This document shows positions 1 through 64,000 of a stretch of DNA of 64,000 nucleotides, in pieces. The notes under the pieces were generated by a model. That model did not search any database and was not told where the DNA came from. It saw nothing but the letters and a program-made list of their open reading frames with translations. The stretch lies in assembly GCF_900186995.1 (NCBI RefSeq), contig NZ_LT906463.1, positions 1 to 64,000 of the forward strand, written 5' to 3'. The position numbers and the translations under genes are program-made. The number at the start of each line of letters is the position of its first letter. The first letter of the stretch is position 1. Source of the DNA: Haemophilus pittmaniae. GTDB lineage: Bacteria; Pseudomonadota; Gammaproteobacteria; Enterobacterales; Pasteurellaceae.

Positions 1-1362
1 GTGAGCCTTTCTACGCTATGGCAAGATTGTCTACTACAGTTACAGGACCAGGTCTCGCCTACGGATTTCAGCACCTGGTTAAGACCATTACAAGCCGATG
101 TCATCTCGGATGATAGCATCGTGCTTTATGCTTCTAATGTGTTTGTTAAAAACTGGGTAGAGACCCATCATTTAGCCCAAATTCAACAGGTTTGCCAGCA
201 GCTTACGCAAAACGCCAATTTACAAATTATTTTAAAAGAAGGCGTTAAGCCTGCCCCTAAAGTAGCACCTGCGGCACCACAAAATAGCGCCCCGGCCAAT
301 TCCCCAGCGGAGGACGACTCCGCAACTACGCCGAGTCATTTTGAATCACACCTCAACCGCAAACATTTGTTTAGTAATTTCGTTGAAGGTAAATCCAACC
401 AATTAGCCCGTGCCGTCGGTCAAAAACTGGCGCTAGCACCGGGTGAATCCACCGCCAATCCATTCTTTTTATATGGTGGTACCGGTTTGGGTAAAACCCA
501 CTTATTACACGCTATTGGCAATGGTATTTTGGCCAATAAACCTAACGCAAGGGTGCTTTATATTCACGCGAATAACTTTATGCAGCATATGGTTAAAGCG
601 ATGCGTGATAATAAAATGGATCAATTTAAAAAATTCTACCGTTCGCTGGATGCGCTATTAGTGGACGATATTCAATTCTTTGCGGAAAAAGAAAAAACCC
701 AAGAGGAATTCTTCCATATTTTTAATAGCCTATTTGAAACCGGCCGACAAATCATTTTAACTTCGGATCGCTATCCAAAAGAAATTGAAAAAATTGAAGA
801 ACGCTTAAAATCCCGTTTCGGTTGGGGCTTAACCACCGCGATCGAGCCACCGGATTTGGAAACCCGCGTTGCCATTTTGCTGAAAAAAGCGGAAGAACAT
901 AATATGGAATTGCCGGAGGAAGTGGCCTTCTTTATCGCGCAACGCCTACGCACCAATGTCCGTGAACTGGAAGGTGCATTAAACCGTGTGAAAGCAATGC
1001 AGGACTTCAAAGGCGGACATATCGATATCGACTTTGTACGCGATACTTTAAAAGATATTCTTGCCCTGCAAGAACGCTTGGTGACCATTGAAAATATTCA
1101 AAAAGTCGTGGCAGAATACTACCGCATTAAAGTAGCGGATTTAAAATCCAAAAGTCGCGCTCGCTCGGTGACCCGCCCTCGGCAAATTGCCATGGCATTA
1201 GCCAAGGAACTCACCAATCGCAGTCTACCGGAAATCGGCCGCGCCTTTGATCGCGACCACACCACCGTACTCAACGCCTGCCGTGAAGTACCCAAATTCC
1301 GCGAAAAAGATAACAGCATTCAAGAAGATTGGGCGAATCTGATTCGTACCTTATCAGCATAA
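1..1362 (+). CDS. dnaA: chromosomal replication initiator DnaA
   Basis: DnaA binds oriC DnaA boxes and, in its ATP form, opens the origin and loads the DnaB helicase. The 453-residue product has the expected layout: domain I at residues 1-80, an Ala/Pro-rich linker to about 110, an AAA+ ATPase domain, and a C-terminal DNA-binding domain. Walker A is GGTGLGKT at 159-166, Walker B is LLVDDIQF around 219-226, and the DnaA signature DRDHTTVL lies at 417-424. The start is GTG at base 1; the following residues, [10 protein letters not shown], match the usual DnaA N-terminus, so the gene is complete. dnaN follows after 11 bases, the standard dnaA-dnaN-recF order. Regulatory sequence upstream lies outside the window. 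Confidence 0.98.
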
Positions 1363-1373
1363 GGAGCCAACCG

Positions 1374-2474
1374 ATGCAATTTAGTATTTCCCGTGAAAAT
1401 CTATTAAAGCCATTGCAACAAGTATGTGGTGTGTTAAGCAATCGCCCAAATATTCCGGTGTTAAATAATGTGCTACTGCAAATCGAAGACAATCGCCTGA
1501 CTATTACCGGTACCGATTTGGAAGTTGAGCTTTCCAGCCGTACCCAACTTTCCTCGTCTACGGCTAATGGCGCCTTTACCATTCCGGCGAAGAAATTTTT
1601 GGATATTTGTCGTACGCTGTCCGATGAATCCGAAATCACCGTGACCTTCGAAGAAGATCGCGCCATCATACAATCCGGTCGCAGTAAATTTAACCTCACC
1701 ACCTTACCGGCCGAGGAATACCCGAATCTAACGGATTGGCAATCGGAAGTTGATTTTGCTTTGGAACAATCCACATTACGTCGTTTAATTGAAGCAACCC
1801 AATTCTCCATGGCCAACCAAGATGCCCGTTATTTCCTAAACGGCATGAAATTTGAAACGGAAGGCAATCTGTTGCGCACCGTGGCCACCGATGGTCACCG
1901 TTTAGCGGTTTGTACCATTGAACTGGAGCAGGAACTGCAAAACCATGCGGTGATTTTACCACGTAAAGGCGTACTGGAATTAAACCGCCTATTGGAAAGC
2001 AGTGATGAACCTGCACGTCTGCAAATCGGCACCAATAATTTACGTATCCATTTAAATCATATTGTGTTCACTTCCAAGCTGATCGATGGCCGTTTCCCGG
2101 ATTATCGTCGAGTCTTACCACGCAATGCGACGCGTATTGTGGAAGGCAGTTGGGAAGCCTTAAAACAAGCTTTTGTGCGTGCTTCTATTCTGTCTAATGA
2201 GCGGGTTCGTAGCGTGCGTTTAAACTTGAGTGAAAACCAACTGAATATCACCGCCTCCAACCCGGAACACGAGGTAGCAGAAGAAACCGTGGATGTAAAT
2301 TATCATGGTGATGAATTGGAAGTGGGCTTTAACGTAACCTATATTTTGGATGTACTTAATGCACTCAAATGCCAACAGGTTCGCATTCGTCTCACCGATG
2401 CCTCCTCCAGCTGTCTCATCGAAGACTGCGATGATGCTAGCGCCGAATATGTCATCATGCCGATGCGTTTATAA
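1374..2474 (+). CDS. dnaN: DNA polymerase III beta sliding clamp
   Basis: The beta clamp is a ring-shaped dimer that tethers DNA polymerase III and many repair proteins to DNA. The product is 366 residues, the same length as the E. coli protein, and begins MQFSISRENL, the normal N-terminus. A longer reading frame starts at 1329 inside dnaA, but the ATG at 1374 has a good ribosome site (AAGGAG at 1361-1366) overlapping the dnaA stop, so it is chosen. The C-terminus YVIMPMRL is the conserved end of the third clamp domain. recF starts 6 bases downstream, implying one operon with dnaA and recF. Confidence 0.97.
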   Translation: MQFSISRENLLKPLQQVCGVLSNRPNIPVLNNVLLQIEDNRLTITGTDLEVELSSRTQLSSSTANGAFTIPAKKFLDICRTLSDESEITVTFEEDRAIIQSGRSKFNLTTLPAEEYPNLTDWQSEVDFALEQSTLRRLIEATQFSMANQDARYFLNGMKFETEGNLLRTVATDGHRLAVCTIELEQELQNHAVILPRKGVLELNRLLESSDEPARLQIGTNNLRIHLNHIVFTSKLIDGRFPDYRRVLPRNATRIVEGSWEALKQAFVRASILSNERVRSVRLNLSENQLNITASNPEHEVAEETVDVNYHGDELEVGFNVTYILDVLNALKCQQVRIRLTDASSSCLIEDCDDASAEYVIMPMRL

Positions 2475-2480
2475 TCGATA

Positions 2481-3557
2481 ATGGCTATTTCCCGCTTAAT
2501 CGTTGAAAAATTTAGAAATTTAAATGCCGTGGATCTGGAGTTTGATCCCGGCTTTAACTTTTTGGTGGGCAATAACGGTAGCGGCAAAACCAGTCTACTG
2601 GAAGCCATTTTCTACCTCGGCCACGGCCGCTCCTTTAAAAGCGCTGTTGCCAATCGAATCATCGCTTACGATGAACCTCATTTCACCCTATTCGGACAAA
2701 TTCAAGAAAGCCAACATCAATGGTCGGTTGGCTTACAAAAGTTACGCCAAGGTAACACTATTACCAAAATCAACGGTGAAGACGGCAATAAAATCGCTGA
2801 TCTCGCTCATCTGTTGCCGATGCAATTAATCACTCCCGAAGGCCTGACGCTACTAAATGGCGGCCCCTCTTTTCGACGGGCGTTTTTGGATTGGGGATTA
2901 TTTCATCACCAAAGCGCCTTTCACAGCGCCTGGCTTGCACTTAATCGACTGTTAAAGCAACGCAACGCCGCATTAAGCCAGCAGCAACCCTATGCAGCGA
3001 TTAAAATTTGGGATATCGAATTAGCCAACTTAGCCCATCAGGTCAGCGATTGGCGCGCTACCTATGCCGAGGAATTACGACCGGAAATTGAAAAAACCTG
3101 TCAATTGTTCTTGCCTGAATTAGAGATTGCCGTCAGTTTTCATCGTGGTTGGGAAAAAGACACCCATTACGGCGAGCTATTACAACAACATTTTGAACGG
3201 GATAAGGCCATCGGTTATACCGTTTCCGGCCCACAAAAAGCTGATTTTCGTTTCAAGGCCAACGGTCTTCCCGTCGAAGATGTGCTATCACGCGGTCAAT
3301 TAAAATTGCTAATGTGTGCATTACGGTTGGCACAGGGCGAGCATTTAATGCAACAAAAACAACGCCATTGCATTTTCCTAATCGATGACTTTGCCTCCGA
3401 ATTGGATCAAACCAAACGCGCGCTACTCGCCGAACGACTACAACAAAGTGGCTCACAGGTTTTTGTCAGTGCCATTACTCAAAACCAACTAAAAGAAATG
3501 CAGCCCACGCAATACAAACTGTTCAGCATTAACAACGGACAAATCAGCGAACTCTAA
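2481..3557 (+). CDS. recF: DNA replication and repair protein RecF
   Basis: RecF is an SMC/ABC-like ATPase that acts with RecO and RecR to load RecA at single-strand gaps. The 358-residue product has Walker A GNNGSGKT at 30-37, the ABC-type signature LSRGQ at 269-273 and Walker B IFLIDD ending near 303. Length and motif order are normal for the family. It starts 6 bases after dnaN and is probably translationally coupled. Its partner recR lies in this window near 27 kb. A dispersed IHF-site repeat begins 16 bases after the stop codon. Confidence 0.97.
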   Translation: MAISRLIVEKFRNLNAVDLEFDPGFNFLVGNNGSGKTSLLEAIFYLGHGRSFKSAVANRIIAYDEPHFTLFGQIQESQHQWSVGLQKLRQGNTITKINGEDGNKIADLAHLLPMQLITPEGLTLLNGGPSFRRAFLDWGLFHHQSAFHSAWLALNRLLKQRNAALSQQQPYAAIKIWDIELANLAHQVSDWRATYAEELRPEIEKTCQLFLPELEIAVSFHRGWEKDTHYGELLQQHFERDKAIGYTVSGPQKADFRFKANGLPVEDVLSRGQLKLLMCALRLAQGEHLMQQKQRHCIFLIDDFASELDQTKRALLAERLQQSGSQVFVSAITQNQLKEMQPTQYKLFSINNGQISEL

Positions 3558-3572
3558 CATTTTTCAATCATA

Positions 3573-3635
3573 TCTAATAAAATCAATAACTTAGACATTA
3601 TTTTAGGAAAAACTTATATTTTACACAGGGCGTTT
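3573..3635 (+). repeat. IHF-site intergenic repeat, copy 1
   Basis: First of 14 related copies. The arms TCTAA and TTAGA flank the IHF consensus match AATCAATAACTTA (3581-3593). The conserved middle TTTTAGGAAAAACTT follows, and the copy ends in AGGGCGTTT. It sits between convergent recF and purL. Confidence 0.85.
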
Positions 3636-3712
3636 GGAAAACCTTCTCCCCCCCGACTCACCCAGTCTACATTCAGAAAAGTAAATGTGCCCACCTGTAA
3701 TCATTTATCCTC

Positions 3713-3742
3713 AATAAAAAAGCCGACTTAATGTCGGCTTTT
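3713..3742 (-). terminator. intrinsic terminator of purL, possibly bidirectional
   Basis: The stem AGCCGAC/GTCGGCT (3721-3727 and 3733-3739) has a 5-base loop. The A-run at 3716-3720 becomes a U-run on the minus strand, 20 bases past the purL stop. The T-run on the plus side is short, so termination of recF is weaker. Confidence 0.8.
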
Positions 3743-3760
3743 AGGCATAAATGACAATGT

Positions 3761-6700
3761 TTATTTCAAAGCAACTCTCGCATTTCTAAAAATTCGCATC
3801 CAAGCGCCGTCTTCAGACCAATCTTCCGGATACCAAGAGTTGCTCACTGCGCGGAATACGCGTTCCGGGTGTGGCATCATGGCAGCGATGCGGCCATCAA
3901 CGTTGGAAATCGCGGTGATCCCTAATACGGAGCCATTCGGGTTAGCCGGATAGGTTTCGGTCACATTCAAATAACTGTCCACATATTGACCAACGATCAA
4001 ATTTTGTGCCTGTAATGCGGCCAATTGTGCTGCATCCTTAAATTCTACACGACCTTCCCCATGGGATACTGCGATCGGCATATGCGAGCCGGCCATGCCG
4101 CTGAACCAAAGCGAGTTGGTGTCATTAATTTTCACCATTGCCGCACGGGCTTCAAAGCGTTCGGATTTATTACGCACGAAACGTGGCCAGTTTTCTGCAC
4201 CTGGGATAATTTCTGCAAGCGTAGAGATAAATTGACAGCCGTTACACACACCAAGAGAAAGCGTATTTTCATTCGCGAAGAATTGGCTAAATTGATCACG
4301 CAATTGCGGATTAAACAAAATCGATTTTGCCCAACCGCCGCCGGCACCTAATACGTCACCGTAAGAGAAACCACCACAGGCTACCATCGCATTGAAGTCA
4401 TTTAGGTTGTAACGACCCGCCATTAAATCACTCATATGTACATCGATTGCCGCAAAACCTGCGCGGTCAAAGGCAGCCGCCATTTCAACATGGCTATTAA
4501 CGCCCTGCTCACGCAATACAGCAACTTTCGGACGCACACCTTTCACAATATAAGGCGCGGCAATATCTTCATTCACATCATAACTTAAATGTGCAGATAG
4601 GCCTTTGTTGTTAGTCGCTTTTTTCGCAGCAAACTCTTGATCGGCACATTCCGGATTATCACGTAAACGTTGCATTTGATGGGTTAATTCAGACCAGATT
4701 GCGCGTAACTCGGAGCGTTTTTCGCTTAATAGTTTTTTATTGCCACGGGCAATTACAAATTGATCATCTGCAGTCACTGCACCCAATTCTTTGGTTAAAT
4801 GAATCAAATTGTGTGCTTTCAAGACATCACGTACCGCGCTCAGATCGTTTTCACGCACTTGGATCACGGCACCAAGCTCTTCATTGAATAACACCGCCAG
4901 ATTATCATCACCCAACGCGGAAATATCGACTTCCACGCCACAATGGCCGGCAAACGCCATTTCCGCCAAGGTGGTAATTAACCCGCCATCGGAACGGTCG
5001 TGATAGGCCAATAATTTACTCTCTGCCACTAAAGCCTGCATTGCATCGAAGAAATCTTTTAAGCTTTGTACATTCACTACATCGGCCGGTTTATCACCCA
5101 ATTGTTTATAGACTTGAGCCAGTGCGGTAGCCCCTAAACGATTGTGGCCTTCCCCCAAATCAATCAATAACAAACGGGACTCGCCTTTATCGGTACGCAA
5201 TTGTGGCGTTACAGTTTTACGTACATCTTCTACACGGGCAAAGGCTGAAATCACCAAAGAAAGCGGAGCGGTTACGGATTTCTTCTCACCATTCTCTTCC
5301 CAAGTAGTTTTCATTGACATTGAGTCTTTTCCCACCGGAATCGTCAATCCCAAGGTTGGACAAAGTTCTTCACCCACGGCCTTCACTGCTTCGTACAAAC
5401 CGGCATCCTCTCCGCCATGGCCGGCGGCTGACATCCAGTTAGCTGAAAGCTTAATGCGTTTAATATCGCCGATATTGGTCGCGGCGATATTGGTGATGGA
5501 CTCCGCTACCGCTAAACGCGCAGAAGCAGCAAAATCCAACAAGGCGACCGGTGCGCGCTCGCCCATCGACATCGCTTCACCATGATAGCTGTCAAGACTT
5601 GCCGTAGTCACCGCCACATCGGACACCGGAATTTGCCATGGGCCGACCATTTGGTCACGCGCCACCATACCGGTAACCGAACGGTCACCAATGGTGATGA
5701 GGAAAGTTTTTTCGGCAACCACCGGCAAACGTAACACGCGATGCAATGCATCCTTAATTTGTATGCCCTCTTGAGCCAATGGCGCATTCGTTACGGATTT
5801 TTTACTGACATCACGGGTCATTTTCGGCGTTTTACCCAATAACACATTCATCGGCAAATCAATCGGATTATTGTCGAAATGTGTGTCATGTAAGGTTAAG
5901 TGTTTTTCTTCGGTGGCTTCGCCAATAACCGCAAACGGCGCGCGCTCACGTTCACAGAGTGCGGTAAATAATGCGAGTTTTTCCGGTGCAACGGCTAACA
6001 CGTAGCGCTCTTGCGATTCGTTACACCAAATTTCTAGTGGCGACATACCTTTTTCATCACAAAGGATTGAACGCAAATCAAATTTACCGCCACGTTCACC
6101 ATCGTGCACCAATTCCGGCATCGCATTCGATAAACCGCCGGCGCCAACGTCATGGATAAATAAAATTGGGTTGTCATCACCTAGCTGCCAGCAACGGTCA
6201 ATCACCTCTTGGCAACGGCGTTCCATTTCCGGATTTTCCCGTTGTACGGAAGCAAAATCCAAATCCTCTTTGGATTTACCACTATCCATAGAAGAAGCGG
6301 CACCGCCCCCCAAGCCGATATTCATCGCCGGCCCACCCAATACGATCAATTTAGCGCCAACCGGAATTTCCCCTTTTTGCACATGTTCGGCACGAATATT
6401 GCCAATACCGCCAGCTAACATAATCGGTTTATGGTAACCACGCACTTCCTCACCGTTAAAACTATTTACTTTTTCTTCATAGGTTCGGAAATAGCCCAAT
6501 AACGCCGGACGACCAAATTCGTTATTAAACGCCGCGCCGCCCAATGGGCCTTCGATCATAATATCCAATGCTGAAGCAATCCGGCTTGGTTTGGAAAGCG
6601 GATTTTCCCAAGGTTGTTCAAAGTTTGGGATCACCAAGTTAGAAACGGAAAACCCCGTTAACCCGGCTTTTGGTTTAGCGCCACGGCCGGTTGCCCCTTC

Positions 6701-7654
6701 ATCACGAATTTCCCCACCAGAACCGGTCGCTGCGCCCGGGAATGGAGAAATTGCCGTCGGATGGTTATGGGTTTCCACTTTCATCAAAATATGTGCATCT
6801 TCTTGGTGATAACGGTATTGGCCGTCTTGATCGGCAAAGAAACGACCAACTTTGGAGCCTTCCATTACCGCGGCATTATCCTTATAGGCAGAAAGCACAA
6901 AATCCGGGGTTTTCTCAAAGGTATTTTTAATCATTTTAAACAGGGACTTATCCTGTTTTTCGCCGTCGATTATCCAATCAGCATTAAAGATTTTGTGACG
7001 GCAATGCTCGGAGTTGGCTTGGGCAAACATGTACAATTCGATATCGTGCGGGTTGCGCCCCAATTTAGTGAAGTTTTCCACCAAATAATCGATTTCATCC
7101 TCCGCTAAGGCAAGCCCCAATTCTACGTTGGCGGTCACTAGTGCGGCACGACCACCAGCTAAAACATCCACGGTTTTGAATGGTTTCGGATCTTGGTGAC
7201 GGAATAAAACATCCGCTTCAGCCGGCGTACGCACCACGGTTTCCATCATTCGATCATGCAACAGAGCACTTAATAAAGTGCTTTCCTGCTCGTTGAGCGC
7301 GCGGGTTAATTCAAAATAATAGGCTAAACCACGTTCGATACGTGCCACTTCGCTAAGGCCACAGTTATGGGCGATATCGGTCGCTTTGGAAGACCAAGAA
7401 GAAATCGTCCCGATACGCGGAATCACAATAAAACATTCCCCTTTAGCTTCATGCTCTGCCAAAGTCGGACCGTAGTGTAATAAGGCTTTTAGCTTGCTCT
7501 CCTGGTCTGTTGAAAACGCTTGCTCAAGTTCCACAAAATGCATGTATTCCGCATAAACGGATTGAACCGGTAACTGATGTTGTTGAAATTTTTGCATTAA
7601 AGCATTGATTCGGAATTCGGAAAGGGCCGGTGAGCCACGAAATGTTTGCAACAT
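3761..7654 (-). CDS. purL: phosphoribosylformylglycinamidine synthase
   Basis: PurL converts FGAR, glutamine and ATP to FGAM, the fourth step of purine synthesis. The 1297-residue protein is the large single-chain form (E. coli 1295). It carries an N-terminal linker domain, the PurM-like synthetase halves, and a C-terminal class I glutamine amidotransferase. The amidotransferase nucleophile lies in LGVCNGCQF near residue 1137; the His and Glu of its triad are in HPERVF (1262 and 1264). The start [12 protein letters not shown] is the normal N-terminus. Upstream lies a consensus PurR operator overlapping the likely promoter, so expression should fall when purines are plentiful. The gene stands alone between convergent recF and the PTS cluster. 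Confidence 0.98.
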
Positions 7655-7712
7655 AGGAGCAACCTTTTATTTTGAATGGAAATGAAAAAACGCGGGCATT
7701 ATAAAGGAAAAG

Positions 7713-7741
7713 ATAATAAAACGAAAACGTTTGCGTGCCTT
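7713..7741 (-). promoter_or_regulatory. PurR operator and purL promoter
   Basis: On the minus strand 7736-7721 reads ACGCAAACGTTTTCGT, the full 16-base PurR operator consensus of E. coli. A likely -10 box TATTAT lies just downstream (7718-7713), so bound repressor would cover the -35/-10 spacer. No strong -35 is visible. The operator lies about 70-80 bases before the purL start codon. Confidence 0.85.
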
Positions 7742-7805
7742 GTGTGGCGCAAAAAATAGCGTTTTTAAAGAGGCCATTTGACGAAATATTGGATTTTCAA
7801 ACCGA

Positions 7806-7869
7806 ACCTAATAAAATCAATGACTTAGGTGGCATTTTAGGAAAAACGTAAATTTTTGAGGGGGCGTTT
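7806..7869 (+). repeat. IHF-site intergenic repeat, copy 2
   Basis: The arms ACCTAA and TTAGGT bracket the IHF match AATCAATGACTTA. The middle ATTTTAGGAAAAAC and a terminal GGGGCGTTT follow. The copy lies between the purL promoter and the gene downstream of the mannose PTS. Confidence 0.85.
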
Positions 7870-7897
7870 TATCAGGACGGACAAGTGCCGTCCCGGC

Positions 7898-8281
7898 TTA
7901 ATTATCCGTTTGGGAGAGATGGGCTTTTGATAACGCTAATAAACGCGCCAATTCAGCTTTGCCTTTATCAGAAAGCACTTTGTTTTCCTCTTGCAATTGG
8001 CTAGCTCGCATCGCGATAAAACGTAAATAATCGGGATTACCGCTTTGTTTAAATTGGCTTTCCGCCTGTTGCATTTCCTGAAAGGCTTTATTAGTTTGGC
8101 TAATCAGAATTTTTTGCCCAAGCAACACTAGCAAGGCCGCCACCAATGCGGCTAGCGTGCCGTAACCTTGTGTCGGGTAATACAAGAGCCCTGCCAAAAT
8201 AAACAGCCCGGTCACCAAACGGGACGAATTTTTTACCCAGCCTTCGGCTGGTGGTGCTTGAATTAAATCTTTTAATTTCAT
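7898..8281 (-). CDS. small membrane protein behind the mannose PTS genes
   Basis: I do not recognise a named family. The 127-residue product has a short cytoplasmic start (MKLKDLIQAPPAEGW), two adjacent hydrophobic segments around residues 22-57, and a charged, probably helical C-terminal half rich in Gln, Glu and Lys. A longer frame opens at 8296, but those codons lie inside the preceding terminator hairpin, so the ATG at 8281 is preferred; no clear Shine-Dalgarno is visible for either. It follows manZ in the same direction but beyond an intrinsic terminator, so it would be expressed only by read-through or from its own promoter. Any link to sugar uptake is inference from position. Confidence 0.6.
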   Translation of the reverse strand: MKLKDLIQAPPAEGWVKNSSRLVTGLFILAGLLYYPTQGYGTLAALVAALLVLLGQKILISQTNKAFQEMQQAESQFKQSGNPDYLRFIAMRASQLQEENKVLSDKGKAELARLLALSKAHLSQTDN

Positions 8282-8284
8282 AAT

Positions 8285-8308
8285 AAAAAAGGGCAACCGA
8301 AGTTGCCC
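8285..8308 (-). terminator. intrinsic terminator after manZ
   Basis: On the minus strand GGGCAAC-TTCG-GTTGCCC is followed by six Ts (8290-8285). It is a compact 7-bp stem with a stable TTCG loop, 21 bases after the manZ stop, and it separates manXYZ from the small membrane protein gene. Confidence 0.88.
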
Positions 8309-8328
8309 TGTGCAAGCAAGAATATCGA

Positions 8329-9162
8329 TTAAGCAAGAATGCCGAAATAGTAACCTAAAATTCCCACGCCGAATAGCGCAAAAATAATGTACATTGCGTT
8401 AATTTTCTTACGCAATAAATACATACAAAGGAAAGTTAAGCCCAATGCGGCCATTCCTGGCAACAATTCGTCCAACACGCTTTGTACGGTGGTAACCACT
8501 TCACTACCTTGTTGGTTTACATAACGGGATAACTCCAACGGAATGTTGATCGTCGTCCATTTAGAAACCAACGCCCCCATCACAAAGAGACCGAGAATAG
8601 ACGCCCCCTGCGTAAGTTTTTGTAAACGGCCACCGCCCATATCGTTCACGATTTCAGTACCTTTTTCATAACCGTATTTGAAACCGTACCAACGAGTTAA
8701 AGCACGGCAGATATTGATACCGATGAAGAATAACAAAGGTCCGAGTAAACTACCGGTAATCGCCAGACCGGCCCCAAGTGCCGCTAATACTGGACGCAAG
8801 GTTCCCCAGAAAATCGGGTCACCAACCCCGGCTAATGGTCCCATTAGACCGACTTTAACCCCGCTGATTGCAGCATCGTCAATGTCTTTACCGTTAGCGC
8901 GTTCTTGTTCCATCGCAGCGGTAACCCCCATGATGGCCGACCCCACCCAAGGTTGGGTGTTAAAGAATTCCAAATGGCGTTTCAAGGCAGCCGCTTGGTC
9001 TTCTTTTTTGCTGTATAAGCGTTTGATCGCCGGAATCATCGATACGCAGAAACCCATTGACTGCATACGTTCGAAGTTGAATGAACCCAAAAGGAAGGTT
9101 GAGCGCCAGTAAGTGCTACGAATATCGCCTTTGGTTAAAGAGATTTTTTGTTGTTCGCTCAT
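8329..9162 (-). CDS. manZ: PTS mannose-family transporter subunit IID
   Basis: The IID membrane subunit pairs with IIC to move mannose, glucose or an amino sugar across the inner membrane while IIAB phosphorylates it. The 277-residue product (E. coli ManZ 283) has the family's soluble N-terminal part, the conserved stretch GPLAGVGDPIFWGTLRP and C-terminal hydrophobic helices ending LGYYFGILA. It starts 2 bases after manY ends and is the last of three adjacent genes transcribed together. Substrate cannot be assigned from sequence; mannose/glucose is the usual choice. Confidence 0.95.
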   Translation of the reverse strand: MSEQQKISLTKGDIRSTYWRSTFLLGSFNFERMQSMGFCVSMIPAIKRLYSKKEDQAAALKRHLEFFNTQPWVGSAIMGVTAAMEQERANGKDIDDAAISGVKVGLMGPLAGVGDPIFWGTLRPVLAALGAGLAITGSLLGPLLFFIGINICRALTRWYGFKYGYEKGTEIVNDMGGGRLQKLTQGASILGLFVMGALVSKWTTINIPLELSRYVNQQGSEVVTTVQSVLDELLPGMAALGLTFLCMYLLRKKINAMYIIFALFGVGILGYYFGILA

Positions 9163-9164
9163 AA

Positions 9165-9962
9165 TTATAGTCCTTCTAGTTCATCATCGGCCAATTCACG
9201 CGCTCTGCTAGTTGCCGGCGCGGCAGTGCCTTGGTTGTTGAAATTTAATTGAATGTAAAGCATTGCCAAACAGGTACCTAAAATACCCAAACCAACTAAG
9301 TTGTAGTTGGTGAAGGCGGCAATCACGAAACCTAAGAAGAAGAACGGCATTAATGCACCGGCACGCATCATATTGATCACCATTGCATAACCGACTACAA
9401 CGATAAAGCCACCGGCAATTTGTAAACCGCGGGTTACCACTTCAGGAATTGAGTTTAAGGCCTCGGTAACTGTATCGGTACCGGCAACCAAAGCAACGAA
9501 GAAAGTTGGAATAGCTACACGCAAAGCTTGCAAGAATAAACCGGTGAAATGACACAACTCGATGCCGCGGAAATTGGCATTTGCGGCAAAATCATCCGCT
9601 TTATGTTGTAGGAAGATAGTAAGTGTACGCACAAAGATAGTAAGCACTTGGCCGGCAGCCGCTACCGGAATAGCAATCGCTAACGCCGCACCTTTATCTT
9701 GACCACCTTTAATCACCAAAATAGTCGCGATAACTGATGCTAGGGCCGCATCCGGAGCCATTGCCGCACCGACGTTCATCCAACCTAGAGCGACTAATTC
9801 CAAGGTACCACCGACAATAATACCGGTTTCTAAATCGCCCAAAACAAGACCGACTAATGTACAGGCCACCAACGGACGGTGGGTTTGGCGTTCATCCAAC
9901 ACACTGCCCATCCCGCAAATGGCTGCCACAAGGGTAACCAAAATAATTTCCATGGAAGTCAT
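9165..9962 (-). CDS. manY: PTS mannose-family transporter subunit IIC
   Basis: This is the main translocating subunit of the mannose-type PTS. The 265-residue, strongly hydrophobic protein contains the IIC hallmarks MGSVLDERQTHRPLV near the N-terminus, GGTLELVALGWMNVGAA and GYAMVINMMRAG. Length matches E. coli ManY (266). The ATG at 9962 has a GAGGT ribosome site 7-8 bases upstream; an internal Met three codons on is less well placed. It lies between manX and manZ in a tight operon. Confidence 0.95.
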   Translation of the reverse strand: MTSMEIILVTLVAAICGMGSVLDERQTHRPLVACTLVGLVLGDLETGIIVGGTLELVALGWMNVGAAMAPDAALASVIATILVIKGGQDKGAALAIAIPVAAAGQVLTIFVRTLTIFLQHKADDFAANANFRGIELCHFTGLFLQALRVAIPTFFVALVAGTDTVTEALNSIPEVVTRGLQIAGGFIVVVGYAMVINMMRAGALMPFFFLGFVIAAFTNYNLVGLGILGTCLAMLYIQLNFNNQGTAAPATSRARELADDELEGL

Positions 9963-9979
9963 AAAAATTTACCTCTTAA

Positions 9980-10951
9980 TTAAAATTGAATCTCATTGAG
10001 TTTCTCAAGGGTGAGCTGCTCTTTTTTGCTGGATGCGACTTGTTGCAGACTTAAATCAACACCTTTTGCCAATAATTGTTTAAAGGCTTCTACATCGGCT
10101 GGGCCCACAGCAACTGCTTGGGAAAGCATCTTGTTGCCTTCGCGGTGGGTCATACCGCCTACATTCACTTTATCGATTTTCACGCCGCCATCGATTAAGC
10201 GCAAAATATCCGCCGGATTGGTAACCAACCATAGGATATTCTTACCCGCATATTTCGGGTTGTGATATACCTTGATGGCTTTCTCCACAGGGATCACATA
10301 GGATTTCAAATGTGGTGGAGCAACCTGTAACAATAAATCGCGACGTAATGGATCCTGTGCTACATCATCGCTCACCGCAAAGATCGCTTCGCATTTCACC
10401 GCTTTCGCCCAAGAGGTTGCCACTTGGCCATGGATCAAACGGCTATCGATACGTAATAGGGAAATATTCATATTACCTTCACGCGGCGTATTGTCGTTGC
10501 TGGCTGGTGCAGTCGCTGGCTGGCTAGCCGGTTTTGGTGCGCTTGGCGCTTTCGCTTCGGCTGGTTCACGGAAGGATTTAATTGCAGCCACACCCACTTC
10601 CTTGGCAGTTTCTACCAATTCAGGTAATGAAGCACCATCTTTGGCATCCAATACTTCCAATAGCATTGGCAAGCTAATACCGGTAACAATATCGGTATTG
10701 TCTCGGCCACTGGCTACGCGGCTGGCCGCGTTGTAAGGGCTACCGCCGAATAAATCGACTAAGAACAACACCGGTTCATCTGCCGGCAGGGTTGCAATAA
10801 TGGCATTATATTTTTCCACCAAATGCTCACCGCCTTCACCGGGAAGGAATGTAACAACATGGCAGTTTTCGTCTTCGCCATACACCATTGCGGCGGAATT
10901 GACGATTTCTTCGGAAAACTTACCGTGTGTCGCAACGATAATATGGGTCAT
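9980..10951 (-). CDS. manX: PTS mannose-family subunit IIAB
   Basis: This cytoplasmic two-domain phosphocarrier takes phosphate from HPr and passes it to the sugar. The 323-residue protein has an IIA domain with phosphorylatable His9 (VATHGKF), a Pro/Ala-rich linker at about 130-158, and an IIB domain with His174 in the motif DSRLIHGQV. Domain order and length match E. coli ManX. It is the first gene of manXYZ. A good ribosome site (GAGGAGG) precedes the ATG. A promoter with a CRP-like site at the class I distance lies upstream, consistent with catabolite control. Confidence 0.96.
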   Translation of the reverse strand: MTHIIVATHGKFSEEIVNSAAMVYGEDENCHVVTFLPGEGGEHLVEKYNAIIATLPADEPVLFLVDLFGGSPYNAASRVASGRDNTDIVTGISLPMLLEVLDAKDGASLPELVETAKEVGVAAIKSFREPAEAKAPSAPKPASQPATAPASNDNTPREGNMNISLLRIDSRLIHGQVATSWAKAVKCEAIFAVSDDVAQDPLRRDLLLQVAPPHLKSYVIPVEKAIKVYHNPKYAGKNILWLVTNPADILRLIDGGVKIDKVNVGGMTHREGNKMLSQAVAVGPADVEAFKQLLAKGVDLSLQQVASSKKEQLTLEKLNEIQF

Positions 10952-11029
10952 TAAAACCTCCTCTAAATCAACATAAATCTCGTTTAATGCGATTGCTTCT
11001 CAACGTAAACGATTGCATAAACGAGCTAG

Positions 11030-11094
11030 AGTCTAACTATTTGGAGTAATCCGTCAACATAAAAAAATAAAAAAATGTGATTAGGATCAAACTT
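11030..11094 (-). promoter_or_regulatory. manX promoter with CRP-like site
   Basis: On the minus strand TTGACG (11057-11052), a 16-base spacer and TAGACT (11035-11030) form a plausible promoter. Upstream, TGTGA-N6-TCAAA (11076-11091) matches the CRP half-sites in 9 of 10 positions. Its centre is about 61 bases before the predicted transcription start, the classical class I CRP position. Confidence 0.6.
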
Positions 11095-11223
11095 TTGATA
11101 TTTTAGAAATGCCATAAAAATTAGCCCTTTTACCGGGAACTCACAATAATTAGTGGGGAATGGTAGCTATTTGTCCCCAATGGCTCCTTTTAATCCAACT
11201 CCTCCGATTAGCTAATAGAATGA

Positions 11224-11628
11224 TTTCACTCCATTAATTCACTCCATCTCATCACTTCGGCTTTTCAACCCCACCTCCCCACGACAATTAATGGCGATAA
11301 AAAAATACTAATAGCTCGCGCCCTAATTCAACAATCCAAACTCTTGATTATGGATGAACCAACTGTCAGTTTGGATTTTGGCAACCAGATCCGCCTACTG
11401 GAAAAGATCCGTCAATTGCGGCATCGGCAAATTTCCCGCATCATTACAACCCATAATCCACAGCAAGCGATGTTTCTAGCACAGGATATTTTGCTGCTAG
11501 ATCAACAATACGGTGCTCACCAAGGTGCACGGGAAATGCTTTTAACTACCGGCCAATTGGCTAAAATTTATCGTGTTAGCGAAGCACAACTGACCCAATA
11601 TTTAAGGAGTCCATTCGATGATAATTGA
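11224..11628 (+). pseudogene. 5'-truncated ABC transporter ATPase remnant
   Basis: The frame reads as the C-terminal half of a FecCD-type ABC ATPase: ILIARALIQQSKLLIMDEPT covers the region after the signature motif plus Walker B, then LITTHNP-like switch sequence (RIITTHNPQQAMFLA) and the tail. No Walker A exists upstream, and the residues where LSGGQ should stand read INGDKK, so the N-terminal half and signature are lost. The frame is open from a stop just before 11224. A TTG at 11344 could start a peptide, but it would lack nucleotide binding. The end overlaps the methyltransferase start, so the pair was once one operon, probably for metal or metallophore uptake (inference). Confidence 0.75.
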
Positions 11629-12415
11629 TGATATTAACTTTAATGAGCTGTATTTAAATCACCTTAAAGCCAGCAAACATTATTCCCTACCGGCGGATAA
11701 ATGGGACAAAAAAGCCCGCAATATGGCGCAAAATATGATTGGAAAAATCAGTAAGTACAATGATACGTTGCTGGCAGCCATCCACTTACAGCCTGATGAA
11801 ACCCTACTGGATATCGGCTGTGGACCCGGTACGCTAGCCATCCCTCTGTGTCGTCAAGGCAAAGCGGTATATGCCTTGGACTACAGCCGTGGAATGTTGG
11901 AGGTATTACAGGAATACAAAGAGCAGCTGCATTTGGATAACCTGCATTTGCTACATAAATCCTGGCATGATTCATGGGAAGATGTACCACAGGCCGATGT
12001 GTTGCTTGCCTCACGCTCTACCTTGGTGGATGATTTAGACGATATGATAGACAAACTCTGCGCCAAGGCGAAAAAGCGGGTGTACCTCACCTCGGTTACC
12101 CAACGGCACTTCTTAGACGAAGGCGTTTTACAGGCTATCGGCCGTCAAAATGCAGGATTTCCAAGTTATATCTATCTACTAAACCGCCTATACCAACGTG
12201 GAATCCAAGCCAATTTGAATTTTATCGAAACGGAATCAGGCGTTTTCCAAGGGAAGACTTACGAAGATTTACTCACTTCCGTTGAATTTAGCCTTGGTGC
12301 ATTGAATGATGGCGAAAAAACTGCACTTGCGAATTTTTATCAACAACGCCAACAAAGTGGACAACCAATCTACCATGGGCAACGTAAATGGGCGTTGATC
12401 TGGTGGGAAATTTAG
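11618..12415 (+). CDS. class I SAM-dependent methyltransferase
   Basis: The 265-residue protein has the SAM-binding motif I LLDIGCGPGTLAIPL near residues 63-77, followed by the acidic residue of motif II (ALDYSRGMLEVL). The substrate is not recognisable. The start ATG at 11618 has AAGGAG about 8 bases upstream and overlaps the end of the ABC ATPase remnant by 11 bases. Methyltransferases of this type occur in gene clusters with FecCD-family transporters, so it may be a leftover from a transport cluster whose ATPase has decayed; that is inference. The reading frame itself looks intact. Confidence 0.8.
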   Translation: MIIDDINFNELYLNHLKASKHYSLPADKWDKKARNMAQNMIGKISKYNDTLLAAIHLQPDETLLDIGCGPGTLAIPLCRQGKAVYALDYSRGMLEVLQEYKEQLHLDNLHLLHKSWHDSWEDVPQADVLLASRSTLVDDLDDMIDKLCAKAKKRVYLTSVTQRHFLDEGVLQAIGRQNAGFPSYIYLLNRLYQRGIQANLNFIETESGVFQGKTYEDLLTSVEFSLGALNDGEKTALANFYQQRQQSGQPIYHGQRKWALIWWEI

Positions 12416-12430
12416 ATTTTTACAACAACC

Positions 12431-12492
12431 ATAATGAAATCAATGACTTATAATCAATTTTAGGAAAAACTTTGGTTTTCGCAGGGGCGTTT
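12431..12492 (+). repeat. IHF-site intergenic repeat, copy 3
   Basis: This copy has a degenerate left arm. The IHF match AATCAATGACTTA is intact, and TTTTAGGAAAAACTTT plus a terminal GGGGCGTTT follow. From the middle onward it is nearly identical to copy 4, including the terminator behind it. Confidence 0.85.
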
Positions 12493-12501
12493 CAATTTGC
12501 A

Positions 12502-12536
12502 TAAAAAAAGCGGCTTTAAGCCGCTTTTTTAGTTTT
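12502..12536 (+). terminator. intrinsic terminator after the methyltransferase gene
   Basis: A palindromic GCGGCTT/AAGCCGC stem has A-runs before it and T-runs after it. It is almost identical to the terminator behind argD (16918-16947). Confidence 0.85.
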
Positions 12537-12598
12537 TTCTAATGACACTCATTAACTTCCCACCTGGTACAACCAGTAAAAAATTTAACATTTCACCC

Positions 12599-12653
12599 TT
12601 GCCCCGAAAAAATAATTTTGTATATTTATTCACAACTTAAGCATATTTATTCA
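12599..12653 (+). promoter_or_regulatory. argC promoter with two ArgR boxes
   Basis: TTGCCC (12599-12604), a 16-base spacer and TATATT (12621-12626) form the promoter. Two ARG boxes overlap or follow it: TGTATATTTATTCA (12619-12632, 13 of 14 to TGAATWWWWATTCA) and AGCATATTTATTCA (12640-12653, 12 of 14). Their 21-base offset equals the box spacing used by the ArgR hexamer. Confidence 0.82.
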
Positions 12654-12675
12654 TTTTGTTTTTTCGGAGGGCAGC

Positions 12676-13704
12676 ATGCGGGTCGGCATTTTAGGGATCA
12701 CAGGCTACAGCGGAATGACGCTTTACAGCCTCTTAGCACAGCATCCTAAGGTTACGGAAATCGTTCTTTATGGTAATGCGCAACATCAGGCGGATTTAAC
12801 CTTGCAGGATGTGGTACCTGCATTTGGCAATAACCCGCAACCAATTCAAGCTTTTGATACGGCCAAAATACAACAGGAAACCGACTGTTTATTTTGTGCG
12901 ACGCCATCGGGTGTCACCGCACATTTAGTAGGCCCGCTATTAGCCGCCCAGTTTCCGGTTATCGATCTATCCGGCGATTTCCGGCTACACAGCGCCAAAC
13001 TCTATCAACATTGGTATCACCAAACAGACAGAATCTTACCCAATGCGGCACAAATCACCTATGGTCTAAGTGAATTCACCGACAGCTACCAAAGCTATAT
13101 CGCCAATCCCGGCTGCTATGCCACCGCGACCTTATTAGCCTTGGCACCACTTGCTAAAGCGGGTTTGTTGAAGAGCGATTTTATCGTTGTTGATGCCAAA
13201 TCAGGCGTATCCGGTGCAGGAAAAAATCCCTCCGCCTCTGCCCATTTCCCGGCAATCAATGAAAATTTGCAGGTTTATCGCCTCAATCAACACCAACACA
13301 TTCCGGAAATTATGCAGCAACTCAAGAAATGGGATGGGCAATTGGACGCGATTCAATTTTCTACCACATTACTGCCGATCACTCGGGGTATCATGGTGAA
13401 TATTTATGCAAAAATTAAAAATTCCATCAGCCAGTCCGCAATAGAACAATTATTTCAGCAGACCTATGCACAAAGCCCTTTTGTGCGGTTTCGCGGAGCC
13501 ACTCTACCGACCATTAAAGAAGTCGTTGGCTCAAATTTTTGTGATATTGGCATCAACTGGAATCCACGGACTCAAATCGTCACCTTAGTTTCTGTAATTG
13601 ATAACCTAATGAAAGGCGCTGCCGGTCAAGCCGTGCAGAATTTTAATAAATATTTTGGATTTGAGGAGACGCTGGCGCTTCCTAAATATCCGTTGTTCCC
13701 TTAG
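12676..13704 (+). CDS. argC: N-acetyl-gamma-glutamyl-phosphate reductase
   Basis: ArgC reduces N-acetylglutamyl phosphate to the semialdehyde with NADPH, the third step of arginine synthesis. The 342-residue protein has the nucleotide-binding start GILGITGYSGMTL and the catalytic Cys147 in ANPGCYAT. The ATG has a CGGAGG ribosome site. It is the first gene of argCJBD and lies directly below a promoter with tandem ArgR boxes, so arginine should repress it. Confidence 0.96.
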   Translation: MRVGILGITGYSGMTLYSLLAQHPKVTEIVLYGNAQHQADLTLQDVVPAFGNNPQPIQAFDTAKIQQETDCLFCATPSGVTAHLVGPLLAAQFPVIDLSGDFRLHSAKLYQHWYHQTDRILPNAAQITYGLSEFTDSYQSYIANPGCYATATLLALAPLAKAGLLKSDFIVVDAKSGVSGAGKNPSASAHFPAINENLQVYRLNQHQHIPEIMQQLKKWDGQLDAIQFSTTLLPITRGIMVNIYAKIKNSISQSAIEQLFQQTYAQSPFVRFRGATLPTIKEVVGSNFCDIGINWNPRTQIVTLVSVIDNLMKGAAGQAVQNFNKYFGFEETLALPKYPLFP

Positions 13705-13715
13705 AAGGAGGATTT

Positions 13716-14915
13716 ATGCAGCACAATTTATGGCAACAACAACCTTTTTGCTGGCCGCAAGGCTTTACTTCCGATGCAGTACATGCCGGTTTACGGTATA
13801 GCAGATTGGATCTCGGCTGGTTGGTTTCCGCAGTGCCGGCGAATGCAGCGGGCGTATATACCACCAATAAGGTTTGCGCCGCGCCAACTACCATTACTAA
13901 AAATCAGGTACAAACCACCCAGCAATTACAAGCCTTGATCGTTAACAGTGGTTTCGCCAATGCTTGTACCGGCGAACAAGGTACTCAGGATGTGTATACC
14001 GAACAACAATTGGTTGCCGATAAACTTGGTATTGCACCGACATTAGTCGGCGTAGCCTCAACCGGCCTGATTGGTAGCCCTTTACCAATGGATAAAATGG
14101 CAGCAGGGATCGGCCAATTAAAGCAAACCGATAACCACTTAATCACACAAGCCATTCTAACTACTGATACCAAAGCCAAAACCCTATGCTTGAAACTCTC
14201 CGTAGATGGCAAACTCTGCACTCTCACCGGGTTTGCTAAAGGTTCCGGCATGATCCATCCGAATATGGCAACCATGCTCGGTTTTGTAGTTACCGACTGT
14301 GCCATTGATGCGCTCACCCAACAAGCATTACTCAGTGAATTAACGCCACAAACCTTTAACCAAATTACCGTGGATGGCGATACTTCCACCAATGATATGG
14401 TGCTGCTATTAGCTAATGGTCTGGCTGGTAATCAACCGGTAAACGAAGAGCATCCGGAATATGCCAAAATCAAACAGGCATATCACTTTATGCTTACCGA
14501 ATTAGCCAAAATGATTGCACAAGATGGCGAAGGAGCCACCAAACTGATTGAGGTCAACGTAAAAGGAGCAAAAAACGAAACCCAAGCACGTATTGCAGCT
14601 AAAAATATCGTGGGTTCCAGTTTGGTGAAAAGTGCAATCTTCGGAGCAGATCCAAACTGGGGACGGATTATTAGCTCGCTTGGCGCTTCGCAAATCGAAC
14701 TGGAACCTACACAAATTGATGTGTCGATTAATCAAATGGCAGTAGTAAAAAATGGAGTCGCCACCAGCTTTAACCCCGATGAGGTGAGCGAATTATTGAA
14801 AAATTCCACTATTGTGATTGATGTGCAGCTACATTCCGGAGAAGGACAAGGTCAAGCCTGGGGCTGCGATCTCACCTATGAATACGTCAATATCAATGCA
14901 TCTTACTCAACATAG
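13716..14915 (+). CDS. argJ: glutamate N-acetyltransferase / ornithine acetyltransferase
   Basis: ArgJ moves the acetyl group from N-acetylornithine to glutamate, giving the cyclic arginine pathway. The 399-residue precursor self-cleaves before a Thr nucleophile; the site is visible as KGSGMIHPNMATMLGF with Thr186. AAGGAGG precedes the ATG 11 bases after argC. Its presence explains why no argE is needed beside these genes. Whether it is mono- or bifunctional (using acetyl-CoA as well) cannot be read from sequence. Confidence 0.95.
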   Translation: MQHNLWQQQPFCWPQGFTSDAVHAGLRYSRLDLGWLVSAVPANAAGVYTTNKVCAAPTTITKNQVQTTQQLQALIVNSGFANACTGEQGTQDVYTEQQLVADKLGIAPTLVGVASTGLIGSPLPMDKMAAGIGQLKQTDNHLITQAILTTDTKAKTLCLKLSVDGKLCTLTGFAKGSGMIHPNMATMLGFVVTDCAIDALTQQALLSELTPQTFNQITVDGDTSTNDMVLLLANGLAGNQPVNEEHPEYAKIKQAYHFMLTELAKMIAQDGEGATKLIEVNVKGAKNETQARIAAKNIVGSSLVKSAIFGADPNWGRIISSLGASQIELEPTQIDVSINQMAVVKNGVATSFNPDEVSELLKNSTIVIDVQLHSGEGQGQAWGCDLTYEYVNINASYST

Positions 14916-14924
14916 GACGATATT

Positions 14925-15656
14925 ATGCAGAATTTAATCGTCATCAAAGTCGGCGGCAATGCCTTAACCGAACTGACCGCTGATTTTTATCAAACCTTGT
15001 CAGCCTGGCGGGCACAGGGCAAACAGATTTTACTGGTGCATGGCGGTGGTAATGAAATTAGTCGTTACGCCGAGCTATTACAGTTACCCATCATCAAACA
15101 GGATGGCATTCGGGTGACCGATGCGGAAACCTTAAATGTCACCAAAATGGCATTAATGGGGCTGGTGCAACCGCTAATACTGCAACAATTATCCGCCCAC
15201 GGATTACCGGCCTTAGGTTTAAATGCCGCCACCAATGGTTTGTTGTTGGGGGATTATTTGGATAAGGCAAAATTTGCCGCGGTGGGGCAAATCCAAGCAG
15301 TTAATCAAGCTTTCCTACAAAACATTCTGCCGCACTTTATCGGCGTATTAGCACCATTAGCAATGACTGCGCAGGGCGATTGGTTGAATGTCAACGGTGA
15401 TACTGCAGCCGCCAATATCGCAACCTTATTGGATGCTGAAAAACTTTATCTACTGACCGATGTGGAAGGAGTTCTAGAGCAGGGAAAATTAATCAAAACC
15501 CTAACTCACAGTGAAGCTACTGAGCTGATTGAACAAGGAATTATTACGCAAGGGATGCAACCAAAAATCACGGCAGCATTTAGTGCCAAACAAGGCGGCG
15601 TAGCGCAAGTACAAATTTGCGGCCAACTCAGCGTTGCCGGTACACAGATTATTTAA
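14925..15656 (+). CDS. argB: acetylglutamate kinase
   Basis: ArgB phosphorylates N-acetylglutamate, the second step of the pathway. The 243-residue protein belongs to the amino-acid kinase family: KVGGNAL at the N-terminus binds ATP phosphates and LVHGGGNEIS is the glycine-rich substrate loop. It is somewhat shorter than E. coli ArgB (258), and it lacks the long N-terminal helix of arginine-inhibited kinases, so feedback control is more likely through argC transcription than on this enzyme. It sits 9 bases after argJ. Confidence 0.93.
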   Translation: MQNLIVIKVGGNALTELTADFYQTLSAWRAQGKQILLVHGGGNEISRYAELLQLPIIKQDGIRVTDAETLNVTKMALMGLVQPLILQQLSAHGLPALGLNAATNGLLLGDYLDKAKFAAVGQIQAVNQAFLQNILPHFIGVLAPLAMTAQGDWLNVNGDTAAANIATLLDAEKLYLLTDVEGVLEQGKLIKTLTHSEATELIEQGIITQGMQPKITAAFSAKQGGVAQVQICGQLSVAGTQII

Positions 15657-15674
15657 ATTTTACGGGAGCAAAAT

Positions 15675-16823
15675 ATGAGCGCACTTATGCAAACCTACAA
15701 TCGCTTTCCCTTTGAAATCGTGCAAGGCGAAGGCGTGTATTTAACCGATAATTTCGGTAAGCAATATCTGGATTTCACTAGCGGTATCGGGGTTTGTAAT
15801 CTCGGCTATAACCATCCGCAACTCAATGCGGCAGTTAATACACAATTAGGCAAAATCTGGCACACCTCAAATCTTTACCAAAGCAGTTTGCAGGAAAAAG
15901 TGGCAGAAAAACTGATAGGCAATGCACAAAAGCAGGTGTTTTTCTGCAATTCAGGCACCGAAGCAAATGAGGCAGCAATAAAACTGGCCCGTAAATTTAC
16001 CGGCAAAAGCAAACTACTCTCCTTTCATCATTCCTTTCATGGACGTAGTATTGGAGCCCTTTCGGTAACCGGCAATGATGCAATTAAACACGGCTTTGGC
16101 GAACTGTTGGCTGATATTGAATTCGCCCCTTACAACGACGATGCCGCCTTAACTCAAATCAATGACCAATTGGCAGCAGTTATTTTAGAAGTGATCCAAG
16201 GGGAAGGAGGGGTTACTGCGGCTAATGCGAACTGGCTGCAACGGGTTGCACAACAATGTCGTGCAGCCGGTGTCTTGTTAATTATTGATGAAGTACAAAC
16301 CGGCATCGGCCGTACCGGTAAACTGTTTGCCTATCAGCATTATGCCATCGAACCCGATATCATTACCCTAGCCAAGGGTTTGGCGAATGGTTTGCCATGT
16401 GGTGCAATGATTGCTAACAGTAAAATTGCAGCATCCTTTGATTATGGTGCGCACGGCTCCACCTTTGGCGGCAATCCGTTAGCGATGGCTGCCGCAGCGA
16501 CGGTGTTGGAGTTAATGGATGCGGCCTTATTGAAAAACGTGCAACAAAAAGCCAATGGGTTTTATCAGCTGTTGGAGGATCAATTGAGTGACTGCGCTGC
16601 CGTTGAAGCTATTTCCGGTAAGGGGTTGATGTTAGGTATTCGGCTGATTGAATCGGTACCGGTCAAAAATGTGGTAGAAAAGCTGCATCAACAAGGTCTG
16701 TTAACCCTTTCCGCGCGTGGCAATACCTTACGCTTGCTACCACCGCTGGTGATCAGCGAAATACAGTTGCAGCAAGGACTGCACCTGATTAAACAAGTGT
16801 TAAGCGATGCCGTAGCAAAATAG
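15675..16823 (+). CDS. argD: acetylornithine aminotransferase
   Basis: ArgD transfers an amino group from glutamate to N-acetylglutamate semialdehyde using PLP. The 382-residue class III aminotransferase shows IIDEVQTGIGRTG and the PLP lysine Lys234 in TLAKGLANGLP. Enzymes of this group may also act on succinyl-diaminopimelate in lysine synthesis. It is the last gene of argCJBD; an IHF-site repeat and a terminator follow. Confidence 0.95.
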   Translation: MSALMQTYNRFPFEIVQGEGVYLTDNFGKQYLDFTSGIGVCNLGYNHPQLNAAVNTQLGKIWHTSNLYQSSLQEKVAEKLIGNAQKQVFFCNSGTEANEAAIKLARKFTGKSKLLSFHHSFHGRSIGALSVTGNDAIKHGFGELLADIEFAPYNDDAALTQINDQLAAVILEVIQGEGGVTAANANWLQRVAQQCRAAGVLLIIDEVQTGIGRTGKLFAYQHYAIEPDIITLAKGLANGLPCGAMIANSKIAASFDYGAHGSTFGGNPLAMAAAATVLELMDAALLKNVQQKANGFYQLLEDQLSDCAAVEAISGKGLMLGIRLIESVPVKNVVEKLHQQGLLTLSARGNTLRLLPPLVISEIQLQQGLHLIKQVLSDAVAK

Positions 16824-16843
16824 CAACCACATACTTTTCATCC

Positions 16844-16909
16844 ACCTCTAATAAAATCAATGACTTAGAGTTGATTTTAGGAAAAACTTCGGTTTTCGCA
16901 GGGGCGTTT
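16844..16909 (+). repeat. IHF-site intergenic repeat, copy 4
   Basis: The arms CTCTAA and TTAGAG bracket the IHF match AATCAATGACTTA. TTTTAGGAAAAACTTC and a terminal GGGGCGTTT follow. Its right part and the terminator behind it are a near copy of the cassette upstream of argC. Confidence 0.88.
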
Positions 16910-16917
16910 GAATTTGC

Positions 16918-16947
16918 ATAAAAAAAGCGGCTTTAAGCCGCTTTTTA
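16918..16947 (+). terminator. intrinsic terminator of argCJBD, also serving yfcZ
   Basis: The stem AGCGGCTT/AAGCCGCT (16926-16933 and 16935-16942) has A/T runs on both sides, so it can end transcription from argD (+) and from the convergent yfcZ (-). Confidence 0.85.
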
Positions 16948-16956
16948 TCTGTCAGG

Positions 16957-17247
16957 TTAGGCGATTTTCATTTGGAAAATTAATAATTCCGCTTGGCAAC
17001 AGAAAGCAAAAACCGCTTTCAACACATAGCCCCCTTCCACTTTTTCAATTGCCGATTCGATCACACAAGGTTCGCTTTCGATTTCACGGGCTTTAGCGGT
17101 GTAATATTCCAAAGCACCTTCAGCATCTTGGCTGGTGGCATAAAACTGTTCAAGCGGAAAACTGCATTCGCTGTTATCCATTAGTGAATTTACATCAAAG
17201 GTATTGCAACCTACACATTCAATCGGTTTATCGGTTTGAATTGCCAT
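16957..17247 (-). CDS. yfcZ: YfcZ/YiiS family protein (DUF406)
   Basis: The 96-residue protein matches the small YfcZ/YiiS family of gammaproteobacteria: an early Cys pair (ECVGC), the block [23 protein letters not shown] and the end [11 protein letters not shown]. The function of the family is unknown. AGGAGC precedes the ATG. It is transcribed toward argD and away from nothing obvious; trpS lies upstream in the same direction with a 57-base gap. Confidence 0.88.
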
Positions 17248-17304
17248 TTTTTGCTCCTTTTTATTTAAAAATCATAAAAGCCGCCTATCCCGACAGCTTT
17301 GCGA

Positions 17305-18309
17305 TTATTTCGCGGCGACAAAACCCACCGCTTGATACACTTTAGCCAGCGTAGCTTGAGCACGTGCTCGGGCTTTTTCGGCACCTTGACGGAGGATCTC
17401 ATCAAGCAATGCTTCATCGTTACGATATTGGTAGAAACGTTCCTGCAAACCACTCAATAACTGCGATACTTCATCGGCAACTGCAGTTTTTAGATGGCCG
17501 TACATTTGGCCGGCAAATTGTGCCTCCAATTCGGCTACAGATTTATCGCTTACCGCGGATAAGATATCCAATAAATTGGAGACCCCCGCTTTATTCTGCA
17601 CATCATAGCGAATCACCGGTGGCTCATCGGAATCGGTCACCGCACGTTTAATTTTCTTAGCGACGGATTTTGGATCTTCCAATAAGGTCACCACGTTATT
17701 ACGGTTATCATCGGATTTGGACATTTTCTTTTGCGGATCTTGCAAAGACATAATGCGGGCGCCCGCTTTACCAAGAAAAATTTCCGGAATGGTAAAAATA
17801 TCACCGTAGAGGGCATTAAAACGAGCAGCGATATCGCGGGTAATTTCTAAATGTTGTTTTTGGTCATCGCCCACCGGCACGCTTTTCGCCTGATACAGCA
17901 AAATATCCGCAGCCATTAACACCGGATAATCAAATAAACCAACATTAATGTTTTCCGCATAGCGGGCGGATTTATCTTTAAATTGGGTCATTCGGCTCAT
18001 TTCACCGAAGTAGGTATAACAATTGAGTACCCAAGCCAATTGGGTATGTTCCGGAACATGGGATTGCACGAAAATGGTGCTCTTGTTCGGATCAATACCA
18101 CATGCCAAATACAACGCTAATACATCCAACGTGGCTTTGCGCAAGGCTTGTGGATCTTGGCGAACGGTGATGGCATGCAAATCCACCACACAGAAAATGC
18201 ATTCGTAATCGTCCTGCATTTTCACCCAGTTGCGAAGCGCGCCTAAATAATTGCCGATGGTCAATTCACCGGACGGCTGCACGCCGCTAAACACAATTGG
18301 TTTACTCAT
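17305..18309 (-). CDS. trpS: tryptophanyl-tRNA synthetase
   Basis: This enzyme charges tRNA-Trp. The 334-residue class I synthetase has the HIGH-like element TIGN at 17-20 and the KMSKS loop at 195-199, and matches E. coli TrpS in length. It is divergent from hflD, with about 157 bases between them that hold both promoters; I see no leader peptide or T-box there. Confidence 0.97.
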
Positions 18310-18466
18310 TGATTATCCTTATAGCTTTTAAAAAACGCGCCTATGATAGCAAAATTTTTTGCGAGAGTTCAAAAGATGCGTGAAAAATGCTAGAATCCGC
18401 GCAACTTTTTTTCGGGCAAATTTACGCCGTCGATGATTTTAGACGGTCCTTTCGGATGAGCAATAA

Positions 18467-20469
<2,003 letters not shown>

Positions 20470-20476
20470 TCCTCTC

Positions 20477-20508
20477 AAGGCCAACGCCAAGTTGGCCTTT
20501 TTCTTTTC
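20477..20508 (+). terminator. intrinsic terminator of purB
   Basis: The stem AAGGCCAAC/GTTGGCCTT (20477-20485 and 20491-20499) has a 5-base loop and runs into TTTTTCTTTT. Confidence 0.92.
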
Positions 20509-20522
20509 CCCTATTATTTTGC

Positions 20523-20587
20523 AAACGCCCCCTCAAAAAGAAACGCTTTTATTAAAACAAGATTTAACTCATTGATTTTATTGACAT
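20523..20587 (-). repeat. IHF-site intergenic repeat, copy 5
   Basis: On the minus strand the copy has a degenerate left arm, the IHF match AATCAATGAGTTA and a terminal GGGGCGTTT. It belongs to the minus-strand variant with G before the TTA. A separate inverted repeat AAGTGGA/TCCACTT (20596-20616) follows. Confidence 0.78.
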
Positions 20588-20764
20588 TACTTTAAAAGTG
20601 GAGATTTTATCCACTTACCCTATTCAGTCCTATTTTTTCACTGCAATAGAGAGAATTTTTCTGGTAAAAACAATGAAATATCGCTAAAGTGTCGTCATTT
20701 TCCCACTTTGTCAGTCGGAATTATTTAGTGTGAATGAGCGCTTTTACATCAAAAAGGAAAAATT

Positions 20765-22516
20765 ATGTCTCTTGCTACTTTTTTTCAGCAGGCTAAACAG
20801 CAAATAAAATCTGCGGTTTCAGCCCATCCAATCGAAATTCTGATGATTGTGACTTTTACCGTCGGAATTTGGTTTGTGGATTGGAATTTAGAAAAAGATC
20901 ACCTTGCCTATTGGCTATTTGAATCAATTCTATTTGCGGTGGTTTATTTGTCCCGCCCTTATGCCTGGTATCGTTTTTCATGGCTTGTGCCATTGGCGAC
21001 AATTCTCGCAATTTGGCAGTTTAACGATAGTGCGGAGTTTTATTTAACTAATCCAAAATTCTGGGGAGCACAATTTATTGCGCTACTATTGCTCTGTGGT
21101 TTTCCCTTCGTAAAAAACAATCAGGCATTTACCTATCGTAATTTCACCAATCTATTCCATCTGGCATTAGCGATTGCTGTCTGGGGCTTGATAGTTGGTT
21201 TGGTGGCAGCAATTGAAGCCTCCATCAGAGCTTTATTTAATGTGAATTTTAGCCGTTCATTTGATGGCCATCTTTATTCCTCATTAGTCATCCTCTGCCC
21301 GCCATTATTCTTTTTGGTATTTCAGCAACGACAAAGCAATACGGAAATGACAGTCCACCGTATTTTTGAGATTTTGGTGAATATCATCCTCGCCCCCGCC
21401 TGAATGATTTTCACCCTGTTGCTCTATGTCTATGTGGGTAAAATCATATCGGTCGGCGTCTTACCAAAGGGCATGGTTGCCAATATTGCATTACCTTATT
21501 TACTGAGCGGTTTAGCCATTTATGCATTACGTAGCATTTGTGCACAAACCCGCTGGAATCTGTTTTTTAAATATTATCCGTACCTTGCCATCGCACCGCT
21601 TGTCTTGCTGTGGTTGGCCATTGAGCGTCGTATCGGTGCCTATGCGTGGACGGAACAACGTATCTATTTAGTCGCCTTAGCCTTCGCAATCACTATTGCC
21701 TATGGGATTTTGATGCTGCCTAAAATTCGTCAATATCGCTTAATTTCCGGTGTGGTAATGTCAGCCGTTTTTGCCATGACTTGGCTGGTCAATCCGCAAG
21801 AGATCGCCTACCAGAGCCAAAGCGCTCGTTTTCAAGAACTGCTCCATAAGCTCGATTTAGCCGATGAGCAAGGTAAAATTCGCAATGATATAAATTTGGT
21901 CGATCGCTTAGAAACCATGAACGCGAATGAGCGCGAGGATTGGATTGAATTAGAGCATGTGACAGATTATGTCGTGTTTAACACAATTTCGATAAACTAT
22001 AGCTCAACAGAATGGGATAAACACATGGAACAACTTGTGCAAACCTATGGTGAGAAGATTAAAGATCTCAATTCTATGAGTATCTATGAGGATGAAATTC
22101 GCTTAAATGGTGAAGCCATCGGCACAGAAAACAATCGCTATCACAAAAATTTCAAGCAAAGTGCACAACCCATTGATATTGAAAATTATAGAACCCTTAT
22201 TCATACAACCACTCATCGTTTCTATCAGGCGGAGCCCGATGATACAGCAAAAGAGCCACATCATCTTTGCTTCCTCGAAGAACAGGACAAATACTGCATC
22301 GATATCAATGCACATATCAAGCAACGGTTCCAACAACATCATGTGGATAATATGCAGATACAATCCGATAGCGTATTACAAATGCTCAAGGAGGATCTGT
22401 TAAAAATCCAAGGAGATGATTTTGTGATATACCTGTCTGAGCTTGGAATAAGCTTTGATCCGAAAACTGGTTATACCTACAACTTCGCGTTCGGTGACTT
22501 TATTTTACAAAAATAA
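20765..22516 (+). pseudogene. DUF4153-type membrane protein split by an in-frame TGA
   Basis: Two adjacent frames of 212 and 370 residues read as one protein: the first ends ILAPA-TGA and the next codon, ATG, opens the second in the same frame (MIFTLLLYVYVGKI). Together they give about 583 codons. The first two thirds hold many hydrophobic segments and the C-terminal third (from about 21800) is soluble and acidic, the layout of DUF4153/DUF4173-type proteins, whose function is unknown. The TGA falls inside a predicted membrane helix, so the natural reading is a nonsense mutation of a TGG or TGT codon. TGA directly followed by ATG could allow reinitiation and a two-piece protein. A normal terminator follows the gene. 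Confidence 0.75.
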
Positions 22517-22526
22517 CACCAATACC

Positions 22527-22551
22527 AAGGCGTGCTGAGCACGCCTTTTTA
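22527..22551 (+). terminator. intrinsic terminator of the DUF4153 gene
   Basis: The stem AAGGCGTGC/GCACGCCTT is followed by a T-run (22546-22550), 11 bases past the stop. Confidence 0.9.
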
Positions 22552-22614
22552 CTATCCATCTCGCTCCATGCCATAGCGCAACAATATCCTCGAGGGATCT
22601 CCCCCATGTATAGC

Positions 22615-22680
22615 AAACGCCCCGTTAAAAATCGGAGTTTTCTCCGAAGAACAAGCTAACCCATTGATTTTATTAGCATT
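22615..22680 (-). repeat. IHF-site intergenic repeat, copy 6
   Basis: On the minus strand the arms GCTAA and TTAGC bracket the IHF match AATCAATGGGTTA. The copy ends in GGGGCGTTT. It sits between convergent genes. Confidence 0.85.
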
Positions 22681-22682
22681 GG

Positions 22683-22717
22683 TTTAAAAAATAAAAAACA
22701 CGGCATGATGCCGTGTT
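22683..22717 (-). terminator. intrinsic terminator of the sucrose-type PTS gene
   Basis: On the minus strand the stem AACACGGCAT/ATGCCGTGTT is followed by a long T-rich run (22698-22683). Confidence 0.9.
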
Positions 22718-22735
22718 ATTTATTTCGAATTGCGA

Positions 22736-24157
22736 TTAAGCTTTCGCATTAGCACGTTTCACAAACACATAGGAAAGCGAAAATGCAACTACGAAGGAAA
22801 TTGCCATGCCGATGCTGTACATCGCCAAGCTATCCGGCTTAATTGAAGGTATCCCCAAGAAACCGGCTGCACCTAGCGCAATTGCTTTTACGTTAAAGAA
22901 CGCAATAAACGCAGAGGCTAAACCGGAACCGATCATCGCCGCAAAGAATGCCTGACGATAACGTAAGTTCACCCCGAACATAGCCGGTTCGGTAATTCCT
23001 AATAAAGCGGAAATACCGGATGGAACAGCCAAACCACGCACTTTCGGATCTTTTAACGCAACAGCAACACCTAAACAGGCTGCACCTTGAGCGATATTAG
23101 ACATGGCAGCGATTGGGAAAATAAAAGTACCACCGGTTTGAGCCATTTCAGCCAATAATTGGGTTTCCACCGCGATAAAGGTTTGATGCATGCCGGTAAT
23201 TACGATTGGTGCATAGAATGTCCCGAAGATCGCGCCGCCCACAAAACCAAGGGTGTCATATAACCAAGTTAAACCTGCCGCGATTAAAGAACCCGCTTCA
23301 CGGCCGATAGGTCCAATAACAGTGAACGCTAATAAACCGGCAATAAACAAGGAGAATAACGGAGTAACTAAGTTATCCAAATAGGAAGGAACAAATTTAC
23401 GGAAGGTTTTTTCCAAAGTCGCCAATACCCAAGCGGATACTAATGTTGGGATTACGGTACCTTGATAACCGACTTTTTCAATTTCAAGACCAAATACATT
23501 CCAGTATTGAATTTTGCCTTGAGCAAGCGTTAAAGCGTAGTTCCAACCATCAGCCAACGCCGGGTGTACCAATAACATTCCAAGGGCAGCCCCGAGGAAT
23601 GGGTTACCACCAAATTTACGGGTTGCCGAGAAACCAAGTAACACCGGTAAGAATACAAATGGAGCATTCGCGATAGTGTTAATGAAATCCACCAAGTCCG
23701 CCAACTCCGGATGCATATCGATCACGCTAAGTTCATCGACAAAGAATCCTTTAGCAGTCAACATACTGTGGATACCCATCAACAAACCTCCGGCCACGAT
23801 CGCTGGAATGATAGGTACGAAAATATCCGCCAAGCCTTTAACCAAGCGTTGCAACAAACTTTGATTACCGCTCGCAGCTTCTGCGACTTCGGCTTTGCTT
23901 ACATCACCGATGCCTAGTTGCTTGGTCAATTCTGCATGCACTTTATTAACCGTACCAGAACCGAAAATAATTTGATATTGTCCGGCTACGGCAAACTGCC
24001 CTTTAACGCCATCAATATTTTCAATTCCTTCCTTATCGACTTTACTTTCATCGTGTAACACGATGCGTAAGCGGGTCGCACAATGAGCCGCTGTGGCGAT
24101 ATTTTCTTTACCACCCAGCTTTTCAATCACTTGTTTGGCGATCTGTGGAAAATCCAT
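22736..24157 (-). CDS. scrA: PTS transporter subunit IIBC, sucrose type
   Basis: This is a membrane permease that imports and phosphorylates a disaccharide. The 473-residue protein has a IIB domain with phosphocysteine Cys26 (ATAAHCATRL) and a glucose/sucrose-family IIC domain with GITEPAMFGVNLRYR. It resembles ScrA more than TreB, so sucrose is the best guess, but the substrate is inferred. There is no IIA domain; phosphate would have to come from the general glucose IIA protein (Crr) elsewhere. A longer frame opens at 24205, but the ATG at 24157 has AGGAGA upstream and matches the family start. TACAAT (24200-24195) is a possible -10. No hydrolase or ScrR-like repressor gene lies beside it. 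Confidence 0.85.
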   Translation of the reverse strand: MDFPQIAKQVIEKLGGKENIATAAHCATRLRIVLHDESKVDKEGIENIDGVKGQFAVAGQYQIIFGSGTVNKVHAELTKQLGIGDVSKAEVAEAASGNQSLLQRLVKGLADIFVPIIPAIVAGGLLMGIHSMLTAKGFFVDELSVIDMHPELADLVDFINTIANAPFVFLPVLLGFSATRKFGGNPFLGAALGMLLVHPALADGWNYALTLAQGKIQYWNVFGLEIEKVGYQGTVIPTLVSAWVLATLEKTFRKFVPSYLDNLVTPLFSLFIAGLLAFTVIGPIGREAGSLIAAGLTWLYDTLGFVGGAIFGTFYAPIVITGMHQTFIAVETQLLAEMAQTGGTFIFPIAAMSNIAQGAACLGVAVALKDPKVRGLAVPSGISALLGITEPAMFGVNLRYRQAFFAAMIGSGLASAFIAFFNVKAIALGAAGFLGIPSIKPDSLAMYSIGMAISFVVAFSLSYVFVKRANAKA

Positions 24158-24257
24158 AGAGTTGTCTCCTAGAGAGTTGAAGTTAAACGGGCGGATTGTA
24201 CCCAAAAAGTGGAATAATAACTAGAATAAAAATCTGTCTTCACATTTTTTAATAAAT

Positions 24258-24320
24258 ATTAATAAAATCAATAGCTTACAATCTATTTTTTGGAAAAAAT
24301 AGGCTTTTGAATGGGCGTTT
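24258..24320 (+). repeat. IHF-site intergenic repeat, copy 7
   Basis: A diverged copy: the arms are poor, but the IHF match AATCAATAGCTTA and a terminal GGGCGTTT are kept. It lies between the PTS promoter region and tRNA-Leu. Confidence 0.72.
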
Positions 24321-24361
24321 TGATGAGAAAATAACGCAAAAAATGAAAAAAATTTGAAAAT

Positions 24362-24388
24362 AAAAAAGACCGCAATTGCGGTCTTTTT
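24362..24388 (-). terminator. intrinsic terminator of secG-tRNA-Leu
   Basis: On the minus strand AAGACCGCAATTGCGGTCTT is followed by TTTTATTT. It lies 7 bases past the tRNA CCA end. Confidence 0.9.
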
Positions 24389-24394
24389 CATTGT

Positions 24395-24480
24395 TGGTGC
24401 TCTGGGCGAGACTTGAACTCGCACGGCCTACGGCCACTACCCCCTCAAGATAGCGTGTCTACCAATTCCACCACCAGAGC
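24395..24480 (-). tRNA. leuU: tRNA-Leu (anticodon GAG)
   Basis: The 86-base sequence has the acceptor arm GCTCTGG/CCAGAGC, an encoded 3' ACCA, the class II long variable arm (TGGCCGTAGGCC) and the T-arm GTTCAAGTC. The anticodon stem is CTATC/GGTAG with loop TTGAGGG, so the anticodon is GAG. It lies directly downstream of secG, as leuU does in E. coli. Confidence 0.96.
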
Positions 24481-24503
24481 GTTAATTCGATTGTAAATTT
24501 TTA

Positions 24504-24845
24504 TTATTGTGGGATATCGCTGTTTTTATTTGTAACCGGCGCTGCTTTTTGTTGCTGTTCAACTTGTTGCGCTGCTTTCGATAAATCATCAAATGTACCT
24601 TTATGTACATTGCCGCGGTGTGAGTTGAAGTTACCCAATACAAGGGCAATTACAAAAAAGATAGTTGCTAAAATTGCGCTCATTCGAGTCAGGAAATTAC
24701 CCGCACCGGCAGAACCGAACATAGTGCCGGATGCACCGCCGCCGAATGATGCTCCTGCGTTAGCGCCTTTGCCTTGTTGTAATAGGATTACAACAACCAA
24801 TGCGATACAGGCTAAAGTGTAAATAAATAAAAGGATGTTATACAT
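24504..24845 (-). CDS. secG: Sec translocase subunit SecG
   Basis: SecG is a small inner-membrane subunit that assists SecA cycling in SecYEG. The 113-residue protein has two hydrophobic helices (about 3-20 and 53-71) around the glycine-rich loop FGGGASGTMFG, typical of the family, and a Gln-rich tail. It starts with MYNILLFIYT. tRNA-Leu and a shared terminator follow immediately. Confidence 0.94.
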   Translation of the reverse strand: MYNILLFIYTLACIALVVVILLQQGKGANAGASFGGGASGTMFGSAGAGNFLTRMSAILATIFFVIALVLGNFNSHRGNVHKGTFDDLSKAAQQVEQQQKAAPVTNKNSDIPQ

Positions 24846-24957
24846 TATTCTTTCTTCTCAAGTTGCGGATTTCGCAAGAAAACTGGGGGCGAATACTATA
24901 GAAATTTCCTTTTTCCCGCAAGCGTTTTTGGGGATTTTTTTATCAATTGGTGTAACT

Positions 24958-26910
24958 TTAATCAGTTGCTGCAGTTTTTGCTGCTGCGCCTGCCCGCCCC
25001 TTTGTCACTTTACGTTTCGCCGCTGGTACTTGCATGCTTTTCGAGATTTGACTTAAACGCCGTAAAGCATTGAAATCCACAAAACGCACCAAATCCGGCA
25101 ACATCTGATTTAGGGCAAACATAAATTGCTGATAGCTTGCTTGTTTTTGGCTGATATCGGTTAACTGCGCTTCCCAATGAGCCGTCATATCAGGCTGAGT
25201 TGCAATATCCGGCAATGCGGAAATAAGAATTCGACCGGTTTCTGTACTATGGATATTCCGTCCTTTTTTCACCAAAAAGCCTCGTTTAAACAGCAATTCA
25301 ATAATTCCGGCACGGGTGGCTTCCGTTCCTAATCCATCGGTTTCACGCAAGATTTTTTTCAATTCTTTATCCTGCACAAAGCGTGCAATTCCCGTCATCG
25401 CAGAAAGCAACGTCGCATCGGTAAAAGGTTTTGGCGGTTGTGTTTTCTTACTGACCACTTCGCCCCGTTCACAATACAGGATCTGGCCTTTTTTCACGAT
25501 CGGCAGCAAGGGTTCTTGATTTTCATCCTCGTCTTCTTTGCCGAGCAATTCTTTCCAACCGGCGGTTTGCAAATTACGCGCTTGCGCGACAAAAGTTCCC
25601 CCCGCAATGCTTAATGTTATTTTACTTTTGCGATATTCCGCATCCGGACAAAATTGCAGCAAATACTGGCGGACAATTAATTCATAAATACGCTGTTCAT
25701 CAAGAGTTAAATTTATCGCGCGGATATTAGCAGTAGGAATGATCGCATGATGCGCTTCGACTTTTTTATCATTCCAACAACGATTACGCTGTTCAAGATC
25801 TACCACGGTCGGTAGCGTTTGATAAAGTGGACAATGTTGAGCAATCGCATTCACCACTTTCTGCCGTTCGGCAAAATGCTCTTCCGGTAAATAACGACAA
25901 TCGGAACGCGGATAGGTAATCAAACGATGGGTTTCATAGAGGCGCTGACAAGTATCCAACACCGCCTGAGCCGACATTCCAAAACGTTTTGCCGCATCAA
26001 TTTGCAATGCCGATAAAGAATAAGGAAGTGGTGCGGTTTCTTTTTCACGCTTATCCACATATTCGGTGACCTCCGCCGGTTGATCGGTAATGCGTTTCAC
26101 CACATTTTCTGCCAATCCTAGGGAAAGCACTCGTCCATCTTCATCTTGGTAATCTTCACAAGCTTTACTAGGTTGCCAAAGGGCTGAAAAAAGCGCAGTC
26201 GGATTTTCTGCGGTTTTATCTTCCTTTACCCAAGCCAAGACTTCGTAGAAATCCTTTGGTTGAAAATTTTCGATTTCTAAATCTCGACGGACAATCAAAC
26301 CTAGCACCGGTGTTTGCACTCGGCCAACGGAAAGTACGCCATCATAACCGGCTTGGCGGCCGCGAATTGTGTAAGCGCGAGTCATATTAATACCGTACAG
26401 CCAATCGGCTCGTGCACGCGCTAACGCAGAAGTGGCTAGAGGAATAAAATCTCGGTTGGGCTGGAGTTTTTGTACGGCTTTTTCCACTGCGCTGGGATTC
26501 AGATCACTAATCAAACAACGCAAAATACCATCGCGCTTCTCAGCAGATAAATTGGCATAACTAAACACCTCGTCCACCAACAACTGTCCTTCCCTATCGG
26601 GGTCTCCTGCATTCACTAACACATCCGCTTGATGAATCAGTTTTTCCACTACCATAAGCTGTTTTTTCACATCTTTACGCGGTAATAACTGCCATTTTTC
26701 AGGAATGATCGGTAAATGTTCTAAGCGCCATTGTTTGTATTTAGGATCGTAGGCATCAGGTTCAGCCTGTTCCAGCAAATGCCCCACACACCAAGTGACG
26801 ATATCCTCATTGCCGCATTTAATAAAGCCATCCCCCCGTTGATGAGGTTTTGGCAACACATCGGCAATGGCGCGTCCAAGGCTAGGTTTTTCGGCGATAA
26901 ACAGGCGCAT
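24958..26910 (-). CDS. topB: DNA topoisomerase III
   Basis: TopB is a type IA topoisomerase that decatenates DNA and resolves recombination intermediates with RecQ. The 650-residue protein (E. coli 653) has the Toprim motif AGDPDREGQ at 101-109 and the active-site Tyr333 in ITYPRSD. It starts [12 protein letters not shown]. It begins 4 bases after recR and is the third gene of ybaB-recR-topB. The exact DnaA-box 9-mer TTATCCACA at 26051 falls within it and is probably chance. Confidence 0.97.
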
Positions 26911-26914
26911 AGGA

Positions 26915-27517
26915 TTAGTCGAGCTGACGACGACCTAGGAAAGAATGGGTTAAGGTAGTGCCATCAACGGTTTCGAGCTCGCCCCCCACCGGAATACCGT
27001 GGGCGATTCGGCTCACTTTAATATTGTGCTGACGACACATTTCCGCGATGTAATTGGCGGTTGCATCCCCTTCCACCGTTGGGTTGGTTGCTAAAATCAC
27101 TTCATGGAAGGATTCTTCATTAAGACGTTTTTGCAATAAATCCAAACCAATTTCCTTCGGGCCAATACCATCTAAGGGGGACAAATGTCCCATTAGCACA
27201 AAGTAACGCCCGGAGAATTGGCCGGTTTGCTCGATGGCTTGAATATCCGCCGGCATTTCCACCACACAAAGTAGACCGGAATTTTGTCGGCGCGGGTTAT
27301 TACAAATATTGCACACCTTTTCTTCGGTAAAATCACGACATTGCGAACAATGCCCAATTTTCGACATAGCTTCCGTAAGTGCGCGCGCCAGATTCATTCC
27401 ACCGTTACGATTACGTTGCAACAAATGGTAGGCCATGCGCTGTGCCGACTTCGGCCCAACACCGGGCAAACAGCGTAAATTCTCAATAAGATGCTCTAAA
27501 AGTGGACTGCTTTGCAT
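26915..27517 (-). CDS. recR: recombination mediator RecR
   Basis: RecR forms a ring with RecO and helps load RecA. The 200-residue protein (E. coli 201) has a helix-hairpin-helix ([17 protein letters not shown]), a zinc finger with Cys57, Cys60, Cys69 and Cys72, a Toprim domain ([12 protein letters not shown]) and a C-terminal Walker B-like element. It sits between ybaB and topB in one operon. Confidence 0.97.
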
Positions 27518-27578
27518 ACTGGATTAATGGTGGGGAAAATTAGCAAGGGTGTATGAATGGATTCACACACCCAATGGA

Positions 27579-27908
27579 TTAAAATGGAAATTTCATTCCC
27601 GGCGGTAACGGCATCCCCGCGGTCACGGCTGCCATTTTTTCTTTTTGCAATTCTTCTGCACGACGTACTGCATCATTGAATGCCGCAGCAATTAAGTCTT
27701 CCAACATCTCTTTATCGTCTTCCATTAAGGACGGATCGATTTCAATACGACGGCAATTATGTGCACCATTAATGGTAATTTTCACCAAGCCGGCACCGCT
27801 TTCGCCGGTCACTTCCAATTTGGCTACTTCTTCTTGCATCTTTTGCATTTTTTCCTGCATTTGTTGGGCTTGTTTCATCAAGCCACCTAAACCGCCTTTT
27901 CCGAACAT
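27579..27908 (-). CDS. ybaB: YbaB/EbfC nucleoid-associated protein
   Basis: This is a small DNA-binding protein that forms a tweezer-like dimer. The 109-residue product has the family's length, a long N-terminal helix ([20 protein letters not shown]) and the proline-rich end [11 protein letters not shown]. The H. influenzae homologue binds DNA with some preference for GTnAC-type sites. It precedes recR, the usual partnership. Confidence 0.96.
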
Positions 27909-27998
27909 AGGATTTCCTTCTTGTAACTGAAATTAAAAAACGGGCGGCATTCTAGCGAAAAAATGCCGTTTTGGGAATTGGAAATCAGCCCTCTACGC

Positions 27999-28063
27999 AA
28001 ACGCCCCATGAAAAATAGAAGTTTTTGCCAAAATAAATGCTAACCCATTGATTTTATTAGAGT
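27999..28063 (-). repeat. IHF-site intergenic repeat, copy 8
   Basis: On the minus strand CTAA and TTAG flank the IHF match AATCAATGGGTTA. GCAAAAACTTC and a terminal GGGGCGTTT follow. It lies in the divergent gap between ybaB and the phosphoesterase gene. Confidence 0.83.
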
Positions 28064-28133
28064 TGATTGAAAAATTGGTTTCTCCGGGGTATTTCCCTAT
28101 AATGGCGCTCTTTGTTGACTACCGGGATCCCCC

Positions 28134-29231
28134 ATGATCGAACCGCGCTATTATGTTATTTTCGGCCTAGTTTTAGTGCTATTACAGTTGCTGATTTTTG
28201 CCACCAACCGCACTTTCTTTTGGTTGTGCGCCGATAAACTCCGCCACCAAACCCGTCGTTGGATAAGCATTGCAATGTTCGTGTTGCCAAACCTGTTGCT
28301 ATTAGGCACTGTTTTGCGCCTATTTATGCTGCATCGCTTGGTTGCACTGATTTTGTTGATTTTGCTCTACGTCAGCTTCGTTGGCCTTGGTGTGTGGCTG
28401 ATTCGTCGCTTGACCTATCGCCGCGCCAATTTTGCCAATATTGAACGTGCACTACGTCTTACTGCACCTTTAGCATTTATCGGCCTATTGCTCTTAAGTG
28501 TGTACAACGCCTACATGCCACGCATCACTTATTATCAATTAACCATTGATAAACCAATGAAACCCCTACGCATTGGCATGGTCAGCGATTTACACCTGGG
28601 ACGTTTATTTGGTAATCGGCATTTAGATTGGTTGGCAGAAATCTTCAACCAACAAAAAGTCGATCTGATTCTGATGCCTGGCGATATTATGGATGACAAC
28701 ACCGATGCCTATTTAGCCGAACATATGCAACCACATCTGGCTAAACTTCGGGCACCATTAGGAGTATATGCCACCTTGGGCAACCACGACTTATTCGGTC
28801 ATCAGCAAGCCATTAGTGCAGAAATCCGCAAAGCAGGCATCACACTATTGCAGGATCAAAGCATCACGTTGAATAATGAGTTGGTGCTGATTGGACGGAA
28901 TGACGACTTGGATAAAAACCGTCCGAGTACGGCCTCTTTACTTGATGCGGTAGAAAACAAGCAATTGCCTATTATTTTGTTGGATCATCGGCCAAGTGAA
29001 ATTGAGTTACATGCTAATCTACCGATTGATTTGCAGGTTTCTGGGCACGCTCATAAAGGACAAGTGTTCCCCGCCAATATTATTACCGCATTAACCTATC
29101 GCTTGGACTACGGTCACGAACAAATCAATGGTCGACATTTTGTGGTAAGTTCCGGCTATGGCTTCTGGGGGATCCCAATGCGTTTGGGATCGCAATCGGA
29201 AGTGGTTATTATCGATTTACAAGGGCGTTAA
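28134..29231 (+). CDS. membrane-anchored metallophosphoesterase
   Basis: The 365-residue protein has four predicted membrane helices in the first 130 residues, then a calcineurin-type phosphoesterase domain with the metal motifs MVSDLHLG, PGDIMDD, LGNHDLFG, LLDHRP and SGHAHKGQ. It resembles the YkuE/YaeI group, some of which act on UDP- or lipid-linked substrates; the substrate here is unknown. It stands alone, divergent from ybaB. No clear ribosome site precedes the ATG. An exact uptake sequence lies at 28207. Confidence 0.85.
   Translation: MIEPRYYVIFGLVLVLLQLLIFATNRTFFWLCADKLRHQTRRWISIAMFVLPNLLLLGTVLRLFMLHRLVALILLILLYVSFVGLGVWLIRRLTYRRANFANIERALRLTAPLAFIGLLLLSVYNAYMPRITYYQLTIDKPMKPLRIGMVSDLHLGRLFGNRHLDWLAEIFNQQKVDLILMPGDIMDDNTDAYLAEHMQPHLAKLRAPLGVYATLGNHDLFGHQQAISAEIRKAGITLLQDQSITLNNELVLIGRNDDLDKNRPSTASLLDAVENKQLPIILLDHRPSEIELHANLPIDLQVSGHAHKGQVFPANIITALTYRLDYGHEQINGRHFVVSSGYGFWGIPMRLGSQSEVVIIDLQGR
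28207..28215 (-). other. Hin-type uptake signal sequence
   Basis: ACCGCACTT is the reverse complement of the core 9-mer AAGTGCGGT, inside the phosphoesterase gene. Confidence 0.7.
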
Positions 29232-29272
29232 AGCTAAAACGAAAGGCGGACATTTTTAGTTTCCGCCTTTTG

Positions 29273-29989
29273 TTAACCGAATATCAATGCCCAATAATGA
29301 GATATCGGCATAACTAAAAATAGTGCCGGTAACATATTGGCCACATGAAACATCTGAATATTACAAATTCGAATTCCTACCGCGACCATTAACACACCGC
29401 CGGCCGCCCCAAAATCGGCCTGCATGGCCGGTGTTACAAAAGGTATGATAAACACCGCCAAATAAGCCAACACCACCTGCAACAAAGTTTGTGGAATACA
29501 AATTGAAGCCACCGCAATCCCTAAACTGGTAGCAAAAATCATGGCGGTAAAGAAATCTAAAAAGGATTTCACTAACAAGATATCGTAATTACCCGTCATT
29601 CCTTCATTCATTGCCCCGAAAATGCCGGTACCGCTAAAGGAAAACAAGATCACCACCGCCACGAATTTATTTAAGAATTCTTCCTGACTCGGACTATTCG
29701 CACCAGGAGTAGTCAATTTTTCAATCAGCCCTTTAGCCGCTGCTGCCAAACGATTAATGCCATGTTCCAACTGTATAATTTCCCCGACAATAGTGCCTAA
29801 TAAAATAGCCAAAATCACCGCCGGCATGCTGACGGTTTTGGCCAGCATAACAATTCCCATCGCCATCGAACAAAGGCCGAAAATTAATGTTAAATTAGTG
29901 CGTAGCCGCTCTGGAATACGTCCACCGAGTGCCGCACCAAGCAACGCTCCTGCGATAATCGCAGCGCCATTGACATAGGGTCCAATCAT
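29273..29989 (-). CDS. DUF554 family membrane protein
   Basis: The 238-residue protein has seven or so hydrophobic segments and the family start MIGPYVNGAAIIAGALLG, matching DUF554/YqgA (E. coli YqgA 235 residues). The function is unknown; a transport role is often guessed. The frame is open from 30025, but GGAGG sits just before the ATG at 29989, which fits the family N-terminus. Its terminator is not obvious; it converges on the phosphoesterase gene with a 41-base gap. Confidence 0.85.
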   Translation of the reverse strand: MIGPYVNGAAIIAGALLGAALGGRIPERLRTNLTLIFGLCSMAMGIVMLAKTVSMPAVILAILLGTIVGEIIQLEHGINRLAAAAKGLIEKLTTPGANSPSQEEFLNKFVAVVILFSFSGTGIFGAMNEGMTGNYDILLVKSFLDFFTAMIFATSLGIAVASICIPQTLLQVVLAYLAVFIIPFVTPAMQADFGAAGGVLMVAVGIRICNIQMFHVANMLPALFLVMPISHYWALIFG

Positions 29990-30042
29990 AATTCCTCCGA
30001 AAAATCTCACGCACATTATACGCAAAAAGTCATCTGCGAAAA

Positions 30043-30108
30043 AAACGCCCCTATAAAAAAAGATTTTTTCTTTAAAACATAAGTTAACCCATTGATTTTA
30101 TTAGCAGT
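30043..30108 (-). repeat. IHF-site intergenic repeat, copy 9
   Basis: On the minus strand CTAATAAAATCAAT leads into the IHF match AATCAATGGGTTA. The copy ends in GGGGCGTTT. It lies in the divergent gap between the DUF554 gene and nrfA. Confidence 0.82.
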
Positions 30109-30211
30109 AACTTAAAATTAAGAAAACCATCTAATTTAGGTACATATTGAGTCTCTCCACTGGGAAAAGAGATGCTATTTTTTTCACCTTAAGCATAGCA
30201 GTATTAACAAC

Positions 30212-30289
30212 TGATAATGCGTATCAGAAAGCCCATCCCACCCCTACCCCTTTAGGTGTATTTTGGAAAATATTTTTGATTAAACGCAA
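30212..30289 (+). promoter_or_regulatory. possible Fur-like and FNR-like sites upstream of nrfA
   Basis: TGATAATGCGTATCA (30212-30226) matches the 7-1-7 Fur repeat in 12 of 14 positions. TTGATTAAACGCAA (30276-30289) matches the FNR consensus TTGATNNNNATCAA in 8 of 10. FNR control of nrf is known in E. coli; both calls here are weak. The rest of the 330-base gap from 30109 to 30443 holds no credible gene. Confidence 0.4.
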
Positions 30290-30443
30290 ATTTTTTATGG
30301 TTACTACTGTTAAAAAAAATCCATTTTGATATTTTACGCTCACCGCAGAACCTTTCTATTTTGTTTAACAAATTCAAAAGGTTAAGAATGAGAATGGTTC
30401 GCGTTTTTAGAATTTTAGTTTACTTTCCTATGGAGTGATTATC

Positions 30444-31967
30444 GTGAACGCATTAAGAAAAAGCCTTTTCGTGGCAACTTCTTTGGCGGCAATCGCCGGT
30501 TTTGGTTCGGCTCACGCCGAAATGGTGTATAAGCCAGTTGAACAACCGGTCGAAGCACCAAACCCTAACTTAAAAATTGAAGCAGTGAATGAAAAATTCG
30601 CTGAGAAATATCCTAACCAATTCAACTCGTGGAAAGCGACCGAAAAAGGCGACAAAATCATCTATGCAGATGAACAAGACCCTCGTTTAATCGTGTTATG
30701 GGGCGGTTATTCTTTCGCGAAAGAATATAATGCACCTCGTGGTCACGTTTATGCGGTAAAAGACGTACGTGATATTTTACGTACCGGCGCACCAAAAACA
30801 GCAACTGATGGCCCACAACCAATGGCATGTTGGACTTGTAAAGGTCCAGACGTTCCACGTTTAATCGCGGAATGGGGTGAAGATGGCTACTTTGGTGCTA
30901 AATGGGCTAAAGGCGGCGCAGAAATTGTAAACTCAATCGGTTGTGCTGACTGTCACGATACCACTTCAAAAGACTTTGCAGAAGGCAAACCTGCATTACG
31001 TATTGCTCGTCCACACGTTCTTCGTGCGTTAGATCACTTAAATAATGCACTTCAAGCAAAAGCGAAAGCTGAAGGTAAAGAGCAACCGAATTTAAGCTTT
31101 AACACAGCAGCTCGCACTGAAAAACGCGCTGAAATCTGTGCAAACTGCCACGTTGAATACTACTTCGCAGGCGACTTAAAACAAGTAACCTTCCCGTGGG
31201 ATAACGGCCAAACTGTTGATGACATCGAAAAATACTACGATGATATCGGTTTCAGTGACTGGACTCACTCTCTCTCCAAAGCGCCTATGTTAAAAGCGCA
31301 ACACCCTGACTTTGAAATCTGGTCTTTGGGTATGCACGGTAAAAACGGCGTAACCTGTATCGACTGTCACATGCCTAAAGTACAAGGTAAAGACGGTAAA
31401 GTTTACACCGACCACCAAATCCAAAACCCATTCGATGCATTTGATACCACATGCGCAAACTGTCACGATCAAAGCAAAGAAAAACTTAAAGACATCGTAG
31501 CTTCACGTAAAAAAGAAGTGAAAGATGTAATGGGTCGTTTAGAAGATCAAGTTGTTCGTGCTCACTTTGAAGCGAAAGCTGCATGGGATGCAGGTGCAAC
31601 TAAAGAAGAAATGGAACCTGCTTTAATGGATATCCGTCACGCTCAATGGCGTTGGGACTACGCTGCAGCAAGCCACGGTGGCCACATGCACGCTCCTGAT
31701 GTAATGCTTCGCGTATTAGGTTCTGGTTTAGACAAAGCAGCTGATGCACGCACTAAACTTGCTGTAATTCTAACTAAACACGGCGTGAAAACTCCGGTTG
31801 AAGTACCAGATATTTCTACAGCTGATAAAGCATGGAAAGTAATGGGTATCGATATCGAAAAAGAACGCAAAGCGAAAAAAGAATTCTTAGAAACTGTTGT
31901 ACCTCAATGGGTCAAAGAAGCAAAAGCCAATGGCAAATTAGCTGAAGATACCGCAACAAAACAATAA
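30444..31967 (+). CDS. nrfA: ammonia-forming cytochrome c nitrite reductase NrfA
   Basis: NrfA is a periplasmic pentahaem enzyme that reduces nitrite to ammonium with six electrons. The 507-residue precursor has a signal peptide ending about SAHA. It has one CXXCK motif (CWTCK, the catalytic haem) and four CXXCH motifs (CADCH, CANCH, CIDCH, CANCH). The frame opens at a GTG at 30435, but TGGAG there is the ribosome site for the GTG at 30444 (MNALRKSLF), which is chosen. It is first in nrfABCD; the haem-lyase genes that attach the CXXCK haem follow at 34.5 kb. Codons are strongly biased, as expected of a highly expressed gene. Confidence 0.97.
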
Positions 31968-31973
31968 AAAAGA

Positions 31974-32015
31974 ACCGCACTTTTATAAGTGTTGAATAGA
32001 AGTGCGGTCATTTTT
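31974..32015 (+). terminator. inverted uptake-sequence pair acting as terminator or attenuator
   Basis: ACCGCACTT (31974-31982) and AAGTGCGGT (32000-32008) form a 9-bp stem followed by CATTTTT. Paired uptake sequences acting as terminators are known in Haemophilus. Here it lies between nrfA and nrfB, so it could reduce read-through and set a high NrfA:NrfB ratio. Confidence 0.75.
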
Positions 32016-32039
32016 AACCAAATATTTGAGGTAATCAGA

Positions 32040-32714
32040 ATGAATTTAACTTCTTTAATCAGCAAGCCGGCAAAAGCCTTGGCATTGCTTGCAATGTTGG
32101 CGATTGCGCCAATGGCAGCAAATGCTGAAGATGTGGCCAAACCGGCTTCTCAGCTCAGCTATGAGCCACAAATGGATAACCAACGCGATCCAAACCAATA
32201 CTGTGCAAAATGTCACAAATTTGACCAAGTGGACAAAACCCAAACCGCTGATCAATCTGGTGGTGAATTGCACTTTGGTAAATTCCATGGTACCCATTTG
32301 AACCAAAAAAATCCAAATAACGGAAAAGCGATCACTTGTGTTAGCTGTCACGGCAACGTTTCCGAAGATCACCGTCGTGGCGCAAAAGATGTAATGCGTT
32401 TTGAAGGCGATATTTTCGGTGATAAAAAACCGATGTATAGCGTACAAGAACAAAACCAAGTTTGTTTTGCTTGCCACCAACCAGACAAATTACGTGAAAA
32501 ATTGTGGGCTCATGATGTGCACGCGATGAAATTACCTTGCGCAAGCTGCCATACATTGCACCCGAAAGATGATGCAATGAAAGGTATCTCAAGTAAAAAC
32601 CGCGTAAAACTTTGTGTTGATTGCCACGGCGAACAACAAAAACGCAAAGCCGCAGCAGACGCTGAAAAAGCAATGCCGGCTAGTCCAGCTACCGAACAAA
32701 AGGATAAACAATGA
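32040..32714 (+). CDS. nrfB: pentahaem cytochrome NrfB
   Basis: NrfB is the periplasmic electron carrier that delivers electrons from NrfCD to NrfA. The 224-residue precursor has a signal peptide ending AANA and five CXXCH motifs (CAKCH, CVSCH, CFACH, CASCH, CVDCH). A longer frame opens at 31989 inside the hairpin, but the ATG at 32040 begins a proper signal peptide. The tail is Ala/Lys-rich. Its last codons overlap the start of nrfC. Confidence 0.95.
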   Translation: MNLTSLISKPAKALALLAMLAIAPMAANAEDVAKPASQLSYEPQMDNQRDPNQYCAKCHKFDQVDKTQTADQSGGELHFGKFHGTHLNQKNPNNGKAITCVSCHGNVSEDHRRGAKDVMRFEGDIFGDKKPMYSVQEQNQVCFACHQPDKLREKLWAHDVHAMKLPCASCHTLHPKDDAMKGISSKNRVKLCVDCHGEQQKRKAAADAEKAMPASPATEQKDKQ

Positions 32715-33388
32715 CCGCCTGCTCACGCCGAAACTTTGTTTCCGGTATGGGAGCGGTGATCCTAATGACCGGAACATCTGTAACGTCTTTAGCGAAAGAC
32801 GAAACGGCGGATAAACGAAAACGTTATGCAATGGTGCACGATGAGACTTCCTGTATTGGCTGTACAGCCTGTATGGATGCTTGTCGCGAAACCAACCAAG
32901 TGCCGGAAGGCGTTTCCCGCTTGGAAATTTTGCGTAGCGAGCCTTATGGCGAATTCCCGAATCAGGAATATGAGTTTTTCCGTCAATCCTGCCAACACTG
33001 TACTAATGCGCCTTGTGTTGCGGTTTGTCCGACTGGGGCGTCCTTTATTGATAAAGAAACCGGTATTGTGGATGTGCATAAAGATCTCTGTGTCGGTTGC
33101 CAATACTGCATCGCCGTTTGTCCTTATCGCGTGCGTTTCATTCATCCGGTACACCGTACTGCGGATAAATGTAACTTCTGTCGCGATACCAATCTGGCTA
33201 AAGGCAAACAGCCAGCCTGTGTGGAGGCCTGCCCGACCAAAGCCCTCACTTTTGGTGATATGAATGATCCAAATAGTGCTGTAGCCCGTAAGGTAAAAGA
33301 GCGTCCGGTTTATCGTACGAAAGTGGAATTGGGAACCCAACCTAACCTGTACCATATTCCATTCCAACACGGAGAACCAAGAAGATGA
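32711..33388 (+). CDS. nrfC: four-cluster iron-sulfur protein NrfC
   Basis: NrfC carries electrons from NrfD to NrfB. The 225-residue protein has a twin-arginine signal (SRRNFVSGMG), so it is exported folded through Tat, and Cys motifs for four [4Fe-4S] clusters (CIGCTACMDAC, CQHCTNAPC, CVGCQYCIAVC and CNFCRD with CVEACP). It overlaps nrfB and nrfD by four bases each (ATGA), a sign of translational coupling. Confidence 0.95.
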   Translation: MTACSRRNFVSGMGAVILMTGTSVTSLAKDETADKRKRYAMVHDETSCIGCTACMDACRETNQVPEGVSRLEILRSEPYGEFPNQEYEFFRQSCQHCTNAPCVAVCPTGASFIDKETGIVDVHKDLCVGCQYCIAVCPYRVRFIHPVHRTADKCNFCRDTNLAKGKQPACVEACPTKALTFGDMNDPNSAVARKVKERPVYRTKVELGTQPNLYHIPFQHGEPRR

Positions 33389-34353
33389 CAATGCCAACTT
33401 ATCCAGTTCCTTTCCACACACCAAATTTAGTGTGGGATTCACCCATTGCAATCTACTTGTTTTTGCTTGGTATTTCGTCCGGTGCAGTACAGTTGGCAAT
33501 TGCCTACAAACGTAGCCACAAACTAGAAAACCCTAGCCAAAACTGGATTATCAGGGCGGCGGCCGTGCTCGGTAGCGTACCGACACTCATCGGCTTAACC
33601 ATACTTGTCTTCCACTTGGCGCGTCCTTGGACATTCTGGAAATTGATGTTTAACTATCAATTTAACTCTGTAATGTCTATGGGGGTAATGTTATTCCAAG
33701 TCTATATGCTGTTCTTGGTCGTTTGGTGTGCCGTGATCTTCAAAGAAGATATTGCTCGCCTACTCAACCGTTTCTTACCAAAACTGAGTTTCTTGGTGAA
33801 ATGGATCACGGCCTGTGAACGTGTAATGGGCGCAACTGAAGTGATTTTATTCATTTTAGCTGCAGTGCTTGGTGCTTATACCGGTTTCTTGCTTTCAGCC
33901 TTAATTAGTTATCCAATGCTCAATAACCCGGTATTACCGGCCTTGTTCTTGGCATCGGGAACTTCTTCAGGGATTGCCGCAACATTCTTGTTTATCTTGA
34001 TTGCCGGCCGTCTTAAAGGCGATAGCCATGAATCCCACTTCATTCATAAATTTGAAGTGCCAATTATGGTGACCGAGCTAGGTTTGATCGTCTGCTTCTT
34101 CGTCGGATTATATTTCGGTGGCGGACAAAAAGTAGTAGCTCTTGAGAATGCATTCTCCGGTTTCTGGGGGGCGGTATTCTGGATCGGGGTCATGCTTATC
34201 GGTATCATCATTCCATTGCTTGCCAACTTGGCAGCCAAAGCGGAATTAAAATACAATCGAAACTTTATTATTATCGTTTCAATCTGTGACCTTATCGGTG
34301 TGTTGTGCTTACGTTATTACATTTTGTATGCAGGACAATTAACCGTCGCGTAA
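33385..34353 (+). CDS. nrfD: NrfD membrane quinol-oxidising subunit
   Basis: NrfD is an inner-membrane protein that oxidises menaquinol and passes electrons to NrfC. The 322-residue product has about eight hydrophobic helices and the family start WDSPIAIYLFLLGISSGA. The ATGA overlap with nrfC shows coupling. menA, needed for menaquinone, is in this window at 54.5 kb. A strong terminator follows. Confidence 0.95.
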   Translation: MTMPTYPVPFHTPNLVWDSPIAIYLFLLGISSGAVQLAIAYKRSHKLENPSQNWIIRAAAVLGSVPTLIGLTILVFHLARPWTFWKLMFNYQFNSVMSMGVMLFQVYMLFLVVWCAVIFKEDIARLLNRFLPKLSFLVKWITACERVMGATEVILFILAAVLGAYTGFLLSALISYPMLNNPVLPALFLASGTSSGIAATFLFILIAGRLKGDSHESHFIHKFEVPIMVTELGLIVCFFVGLYFGGGQKVVALENAFSGFWGAVFWIGVMLIGIIIPLLANLAAKAELKYNRNFIIIVSICDLIGVLCLRYYILYAGQLTVA

Positions 34354-34372
34354 ACTTCAGGTTTGCAATAGA

Positions 34373-34405
34373 AAGAAAGGCGTATAAAATGCGCCTTTCT
34401 TTTTG
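34373..34405 (+). terminator. intrinsic terminator after nrfD
   Basis: The stem AAGAAAGGCG/CGCCTTTCTT (34373-34382 and 34392-34401) has a 9-base loop and runs into TTTTT. It separates nrfABCD from the haem-ligation genes. Confidence 0.9.
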
Positions 34406-34427
34406 TCTAAAATAAAGTTTTTTAGCC

Positions 34428-34493
34428 ATATCTAATAAAATCAATAACTTAGATATTATTTTAGATAAAACTTATTTTTTCCTGGGTGCGTTT
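34428..34493 (+). repeat. IHF-site intergenic repeat, copy 10
   Basis: The perfect 8-bp arms ATATCTAA/TTAGATAT bracket the IHF match AATCAATAACTTA. The right end is GGGTGCGTTT. It lies just upstream of nrfE, 40 bases before its ATG. Confidence 0.85.
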
Positions 34494-34533
34494 AATATGC
34501 GGCAGCCCATGTTTTCAACCAATAGCAAAACGT

Positions 34534-36438
34534 ATGATCCCAGAACTCGGTTTTATTTCACTCCTTATCGCCGCCATGGCTTCCCTATTGTTGGCCTTAT
34601 TACCGCCTATCGGTTTATGGCGTAATAATCTAGCCTTAAGCAGTAGCGCTTGGGGACTGGCTTATTGCACAGCAATTTTCAGCACTGCCTCCATTGGTAT
34701 CTTGGCCTATTCCTTTGCCATTGATGATTTCACGTTAGAATACGTAGCAGCACATTCCAACTCACAATTACCATTATTTTTTAAAATAGCTGCAACTTGG
34801 GGTGGCCATGAAGGCTCCATGCTATTTTGGCTATTCTCCCTAAGCCTTTGGTTGGCGGCATTTGCCTTTATCAATCGTCGTCGGGAACAAGCATTCTCAG
34901 CCTTAGTGCTAGCGATTCTTGGCATTATCCTATTTGCTTTCACTATTTTTATTCTGTTTTATTCCAATCCCTTTGGCCGTATTTTTCCTGCACCGCCGGA
35001 AGGACGCGATCTTAATCCGATGCTACAAGATATCGGACTTATTTTTCACCCTCCACTACTCTACTTAGGCTACGTCGGATTTGCCGTCAATTTTGCGATT
35101 TCCTTAAGTGGACTAATTATCCAACGTCCGCTTAGCCAACTCGCCCAAATGATGCGCCCATGGGTACTAACCGCCTGGTTGCTATTAACTATCGGTATTG
35201 TATTGGGCGCTTGGTGGGCTTATTACGAACTCGGTTGGGGGGGATGGTGGTTCTGGGACCCGGTAGAAAATGCCTCTTTAATGCCTTGGTTATTAGGATT
35301 AGCGCTCTTACATAGTCAACTCGTCTCCGAAAAACAAGGGCTGTTTGGTTATTGGACTACACTCTTTTCCTTGCTAGCCTTTGCTTTCAGCGTACTGGGG
35401 ACATTTATTGTACGCTCCGGTGCCTTAACTTCAGTGCATGCCTTTGCCTTAGATAACTCGCGCGGCTATGTATTATTATTGATATTCTTCTTGCTCACGG
35501 TAGTATCCTTAGGTCTTTTTGCCTTACGCAGTCGACAAGAAGAAAACCAAGCGCCTTTCGTACTGCTTTCCAAAAACGGGGCAATTTTACTTATTAATGT
35601 CATCTTAACCATTGCGACTGTTAGCACCTTTCTCGGGACCTTTTACCCAATGCTTTTCCAAGCGATGGGATGGGGTTCCATTTCCGTAGGGCCTCCTTAT
35701 TTTAATAGTATCTTCCTACCGTTAGTCACATTGATGCTATTAGCGATGGTACTAAGCCTAAACCTTAATTGGCTACGTAGCGACAAGGGGCAATTCAAGC
35801 GCCGTCTAATGTTACTCATCCCGGCGTTAGGCATCGCTTACCTAATGATTGCCCAAGTGCTAAATCATGATCAAACGTTGCGTTTCAATGCTTTTGCCTA
35901 CATTCTGCTAAGTTTGGCTATTTGGCTACTATTGGCTACCTTGTGGCAAAACTGGCGATTGATGAAGTGCTCTTATTTAGCAATGATTTTGGCCCATTCA
36001 GGTGTAGCTATTGCAACTATTGGTGCAGTAATGAGTGGTTATTTTGGAAGTGAAATCGGTGTTCGTTTAGCACCACAGCAAACCCAGCAATTGGGTGAAT
36101 TCAATTTTCACTATCAGACCTTCTCTAATGAAATCGGTCCAAACTTTACTGCTGAAGTGGCCTGGTTTCGCGTTGATAAGGCGGATAAGCCTTATACCGA
36201 AATTATTGCTGAACGCCGTTATTATGATGTGCGCACAATGACCATGAGCGAAGTCGGCCTTGATGCGGGCTTTTGGGGGGATTTGTACATTGTCATGGGC
36301 GATAATTTAGGGCAAGGTGAATTTACTTTCCGCCTTCATTATAAACCGCTAATCCGTTGGTTATGGGCCGGTGGCCTATTAATGGCACTTGGCTCACTAT
36401 TATCGGTATGTTGCAGAAAGAGAAAATCCTATGAATAA
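34534..36438 (+). CDS. nrfE: CcmF/NrfE-type cytochrome c haem lyase
   Basis: This membrane protein attaches haem to apocytochromes; next to nrf it probably serves the CXXCK haem of NrfA. The 634-residue product has many membrane helices, the [11 protein letters not shown] element and the tryptophan-rich haem motif [19 protein letters not shown] (split here: [18 protein letters not shown]). It is longer than E. coli NrfE and close to CcmF, so a second general CcmF elsewhere should be checked. A frame opens at 34486 inside the repeat; the ATG at 34534 ([10 protein letters not shown]) matches the family start. The end overlaps the next gene. Confidence 0.92.
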
Positions 36439-36961
36439 AAAAACCCTATTCTTTATTCCGCTTGGTCTGCTCTTAGCCGTATGCCTATTGCTTTTTGCTG
36501 GACTAAAACAGGATCCTAAACAAATTGCCTCTGCACTGATTGGCAAACCCGTTCCTGAGTTTTATCAGGCTGACTTAGCTAATCCATCACAAACCAGAAG
36601 TCTACGTGATTTGCCCGCCGAACCTTTTCTGTTAAATGTATGGGGCAGCTGGTGCGGTTACTGTCAACAGGAACACCCGTTATTATTGGAAATCACTAAG
36701 GAAATTCCTATTATCGGCATCGATTATCGTGACAAACCACAAAATGGCCTAATGATGTTGGAACAAATGGGCGACCCTTACCGCTTTTCCATTAATGATA
36801 GTCGGGGGGAACTTGCCCTCAAACTAGGGGTTGATGGTGCTCCGGAAACTTACTTAGTAGACGCTAACGGTATTATTCGCTATCGATTTTCCGGCATGCT
36901 CACCGAACAAATTTGGCAAACCGAACTTAAACCGCAAATACAGGCATTAACGCATAAATGA
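36431..36961 (+). CDS. CcmG/DsbE-type thiol-disulfide oxidoreductase
   Basis: This membrane-anchored periplasmic thioredoxin keeps apocytochrome cysteines reduced for haem attachment. The 176-residue protein has one N-terminal anchor (residues 5-24) and a thioredoxin fold with WCGYC (Cys75, Cys78) and the cis-proline region [12 protein letters not shown]. The ATG at 36431 lies inside the last codons of nrfE; a longer frame from 36389 would overlap more and lacks an anchor at its start. It overlaps the next gene by four bases. Confidence 0.9.
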
Positions 36962-38028
36962 AATATCTAAAATTTTTTTTCCTAATCTGCTATTTAGGGT
37001 TATTACCATTTGCTCACGCTGAAATGGTGGATACTTATGCCTTCAAAAACCAAGCGGATCGAACTCGAGCTGTTGAATTGGCTAAATCTCTACGCTGCCC
37101 ACAATGTCAAAACCAAAATCTAGTTGAATCTAATTCACCAATTGCCTATGACCTACGCCTGGAAGTTTATAAAATGGTCGATGAAGGCCAAACCAATCAA
37201 CAAATTATTGATGCAATGACGGCGCGTTTTGGGCAATTTGTAAACTATAAACCGCCATTTCAATGGAATACCGCCCTACTCTGGTTAGCACCTATCTTGT
37301 TATTTGGTTTGGCCTTTGCGCTTATTTGGTATTCCATGAAACAACCATCGTTGAATATCTATTCATCTGGAACAAGCACATTATCTTCTTCTGATCCTAG
37401 AAGCACTCAAAGCAACTATTTACCCGAAGTAACCTCGAGTCCGGCACAACGGCTCAAAACCCTATTACTTATCTTTAGCCTGCTGTTAATTGTGCCGCTC
37501 GCCTATTATTTTTCTCTCGATCGACTAGAACGCGTTCAACAGGGGGAACAGCTACAAGTTGCTGCGCTCAATCAGCGTCTAGAAACCTCTGAAAAAGCTC
37601 AACAAAGCGATCTGATAGAAACCATTCAAAATCGTCTGCGAGCCAATCCGAATAATGGTGATGATTGGCGTAAATTAGCTGAAGCCTATATGGAGGCGGA
37701 ACAATATGACAATGCGCTAATTGCCTTGCGTAACGCGGCACAGATTCTTGGAGAAACACCAGAACTATTAGGTTTAGGTGCGACAGCTCAATATTATTTA
37801 GCCGGGCAAAAAATTACCCCGAAGGTTCGTCAATTAATTGAAGCCGCACTACAAGACAATAAAAATGAGGTATCGTCCCTAAATCTCCTTGCCGCAGAAG
37901 CATTAGCACAAAGAAACTATCCAGTGGCTCTTCGTTATTGGCAACAACTCTTAGATTCTAATAATCCGGCGGTTGATCGTCGCGCGGTAATCCAACATAT
38001 CAAAATGGTGGAAATTTTTAATCAATAA
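36958..38028 (+). CDS. nrfF: CcmH-like NrfF-NrfG fusion protein
   Basis: The 356-residue protein joins two haem-lyase partners. A signal peptide (to about 21) is followed by an NrfF/CcmH domain with Cys47 and Cys50 (RCPQCQ), then a membrane helix near 105-123. A second helix follows at about 165-185 and then a TPR region (about 220-340) like NrfG/CcmI, which recognises the apocytochrome C-terminus. In E. coli these are separate nrfF and nrfG genes. It is the last gene of the nrfE unit, with an ATGA overlap with the thioredoxin gene. The Ser/Thr-rich linker at 125-150 is unlike the rest. Confidence 0.88.
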
Positions 38029-38130
38029 TCGGAAGGTTTCTATACTCACGTAATAAGGAGCATGATTGTTCCGAAATTTGCTAGAACCGATATTAAATTC
38101 AACCGTATCATACAAAATAAACATTTTTCT

Positions 38131-38167
38131 AATCAGTGATGATTCCATGCTTTCTCCATCACTGATT
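38131..38167. promoter_or_regulatory. 11-bp inverted repeat upstream of the autotransporter gene
   Basis: AATCAGTGATG (38131-38141) and CATCACTGATT (38157-38167) are perfect inverted repeats with a 15-base spacer. The right arm ends 20 bases before the hap ATG. No proper T-run follows, so an operator or 5' leader hairpin fits better than a terminator. Confidence 0.55.
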
Positions 38168-38187
38168 AATTTATTTGAACCAATTTT

Positions 38188-41100
38188 ATGCAAAAGACAA
38201 ATTTTAAACCTAAATTTATTGCTGCGTTTGTGGCATTGAACCTCAGCTCAATGACCTTCGCTGGACAAGTTTATTCCGGTGTGGATTATCAATATTTCCG
38301 TGATTTTGCTGAAAATAAAGGCAAATTCACTCCCGGTGCACAAAATATTGCGGTACTAAATAAAAAAGGCGAATCTATCGGCACAATAATGCAAAATGCA
38401 CCAATGATGGATTTTTCGGTGGTTAGTCGTAATGGCGTAGCTGCGCTTGTAGGCGATCAATATATCGTCAGCGTGGCACATAACGTAGGCTATAGAAATG
38501 TTGATTTCGGTATGGAAGGCAGTAACCCCGATCAGCACCGATTTGCTTATAACATCGTTAAACGAAATAATTATAAAAACGACCGTACTCACCCTTACAT
38601 GACGGACTACCATAACCCTCGATTAGCCAAATTTGTCACAGAAGCTGCACCGATAGAAATGGTGTCAAATATGCAAGGAAGCACCTATGGTGATTTAGAA
38701 AAGTATCCAATGCGGGTGAGAATTGGTAGCGGTTGGCAATTTTTGCGTGATGATAATGACAATGGCAACCATATTGCTATGGCGTATAACTACCTCACCG
38801 CAGGCAATACCTTTATGCAAGGTTGGGCGAACAATGGTGAGATCAGTCTAAGTGGTGATGTGCGCCATCCGAATCAATATGGCCCGTTACCGATTTCAGG
38901 TTCTAGCGGTGACAGTGGATCTCCGATGTTTATTTACGATAAAACGGCAGGAAAATGGCTGTTAAACGGCGTATTGCGTAGCGGACACCCTTATCAAGGT
39001 AAAGAAAATACGTATCAAATTGCACGAAAAGATTATTTGGATGAAATTCTTGATAGTGATTTGCTGACAGTATTTGAATTTACGTCTGCTTCCTATGACT
39101 GGACAACGAATGGCAATGGCAGCGGTAAATTAGCTAAAAAAGGCAGCCAAATTGTTGTAAACACTCCGCTTGCCAATTACAACTTACCTTCATCTGGCAA
39201 AGATGAATTCTTTGGATATGGTGGGCCGAACCCGTATATGCCGGCACTTCATCATGGTAAGAATATTTATCTTGGAAATATGCAAAGTAGCACAATCACT
39301 CTGAAAAATGACATTGATCAGGGAGCCGGTGGGTTGACCTTTGAAGGGGATTTTGTGGTGCAGCCTACCAATGATGAAACCTGGAAAGGTGCAGGTATTT
39401 CAGTGGGGGAAGGCAGTACGGTTACATGGAAAATCAAAAATCCGGCAGGCGATCGTTTGTCTAAAATTGGGCAAGGCACGTTATTGGTCAACGGCAAAGG
39501 CGAAAACCTTGGCGATATCAGTGTGGGAGACGGTGTTGTCGTTTTAAATCAACAAGCTGACGAACAAGGCAAAAAACAAGCCTTTAATCAATTGGGGATT
39601 GTGAGCGGTCGCCCAACGGTAAAATTGGAAAGTGCTGACCAAGTCAATCCCAAGAATATTTATTTCGGTTTTCGTGGTGGCCGTTTAGATCTTAATGGCC
39701 ATTCACTCACTTTTAACCGCATTCAAAATACTGATGAAGGCGCACAAATTGTCAACCATAACAAAGGCACGGCAGCAACCATCACGATTCTAGGTAATGC
39801 TCAAATTAATAATGAAAATAACATTAACCAATCCAAAGCAATGGCATTTAACGGTTGGCTTGGTGAAACCAATACCACACTTCATAACGGTCGATTAAAT
39901 GTAGTTTATCGCCCTACGCATGCAGACAGCGTCTTTTTATTATCGGGCGGTACTAACTTAAACGGCAATATTACGCAAGAAAACGGTACGTTGGTCCTTA
40001 GTGGTCGACCAACACCTCATGCCTATAACCATCAAAACCGACCGGCATTAATAGGTCGTCCCCAAGGGGAAGTGGTGATTGATGATGACTGGTTAAATCG
40101 TACCTTTAAAGCGGAAAAATTCGTCATTAACGGCGGAAATGTGGTCGTTTCTAGAAACGTTTCTGCGATAAACGGGGATTGGCAACTAAGCAACAACGCC
40201 AATGCTACATTGGGTGTCACCGATAAACAGGCAAATTTAATTTGTGCGCGTTCTGATTGGACAGGATTAACGAAATGCACCGAACAAACCTTATCCGATA
40301 AAGTCTTTGCCAGCTTAGAGCGTAGTCAAATCAATGGTAATTTTACCCTTAATGACAATACAACATTATCAGTATTGGGATTTGCGGATGTCACGGGGAA
40401 TGTGGTGCTACATGGGCAAAGCCTATATCACTTAGCGCATAATGCAACTCAAACAGGCACACTTGCGCTAAATAACCAAACTATGGGCACAGTTGAAAAT
40501 GCTACCTTAAAGGGTGATATTACTCTCTCTGACCAGGCAAAATTAAATTTCATTAATACCCATTTTGAGCACCAAATTCAAGGTACTAAAGACACCCTGA
40601 TAGCATTGTCTAACAGTGCGTACTGGACGTTACCGAACAGCACAACAATTGGCAATTTAAGCCTCAATAACAGCCAAATTACACTAAATCCGGATTTTGA
40701 AACTCAAGCGAATAACCAAACATTTAACCAACTCACCTTACTAGGTGATTTAAGTGGAAATGGTACTTTTAATTACCGCACTTATTTGCCTGAATACAAG
40801 GGTGATCATGTGGCAGTACATGGTTTGGCAACAGGTAATTTTGTATTAAACGTGCACAACTCCGGTACGGAACCACAAACCTTACAACAACTCAGCTTAC
40901 TGACCCTTAGAAACTCAGCTCAGACAGACAACATCAATATTTCTTTAGCGAATGGTCATGTAGATGTGGGTGTATATCGCTATGAGTTAAAAAATGATAA
41001 TCATGATTATCGCTTATACAATCCGAGAAAAGAGAAAGAACTTGCTGAACAGGCACATCTAGCGAAAGATGCAAAACGTCTATCCGAAGAACAACGTAAA

Positions 41101-41988
41101 GCCGAAGAGGCAAAACACAAGCAAAAAGAACTTATTAGTCGTTATTCAAATAGTGCTCTTTCTGAATTGTCTGCAACGGTAAATAGTATGCTTTCAGTTC
41201 AACATGAGCTTGATAGAGTTTTGGTTTCAAATTCAGATCTTTCAGTATGGACGAATATTACGCAAGATAAAAAACGTTATGACTCAGATGATTTCCGTGC
41301 TTATCAACAAAATATGAATTTACGCCAAGTTGGTGTTCAGAAAAAAGTTGAGAATGGACGGATGGGAGCGATTTTCTCACATGGTCGTGCTAATAATACC
41401 TTTGATGAGCAGATCTCCAATCAGATGGGGCTCACGATGGTGTCAGCGTTTGCACAATATCAATGGCATGATTGGCAATTGGGTGTCAACGCAGGTTATG
41501 GGGTGAGTTCAAGTAAAATTTCAGGTGAACAAAGCCAAAAAATCCATCGTCGTGTGATGAGTTATGGCCTTAATGCGAACTATCAGTTTCGTTTAGGAGA
41601 ATTAGGCATACAGCCTTATCTTGGTGTAAATCGTCACTTTATCGAAGGTGAAAATTATCAATACGAAGGTGTCAATATCCAGACACCGAAAATAGCATTT
41701 AATAGCTACACTACAGGGGTTAAAGTAGATTACACCTTTACACCAGCTCAAGGTGTGGCAATTAAACCGTATTTCTCAGTAAATTATGTCGATGCATCAA
41801 ATGCTCGCGTGCAAACTCAAGTCAATCAGGCGACTTTACAACAACAGTTCGGGCGTTATTGGCAAAAAGAATTGGGCGTAAGTGGTGAGGTCGCACATTT
41901 CCACACGTCGGTATATGCGGCTCAATCGCAAGGTTCGCAATTAAGTAAACAGAGAACAATTGGTGTGAAATTAGGGTATCGTTGGTAG
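38188..41988 (+). CDS. hap: Hap-like serine protease autotransporter (S6 family)
   Basis: This is a type V secreted adhesin and protease related to H. influenzae Hap and IgA1 proteases. The 1266-residue protein has a signal peptide ending near residue 25 (SMTFA/GQVY). The S6 protease domain has His98, Asp140 and Ser243 (GDSGSP), the same residue numbers as the triad of H. influenzae Hap. A long beta-helical passenger with N-G-rich repeats follows, then a charged helix (around 945-975) and a C-terminal beta-barrel ending in KLGYRW. Hap of H. influenzae is about 1390 residues; the missing part is the linker that holds the autoproteolysis sites. An exact uptake sequence lies at 40775. No ribosome site is evident. 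Confidence 0.93.
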   Translation: MQKTNFKPKFIAAFVALNLSSMTFAGQVYSGVDYQYFRDFAENKGKFTPGAQNIAVLNKKGESIGTIMQNAPMMDFSVVSRNGVAALVGDQYIVSVAHNVGYRNVDFGMEGSNPDQHRFAYNIVKRNNYKNDRTHPYMTDYHNPRLAKFVTEAAPIEMVSNMQGSTYGDLEKYPMRVRIGSGWQFLRDDNDNGNHIAMAYNYLTAGNTFMQGWANNGEISLSGDVRHPNQYGPLPISGSSGDSGSPMFIYDKTAGKWLLNGVLRSGHPYQGKENTYQIARKDYLDEILDSDLLTVFEFTSASYDWTTNGNGSGKLAKKGSQIVVNTPLANYNLPSSGKDEFFGYGGPNPYMPALHHGKNIYLGNMQSSTITLKNDIDQGAGGLTFEGDFVVQPTNDETWKGAGISVGEGSTVTWKIKNPAGDRLSKIGQGTLLVNGKGENLGDISVGDGVVVLNQQADEQGKKQAFNQLGIVSGRPTVKLESADQVNPKNIYFGFRGGRLDLNGHSLTFNRIQNTDEGAQIVNHNKGTAATITILGNAQINNENNINQSKAMAFNGWLGETNTTLHNGRLNVVYRPTHADSVFLLSGGTNLNGNITQENGTLVLSGRPTPHAYNHQNRPALIGRPQGEVVIDDDWLNRTFKAEKFVINGGNVVVSRNVSAINGDWQLSNNANATLGVTDKQANLICARSDWTGLTKCTEQTLSDKVFASLERSQINGNFTLNDNTTLSVLGFADVTGNVVLHGQSLYHLAHNATQTGTLALNNQTMGTVENATLKGDITLSDQAKLNFINTHFEHQIQGTKDTLIALSNSAYWTLPNSTTIGNLSLNNSQITLNPDFETQANNQTFNQLTLLGDLSGNGTFNYRTYLPEYKGDHVAVHGLATGNFVLNVHNSGTEPQTLQQLSLLTLRNSAQTDNINISLANGHVDVGVYRYELKNDNHDYRLYNPRKEKELAEQAHLAKDAKRLSEEQRKAEEAKHKQKELISRYSNSALSELSATVNSMLSVQHELDRVLVSNSDLSVWTNITQDKKRYDSDDFRAYQQNMNLRQVGVQKKVENGRMGAIFSHGRANNTFDEQISNQMGLTMVSAFAQYQWHDWQLGVNAGYGVSSSKISGEQSQKIHRRVMSYGLNANYQFRLGELGIQPYLGVNRHFIEGENYQYEGVNIQTPKIAFNSYTTGVKVDYTFTPAQGVAIKPYFSVNYVDASNARVQTQVNQATLQQQFGRYWQKELGVSGEVAHFHTSVYAAQSQGSQLSKQRTIGVKLGYRW
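40775..40783 (-). other. Hin-type uptake signal sequence
   Basis: ACCGCACTT within the passenger-coding part of hap. Confidence 0.7.
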
Positions 41989-42020
41989 GCAATGAACTTT
42001 AATTAAACAGCCATGAGCAA

Positions 42021-42080
42021 AATGAGAGTTTTTTTATTTAGCATAGGGATATATCAGAATAAAGAGACTCTCATTTTTTA
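42021..42080 (+). terminator. possible terminator after hap
   Basis: AATGAGAG (42021-42028) and CTCTCATT (42068-42075) pair across a loop of about 39 bases, and TTTTTA follows. The loop is long, so it is weak. The remaining gap to glyQ is AT-rich and shows no credible gene. Confidence 0.45.
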
Positions 42081-42256
42081 TTCTCATTATCTTTTGATAA
42101 ATGATCTTTTAAATTTAGTCCGACTAACTTTAATAGCAGGGGAAATTCCACTAAATATAAACCCTAAGATTTTCTACTCCCACTTTTTCGCCTTTATCCA
42201 CCTTACGGTTTCAAGTATAATGCCCGCATTTTTCATCCATTTATAGAAGCCAAATT

Positions 42257-43165
42257 ATGACAACAAAATTCAACGTAAAAACATTCCAAGGCATGATTTT
42301 AGCCTTGCAAGAATATTGGGCAAATCAAGGCTGTACCGTTGTGCAACCTTTTGATATGGAAGTGGGCGCAGGTACCTCTCACCCAATGACCGCATTACGT
42401 GCACTAGGCCCTGAACCGATGGCATTCGCTTATGTGCAACCTTCACGTCGTCCGACCGACGGTCGTTATGGCGAAAACCCAAACCGTTTACAACATTACT
42501 ACCAATTCCAAGTGGTGATTAAACCGTCCCCAGATAACATTCAAGAACTCTATTTAGGTTCCCTTGAAATGCTTGGTTTTGATCCAACACAAAACGACAT
42601 CCGTTTCGTGGAAGATAACTGGGAAAACCCAACTTTAGGTGCTTGGGGTTTAGGTTGGGAAGTGTGGTTAAACGGTATGGAAGTGACCCAATTTACCTAT
42701 TTCCAACAAGTGGGTGGCTTAGAATGTAAACCAGTAACAGGTGAAGTCACCTACGGTTTAGAGCGTTTAGCGATGTACATTCAAGGTGTGGATTCTGTGT
42801 ATGACTTAGTTTGGTCTGATGGTCCACTTGGTAAAACCACTTACGGGGATGTGTTCCATCAAAACGAAGTCGAGCAATCGACTTACAACTTTGAATACGC
42901 CGATACCGATTTCTTATTCTACTGCTTCGATCAATACGAAAAAGAAGCGAAAAGCTTATTAGAATTAGAACGTCCGTTACCATTACCGGCTTACGAGCGC
43001 ATTTTAAAAGCGGCACACAGCTTCAACTTGTTAGATGCGCGTAAAGCGATTTCGGTCACAGAGCGTCAACGCTATATTTTACGCATTCGCGCATTAACCA
43101 AAGGCGTGGCTGAAGCGTACTATGCGAGCCGTGAAGCCTTAGGTTTCCCAGGCTGTAAAAAATAG
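42257..43165 (+). CDS. glyQ: glycyl-tRNA synthetase alpha subunit
   Basis: This is the catalytic alpha chain of the alpha2-beta2 glycyl-tRNA synthetase, class II fold. The 302-residue protein has the family start [17 protein letters not shown] and near-universal length. The beta chain glyS is normally next to it but here lies about 5 kb downstream, separated by seven genes. Codon use is strongly biased, as in an abundant protein. An uptake sequence follows the stop. Confidence 0.97.
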
Positions 43166-43176
43166 GCAAAAAAACA

Positions 43177-43185
43177 ACCGCACTT
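43177..43185 (-). other. Hin-type uptake signal sequence
   Basis: ACCGCACTT lies in the short gap between glyQ and the nitrobindin-like gene. Confidence 0.75.
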
Positions 43186-43215
43186 TAAGCATTAACACAA
43201 CGATATAAGGAGAAA

Positions 43216-43869
43216 ATGATGAAAGATTTTCAATACCCAGACGATATTTATACTGAAGCAGAAACTGATCCTAATACGCTCGCGAATTTAGGCCCATTGG
43301 CTAGATTAGCGGGTGTTTGGGAAGGTAAGCGTGGTGTGGATATTAACCCGAAAGCTGAAGGGCCAGAAAAAGATCCTTATATCGAACGTTATGAAGCTCA
43401 TCCAACAGATGCTCAAACCAATGGTCCGCAACTGTACTATGGATTGCGCTACCACGCCCATATTATACAACCAGGTGAAGTAGAAACCTTCCACGACCAA
43501 GTGGGTTATTGGTTATGGGAACCTGAAACAGGCAATATTTTATTAACCGGTAGCATTCCTCGCGGCCAAACGTTTATTGCGGTCGGTAATGCGCCGGCTG
43601 ATGCGAAAGAATTTACGGTAAAAGCGGTACGCGGTTCACTAACAAACGGTATTATTTCAAATCCGTTCTTAGAGCGTTCATTTACCACGGAAAGTTTTGA
43701 AATGACGGTGAAATTCCATGATGATGGCACTTGGTCATACGATCAAACCACAATCTTGATTATCCCAAATTATGATGCACCATTTGAACATCGTGATCGT
43801 AACCGCTTAAGCAAAATTGGCGAACCGACATTAAACCCAACCGCGGCAGCAGAACAAGAAGGTGAGTAA
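43216..43869 (+). CDS. nitrobindin-like haem-binding-fold protein
   Basis: The 217-residue protein matches the THAP4/nitrobindin beta-barrel family (formerly DUF1794): LARLAGVWEGKRGVD at the start, then beta-strand segments such as EVETFHDQVGYWLWEP and GNILLTGSIPRGQTF. Nitrobindins bind ferric haem and react with NO or peroxynitrite; whether the haem-ligating His is kept here cannot be decided by eye. AAGGAG precedes an ATGATG start. It overlaps the glutaredoxin-like gene by one base (TAATG), suggesting an operon with it. Confidence 0.78.
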   Translation: MMKDFQYPDDIYTEAETDPNTLANLGPLARLAGVWEGKRGVDINPKAEGPEKDPYIERYEAHPTDAQTNGPQLYYGLRYHAHIIQPGEVETFHDQVGYWLWEPETGNILLTGSIPRGQTFIAVGNAPADAKEFTVKAVRGSLTNGIISNPFLERSFTTESFEMTVKFHDDGTWSYDQTTILIIPNYDAPFEHRDRNRLSKIGEPTLNPTAAAEQEGE

Positions 43870-44126
43870 TGAAACCTATTCTTTATTATGCGGCAGATTG
43901 CCCGGATACAGCGCCATTTGTGGCGGAGTTAAAACGCTTGGGTGTGGATTATGAGGCCGTGGAAGTATTATCTTCCATTCCAAATTTGAAACAATGGTTG
44001 CGTTTGCGTGATCGTCACGCCGCATTTGATGATGCAAAAGCACAAGGCTATGCAGGCTTCCCGGCATTATTGTTAGAGGACGATCGTGTCATTTTAGATG
44101 AATCCAAATTAAAAGAGATTTTCTAA
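43869..44126 (+). CDS. glutaredoxin-like protein
   Basis: The 85-residue protein has a thioredoxin/glutaredoxin fold pattern: a beta strand (KPILYYAADC), Cys11 in CPDT, and GYAGFPALLLEDD, where GFP supplies the cis-proline. Only one active-site Cys is present, so it would work as a monothiol glutaredoxin or bind glutathione. It is coupled to the nitrobindin-like gene upstream and followed by a lipoprotein gene. Confidence 0.78.
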   Translation: MKPILYYAADCPDTAPFVAELKRLGVDYEAVEVLSSIPNLKQWLRLRDRHAAFDDAKAQGYAGFPALLLEDDRVILDESKLKEIF

Positions 44127-44127
44127 A

Positions 44128-44508
44128 ATGATGAAAAAAGCGTTAGCCTTTGCAACTTCAGTGATGATTTTGACCGCTTGTAGCAATGCACAACCGCAAG
44201 CTGAAATACCAACCGTGGGCGGGGAAACCGATGCTCACGGTTGCTTACCCAGTGCGGGGCAGTCTTATTCTTATTTGAAAAAAGCCTGTGTACAAGTGTT
44301 TGATGTGGCGGATATTAAGTTAGACGATCCCGCCAATAAAACTCAAGCAGTGTACGGCATTCTGTCAGAAGATAAGCAACAGGTTGAAGTGTTTGCCTCT
44401 GATTTGCCAGAAAACACAATTTTAGAGGTAGTCAAAGGTGGCTATGTCTCCAAAGACGGCAAAGTGCGTTTAATGAAAACTAAGAAAAGCTGGATAATCC
44501 GTAAATAA
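44128..44508 (+). CDS. putative lipoprotein
   Basis: The 126-residue protein has a lipoprotein signal with the lipobox LTAC (Cys18). The mature part contains two further Cys (HGCLPSAGQSYSYLKKAC) that could form a disulfide, and a small beta-rich C-terminus with SWIIRK. The function is unknown. The ATG lies 1 base after the glutaredoxin-like stop, and the next gene overlaps its stop by one base. Confidence 0.75.
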   Translation: MMKKALAFATSVMILTACSNAQPQAEIPTVGGETDAHGCLPSAGQSYSYLKKACVQVFDVADIKLDDPANKTQAVYGILSEDKQQVEVFASDLPENTILEVVKGGYVSKDGKVRLMKTKKSWIIRK

Positions 44509-44954
44509 TGGAGAAGGTAAAAATTAGCTTTTGGGAGTTTCTATTTAAGATCGGTGATGATTATTTGATGTTTTTACGTAATTTAACGCCAGCCGTTCTT
44601 TTTTTCTCCCTTGCACTTTTTATGTTTGGCAAACTACGCTGGGAATATTTTGATTTAGACCAAGCCATTTTGCTCTTTTTCTCCTTCTCATCAGCATTTA
44701 TCGCCTTTAGTGTGATGCTGATTAATGTTGTGAGTTTTAGTAAAAAAATGCTGAAATCACTCAACGAGTTGCACCACAATGCTCCCGTTGATGCCAATGG
44801 TTGGACGATCTTTAAACAAATCTGGCAACAAACTAATGCCAAGCAATTGGTCTTTTTTCTAAGTGTCAATTTAGCAGCAATATTGCTAGTAATTGTTTAC
44901 GGAATGAAATACGCCTTTAACTTCTACAGTGCCGTGGCAGCACTTGGCGATTAA
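44508..44954 (+). CDS. small inner-membrane protein of unknown function
   Basis: The 148-residue protein has three hydrophobic segments (about 25-44, 52-74 and 119-137) and no recognised motif. It overlaps the lipoprotein stop codon by one base and is the fourth gene of a tight run beginning with the nitrobindin-like gene. An IHF-site repeat follows. Confidence 0.7.
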   Translation: MEKVKISFWEFLFKIGDDYLMFLRNLTPAVLFFSLALFMFGKLRWEYFDLDQAILLFFSFSSAFIAFSVMLINVVSFSKKMLKSLNELHHNAPVDANGWTIFKQIWQQTNAKQLVFFLSVNLAAILLVIVYGMKYAFNFYSAVAALGD

Positions 44955-44968
44955 TTTTTTGACCAACA

Positions 44969-45030
44969 CTAATAAAATCAATAACTTACCTATTGTTTTT
45001 GGAAAAACTTTTAAAAGCAGTATAGCGTTT
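44969..45030 (+). repeat. IHF-site intergenic repeat, copy 11
   Basis: CTAA and TTA flank the IHF match AATCAATAACTTA. TTTTGGAAAAACTTTT follows, and the end is degenerate (TATAGCGTTT). The ribosome site of the next gene begins 4 bases later. Confidence 0.8.
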
Positions 45031-45043
45031 TACAGGAGTGGGT

Positions 45044-45754
45044 ATGCGCGTCCATTTTATTCAACACGAAGATTTTGAGAATCCAGGAGCCTATTTAGAT
45101 TGGGCTTTAATGCGCAACTACCAGGTTTCTTTTAGCAAGGTTCATCTTTTTGAAGCTCTGCCCGCCAATGCGGATAGTTTCGATATGTTAATTGTACTGG
45201 GTGGTCCACAATCGCCTGATGAAGATCGCATAAATTTTCCTTATTATGATCCACAAGCAGAGCAACGCCTAATCCAACAGGCGATTAATGCCAATAAAAT
45301 TGTAGTGGGGATTTGTCTAGGTGCACAATTAATTGGTGCTAGTTTCGGCATTGGCTACTCTCATAGCCCACATAAAGAAATCGGTAACTTCCCGATTTTA
45401 CTCAATGAAGAAGGCTTAAAAGATGATAATATTGCGCACTTTGGCCATTCTTTAACTGTCGGCCATTGGCACAATGATATGCCAAATCTGACAAATGATG
45501 CAGTTATTCTTGCAGCTAGCCAAGGTTGCCCAAGACAAATTGTGCGTTATTCGCCTTTAGTCTATGGTTTTCAATGTCATTTGGAATTTACCCAAGCAAT
45601 TGCACAGGATATTGTTCGCCATGAAAATTTAGCAAAGCTCAGTACTGAATACCCTTTTGTACAAAAAACTGAAGATATTCTAACCTTTGACTATCAAGCC
45701 ATGAACAATGCACTCTGGGTATTTTTAGATAAATTAACAACGGGAAATGCTTAA
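45044..45754 (+). CDS. class I glutamine amidotransferase-like protein
   Basis: The 236-residue protein is a stand-alone class I amidotransferase domain, with the nucleophile Cys91 in VGICLGAQLIG and the His-Glu pair in QCHLEFTQ. It resembles GuaA-type amidotransferases such as YfeJ-like or YlmA-like proteins; the acceptor is unknown, and some members hydrolyse gamma-glutamyl compounds. AGGAG lies 6 bases before the ATG at 45044; an upstream GTG at 45038 overlaps that site and is less likely. The acid phosphatase gene starts 2 bases after its stop. Confidence 0.82.
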   Translation: MRVHFIQHEDFENPGAYLDWALMRNYQVSFSKVHLFEALPANADSFDMLIVLGGPQSPDEDRINFPYYDPQAEQRLIQQAINANKIVVGICLGAQLIGASFGIGYSHSPHKEIGNFPILLNEEGLKDDNIAHFGHSLTVGHWHNDMPNLTNDAVILAASQGCPRQIVRYSPLVYGFQCHLEFTQAIAQDIVRHENLAKLSTEYPFVQKTEDILTFDYQAMNNALWVFLDKLTTGNA

Positions 45755-45756
45755 AG

Positions 45757-47022
45757 ATGAAAAAACTTATCCGAAACTTAATGGTGTTGCTAGTTGGCTT
45801 TAGTACGACAAATTTTCTTTGTGCGACAGAAAATCCCCAAAATGCACCGGGTGCAGATTATGAACTTGAGAAAATATTAATCTTCAGTCGCCATGGATTA
45901 CGCTCGCCAGTGGAAAAAGACCCACAAGAGATGGCGAAATATTCTCCGCATGCATGGGCAAAATGGGATGTGCCATCAGGTTATCTCACGGCAAAAGGGA
46001 CGGTGTTAGAAACCTATTTCGGCCAATATTTAGGGCAATGGCTTGCGGATAAAGGATTATTAACGACAGATCGTTGTGCATCGGGCGAGGGTATTTTTGC
46101 TTATGCGAATGGTGTGCAACGCACAATTGCAACAGGGCAAGCCATTGTGGCGGGAGCTTTTGCGGGCTGCAATGTTCAACTGCAACATCACGGTAAAATT
46201 GGTTCAGAAAAAGATCCAATTTTCAACACGCAGGCGCATAATCCAAGTCAAGCCTTGATTGAATCTGCAAAAAATAACGTTGATTTAACCGCTTTACAGC
46301 AAAAATTAGCGCCAAATTATGCGCTATTAAGTGAAATCATCGATTATAAAAATTCACCAAACTGCCTGCAAAAAGGCGAGTGTGATTTAGGTGGAAAAGT
46401 CGGTGAATACAGTATTAAAGACGGCAAGTCGGTCAAGATTACTGGTTCTATCAGCACCGGGAAGAAGATTGTCAGTGCATTATTGCTTGCGCATTATGTG
46501 GGCAAGCCTGATTCAGAAATCGCAAACGGTCGTGTGAATAGCCAAGAAAAATGGCGTGCAATTAACGAAATTAAAAACGAATATTACCGCACGTTATTTA
46601 AAAACAACGAAGCGTTGGCACAAAATGCCTCATATCCGTTATTAGCATTTATTCAGCAACAACTAAATAGTGAAAACAAAATTAACTTGTTGGTTGGACA
46701 CGATTCTAATATCGTCGCTCTGCTTGCAGCACTAGGCGTTGAGCCTTATGAGTTGAATGATTCTTTGGAAAATATCCCAATCGGTGGCAAGTTACTATTT
46801 GAAGTGTGGAAACACAAACCAAGTGGCAAACTCAAATTTAAGCTGGATTATGTTTATCAATCCACTGAACAGTTGATTAACATCACGCCATTAAGTTTAT
46901 CGACACCACCAAACCAAACAGCATTAACCCTCAAAGGCTGTGAGAAAGATGAACATGGTTTTTGTGATTATGAGCGGTTTCAACGGGTATTGAGTAAGAG
47001 TATTGAAAACGGCAAAAAATAG
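45757..47022 (+). CDS. agp: periplasmic histidine acid phosphatase
   Basis: The 421-residue protein has a signal peptide (ending near residue 23), the phosphohistidine motif RHGLRSP (45-51, His46) and the proton-donor pair HD at 315-316. It belongs to the glucose-1-phosphatase/phytase branch of the histidine acid phosphatases; the exact substrate is uncertain. Its last 24 codons lie inside a 286-bp tandem duplication, so a copy of its 3' end recurs downstream. Confidence 0.85.
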   Translation: MKKLIRNLMVLLVGFSTTNFLCATENPQNAPGADYELEKILIFSRHGLRSPVEKDPQEMAKYSPHAWAKWDVPSGYLTAKGTVLETYFGQYLGQWLADKGLLTTDRCASGEGIFAYANGVQRTIATGQAIVAGAFAGCNVQLQHHGKIGSEKDPIFNTQAHNPSQALIESAKNNVDLTALQQKLAPNYALLSEIIDYKNSPNCLQKGECDLGGKVGEYSIKDGKSVKITGSISTGKKIVSALLLAHYVGKPDSEIANGRVNSQEKWRAINEIKNEYYRTLFKNNEALAQNASYPLLAFIQQQLNSENKINLLVGHDSNIVALLAALGVEPYELNDSLENIPIGGKLLFEVWKHKPSGKLKFKLDYVYQSTEQLINITPLSLSTPPNQTALTLKGCEKDEHGFCDYERFQRVLSKSIENGKK

Positions 47023-47521
47023 CGTTCATGCAACCCTATGAAAAATACTTAAAAGAGAATTCGCAGAAATTGCGAGCGGATCAAACGGATGCGGAAAGAA
47101 AGCTATGGCAACGCATCAATCGAGATCAATTATTAGGATTTCGATTTAATCGACAAAAGCCTCTTTTAAGTTATATCGTTGATTTTTATTGTGCGAAAGC
47201 AAAGCTGATTATCGAATTAGACGGTAGTCAGCATTTGAACATGGTTTTTGTGATTATGAGCGGTTTCAACGGGTATTGAGTAAGAGTATTGAAAACGGCA
47301 AAAAATAGCGTTCATGCAACCCTATGAAAAATACTTAAAAGAGAATTCGCAGAAATTGCGAGCGGATCAAACGGATGCGGAAAGAAAGCTATGGCAACGC
47401 ATCAATCGAGATCAATTATTAGGATTTCGATTTAATCGACAAAAGCCTCTTTTAAGTTATATCGTTGATTTTTATTGTGCGAAAGCAAAGCTGATTATCG
47501 AATTAGACGGTAGTCAGCATT
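46950..47521 (+). repeat. 286-bp tandem duplication
   Basis: 46950-47235 recurs as 47236-47521 with no difference that I found. The unit covers the end of the acid phosphatase gene, the gap, and the first 69 codons of the DUF559 gene. The unit length is not a multiple of three, so the upstream DUF559 copy runs into a foreign frame and stops early. Confidence 0.93.
47028..47279 (+). pseudogene. truncated DUF559 nuclease copy
   Basis: The first 69 residues are identical to the intact gene at 47314. After GSQH the frame enters the duplicated phosphatase 3' sequence and ends at 83 residues (LNMVFVIMSGFNGY). The C-terminal third of the nuclease domain is missing, though the predicted Asp52 and Glu63-Asp65 are kept. 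Loss of function is expected. Confidence 0.85.
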
Positions 47522-47679
47522 ATGAGCCTGATTATCAGGAAAAAGACGCATTGCGAGATGCAGAATTAAATTCACTTGGTTTCACTGTGATGCGATTTAG
47601 CAATGATGAAGTAATGCGTGAAATTGAAAGTGTAGTAGAGCAGATTTATTTGTTTTTAGAGAATGTAAGGACTGATTGA
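47314..47679 (+). CDS. DUF559 (Vsr-like) endonuclease-domain protein
   Basis: The 121-residue protein matches DUF559, a PD-(D/E)XK/very-short-patch-repair-like fold: LRADQTDAERKLWQRI, GFRFNRQ, YIVDFYC and LIIELDGSQH, with candidate catalytic Asp52, Glu63 and Asp65, and the closing VMRFSNDEV. The biological role of the family is not established. It is duplicated in tandem (truncated copy upstream) and its stop is followed at once by an array of CCTCTTTGCTAAAGAGG palindromes. The start MQPYEKYLKEN is shared by both copies. Confidence 0.85.
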   Translation: MQPYEKYLKENSQKLRADQTDAERKLWQRINRDQLLGFRFNRQKPLLSYIVDFYCAKAKLIIELDGSQHYEPDYQEKDALRDAELNSLGFTVMRFSNDEVMREIESVVEQIYLFLENVRTD

Positions 47680-48161
47680 ATATGAGCGTTAAGTAGCTCC
47701 GCCAAATCTCCCCTACCCCTCTTTGCTAAAGAGGGGAATTCTTGGGTAAATTGATAGTAGTGGACTATTTATATTTTGAGAATATGAGGACTGATTGAGT
47801 ATGAGCGTTAAGTAGCTCTACCAAATCTCCCCCTACCCCTCTTTGCTAAAGAGGGGGGATTCATGAGTAAATTGATAGTAACTGACTCATTTACATTTTA
47901 ATTTCAATAAAGATTAAATTATCTGCTTTAAAAAAACGTTAAAGTAAAACGTAGATATTTAACTCTGCAAAGATCAAATACCCTCTTTGCTAAAGATGGG
48001 GATTCTTGAGTAAATTGATTGTAACTGGCTCATTTACATTTTAATTTCAATAAAGATTAAATTATCTGCTTTCAAAAAGCTTTAAAGTAGAACATAAATA
48101 TTTAACTTTCCAAAGATCCAATCCCCTCTTTAGCAAAGAGGGGGAGGGGAGATTTGGCAGA
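47660..48161. repeat. palindrome array with inverted ends
   Basis: Four copies of a CCTCTTTGCTAAAGAGG hairpin lie at 47716-47736, 47836-47856, about 47980-48001 (degenerate) and 48123-48143 (inverted). The first two sit in direct repeats of about 119-120 bp starting GAGAATRT, and the last two in direct repeats of 143 bp. The outer ends are inverted: GCCAAATCTCCCCTACCCC (from 47701) and its near reverse complement ending at 48158, so the block looks like a composite miniature element. It contains no gene and fills most of the gap before glyS. Confidence 0.85.
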
Positions 48162-48220
48162 AGTGATGACGAAGAAAATAAGAATTTAAACCTACAGAAT
48201 TTTTAAATAAGAGAAACAAA

Positions 48221-50287
48221 ATGACAACCCAAAACTTCCTAGTAGAAATCGGCACAGAAGAGCTGCCACCAAAAGCTCTCAAAACATTAGCAACCTCTTT
48301 TGCGGATAACGTTGAAGCGGAATTGAACCAAGCAGGTTTAACCTTCGATAAAATCGAATGGTTTGCGGCACCGCGTCGTTTGGCGGTGAAAGTATTGAAC
48401 TTAGCCACACAACAGCCAAGCAAAGAAATCGAAAAACGTGGGCCGGCAGTGTCTGCTGCCTTTGATGCGGAAGGTAAACCAACAAAAGCGGCTGAAGGCT
48501 GGGCGCGTGGTTGTGGCATTACCGTTGACCAAGCAGAACGCATTGCGACTGATAAAGGTGAATGGCTCGTTCATCGTGCGAAAATTGAAGGTCAACCGAC
48601 TAAAAACTTGCTTAACGGCATTGTGGCAAATGCGTTGGCGAAATTGCCAATTCCAAAACCAATGCGTTGGGCAGACAAAACCGTGCAATTTATCCGTCCG
48701 GTTCATACTGTGACTATGTTGTTAGGTGATGAGTTAATCGAAGGCGAAATTTTAGGTGTGGCAAGCGCACGCACTATTCGCGGTCACCGTTTCTTAGGCG
48801 AGAAAGAATTTGAAATTCAACATGCTGACCAATATCCGCAATTATTACGTGAAAAAGGTTCTGTAGTCGCAGATTTCAACGAACGTAAAGCAGAAATTTT
48901 GGCAAAATCTCAAGCAAAAGCGACCGCACTTGGCGGCGTGGCTGACATTGAAGAAAGCTTGCTTGAAGAAGTGACTTCGTTGGTGGAATATCCAAACGTT
49001 TTAGCGGCAAAATTTGAAGAACGCTTCTTAGCGGTGCCTTCGGAAGCCTTGGTTTACACCATGAAAGGCGATCAAAAATATTTCCCGATTTATGACAAAG
49101 ACGGCAAATTATTACCTCACTTTATTTTTGTCTCAAACATCAACCCAGAAGATCCCACCGCGATTATCGAAGGGAACGAAAAAGTGGTTCGCCCTCGTTT
49201 AACCGATGCGGAATTCTTCTTCAAAACGGACTTAAAACAAAAACTGGTTGATCGTTTACCACGCTTAGAAACCGTATTGTTCCAACAACAACTCGGTACA
49301 TTGAAAGACAAAACTGACCGTATTGAACAACTTGCAGGCGAAATTGCAAAACAAATCGGTGCAAACGAAGCGAAAGCAAAACGTGCCGGCTTACTGTCAA
49401 AATGTGACTTGATGACCAACATGGTATTTGAATTCACCGATACCCAAGGCGTGATGGGCATGCACTATGCTCGTCATGATGGTGAAGACGAAGAAGTCGC
49501 AGTGGCATTAAATGAACAATATATGCCTCGCTTTGCCGGTGATGAATTACCAAAATCACTCGTTGCAAGTGCGGTTGCTTTAGCGGATAAATTTGACACT
49601 TTAACGGGTATCTTCGGCATCGGGCAAGCACCAAAAGGTAGCGCAGACCCATTTGCATTGCGTCGTGCGGCATTAGGTGCATTACGTATTATCGTAGAGA
49701 AAAACTTACCACTGGATTTAGAAGATTTAGTGAAAAAATCAGCCGCACTTTTCGGTGATAAACTAACGAATAAAAATGTGGTTGCTGATGTCGTGGACTT
49801 TATGCTTGGTCGTTTCCGTGCATGGTATCAAGATGAAGGCATTGCGGTGGATGTTATTCAAGCTGTATTGGCGCGTCGTCCAACTCGCCCAGCTGACTTT
49901 GATGCGCGTGTGCGTGCGGTTTCACACTTCCGTACTTTAGATTCAGCGGAAGCGTTAGCGGCAGCAAACAAACGTGTAAGCAATATCTTAGCCAAAGCGG
50001 ATGCTGCAATTGGCGAGATCAATTTGACCGCTTGCGTAGAGCCAGCAGAAAAAGCCCTTGCTGAAGCGGTACTTGCATTACGTACTGAAGTACAACCACT
50101 TATCGCAAAAGGCGATTACACGGCAGTATTAGATAAATTAGCGAACTTACGTGCACCGGTAGACAGCTTCTTTGATAACGTAATGGTAAATGCTGAAGAT
50201 CCGGCATTACGCCAAAACCGCTTAGCGATTTTAAACACGTTACAAGACTTGTTCTTACAAGTGGCGGATATTTCGGTATTGCAATAA
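48221..50287 (+). CDS. glyS: glycyl-tRNA synthetase beta subunit
   Basis: This is the tRNA-binding beta chain of glycyl-tRNA synthetase. The 688-residue product (E. coli 689) starts [19 protein letters not shown] and contains [16 protein letters not shown] in the HD-like region. It is complete. The gene must have its own promoter, since a palindrome array separates it from the genes upstream. An uptake sequence lies at 49567. Confidence 0.97.
49567..49575 (+). other. Hin-type uptake signal sequence
   Basis: AAGTGCGGT inside glyS. Confidence 0.7.
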
Positions 50288-50365
50288 TTCGTCGGTGATT
50301 TTTCCAACGACTAAATTCGCTTATCTAGACTTTGCGGGATTATTTCCCTATAATTCCGCTACTTT

Positions 50366-50442
50366 CCCCCCTTAGCTCAGTCGGTTAGAGCAGGCGACTC
50401 ATAATCGCTTGGTCGCTGGTTCAAGTCCGGCAGGGGGGACCA
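50366..50442 (+). tRNA. ileX: tRNA-Ile2 (anticodon CAU, lysidine type)
   Basis: The 77-base tRNA has acceptor CCCCCCT/AGGGGGG, an encoded ACCA, D-arm GCTC/GAGC and T-arm CTGGTTCAAGTCCGG. The anticodon loop CTCATAA gives CAU. The body (GCAGGCGACTCATAATCGCT) matches the E. coli minor isoleucine tRNA, not initiator or elongator Met, so C34 should be modified to lysidine by TilS and read AUA. Confidence 0.9.
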
Positions 50443-50448
50443 ATTTTG

Positions 50449-50474
50449 AAGATCGCATTATGTGATCTTTTTTT
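50449..50474 (+). terminator. intrinsic terminator after tRNA-Ile2
   Basis: AAGATCGCA/TGTGATCTT forms a stem with a G-T pair, and a seven-T run follows (50468-50474). Confidence 0.85.
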
Positions 50475-50501
50475 ATATCTAAAATATTTGAGGAGTTAGC
50501 T

Positions 50502-52334
50502 ATGGCAGCAGAAGGTGCAGGGGATCTCATTCGGGTCGTCGCCTTATTAGGTGCGGCAGTTATTGCCGTCCCCCTATTTAAACGTTTAGGACTAGGTTCG
50601 GTGTTAGGCTATTTAGCTGCAGGTTTAATCATTGGGCCATTTGGATTACATATCATCAATGACCCACAAGCTATTATTCATTTAGCCGAATTTGGAGTTG
50701 TGATGTTCCTATTCATCATTGGGCTGGAAATGAAACCCTCTCATTTATGGGGACTACGCCGACAAATCTTTGGCCTAGGTAGTCTACAAGTCATCATTTG
50801 TGCGGTACTGATGACGGTTGTTTCGGTGCAATTTGGTTTATCTTGGGAAACCGCCTTTGTCTGCTCGTCCGGTTTCGTATTAACCTCAACAGCAATAGTG
50901 ATGCAGGTATTAGGCGAACGCAAAGAACTCTCCACGAAGCGAGGGCAAAAAATCGTTTCAATTTTATTATTCGAAGATTTACTGATTGTTCCATTACTTG
51001 CGGTTATCGCCTTTCTTTCACCATTAGAAAGCCAATCCAGCATGACATGGTGGCAATCCTCTCTGATTGCTATCGTAGCTCTGGCGATCTTAGTCTTTAT
51101 TGGCTGCTTTATTTTAAATCCGATATTTAGAATTCTGGCTAACTCCAACGCTCGAGAAGTAATGACTGCCGCAGCATTATTTGTTGTGTTAGGCGCAGCT
51201 TTATTAATGGAAGAAACCGGATTATCCATGGCATTAGGAGCCTTCGTAGCGGGAGTTATGCTCTCTGAATCCTCATTTCGCCACCAATTAGAAGCGGATA
51301 TTGAACCGTTCCGCGGGTTATTGCTTGGGCTCTTTTTCCTTGGGGTTGGAATGGCTCTCGATCTCAATGTTGTTGCTGAGAACTGGTTACTCATCGGCAT
51401 TGGCGTTGTAGTGCTTATGTTAACTAAGGCGCTATGTATCTATTTCGTTGCCCGCATGGCTAAAAGTACCCATGAAACAGCAATTGAACGTGCTTTATTA
51501 ATGGCTCAAGGTGGTGAATTTGCCTTCGTTCTTTTTTCTTCTGCTAATGCATTGGGCGTCATTGATGCTACCGTGAATGCGAATATGACGGCCATTGTGG
51601 TACTTTCTATGGTATTAACCCCCATCGTCCTTATCGCTTATGAGCGTCTGAAGCCATATAAGCAAAGCTTGGAAATCCAAGCTGATGAGATTGATGAACA
51701 ACACCCTATTCTGGTGGTCGGCATGGGACGCTTCGGGCAAATCGTTAACGATGTCTTACGCTTAAGCGGTTATGCCACCACAATAGTGGATGTAGATCCA
51801 CAAATGATTAAAGGCTTTAATGAATATGGCATTAAATCCTATTTTGGTGATGCCTCCCGCCCTGAATTTTTACTCGCGGCTGGACTAGAAAATGCCGATT
51901 TGCTGGTTGTGGCCATTGATAATCCGGCACAGGCGCATCAAATCGTACATTTTGCCCGAGAAATCAATCCGCATATAAAAATCATTGCGCGGGCTTTTGA
52001 TCGTTTTGATACCTTTGCATTGCATCAAGCCGGTGCCGATGACGTTATTCGGGAAACCTTCGATTCCGCGGTACGTGCAGGCAAACGCGCGCTCATTCAC
52101 TTAGGTATGGAATCGCAAACAGCAAAAGCCATCAGCCAATATTATTTTGAAGCAGACCGCCATGAAGTAGCTTTGATGGCTCAAGTCTACGATCCTGATA
52201 AAGGAATATTTAAAAACCCGGCGATGGTGGACATTGCCCGCGAATGCGATCAAAAAATGGCTTTAGAAATTCAAGAGATTATCGAACGATTCAAAGATAC
52301 GGAAAACGAAATTGAATCAGATGATGAAGCATAA
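50502..52334 (+). CDS. kefC: KefB/KefC family potassium-proton antiporter
   Basis: The 610-residue protein has a CPA2-type membrane domain of about 12 helices (residues 5-375; ALGAFVAGVMLSES and QGGEFAFVLFSS are typical). A cytosolic RCK/TrkA-N domain follows with the nucleotide-binding VVGMGRFGQIVNDVL near 405-420. In E. coli such proteins release K+ when glutathione adducts bind the RCK domain. No ancillary kefF/kefG gene is adjacent. Confidence 0.92.
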   Translation: MAAEGAGDLIRVVALLGAAVIAVPLFKRLGLGSVLGYLAAGLIIGPFGLHIINDPQAIIHLAEFGVVMFLFIIGLEMKPSHLWGLRRQIFGLGSLQVIICAVLMTVVSVQFGLSWETAFVCSSGFVLTSTAIVMQVLGERKELSTKRGQKIVSILLFEDLLIVPLLAVIAFLSPLESQSSMTWWQSSLIAIVALAILVFIGCFILNPIFRILANSNAREVMTAAALFVVLGAALLMEETGLSMALGAFVAGVMLSESSFRHQLEADIEPFRGLLLGLFFLGVGMALDLNVVAENWLLIGIGVVVLMLTKALCIYFVARMAKSTHETAIERALLMAQGGEFAFVLFSSANALGVIDATVNANMTAIVVLSMVLTPIVLIAYERLKPYKQSLEIQADEIDEQHPILVVGMGRFGQIVNDVLRLSGYATTIVDVDPQMIKGFNEYGIKSYFGDASRPEFLLAAGLENADLLVVAIDNPAQAHQIVHFAREINPHIKIIARAFDRFDTFALHQAGADDVIRETFDSAVRAGKRALIHLGMESQTAKAISQYYFEADRHEVALMAQVYDPDKGIFKNPAMVDIARECDQKMALEIQEIIERFKDTENEIESDDEA

Positions 52335-52352
52335 TCCATCGACAAATAAATA

Positions 52353-52384
52353 CGGCGCAAATGAACTTGCGCCGCATTTTTACT
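52353..52384 (+). terminator. intrinsic terminator of kefC
   Basis: The stem CGGCGCAA/TTGCGCCG (52353-52360 and 52367-52374) has a 6-base loop and is followed by CATTTTT. Confidence 0.85.
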
Positions 52385-52390
52385 TTATCT

Positions 52391-52452
52391 CTAATAAAAT
52401 CAATGACTTAGCATCTATTTTAGAGAAAACTTTGAAAACCGCAATAGCGTTT
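52391..52452 (+). repeat. IHF-site intergenic repeat, copy 12
   Basis: CTAA and TTAG flank the IHF match AATCAATGACTTA. TTTTAGAGAAAACTTT follows, and the end is AATAGCGTTT. Its last base is also the last base of the stop codon of the transporter gene on the other strand. Confidence 0.82.
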
Positions 52453-53834
52453 TAATTCAACCAGAATAGATAGCCAATAGTGGCAATCACAAAGATACAC
52501 ACTAAGTTAAGCACAAAACCCGCTCGAATCATTTCCGATTGCTTAATTTGTCCCGTACCAAACACCACGGCATTTGGCGGTGTAGCTACCGGCAACATGA
52601 AGGCACAGGATGCTCCTAAACCGATAATTAACGCTAAACCAACTTCCGGCATTCCCAAGGATTGAGCAATGGAAATAAAGATTGGCACCAATAACGCAGC
52701 AGCAGCAGTATTGGAAGTCACTTCAGTTAAGAAAATAATGAAGGCAGCGACCAATAAGCCAATGAGATAGAAATGTTGTCCTTCTACCAAGAACACAATG
52801 CCGTTAGCTAAAATATTGCTAGCACCAGAATCTTTTAAAACGGCACTAAGGGTCAGGCCACCGCCAAATAGCATTAACACGCCCCATTCAGTGTTTTCTT
52901 GAATTTGTTTCCAACTGGCAATGCCGGTGGCACAAATCACAATTGCAGCCGCCAAGGCTACAACGCTGTCGAAGCTACCGATATTTTTTGATAAACCTAA
53001 GAAACCGGAAATCAATGGGTTGAGCTGACTACTAAAAATCCAGCAGAATGCAATAACCACAAACAGCGCTAATGTCAGAATGCGTTTACCATTCAACTCA
53101 ATTTTTTCAAATGTTTGTTCGAAACGAATATTTAATTTTGGTTTAAATACCAAAAATAATGTTCCTAACATCAACGGCATTAAAATAATCATTACCGGTA
53201 AGCCATACCATAACCAATCAGAGAAGGTTAAATGTAAGTTACTCGCAACGATTGCATTCGGTGGGCTTCCCACTAAGGTCCCCATACCACCGATACTGGC
53301 ACTATAGGCGATACCGAGCAACACGAAAATGTAAGTATTGTGCTCTTTTTCCTTATCCATTTGGCTTAATATCCCCATCGCCAATGGCAACATCATGGCT
53401 GCGGTGGCCGTATTACTCATCCACATCGATAAGAAGGCCGTGATACTAAAAAGATATAACACCGCACGCAGTAAGTTGCCTCGTGCCAATGCCATAATCT
53501 TGTTAGCGATCATTTTATCGAGCTTTTGAATATGCAATGCGGTCGCTAATGCAAAGCCACCAAAGAAGAGGAAAATCGTCGGATCAGAAAATGCCGCTAG
53601 CGCCTGCTTCGTTGTAACCAAGCCTAATAGGATCGCAATTAGCGGAACTAATAACGCGGTGACCGTAACGTGCAACGCCTCGGTTAACCAAAGTACGGCA
53701 ATAAATGCCAACAATGCCAGTCCAGCGTTTTCTTTTGGATTAAAAGGTAAAAATTTTAACAAAAGAAAAAACAGAACAATAGCGCCGATAAAAATAGGCC
53801 CATTTTTGTAGCCTTTCAATAAATTAGCATCCAT
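52452..53834 (-). CDS. DASS family sodium-dicarboxylate symporter
   Basis: The 460-residue inner-membrane protein belongs to the divalent anion:Na+ symporter family (INDY/SdcS/CitT relatives). It has about 11 helices and the two SNT substrate motifs (MSNTATAAMMLP and TSNTAAAALLVP) plus SPPNAIVAS and ATPPNAVVFGTG. C4-dicarboxylates such as succinate are the likely substrates; this is inferred from the family. The frame extends to 53942, but the ATG at 53834 (MDANLLKGYK) with GGAGG upstream is the real start. Confidence 0.88.
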   Translation of the reverse strand: MDANLLKGYKNGPIFIGAIVLFFLLLKFLPFNPKENAGLALLAFIAVLWLTEALHVTVTALLVPLIAILLGLVTTKQALAAFSDPTIFLFFGGFALATALHIQKLDKMIANKIMALARGNLLRAVLYLFSITAFLSMWMSNTATAAMMLPLAMGILSQMDKEKEHNTYIFVLLGIAYSASIGGMGTLVGSPPNAIVASNLHLTFSDWLWYGLPVMIILMPLMLGTLFLVFKPKLNIRFEQTFEKIELNGKRILTLALFVVIAFCWIFSSQLNPLISGFLGLSKNIGSFDSVVALAAAIVICATGIASWKQIQENTEWGVLMLFGGGLTLSAVLKDSGASNILANGIVFLVEGQHFYLIGLLVAAFIIFLTEVTSNTAAAALLVPIFISIAQSLGMPEVGLALIIGLGASCAFMLPVATPPNAVVFGTGQIKQSEMIRAGFVLNLVCIFVIATIGYLFWLN

Positions 53835-53940
53835 AAGATTCCTCCAACTAAAGCAACAATAGTGTTTAGATGTTAAAGGAATGTTACGTTCTTGCAATGA
53901 GCAATCTTTAAAAGTGTGACAGAGTGCAAAAAATTGGAAC

Positions 53941-53967
53941 AAAAAAAGTGCGGCTATTTAGCCGCAC
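53941..53967 (-). terminator. intrinsic terminator of rraA
   Basis: On the minus strand GTGCGGCT/AGCCGCAC is followed by seven Ts. The stem contains all but the last base of an uptake sequence. Confidence 0.9.
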
Positions 53968-53981
53968 CCTATTTTGTTCAT

Positions 53982-54482
53982 TTATTGCCAATCGAAATTT
54001 TCTAAATCCAATGGCTCTTGAGAAAGGATAATTCCCGTTAAATCGGCATATATATAATCTTCGGGAAAGAAAGTCACTCCGCCAAAATTCACCGGAAGAT
54101 CACTCTCACCTAAATTATTTTCATCACCGCCCACTGGAATTGGAGCAAGGGCATGAATACCAATATCAATATTTTCTAATTGTTGTAATTGACGAACAGC
54201 TCCGTAAACGATAATGCCTTCCCAACGATTATCTGCAGCTAATTGTGCTAACTCTGCATCAATTAACGCTCGACGCACAGCCCCACCACCATCTACAACC
54301 AACACTCGACCTTCACCGTCTTCTTCCAAAATTTCAGCAATCAAACCTACGTTTTCAAAACATTTTACGGTAGTAATTTTACCGAAAAAGCTGCTCACGC
54401 CACCGAAACTGGAAAAAATTGGTTCCACCACATCAACCTGATCGGCATAAAAATCGCAAAGTTCTGAAGTATCGATATACAT
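53982..54482 (-). CDS. rraA: RNase E activity regulator RraA
   Basis: RraA is a ring-forming protein that binds RNase E and inhibits mRNA decay. The 166-residue product shows the family features [33 protein letters not shown] and [18 protein letters not shown] Met two codons further upstream (54488) is possible; the ATG at 54482 matches the E. coli start. menA lies upstream in the same direction with a gap of about 40 bases, the same neighbourhood as in E. coli (menA-rraA). Confidence 0.95.
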
Positions 54483-54525
54483 AACCATTCCCTAATAATT
54501 GAAACTCGTTCTAGTATAGGAGGAT

Positions 54526-55437
54526 TTAGCCAATAAGCAACCCTAAACTAAAAAGCACATTGATAATTAATGAAATCATCGACATTTGCGCCAACATCGG
54601 GCGTAATGCCATGGGTTCCGGATGGCTCAATACAAAAAAGCCATGTTTAAACAACAACGGTATACCGAGCAAAAATAAATAATGCCACGGACTAGTTGAA
54701 TAAAGTGCGGTAAATAGCAAATAGCAGAGAGCCGCAGCACTTAATAAAATACTATGATAGACCCGTCCGGCATGTGGCCCTAAACGTACGGCCAAGGTAA
54801 TCTTGCCCACTTTTGCATCCTGCTCAATATCACGCAGGTTATTAATATTTAGCACCGCGGTGGCCAACAATCCCGATCCCAAGGCAGGTAAAAAGACCCA
54901 CCAATGCAAATTATGTGCTTGCAAATAATAGGTACCACCTACGCCAAGTAAACCAAAAAATAGCAATACCGATAAATCACCCAAGCCCATATAACCATAA
55001 GGTTTTGCACCAACTGTATAGGTAATCGCTGCCACAATGGCCAAAATCCCCAATAAGGCAAATGCTAACAAATCGGCCAATCCTTGGTAAGCCAATCCAA
55101 TCAGTGCAGCACCGCTGACAAAAGCGGCTAAGGCCACTAGAATGAGCCCCCATTTTAATTCCTGAGCGGAAATAGCGCCTTGCTGAATACCGCGCAACGG
55201 GCCGATCCGTTCCTTTGTATCGGAACCTTTTTGATGATCGCCATAATCATTGGCAAAATTAGATAAAATCTGCAATAAAATCGTGGTCAATAAACACAGC
55301 CCCATAACGCCGACACTAAATTCTCCGGGCGCGGCCCAATATGCTAATGCCGAACCGGTAAAAATCGAAGCCAAAGCTAAGGGTAAGGTTTTAGGGCGGG
55401 CGGTTTGCCACCACATGTGCAATTTTTGATTGGTCAT
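54526..55437 (-). CDS. menA: 1,4-dihydroxy-2-naphthoate polyprenyltransferase
   Basis: MenA attaches the isoprenoid tail to DHNA to make demethylmenaquinone. The 303-residue membrane protein of the UbiA superfamily has both Asp-rich motifs: [14 protein letters not shown] and [10 protein letters not shown]. It supplies the quinone used by the nrf pathway in this organism. It is followed by rraA. An uptake sequence lies at 54703. Confidence 0.95.
54703..54711 (+). other. Hin-type uptake signal sequence
   Basis: AAGTGCGGT inside menA, antisense to the gene. Confidence 0.7.
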
Positions 55438-55488
55438 TTTCTTTCTGCTTTTGTTAAAATAAGCGCGTATTCTACACGAAAAAGCACA

Positions 55489-56217
55489 ATGATGAACGAT
55501 TTACCCCTTTCTCTTTCCCCTATTGCCCGCATTCACACACCCTATCGGGAAAAATTTTCGGTTCCCCGACAAGCTAATTTAGTTGAAGATGGTTGCGGTA
55601 TTATCGAATTACTCCCGCCTTATAACGTACCGGAAGCAGTGCGTGGACTAGAACAATTTAGCCATTTATGGTTGATCTTCCAATTTGATCGCATCGAAAC
55701 CGGTAAATGGTCACCGACCGTACGTCCACCCCGTTTAGGCGGTAATCAACGGGTTGGCGTTTTTGCCAGTCGGGCCACCCACCGACCAAATCCATTAGGC
55801 CTATCTAAAGTTGCACTAAAGAGTATCGAATGCAAACAAGGCAAAGTATTACTGCATCTTGGGCCGGTGGATTTAGTCGATGGCACTCCGATTTTTGATA
55901 TTAAACCTTATTTAACCTATGCCGATTGCGAACCCGACGCCCAATGTGGATTTGCTCAAGATAAACCCAATGCTCCCTTGAACGTGGAATTTAGTGAGCG
56001 CGCATTATCCCAACTTGCCCGCCTACAAACACAGGAACCGCATCTGATGCGCTTTATCCGAGATGTATTGGCACAGGATCCGCGCCCAGCCTATCAACAT
56101 GGCAAACAGGATGAGCGGGAATACGGTATTTGGTTGGGCGCATGGAATATCAAATGGCGCCTCAAAACAGGGGAAACCACAGAGGCCGAAGTGCTCTATT
56201 TAGAGGAACGAAGATAA
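55489..56217 (+). CDS. trmO: tRNA (t6A37)-N6-methyltransferase TrmO
   Basis: TrmO (TsaA, YaeB) methylates t6A at position 37 of threonine tRNAs. The 242-residue protein has the family core [19 protein letters not shown] and [11 protein letters not shown]. The frame is open from 55405, inside menA's start region, but the ATGATG at 55489/55492 fits the family N-terminus. It is divergent from menA. An IHF-site repeat follows its stop and supplies one arm of its terminator. Confidence 0.92.
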
Positions 56218-56235
56218 TTAAATGCATTTTTAAAC

Positions 56236-56302
56236 CACCTCTAATAAAATCAATAACTTAGAGGTGATTTTAACAAAAACTTGCTATTTCAAGGGGGCGT
56301 TT
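56236..56302 (+). repeat. IHF-site intergenic repeat, copy 13
   Basis: This copy has the best stem of the family: perfect 9-bp arms CACCTCTAA/TTAGAGGTG around the IHF match AATCAATAACTTA. It ends in GGGGCGTTT, whose last bases are also part of the next terminator stem. Confidence 0.9.
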
Positions 56303-56338
56303 GTTAAGCCTAAAAAGAGGCCAACAAACGCTTTTTTA
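56297..56338 (+). terminator. intrinsic terminator of trmO, built partly from the repeat
   Basis: GCGTTTGTT (56297-56305) pairs with AACAAACGC (56323-56331). There is an inner GCCT/AGGC stem, and six Ts follow. The left arm begins inside the repeat's terminal box. Confidence 0.85.
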
Positions 56339-57391
56339 TTCAGATTCATCCGGTAAAGCGTTCAGCACAGCTTTTACCAAGGTCGCCAATGGGATCGCGA
56401 AGAACACGCCCCAAAAACCCCATAGCCCACCGAAGATTAATACGGAGATAATAATCGCCAACGGATGTAAATTAACGACCTCAGAGAATAAATAAGGCAC
56501 TAATAAATTGCCATCCAACAATTGACTGATTGCGAAAGCCAAAATGATGTAGCCGAAGGTTGGACTCAAACCAAATTGAAAAAGCGCCACTAAGGCGACT
56601 GGAATAGTGACCAATACCGCGCCCACATAAGGCACTAACACAGAAATACCGACAGCCACCGCCAGTAATAACGGGTAATTGAGACCGAAGAAAAGAAAAA
56701 TCAAATAAGTCACCACGCCGACAACTAAAATCTCCAGCACTTTACCGTGAATGTAATTTGAGATTTGTTGCTGCATTTCCTTCCACACTTGCGATGCCAA
56801 AGTACGGTTACGTGGTAAAAAACGACTCACACTAGTCAATAACTCGCCCTTGTCCTTAAGCATAAAGAACATCATCAAAGGTACTAAAAATGCATAAATA
56901 CCGAAGGACACCAAATTCATTAGAGAAGATAGGGATAATTTTACTGCTGACTCACCAGCGCCTAGAATCTTGGTACGAGCCGCGGAGAAAAAGGCATCGA
57001 CCATCGAATAATCAATAATTTCCGGATAATGTTCCGGCAGTTGTAACAACCATTCATTGAATAAGTTAAACATCGCCGGCAAATCACTTAACAATGAAAG
57101 CATTTGATTCCATAAGGTCGGAACCAATCCTAAAAAGACTAACAGCGCAATACTTAAAAAGCCGCCAAACACCACAATAGTAGCTAACATGCGGGGGAAT
57201 TTGAGTTTTTCGGTTAAAAAAGCTATCGGTATTTCCAATAAATAGGCCAACACAATGGCGATTAATAGAGGCGCAATAATGTCACTAAAAAAATAAATCG
57301 CTACAAAGCCAAACAACAAAATCGCCAATAATCCCATCGCCTGCGGATCGCTTAAACGACGTTGATACCAGCTTTTCAACATTTCAAACAT
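56336..57391 (-). CDS. perM: AI-2E family permease PerM
   Basis: The 351-residue membrane protein of the AI-2 exporter superfamily has seven or eight helices, the central charged cytosolic stretch, and the conserved ending [21 protein letters not shown]. coli PerM has 353 residues and lies next to the ArsC-like yfgD, as here. Its transported substrate is unknown; quorum-signal export is shown only for the relative TqsA. The frame extends to 57439, but the ATG at 57391 ([10 protein letters not shown]) is chosen because the extra residues overlap the next promoter. Confidence 0.87.
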
Positions 57392-57465
57392 AATGCTTTT
57401 CCAAGAGAAATTTGCGCCATTATAAGTTAAAATTCCCACTGATTATAGCGAACAGGAGAAATTCT

Positions 57466-57816
57466 ATGACGATTCGGATTTATCATAATCCACGTTGTTC
57501 CAAAAGCCGGGAAACCTTAGCATTATTGGAACAACAAGGCATCGAAGTACAAATCGAGACTTATCTACAAAAACACTACAGCGTTACAGAGCTACAGGCA
57601 TTAGCGGATAAATTGGGAATCACCGATATTCGAGCAATGATGCGCTGCAAAGATGAGTTATTTAAACAACTACAATTAGATCGTCCGGAAATCACCAATG
57701 CTCAGTTGTTAGCCGCCTTAAGCGAGCACTCTGCCCTATTGGAACGGCCAATTGTAGTAAATGGCGACAAAGCACGGATTGGCCGACCACCACAATGCGT
57801 GCTGGAAATTTTGTGA
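57466..57816 (+). CDS. yfgD: ArsC-family reductase, YfgD type
   Basis: The 116-residue protein has the ArsC fold with active-site Cys11 in NPRCSKSRET and the conserved RPIVVNGDKARIGRP. It resembles YfgD, which sits beside perM in E. coli; arsenate reductase activity is only inferred, and no ars operon is present. AGGAG lies 9 bases before the ATG at 57466. arfA follows in the same direction after 50 bases. Confidence 0.88.
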   Translation: MTIRIYHNPRCSKSRETLALLEQQGIEVQIETYLQKHYSVTELQALADKLGITDIRAMMRCKDELFKQLQLDRPEITNAQLLAALSEHSALLERPIVVNGDKARIGRPPQCVLEIL

Positions 57817-57866
57817 TTTATCCTTATAATGTGCGGCGTGAATTTTCACGTCGCAAGAGGTAAAAG

Positions 57867-58073
57867 ATGGCAAAAAAAACAAACGGCGCTTATCAACATC
57901 GCAAGGGTGCGATTCAAGATAATGCGATTATGGCGCTATTAAGCGATACATTATTTCGCCCGCGTATTGAGCGAAAACGGAAAGGAAAAGGCAGCTATCA
58001 GCGAAAAGCCAAACATGTGGGATATGGATTTGAAAAGCCCGATTATAAATCTTCTATTTTAGAGGCTTTATAA
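57867..58073 (+). CDS. arfA: alternative ribosome-rescue factor A
   Basis: ArfA enters stalled ribosomes on stop-less mRNAs and recruits RF2, backing up tmRNA. The 68-residue protein has the core [35 protein letters not shown] and the basic KAKHVGYG. From codon 58 onward the coding sequence is the left arm of a 12-bp hairpin, and the stop codon lies in the right arm. In other Proteobacteria such a hairpin in the arfA message leads to truncated stop-less mRNA, so the protein is made only when tmRNA is lacking. The same logic is likely here. Confidence 0.92.
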
Positions 58074-58086
58074 TCGGGTTTTTATT
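58038..58086 (+). terminator. hairpin across the arfA stop codon
   Basis: CCCGATTATAAA (58038-58049) pairs perfectly with TTTATAATCGGG (58067-58078) over a 17-base loop, and TTTTTATTAT follows. The stop codon TAA (58071-58073) is within the right arm. It is both an intrinsic terminator and a candidate RNase III target. Confidence 0.88.
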
Positions 58087-58118
58087 ATCAGACAAAAAAT
58101 AAAATACTAGGAGTAAAT

Positions 58119-58409
58119 ATGACAAAGCACGTCGAACTATTTAATAATACTTGGAATGTACGGATCAGTGATCCCGGTGAAGAAGGCGCGCAAAGCCACT
58201 TCTTTGAAACCGTTTATTTAATCTTAACCGCCCATTTGGAAGAAACCATCCGTTATGAGTTTGTCCGTCGAGTAGAAGACCAAGTAAAAATTAAGCGTGA
58301 CTTTACGGATTTGCAGGAATTATTTAAATTTTTAGGGGATTATTTGGATCCCGTGTCCTTAGGTTTGTTGGGCGTTAAAATTGGCAATTTAGGTGTCACC
58401 ATCGAATAA
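58119..58409 (+). CDS. conserved-looking small protein of unknown function
   Basis: I do not recognise the family. The 96-residue product is soluble, acidic and free of Cys, with mixed helix and strand character (HFFETVYLILTAHLEETIRYE, a 20-residue stretch read as helix without its last residue, then DFTDLQELFKFLGDYLD). The start ATG has TAGGAG upstream and a terminator follows, so it looks like a real gene. It is transcribed in the same direction as arfA but after arfA's terminator. Confidence 0.7.
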   Translation: MTKHVELFNNTWNVRISDPGEEGAQSHFFETVYLILTAHLEETIRYEFVRRVEDQVKIKRDFTDLQELFKFLGDYLDPVSLGLLGVKIGNLGVTIE

Positions 58410-58420
58410 ATCAGATAAAA

Positions 58421-58458
58421 AATGCGGCTTAGGAATATCCCTAAGCCGCATTTCTTTT
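58421..58458. terminator. bidirectional terminator between the small gene and bamC
   Basis: The stem AATGCGGCTTAGG/CCTAAGCCGCATT (58421-58433 and 58440-58452) has T-rich tails on both strands. It lies between convergent genes. Confidence 0.92.
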
Positions 58459-58467
58459 ATGTTGCTA

Positions 58468-59469
58468 TTAATGGGCTAACAATTGTGCCAAAGCATTATA
58501 AACTGCTTTAGCCGCATCTTCATTTAATGCTTTGCCATCTTCATCACTTAACACTGCAGCACTTTGCTTACCAACTGCGGAAATCTGTAAATGATAAGTG
58601 CCCTTCTCCAAATCAGGACGACTCACACCAAAACGCAACCATTCTGATTTATCCAAGGGTTTATATTTCAATTCACGTTGACCACGACCTGCCACTTCAG
58701 ACACTGTATCAAAGCCTAATTGCGGTAATGCCGAAGCCAATTTACTCCAAGCCTGAGCAAATGTGGCATCCATTGCCAACGCTAAACGACCATTATTATC
58801 GGTAATCAAACCGGATTGGAATGCACCTACGACTGTCGAACTTAAATCCTGTTGCTGCTTGTTATAGGCTTCAGTAAGGGCCGCCACTAAACGGTTTAAG
58901 CGATCGGAAGTATAACGTTGTTTAGCCGCCACATCCGGAGTAAAAATAACACCATCACGACGCATTTGTTGCACGGAGACAGCCAAAGCACTCGCACCAT
59001 TAGCATTTATCTGTTCAATTTTATAGCGGATTTCCGTACCGGCAGAATCATCCGCACGACCGGTTGGAGCCCAATCAGAGAGCAAAACCAAGCCATTGAT
59101 ATTGGAGTTAATGCCATCTTCTTTTAATAAACGTTGTACCTGCTGTAAGTTATATACCGCGGCCTGTTGGTCGGAATACACGATCAACGCACGCTCACCA
59201 TCAAACTGGGTTAGGGAATTTTTAATAATTGCCAATGGTGTTGAAGGCGGACGAATATCTACCGTAGCTCCTTTTTTAATTTCCGCCGGCAATTCATAAA
59301 GATTAGATTGACGCGGTAAAGTCACTCCACCGCTATTTAATGGAGAAAAACCGGGTACATCTTCAGCATATTTCTGATAACTATCATTAGCCGTTTGTAG
59401 TTTCTCCGGATCGCTTGAGCAACCAGTCAATACAGCAGCAATAACAATACCTAATAATAATTTTTTCAT
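58468..59469 (-). CDS. bamC: outer membrane assembly lipoprotein BamC
   Basis: BamC (NlpB) is a lipoprotein of the BAM complex that inserts beta-barrel proteins. The 333-residue precursor has the lipobox LTGC (Cys17), an unstructured segment to about residue 90, and two helix-grip domains. It lies downstream of dapA, the order also found in E. coli. Hap, in this window, would be a client of the BAM complex. Confidence 0.93.
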   Translation of the reverse strand: MKKLLLGIVIAAVLTGCSSDPEKLQTANDSYQKYAEDVPGFSPLNSGGVTLPRQSNLYELPAEIKKGATVDIRPPSTPLAIIKNSLTQFDGERALIVYSDQQAAVYNLQQVQRLLKEDGINSNINGLVLLSDWAPTGRADDSAGTEIRYKIEQINANGASALAVSVQQMRRDGVIFTPDVAAKQRYTSDRLNRLVAALTEAYNKQQQDLSSTVVGAFQSGLITDNNGRLALAMDATFAQAWSKLASALPQLGFDTVSEVAGRGQRELKYKPLDKSEWLRFGVSRPDLEKGTYHLQISAVGKQSAAVLSDEDGKALNEDAAKAVYNALAQLLAH

Positions 59470-59565
59470 TCCCTATCCTTCATGCGTAATAGTATTTATA
59501 AAATAGACCGCGTTTTGACAAAAAACATCACAAAAAGTTTAAAGGGGCTACTGCCCCTTCATCAA

Positions 59566-60462
59566 TTAAATTAAACCGGCGATTTTTAATGCTTCTTCTA
59601 CTTTTACCTGAGCACCTTCGCTGAGTACAGTTAATGGTAAACGTAAATTCGGTACAGGAATTAAACCTAAACGATAAGCAGCCCATTTCACCGGGATCGG
59701 ATTACCTTCCAAGAATAAATCATGGTGTAGACGGGCTAAACGTTGGTTAATCACCTCAGCCTCGGCAAATTTACCATTACGCGCCAAATGACACATCTCT
59801 GTCATATCCTTCGCCGCTAAGTTATTGGTCACAGAGATCACCCCTTCAGCACCTAATTGCATCGCCTGCAAACCGGTAGCATCATCACCGCTTAACACGA
59901 TAAATTCATTGCCAGCTAATTGTTTAATTTTTTGAATACGGGACACATCACCGGTAGCTTCTTTGATACCCACAATATTGCTGATTTCCGCCAAACGGGC
60001 TACGGTTTCCGGTTGCATATCGCTACCGGTACGGCCCGGTACGTTATAAAGCAATTGCGGTAAATCAGTACATTCGGCAATGGCTTTAAAATGTTGGTAC
60101 ATCCCCTCTTGGGTTGGTTTATTGTAGTAAGGCACCACAGAGAGGCAGCCCGCAACACCGCTATCATGTAATAATTTCGTCATGATAATTGCTTCACTGG
60201 TTGCATTTGCGCCAGCACCGGCAATCACCGGAATACGTCCTTTAGCAAATTCCACCGTCTTTTTCACTACCTTCACATTTTCATCGATACTCAATGTTGC
60301 AGACTCGCCAGTAGTTCCTACAGATACAATTGCATCGGTACCGGCTTCAATATGGAAATTCACCAACTTCTCAAGTGTTTGGAAATCAACTTCACCGTGA
60401 CCATCCATTGGTGTAATAAGCGCAACGATACTGCCTGAAAATAAAGGATAAGACGTGGACAT
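59566..60462 (-). CDS. dapA: 4-hydroxy-tetrahydrodipicolinate synthase
   Basis: DapA condenses pyruvate with aspartate semialdehyde in lysine and diaminopimelate synthesis. The 298-residue TIM-barrel protein has Tyr139 ([10 protein letters not shown]) and the Schiff-base Lys167 in [10 protein letters not shown]. Both are offset by six from E. coli numbering, in line with a slightly longer N-terminus ([12 protein letters not shown]). It is divergent from bcp and precedes bamC with a 96-base gap. Confidence 0.97.
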
Positions 60463-60566
60463 AAAAACCTCCGAGGTTAATTATTGGGGAATATTGGAAA
60501 TACCGACAATGGTCGCTAAAATACCCCTACTTTGCAAATTATTTTTTCTATTTCAAAGGATTTTTT

Positions 60567-61031
60567 ATGAAAACATTGCAAGCCGGCGACAATGCGCCGC
60601 AATTCACCTTACTCAATCAAGACAATCAAACTATTTCCTTGGCGGATTTTCACGGACAAAAAGTGCTCGTTTATTTTTATCCGAAAGCCCTCACCCCGGG
60701 ATGTACAACACAAGCCTGTGGTTTGCGCGACAGCAAAAGCGAATTGGAAAAACTAGGCGTAGTCATTTTAGGCATTAGCCCTGACAGCCCGAAAAAACTG
60801 GCGCAATTCAAAGAAAAAAAAGAGCTAAATTTCATGCTATTAGCGGATGAAACCCATCAAGTGGCTGAGCAATTCGGCGTTTGGGGAGAAAAGAAATTCA
60901 TGGGCAAAACCTATGACGGTATCCATCGTATTAGCTTTCTCATTGATGAACAGGGAAAAATCCTCAAGGTTTTCGATAAATTCAAAACCGGTGAACACCA
61001 CAAAATCGTCCTTGAATATTTGCAAGGCTAA
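60567..61031 (+). CDS. bcp: thioredoxin-dependent thiol peroxidase
   Basis: Bcp is a peroxiredoxin that reduces hydrogen peroxide and alkyl hydroperoxides. The 154-residue protein has the peroxidatic Cys46 and resolving Cys51 in TPGCTTQACGLRD, the pattern of the E. coli-type Bcp. It is divergent from dapA, a common arrangement (E. coli has gcvR between them). Confidence 0.95.
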   Translation: MKTLQAGDNAPQFTLLNQDNQTISLADFHGQKVLVYFYPKALTPGCTTQACGLRDSKSELEKLGVVILGISPDSPKKLAQFKEKKELNFMLLADETHQVAEQFGVWGEKKFMGKTYDGIHRISFLIDEQGKILKVFDKFKTGEHHKIVLEYLQG

Positions 61032-61034
61032 AAA

Positions 61035-61060
61035 AAAGGAACCTCTGAGTTCCTTTTCTT
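61035..61060 (+). terminator. intrinsic terminator of bcp
   Basis: The stem AAGGAAC/GTTCCTT has a 6-base loop and is followed by TTCTT. Confidence 0.8.
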
Positions 61061-61117
61061 GTTGGCTAGGCGAATTAAACCAATATTTCGCCATCAATAA
61101 TAGCATCTTAAATCAAC

Positions 61118-61180
61118 CCTAATAAAATCAATGACTTAGCAATTATTTTCAAGAAAACTTTTATTTTTGAAGGGGCGTTT
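61118..61180 (+). repeat. IHF-site intergenic repeat, copy 14
   Basis: CTAA and TTAG flank the IHF match AATCAATGACTTA. ATTTTCAAGAAAACTT and a terminal AGGGGCGTTT follow. It lies between convergent bcp and the DUF1294 gene; no gene is seen in the rest of that gap. Confidence 0.85.
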
Positions 61181-61244
61181 ATCGCGTTTGGAAGCAGACA
61201 TTGAGCTAAGGGGCGGGCGCTCCCTCTGATTCAGTTTCAATAAA

Positions 61245-61517
61245 TTAAAAAAAGAAATATCCGCAAGGGATTAAGATCAGCCAAATCAAAGCGCTGAGAA
61301 TCACGATAAATTTAAAACTGAAGTGTTTGGTTTTATGATGAAAGCGTTGCATAGCACAATAAACACCAATAAAACCACCGCATAGGCTGAGTAGAAAGAA
61401 GGTTTTTTCCGAAATTCGCCAGCCATGACGAACTGCGCGGACTTTATCTTTCCACATTAAAAAATAAGCGGCGATGTTCACCGCCGCTAATATGAGTACT
61501 AAAAGCTGAATCAGCAT
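61245..61517 (-). CDS. DUF1294 family membrane protein
   Basis: The 90-residue protein has three hydrophobic segments and the family pattern FLMWKDKVRAVRHGWRIS and FLLSLCGGFIGVYCAM followed by HHKTKHFSF. The function is unknown. The frame extends into glyA, but the ATG at 61517 shares a base with the glyA stop (TAATG), so it should be translationally coupled to glyA and starts where the family does. Confidence 0.85.
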   Translation of the reverse strand: MLIQLLVLILAAVNIAAYFLMWKDKVRAVRHGWRISEKTFFLLSLCGGFIGVYCAMQRFHHKTKHFSFKFIVILSALIWLILIPCGYFFF

Positions 61518-62779
61518 TATGCGTAAACCGGCAAGCGTTTGCAGATCGCCAATACTTTTTCTTTGGTCGCAGCAATCACTTGTTCTTCGTTTTCTTTGCC
61601 TAGTGAATCTAACACATCGCACATCCAGCCGGCTAACTCACGACAATCCTGTTCGTTAAAGCCACGACGGGTTACCGCCGGTGTACCAACACGAATACCG
61701 GAAGTCACGAATGGTTTTTGTGGATCGTTTGGTACAGAGTTTTTATTAACGGTGATATTCGCTTTACCTAACGCTGCATCAGCGGCTTTACCGGTTAAAC
61801 CTTGTTTGATGAAGCTCACTAAGAATAAGTGGTTTTCTGTGCCGTTAGAAACCACGTCATAACCACGTTGTTTAAACACTTCCACCATCGCTTTGGCATT
61901 TTTAATCACGTTCGCTTGGTATTCTTTGTAAGCAGGTTCTAATGCTTCTTTGAAACATACTGCTTTAGCCGCAATAATATGAACTAATGGACCACCTTGG
62001 TTTGCAGGGAAAACAGAAGATTGTAAGCGTTTATAAAGCTCTTCATCACCGCAAGAAGAAAGGATTAAACCACCACGTGGGCCACCTAAGGTTTTATGGG
62101 TGGTCGTTGTCACAACGTGTGCATATGGTAATGGGTTTGGATATAAACCAGCTGCAATTAAACCCGCAACGTGTGCCATATCGACGAACAGATACGCACC
62201 CACTTCATCAGCGATTTCGCGCATTTTTTTCCAGTCTACTACTTGGGAATATGCGGAGAAACCGGCAACGATCATTTTCGGTTTGTGTTCTAAGGCTTTT
62301 TGACGCACATCCTCATAGTCGATCAAACCGTCAGCGGTGATGCCGTAAAGCACAGAATGATAAATTTTACCGGAGAAGCTTACTTTCGCCCCGTGAGTTA
62401 GGTGACCACCATGCGCTAAATCCATCCCTAAAATAGTATCGCCAGCGTTGATTAATGCACCATAGACCGCCGCATTGGCTTGTGAACCAGAGTGTGGTTG
62501 CACGTTCACATAATCCGCACCAAATAATTCTTTCGCGCGATCAATTGCCAACTGTTCCACAATGTCTGCGTACTCACAACCACCATAGTAACGTTTACCC
62601 GGATAGCCTTCCGCATATTTGTTGGTAAACTGTGAACCCTGCGCTTCCATTACGCGTGGACTGGCATAGTTTTCAGATGCGATAAGCTCGATATGCTCTT
62701 CTTGACGACGATTTTCGTCCTGAATGGCTTGCCATAGAACCGGATCGTAATCAGCGATGTTCATACTTTTTTTAAACAT
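61517..62779 (-). CDS. glyA: serine hydroxymethyltransferase
   Basis: GlyA converts serine and tetrahydrofolate to glycine and methylene-THF. The 420-residue PLP enzyme has Lys229 in [13 protein letters not shown], the same position as in E. coli. The frame extends to 62830; the ATG at 62779 ([12 protein letters not shown]) with AGGAAAA upstream is chosen. In E. coli glyA is PurR-regulated, but no PurR box is visible here although purL has a full-consensus one. The DUF1294 gene is coupled downstream. Confidence 0.97.
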
Positions 62780-62894
62780 TGTGTTTTCCTCGTTACTTAA
62801 ATTATTTGTGTATAGTTTACCTGTTTCCAAGTAAGAATTTAATCAGACATTTTGCGCATATTTTTCATTATTACAATGAAAAACATTCACTTAT

Positions 62895-63467
62895 CTAGAT
62901 TGAGCCCTTTTCTTTAACTAATTTCTCAATCAGTTTTGTTTCTTTAGTTTGCTCACCGGCATTCAATTTACGGCATTGAGCGGTCTCTTTTGTATAGGTA
63001 TTAAAACTTGTCATCCTTGTTGGACTTTCCATTTTAATCTTCATATCTAAATGATTACCACAGTCACTACAAGATGAAACAAACTCCTTATCATGCGCTT
63101 TAAATTCTGGAGATTGTTCAATTATTTTTGCCACTTGCGGTGAATGGGCGGTTTTAAATAGGCGATCGGTAAAATCGTAACTTAACTTACCCTTATCAGC
63201 CTGCCATTTGGCCTTTGCCTGTAATAAATAACGCATCCAACCTTCTTGTGTATCGATCTGCGAGATACCACGTAGCAGCACAGTTTGATCCGCGCGATAG
63301 GTAATATAATCAAAATGCTCAACCGGTAAAGGCGCCTTGGCGGATGGTTTGACATGGCAAATCCAATCGCCAACTAATGCCTTTTCCTCTGCCGTTTGCT
63401 GATGCGCTGTTGCACAACCGGCCAATAACACAGCCAACAGGCTTCCTAAAATCAGCTTTCTCATCAT
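62895..63467 (-). CDS. putative lipoprotein, tandem paralogue 1
   Basis: The 190-residue protein has a lipobox LAGC (Cys18) and a mature part with CHVKPSAK, LLRGISQIDTQEGWMRYLL and a CXXC (SCSDCGNH). It matches no family I recognise, but it is clearly related to the gene upstream (63554). AAGGAGT precedes an ATGATG start. The protein would be anchored to a membrane, probably the outer one. Confidence 0.8.
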   Translation of the reverse strand: MMRKLILGSLLAVLLAGCATAHQQTAEEKALVGDWICHVKPSAKAPLPVEHFDYITYRADQTVLLRGISQIDTQEGWMRYLLQAKAKWQADKGKLSYDFTDRLFKTAHSPQVAKIIEQSPEFKAHDKEFVSSCSDCGNHLDMKIKMESPTRMTSFNTYTKETAQCRKLNAGEQTKETKLIEKLVKEKGSI

Positions 63468-63553
63468 AATACTCCTTTTACTTGATAGGTCATTGAAGTT
63501 ACAAAAGTATGCTTAAAATTCTATTCATCCTGCGAACAATCGAATAACAAGAG

Positions 63554-64000
63554 TTAGCGCTTGGCACTAAAGTACTTATTTAATAATTGAATGTCTTTAT
63601 CACGCTCTGTTACACGTCGGCAAGTCGCATAATCCTTGCCTAAAAGTAGTTCGTTGCCATCTTGTTTCAGCTCAATTGGCATATCCACATGATCGGCAGA
63701 TTTACTATAAAATGCATCCAATTGTTCTTTTTCTTGTTTTTGCAAAGCCTTATTTTGCTTGATGGCTTTAGCCACATTTTTACTGTGAGCCGGCACCATA
63801 GCACGATTGATAAAATCAAAACTTAAGACATTAGTTTGACTCTGCCATTTCACCTTTCCTTTGATTAAATAACGGAGCGTGCTCTCCTTATCTAATTCAA
63901 TGCTAGAAATACCTCGCAACATACCTGCTCCATCAGATTTCAAAACAAAATGATCTACACGATCGTAAGTTTGTTTATCTTTCGTTGGGATAGTATGGCA
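63554..64000 (-). CDS. paralogous lipoprotein-like protein, 5' end outside the window
   Basis: The frame stays open to the window edge, where it reads CHTIPTKDKQTYDRVDHFVLK (given here as CHTIPTKDK then RVDHFVLK), aligning with CHVKPSAK and PVEHFDYITYR of the neighbour. The shared LRGISSIELDKES and AHSKNVAKAI blocks confirm the kinship. The CXXC of the neighbour is absent (YSKSADHVDM), so any disulfide or metal site is not conserved. A TTG at 63943 is internal. The signal peptide should lie beyond base 64000. Confidence 0.75.
   Translation of the reverse strand, partial: CHTIPTKDKQTYDRVDHFVLKSDGAGMLRGISSIELDKESTLRYLIKGKVKWQSQTNVLSFDFINRAMVPAHSKNVAKAIKQNKALQKQEKEQLDAFYSKSADHVDMPIELKQDGNELLLGKDYATCRRVTERDKDIQLLNKYFSAKR

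What the first reader, a model, noticed from the sequence alone, without database searches (positions are those of the whole stretch)
3573..61180. A 14-copy intergenic repeat family in which every copy carries an exact IHF-site consensus
Seen directly: copies at 3573, 7806, 12431, 16844, 20523, 22615, 24258, 27999, 30043, 34428, 44969, 52391, 56236 and 61118, each about 60-68 bp, all essentially between genes. Each contains AATCAANNNNTTA, an exact match to the IHF consensus WATCAANNNNTTR, preceded by an A/T tract, and ends in a GGGGCGTTT-like box; most also keep an AAAAACTT-like middle. E. coli RIP/RIB elements and Neisseria Correia elements are known repeats with IHF sites. This looks like an independent Pasteurellaceae example, about one copy per 4.6 kb. 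It could bend DNA at operon ends, organise the nucleoid, or be a non-autonomous mobile element.
Basis: partly seen in the sequence, partly recalled or inferred. Interest (0 to 1): 0.88.

Follow-up and report, generated by a model that had tools for sequence, protein, structure and literature searches.

The report
Bent-DNA elements at gene ends
One bacterial genome carries hundreds of copies of a 77-letter DNA element near the ends of its genes, nearly all with a consensus binding site for the DNA-bending protein IHF, and because old copies have kept their key letters intact they probably do something useful for the chromosome, though what exactly is still a guess.

Summary
The unit is 77 bp; its core matches 364 places in this 2.18-Mb genome at two or fewer mismatches (control 6). 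A model of it finds no copy in 10 congeners. In 140 genomes of the family it finds one other full copy, in DNA 93-94% identical to this genome's, so probably transferred. In a 1,264-kb sample 199 copies were found: 6 overlap called ORFs, the rest are intergenic. Copies occupy 81 of 137 convergent, 94 of 493 tandem and 9 of 138 divergent gaps, without orientation preference in tandem gaps. Gaps with a copy are longer than in a congener (median +60 against 0 bp), so copies are insertions. No hairpin, terminal inverted repeat or general target duplication was found. Variable columns are saturated and follow replication-strand skew, so copies look old; yet 33 columns stay 96% identical and solo halves are almost absent. 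A/T tracts phased at about 10.75 bp extend into neighbouring genes; at upstream third codon positions an element-free congener lacks the phasing. Best reading: a formerly mobile, IHF-centred, wrapped nucleoprotein site kept by selection at transcription ends. IHF binding, any partner protein and the purpose are inferred, not shown.

The parts
3559..3635 (+). copy 1, after recF
   Evidence: recF by TIGR00611
7793..7869 (+). copy 2
12416..12492 (+). copy 3 (one core mismatch)
16833..16909 (+). copy 4, after an argD-like gene
   Evidence: gene
20523..20599 (-). copy 5 (one core mismatch), after purB
   Evidence: gene
22615..22691 (-). copy 6
24244..24320 (+). copy 7, beside a tRNA-Leu gene
27999..28075 (-). 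copy 8, divergent gap beside a YbaB/EbfC gene; the homologous gap is 89 bp shorter in 4 of 4 congeners measured
30043..30119 (-). copy 9
34417..34493 (+). copy 10, after nrfD; 4 of 4 congeners have an uptake signal sequence there and are 38-44 bp shorter over the aligned region
44954..45030 (+). copy 11 (box 6 of 9), fills an 83-bp gap between two genes
52376..52452 (+). copy 12 (box 6 of 9), convergent gap
56226..56302 (+). copy 13, convergent gap; 79 bp shorter in 4 of 4 congeners measured by matched flanks
61104..61180 (+). copy 14

Best explanation
The element is a DNA-level, IHF-centred nucleoprotein site. IHF bends the invariant AAAATCAAT(NNN)TTA core. The DNA on both sides, with A/T tracts about one helical turn apart, is then wrapped or folded back, and at least one more protein reads the GGGGCGTTT box and the TTTT/AAAA blocks. 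The element arose in this lineage as insertions of roughly 80 bp at gene ends, next to DNA whose A/T was already phased. The copies have since been kept by selection, most likely because they manage DNA topology or folding where transcription stops, above all between convergent genes. Shown: copy number, insertion relative to a congener, gene-end location, block conservation with saturated variable columns, phased flanks. Inferred: IHF binding, the second protein, wrapping, selection, the topological purpose, past mobility.
For: Orientation is neutral in tandem gaps (48 and 48) and convergent gaps are favoured: 81 of 137 convergent, 94 of 493 tandem, 9 of 138 divergent gaps hold a copy. Over 191 copies the IHF consensus is intact in 190; 33 conserved columns are 0.959 identical and 109 copies have no deviation in them. 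The 21 variable columns sit at chance identity (0.374 against 0.377 expected) and carry the local replication-strand skew (0.277 leading, -0.010 lagging, 0 of 5,000 label permutations; flanks 0.102 and -0.117), so the copies seem to have aged in place. Half-element scans, which do not need the core, find 1 solo left half among 206 and 1 solo right half among 202. Insertion: gap difference to congener G073 has median +60 bp for 31 gaps with a copy and 0 for 194 without. Phasing over 191 copies: upstream amplitude 0.060 against a null 99% point of 0.015, downstream 0.028 against 0.013. In upstream coding flanks G073 shares the phasing at codon positions 1-2 but not at position 3 (0.0455 in G000, 0.0048 in G073, difference 95% interval 0.014 to 0.073).
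Against: No binding data exist. The position-3 result could also come from insertion into curved DNA if the copies are younger than third-position saturation; only the apparent age argues against that. Downstream position 3 is not significant (interval -0.007 to 0.063). In E. coli, gyrase sites are negatively associated with IHF sites (PMC6379681, passages), and mirror symmetry about the GGGGCG box was not found. 56 of 137 convergent gaps have no copy. 7 of 31 gaps with a copy are shorter than in G073. HU/IHF gene number does not differ from the 10 congeners (3 each). The core was used to find the copies, so conservation of its 16 letters is partly ascertained.
Confidence: 0.5

Rival explanations
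1. A plain non-autonomous mobile repeat (MITE- or REP-like) that uses IHF for transposition, has no host function and turns over.
For: Copies are insertions relative to G073. One full copy lies in another genus. The upstream site was already phased in the element-free congener, as expected for target choice by curvature. Local tandem arrays exist, e.g. four copies 93-94 bp apart near 1,299 kb.
Against: No terminal inverted repeats in the consensus. Flank direct repeats exceed the re-paired control only through the 10 longest cases, all of the TGTCACATT type. Almost no solo halves. Variable columns saturated with local strand skew. The Y1 transposase gene is also in two congeners without the element. 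The other-genus copy is best explained by transfer of the whole gene region.
Confidence: 0.25
2. Specifically a strong DNA gyrase site that removes positive supercoils between convergent genes, helped by IHF.
For: Phased A/T flanks of period 10.75 bp upstream, the same period as the flanks of the E. coli gyrase motif (PMC6379681, passages). Convergent enrichment. Positive supercoils gather between convergent genes (PMC8360656, passages). REP sequences bind gyrase and IHF (PMC1525189, passages).
Against: The E. coli motif is symmetric about the cleavage site; no symmetry about the GGGGCG box was found, and the best centres were near 6.5 and -3.5 with correlation 0.42. IHF and gyrase sites are negatively associated in E. 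coli. I did not have the gyrase matrix, so the site was not scored.
Confidence: 0.15
3. A new DNA uptake signal replacing the family's USS.
For: USS density is low in this genome: 111 per Mb against 670 in G073. At 7 of 15 syntenic element gaps G073 has a USS, against 23 of 93 gaps without an element.
Against: The copies are insertions, whereas USS arise by substitution (PMC1626085, passages). They are almost confined to intergenic DNA, while 55 of 96 USS cores in this genome lie in called genes. USS have two A/T tracts, not long phased flanks.
Confidence: 0.04
4. An RNA-level element (3' UTR structure or terminator).
For: Location near gene ends; a few copies extend into terminator hairpins.
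Against: No strand preference in tandem gaps, 48 and 48. RNAalifold predicts 0 pairs on 64 copies. Mutual information is mostly between near-neighbour columns. Terminators using the box: 6 of 135 against 4.25 by re-pairing. No Rfam match at the copies at gathering thresholds.
Confidence: 0.03

Closest known systems
REP/BIME repeats, including the RIB/RIP class with IHF sites (E. coli)
   Same: Intergenic, hundreds of copies, gene ends and convergent gaps; REP bind IHF and gyrase (PMC1525189, passages). RIB/RIP as a class is recalled.
   Different: No palindrome or conserved stem here; one 77-bp asymmetric unit; no element-specific RAYT-type transposase found.
Neisseria Correia elements (CREE/NEMIS)
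   Same: Small intergenic repeats; the 155-bp form has an IHF site that binds IHF in vitro (PMC2229807, passages).
   Different: Correia elements have 24-bp terminal inverted repeats and target duplications; neither was found here (consensus).
Acidovorax ebreus GCTTAT(N)5AAGCG motif
   Same: 114 copies, 107 of them intergenic: 44 convergent, 4 divergent, 59 co-oriented, close to genes, function unknown (PMC5217627, passages). The distribution is very like the one here.
   Different: A much shorter spaced pair in another class; no IHF core reported in the passages seen.
Pasteurellaceae uptake signal sequences
   Same: Genome-wide repeats with A/T tracts in the same family.
   Different: 9-bp core, made by substitution, also in genes.

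Membership tests
IHF binding site | Match to WATCAANNNNTTR | tested here: met
   14 of 14 window copies; 190 of 191 sampled copies. The consensus itself is recalled.
IHF binding site | Bound and bent by IHF | not testable with these tools
   Needs gel shift or ChIP-seq.
REP/BIME (RIB/RIP) | Conserved palindrome or stem-loop | tested here: not met
   0 pairs on 64 copies; mutual information mostly between near-neighbour columns.
REP/BIME (RIB/RIP) | Dispersed mainly by a dedicated REP-associated Y1 transposase | tested here: inconclusive
   One PF01797 gene in G000, with like genes in two congeners that lack the element; it was not classified further.
Correia/MITE | Terminal inverted repeats | tested here: not met
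   Ends ATTTTTAAA and GGGGCGTTT are not inverted copies (consensus, read by eye).
Correia/MITE | Target-site duplication | tested here: not met
   Direct repeats in 40-bp flanks of 135 copies: 10 of length 9 or more against about 3.3 by re-pairing, all 10 of the TGTCACATT type. Duplications could have decayed with age.
Pasteurellaceae USS | AAGTGCGGT or ACAAGCGGT core, arising by substitution | tested here: not met
   Different core; insertions of tens of bp.
Gyrase wrapping site | Phased A/T flanks of about 10.75 bp | tested here: met
Gyrase wrapping site | Pattern symmetric about a central cleavage site | tested here: not met
Known structured RNA | Match to an Rfam family | tested here: not met
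   Window matches were only a tRNA and AsdA, at gathering thresholds.

The most novel reading that the evidence does not exclude
A lineage-specific chromosome-architecture system: some 340 IHF-nucleated wrapped complexes (scaled from 199 in 58% of the genome), sited at the ends of transcription units and in more than half of convergent gaps, so important that they constrain synonymous codons of neighbouring genes. About a tenth of the copies carry paired TGTCACATTT boxes 96-97 bp apart, nine helical turns, as for a protein-closed DNA loop with the IHF bend between.
Probability: 0.3. Interest if true: 0.82.

Novelty: new variant of a known kind. Interest (0 to 1): 0.62.

Why it matters
Bacterial intergenic repeats with IHF sites have been known for decades, but whether they serve the chromosome is unsettled. 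Here copies can be aged from their variable columns and compared with element-free relatives, and the data point to selection on DNA shape that may reach into neighbouring coding sequence. That makes function directly testable in one organism with hundreds of replicate sites, and offers a natural setting for asking what is needed between convergent genes.

Tried and rejected
Stem-loop: some window copies look like CACCTC...GAGGTG hairpins, but there is no covariation over the family. Coding repeat: an open frame (NKINDL...) was noticed by eye and dropped because copies lie between genes in both orientations; no codon test was run. Terminator: 6 of 135 against 4.25 re-paired. Replication-polar signal: a modest bias only, 73 leading and 118 lagging (P 0.0014); an early association of core variants with strand is covered by the skew result. 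Plasmids and phages: no full match, only 28-30 bp partial hits in one plasmid and two phages. An exact 21-mer scan of named genomes gave 26 stretches; the model finds mainly the core in them (best 29.2 bits over positions 15-54 of 81) and no full element. Weak partial model hits in 36 further family genomes (all at 25.6 bits or less) were taken as chance. The first spaced pattern found nothing because my spacing was wrong. Literature: searches listed nothing naming this element; subscription journals are mostly not held.
Full report
WHAT WAS CHECKED. The 14 copies exist as described. The genome that holds the window (G000, 2,181,355 bases, one contig, unnamed) has 250 exact cores and 364 at two or fewer mismatches, with 0 and 6 for the reversed pattern. 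The genome is Pasteurellaceae-like by its Hin-type uptake signal (96 in 864 kb against 15 for the reversed word). Its size and G+C remind me of Haemophilus pittmaniae, but that is recalled and no call established it.

SAMPLE. It gave 220 core hits at two or fewer mismatches; 199 have the 3' box (6 of 9 letters or better) at spacing 51-53, and 191 at exactly 52. The 21 without such a box were dropped. In the first 864-kb sample 11 core hits scored below 6 of 9 for the box; three of these (189,238; 333,865; 1,189,634) lie within about 70 bp of a full copy and look like core fragments. Alignment work uses the 191.

ANATOMY. Consensus ATTTTTAAAnCAACnCTAATAAAATCAATGACTTAGnTnTnATTTTnGnAAAAACTTTnAnTTTCnAnGGGGCGTTT, 77 bp, 90.5 bits. 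Conserved blocks alternate with near-random columns. One block is AAAA or TTTT in either polarity (columns 44-47), as if shape were read. There is no conserved base pairing. Spacing is rigid: 191 of 199 at 52.

PLACE. My ORF caller stands in for annotation. 6 of 199 copies overlap a called ORF by more than 20 bp. Of the 192 others with both neighbours, 90 lie in convergent gaps, 96 in tandem gaps (48 in each orientation) and 6 in divergent gaps. Counted by gap, 81 of 137 convergent, 94 of 493 tandem and 9 of 138 divergent gaps hold a copy (it uses wider margins, hence 9 and not 6). Orientation to replication, with origin near 0.58 Mb and terminus near 1.64 Mb by GC skew: 73 leading, 118 lagging.

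DISTRIBUTION. A sequence model of 64 copies found, in 140 genomes of the family (stricter filters), no match at E 0.001 in the 10 congeners, one full copy in G070 (65.6 bits) and weak partial hits of 25.6 bits or less in others; 38 genomes had some match, G000 and G070 included. Exact cores: 0 or 1 per congener, at most 8 elsewhere, in G086. The G070 copy sits between a hisD-like and a hisC-like gene (my reading of the translations; no family search was run) in DNA 93-94% identical to G000, while G070's own genus-mates show 70-79% over the parts that match. This points to transfer of the region. In G000 that gap instead holds a 391-codon ORF and none of the listed element hits.

INSERTION. At copy 56226 four congeners measured by matched flanks are 79 bp shorter. 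At copy 27999 four of four are 89 bp shorter. At copy 34417 the congeners have an uptake signal in the gap and are 38-44 bp shorter over the aligned region. Systematically, against congener G073 (1,200 kb), 31 syntenic gaps with one copy differ by median +60 bp (quartiles 29 and 103; 7 of 31 negative) and 194 without (gap at least 30) by 0 (quartiles -16 and 12), Mann-Whitney P 1e-5. DNA identity to congeners is 73-75% over the main gene matches in one 7-kb region and 69-93% in the longer matches of another, so exact junctions cannot be read.

AGE AND CONSTRAINT. Pairwise identity at 21 variable columns is 0.374 against 0.377 expected from column composition, with no tree-like excess except one tandem array. 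The same columns are G-rich in leading-strand copies (skew 0.277) and not in lagging ones (-0.010), like the flanks (0.102 and -0.117), with 0 of 5,000 permutations as large. Copies therefore seem to have sat in place long enough to reach local composition. Yet the 33 conserved columns are 0.959 identical, 109 of 191 copies have no deviation and 58 have one. Half-element scans that do not depend on the core found 1 solo left half of 206 and 1 solo right half of 202; the reversed control gave 0 and G073 one solo right half. Column classes were chosen from the same data and the half-models were trained on these copies, so I rely on the lack of decayed copies and on the skew rather than on the contrast itself.

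PHASED FLANKS. Outside the 77 bp, A/T content oscillates in register with the element: upstream period 10.75 bp, downstream about 10 bp (amplitudes for 191 copies 0.060 and 0.028, null 99% points 0.015 and 0.013). Farther out it is weak (P 0.015 and 0.058). It persists in coding flanks. At orthologous coding positions G073, without the element, shows it upstream (0.045, 0 of 1,000 shifts) but not downstream (0.008, P 0.62). Split by codon position upstream: positions 1 and 2 are alike in both species; position 3 is phased in G000 (0.0455 with ortholog, 0.0677 over all coding flanks) and not in G073 (0.0048), difference interval 0.014 to 0.073. Downstream position 3 points the same way but is not significant (-0.007 to 0.063). 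So the site was chosen, or survived, where A/T was already phased, and phasing at synonymous sites was added or retained in G000. If copies were young this could be target choice alone; the age evidence is what favours selection.

A SUBSET WITH EXTRA BOXES. TGTCACATTT occurs 37 times in the genome. Of 24 in the sample, 21 lie beside a full copy and one more beside a copy with a poor box, at -30 to -34 or +63 to +64. 18 of 191 copies carry such a box on at least one side, and their variable columns are no more alike than others (0.341 against 0.379). Six exact pairs are 96-97 bp apart, about nine helical turns. AATGTCACATT is nearly palindromic. A loop closed by a regulator over the IHF bend is a natural guess, untested.

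MECHANISM. My reading is an IHF-bent, wrapped complex with a second sequence reader at the GGGGCG box, kept for DNA topology or folding at transcription ends. Positive supercoils gather between convergent genes (PMC8360656, passages) and gyrase wraps DNA with 10.75-bp phased flanks (PMC6379681, passages). But gyrase-like mirror symmetry was not found, and IHF and gyrase sites avoid each other in E. coli, so gyrase is only one candidate. HU/IHF-family genes number three here and in each of 10 congeners.

COMPARISON AND NOVELTY. It works like, but is not built like, REP/RIP or Correia repeats (membership table). A motif in Acidovorax ebreus has a closely similar gene-end distribution and no known function (PMC5217627, passages), which hints at a wider unexplained class. 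Literature searches listed nothing that names this element.

Noticed in passing
whole genome (sample 864 kb; later 1,264 kb): Uptake signal AAGTGCGGT is about six times rarer than in congener G073 (111 against 670 per Mb; 130 in 1,264 kb against 833 in 1,200 kb). This lineage may have lost or changed uptake specificity.
   Followed up: partly
G000 about 977416-980170 (beside L194): 95 copies of GGTGCTACAGG inside one long ORF of about 2,144 codons (975610-982042), a large repetitive protein.
   Followed up: no
window 46950-47521 and 47837-48145: Exact tandem duplication of 286 bp, and a 143-bp tandem repeat of 2.2 copies at 89%.
   Followed up: no
window 472-552, - strand: Rfam match to AsdA, antisense RNA of dnaA mRNA, although GC skew puts the origin near 0.58 Mb.
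   Followed up: no
G000 about 1119084-1120335 (L242, L246): A 391-codon ORF between hisD-like and hisC-like genes where the G070 relative has the element.
   Followed up: no
G086, six places including C1:1869625 and C6:9852: A different repeat sharing TAATAAAATCAATTACTTA, six equal partial model hits of 21.3 bits.
   Followed up: no
L031, L040, L035, L045: The exact 21-mer core occurs in very similar contexts in two Herbaspirillum genomes and in a Burkholderiales and a Comamonas MAG; not explained.
   Followed up: no
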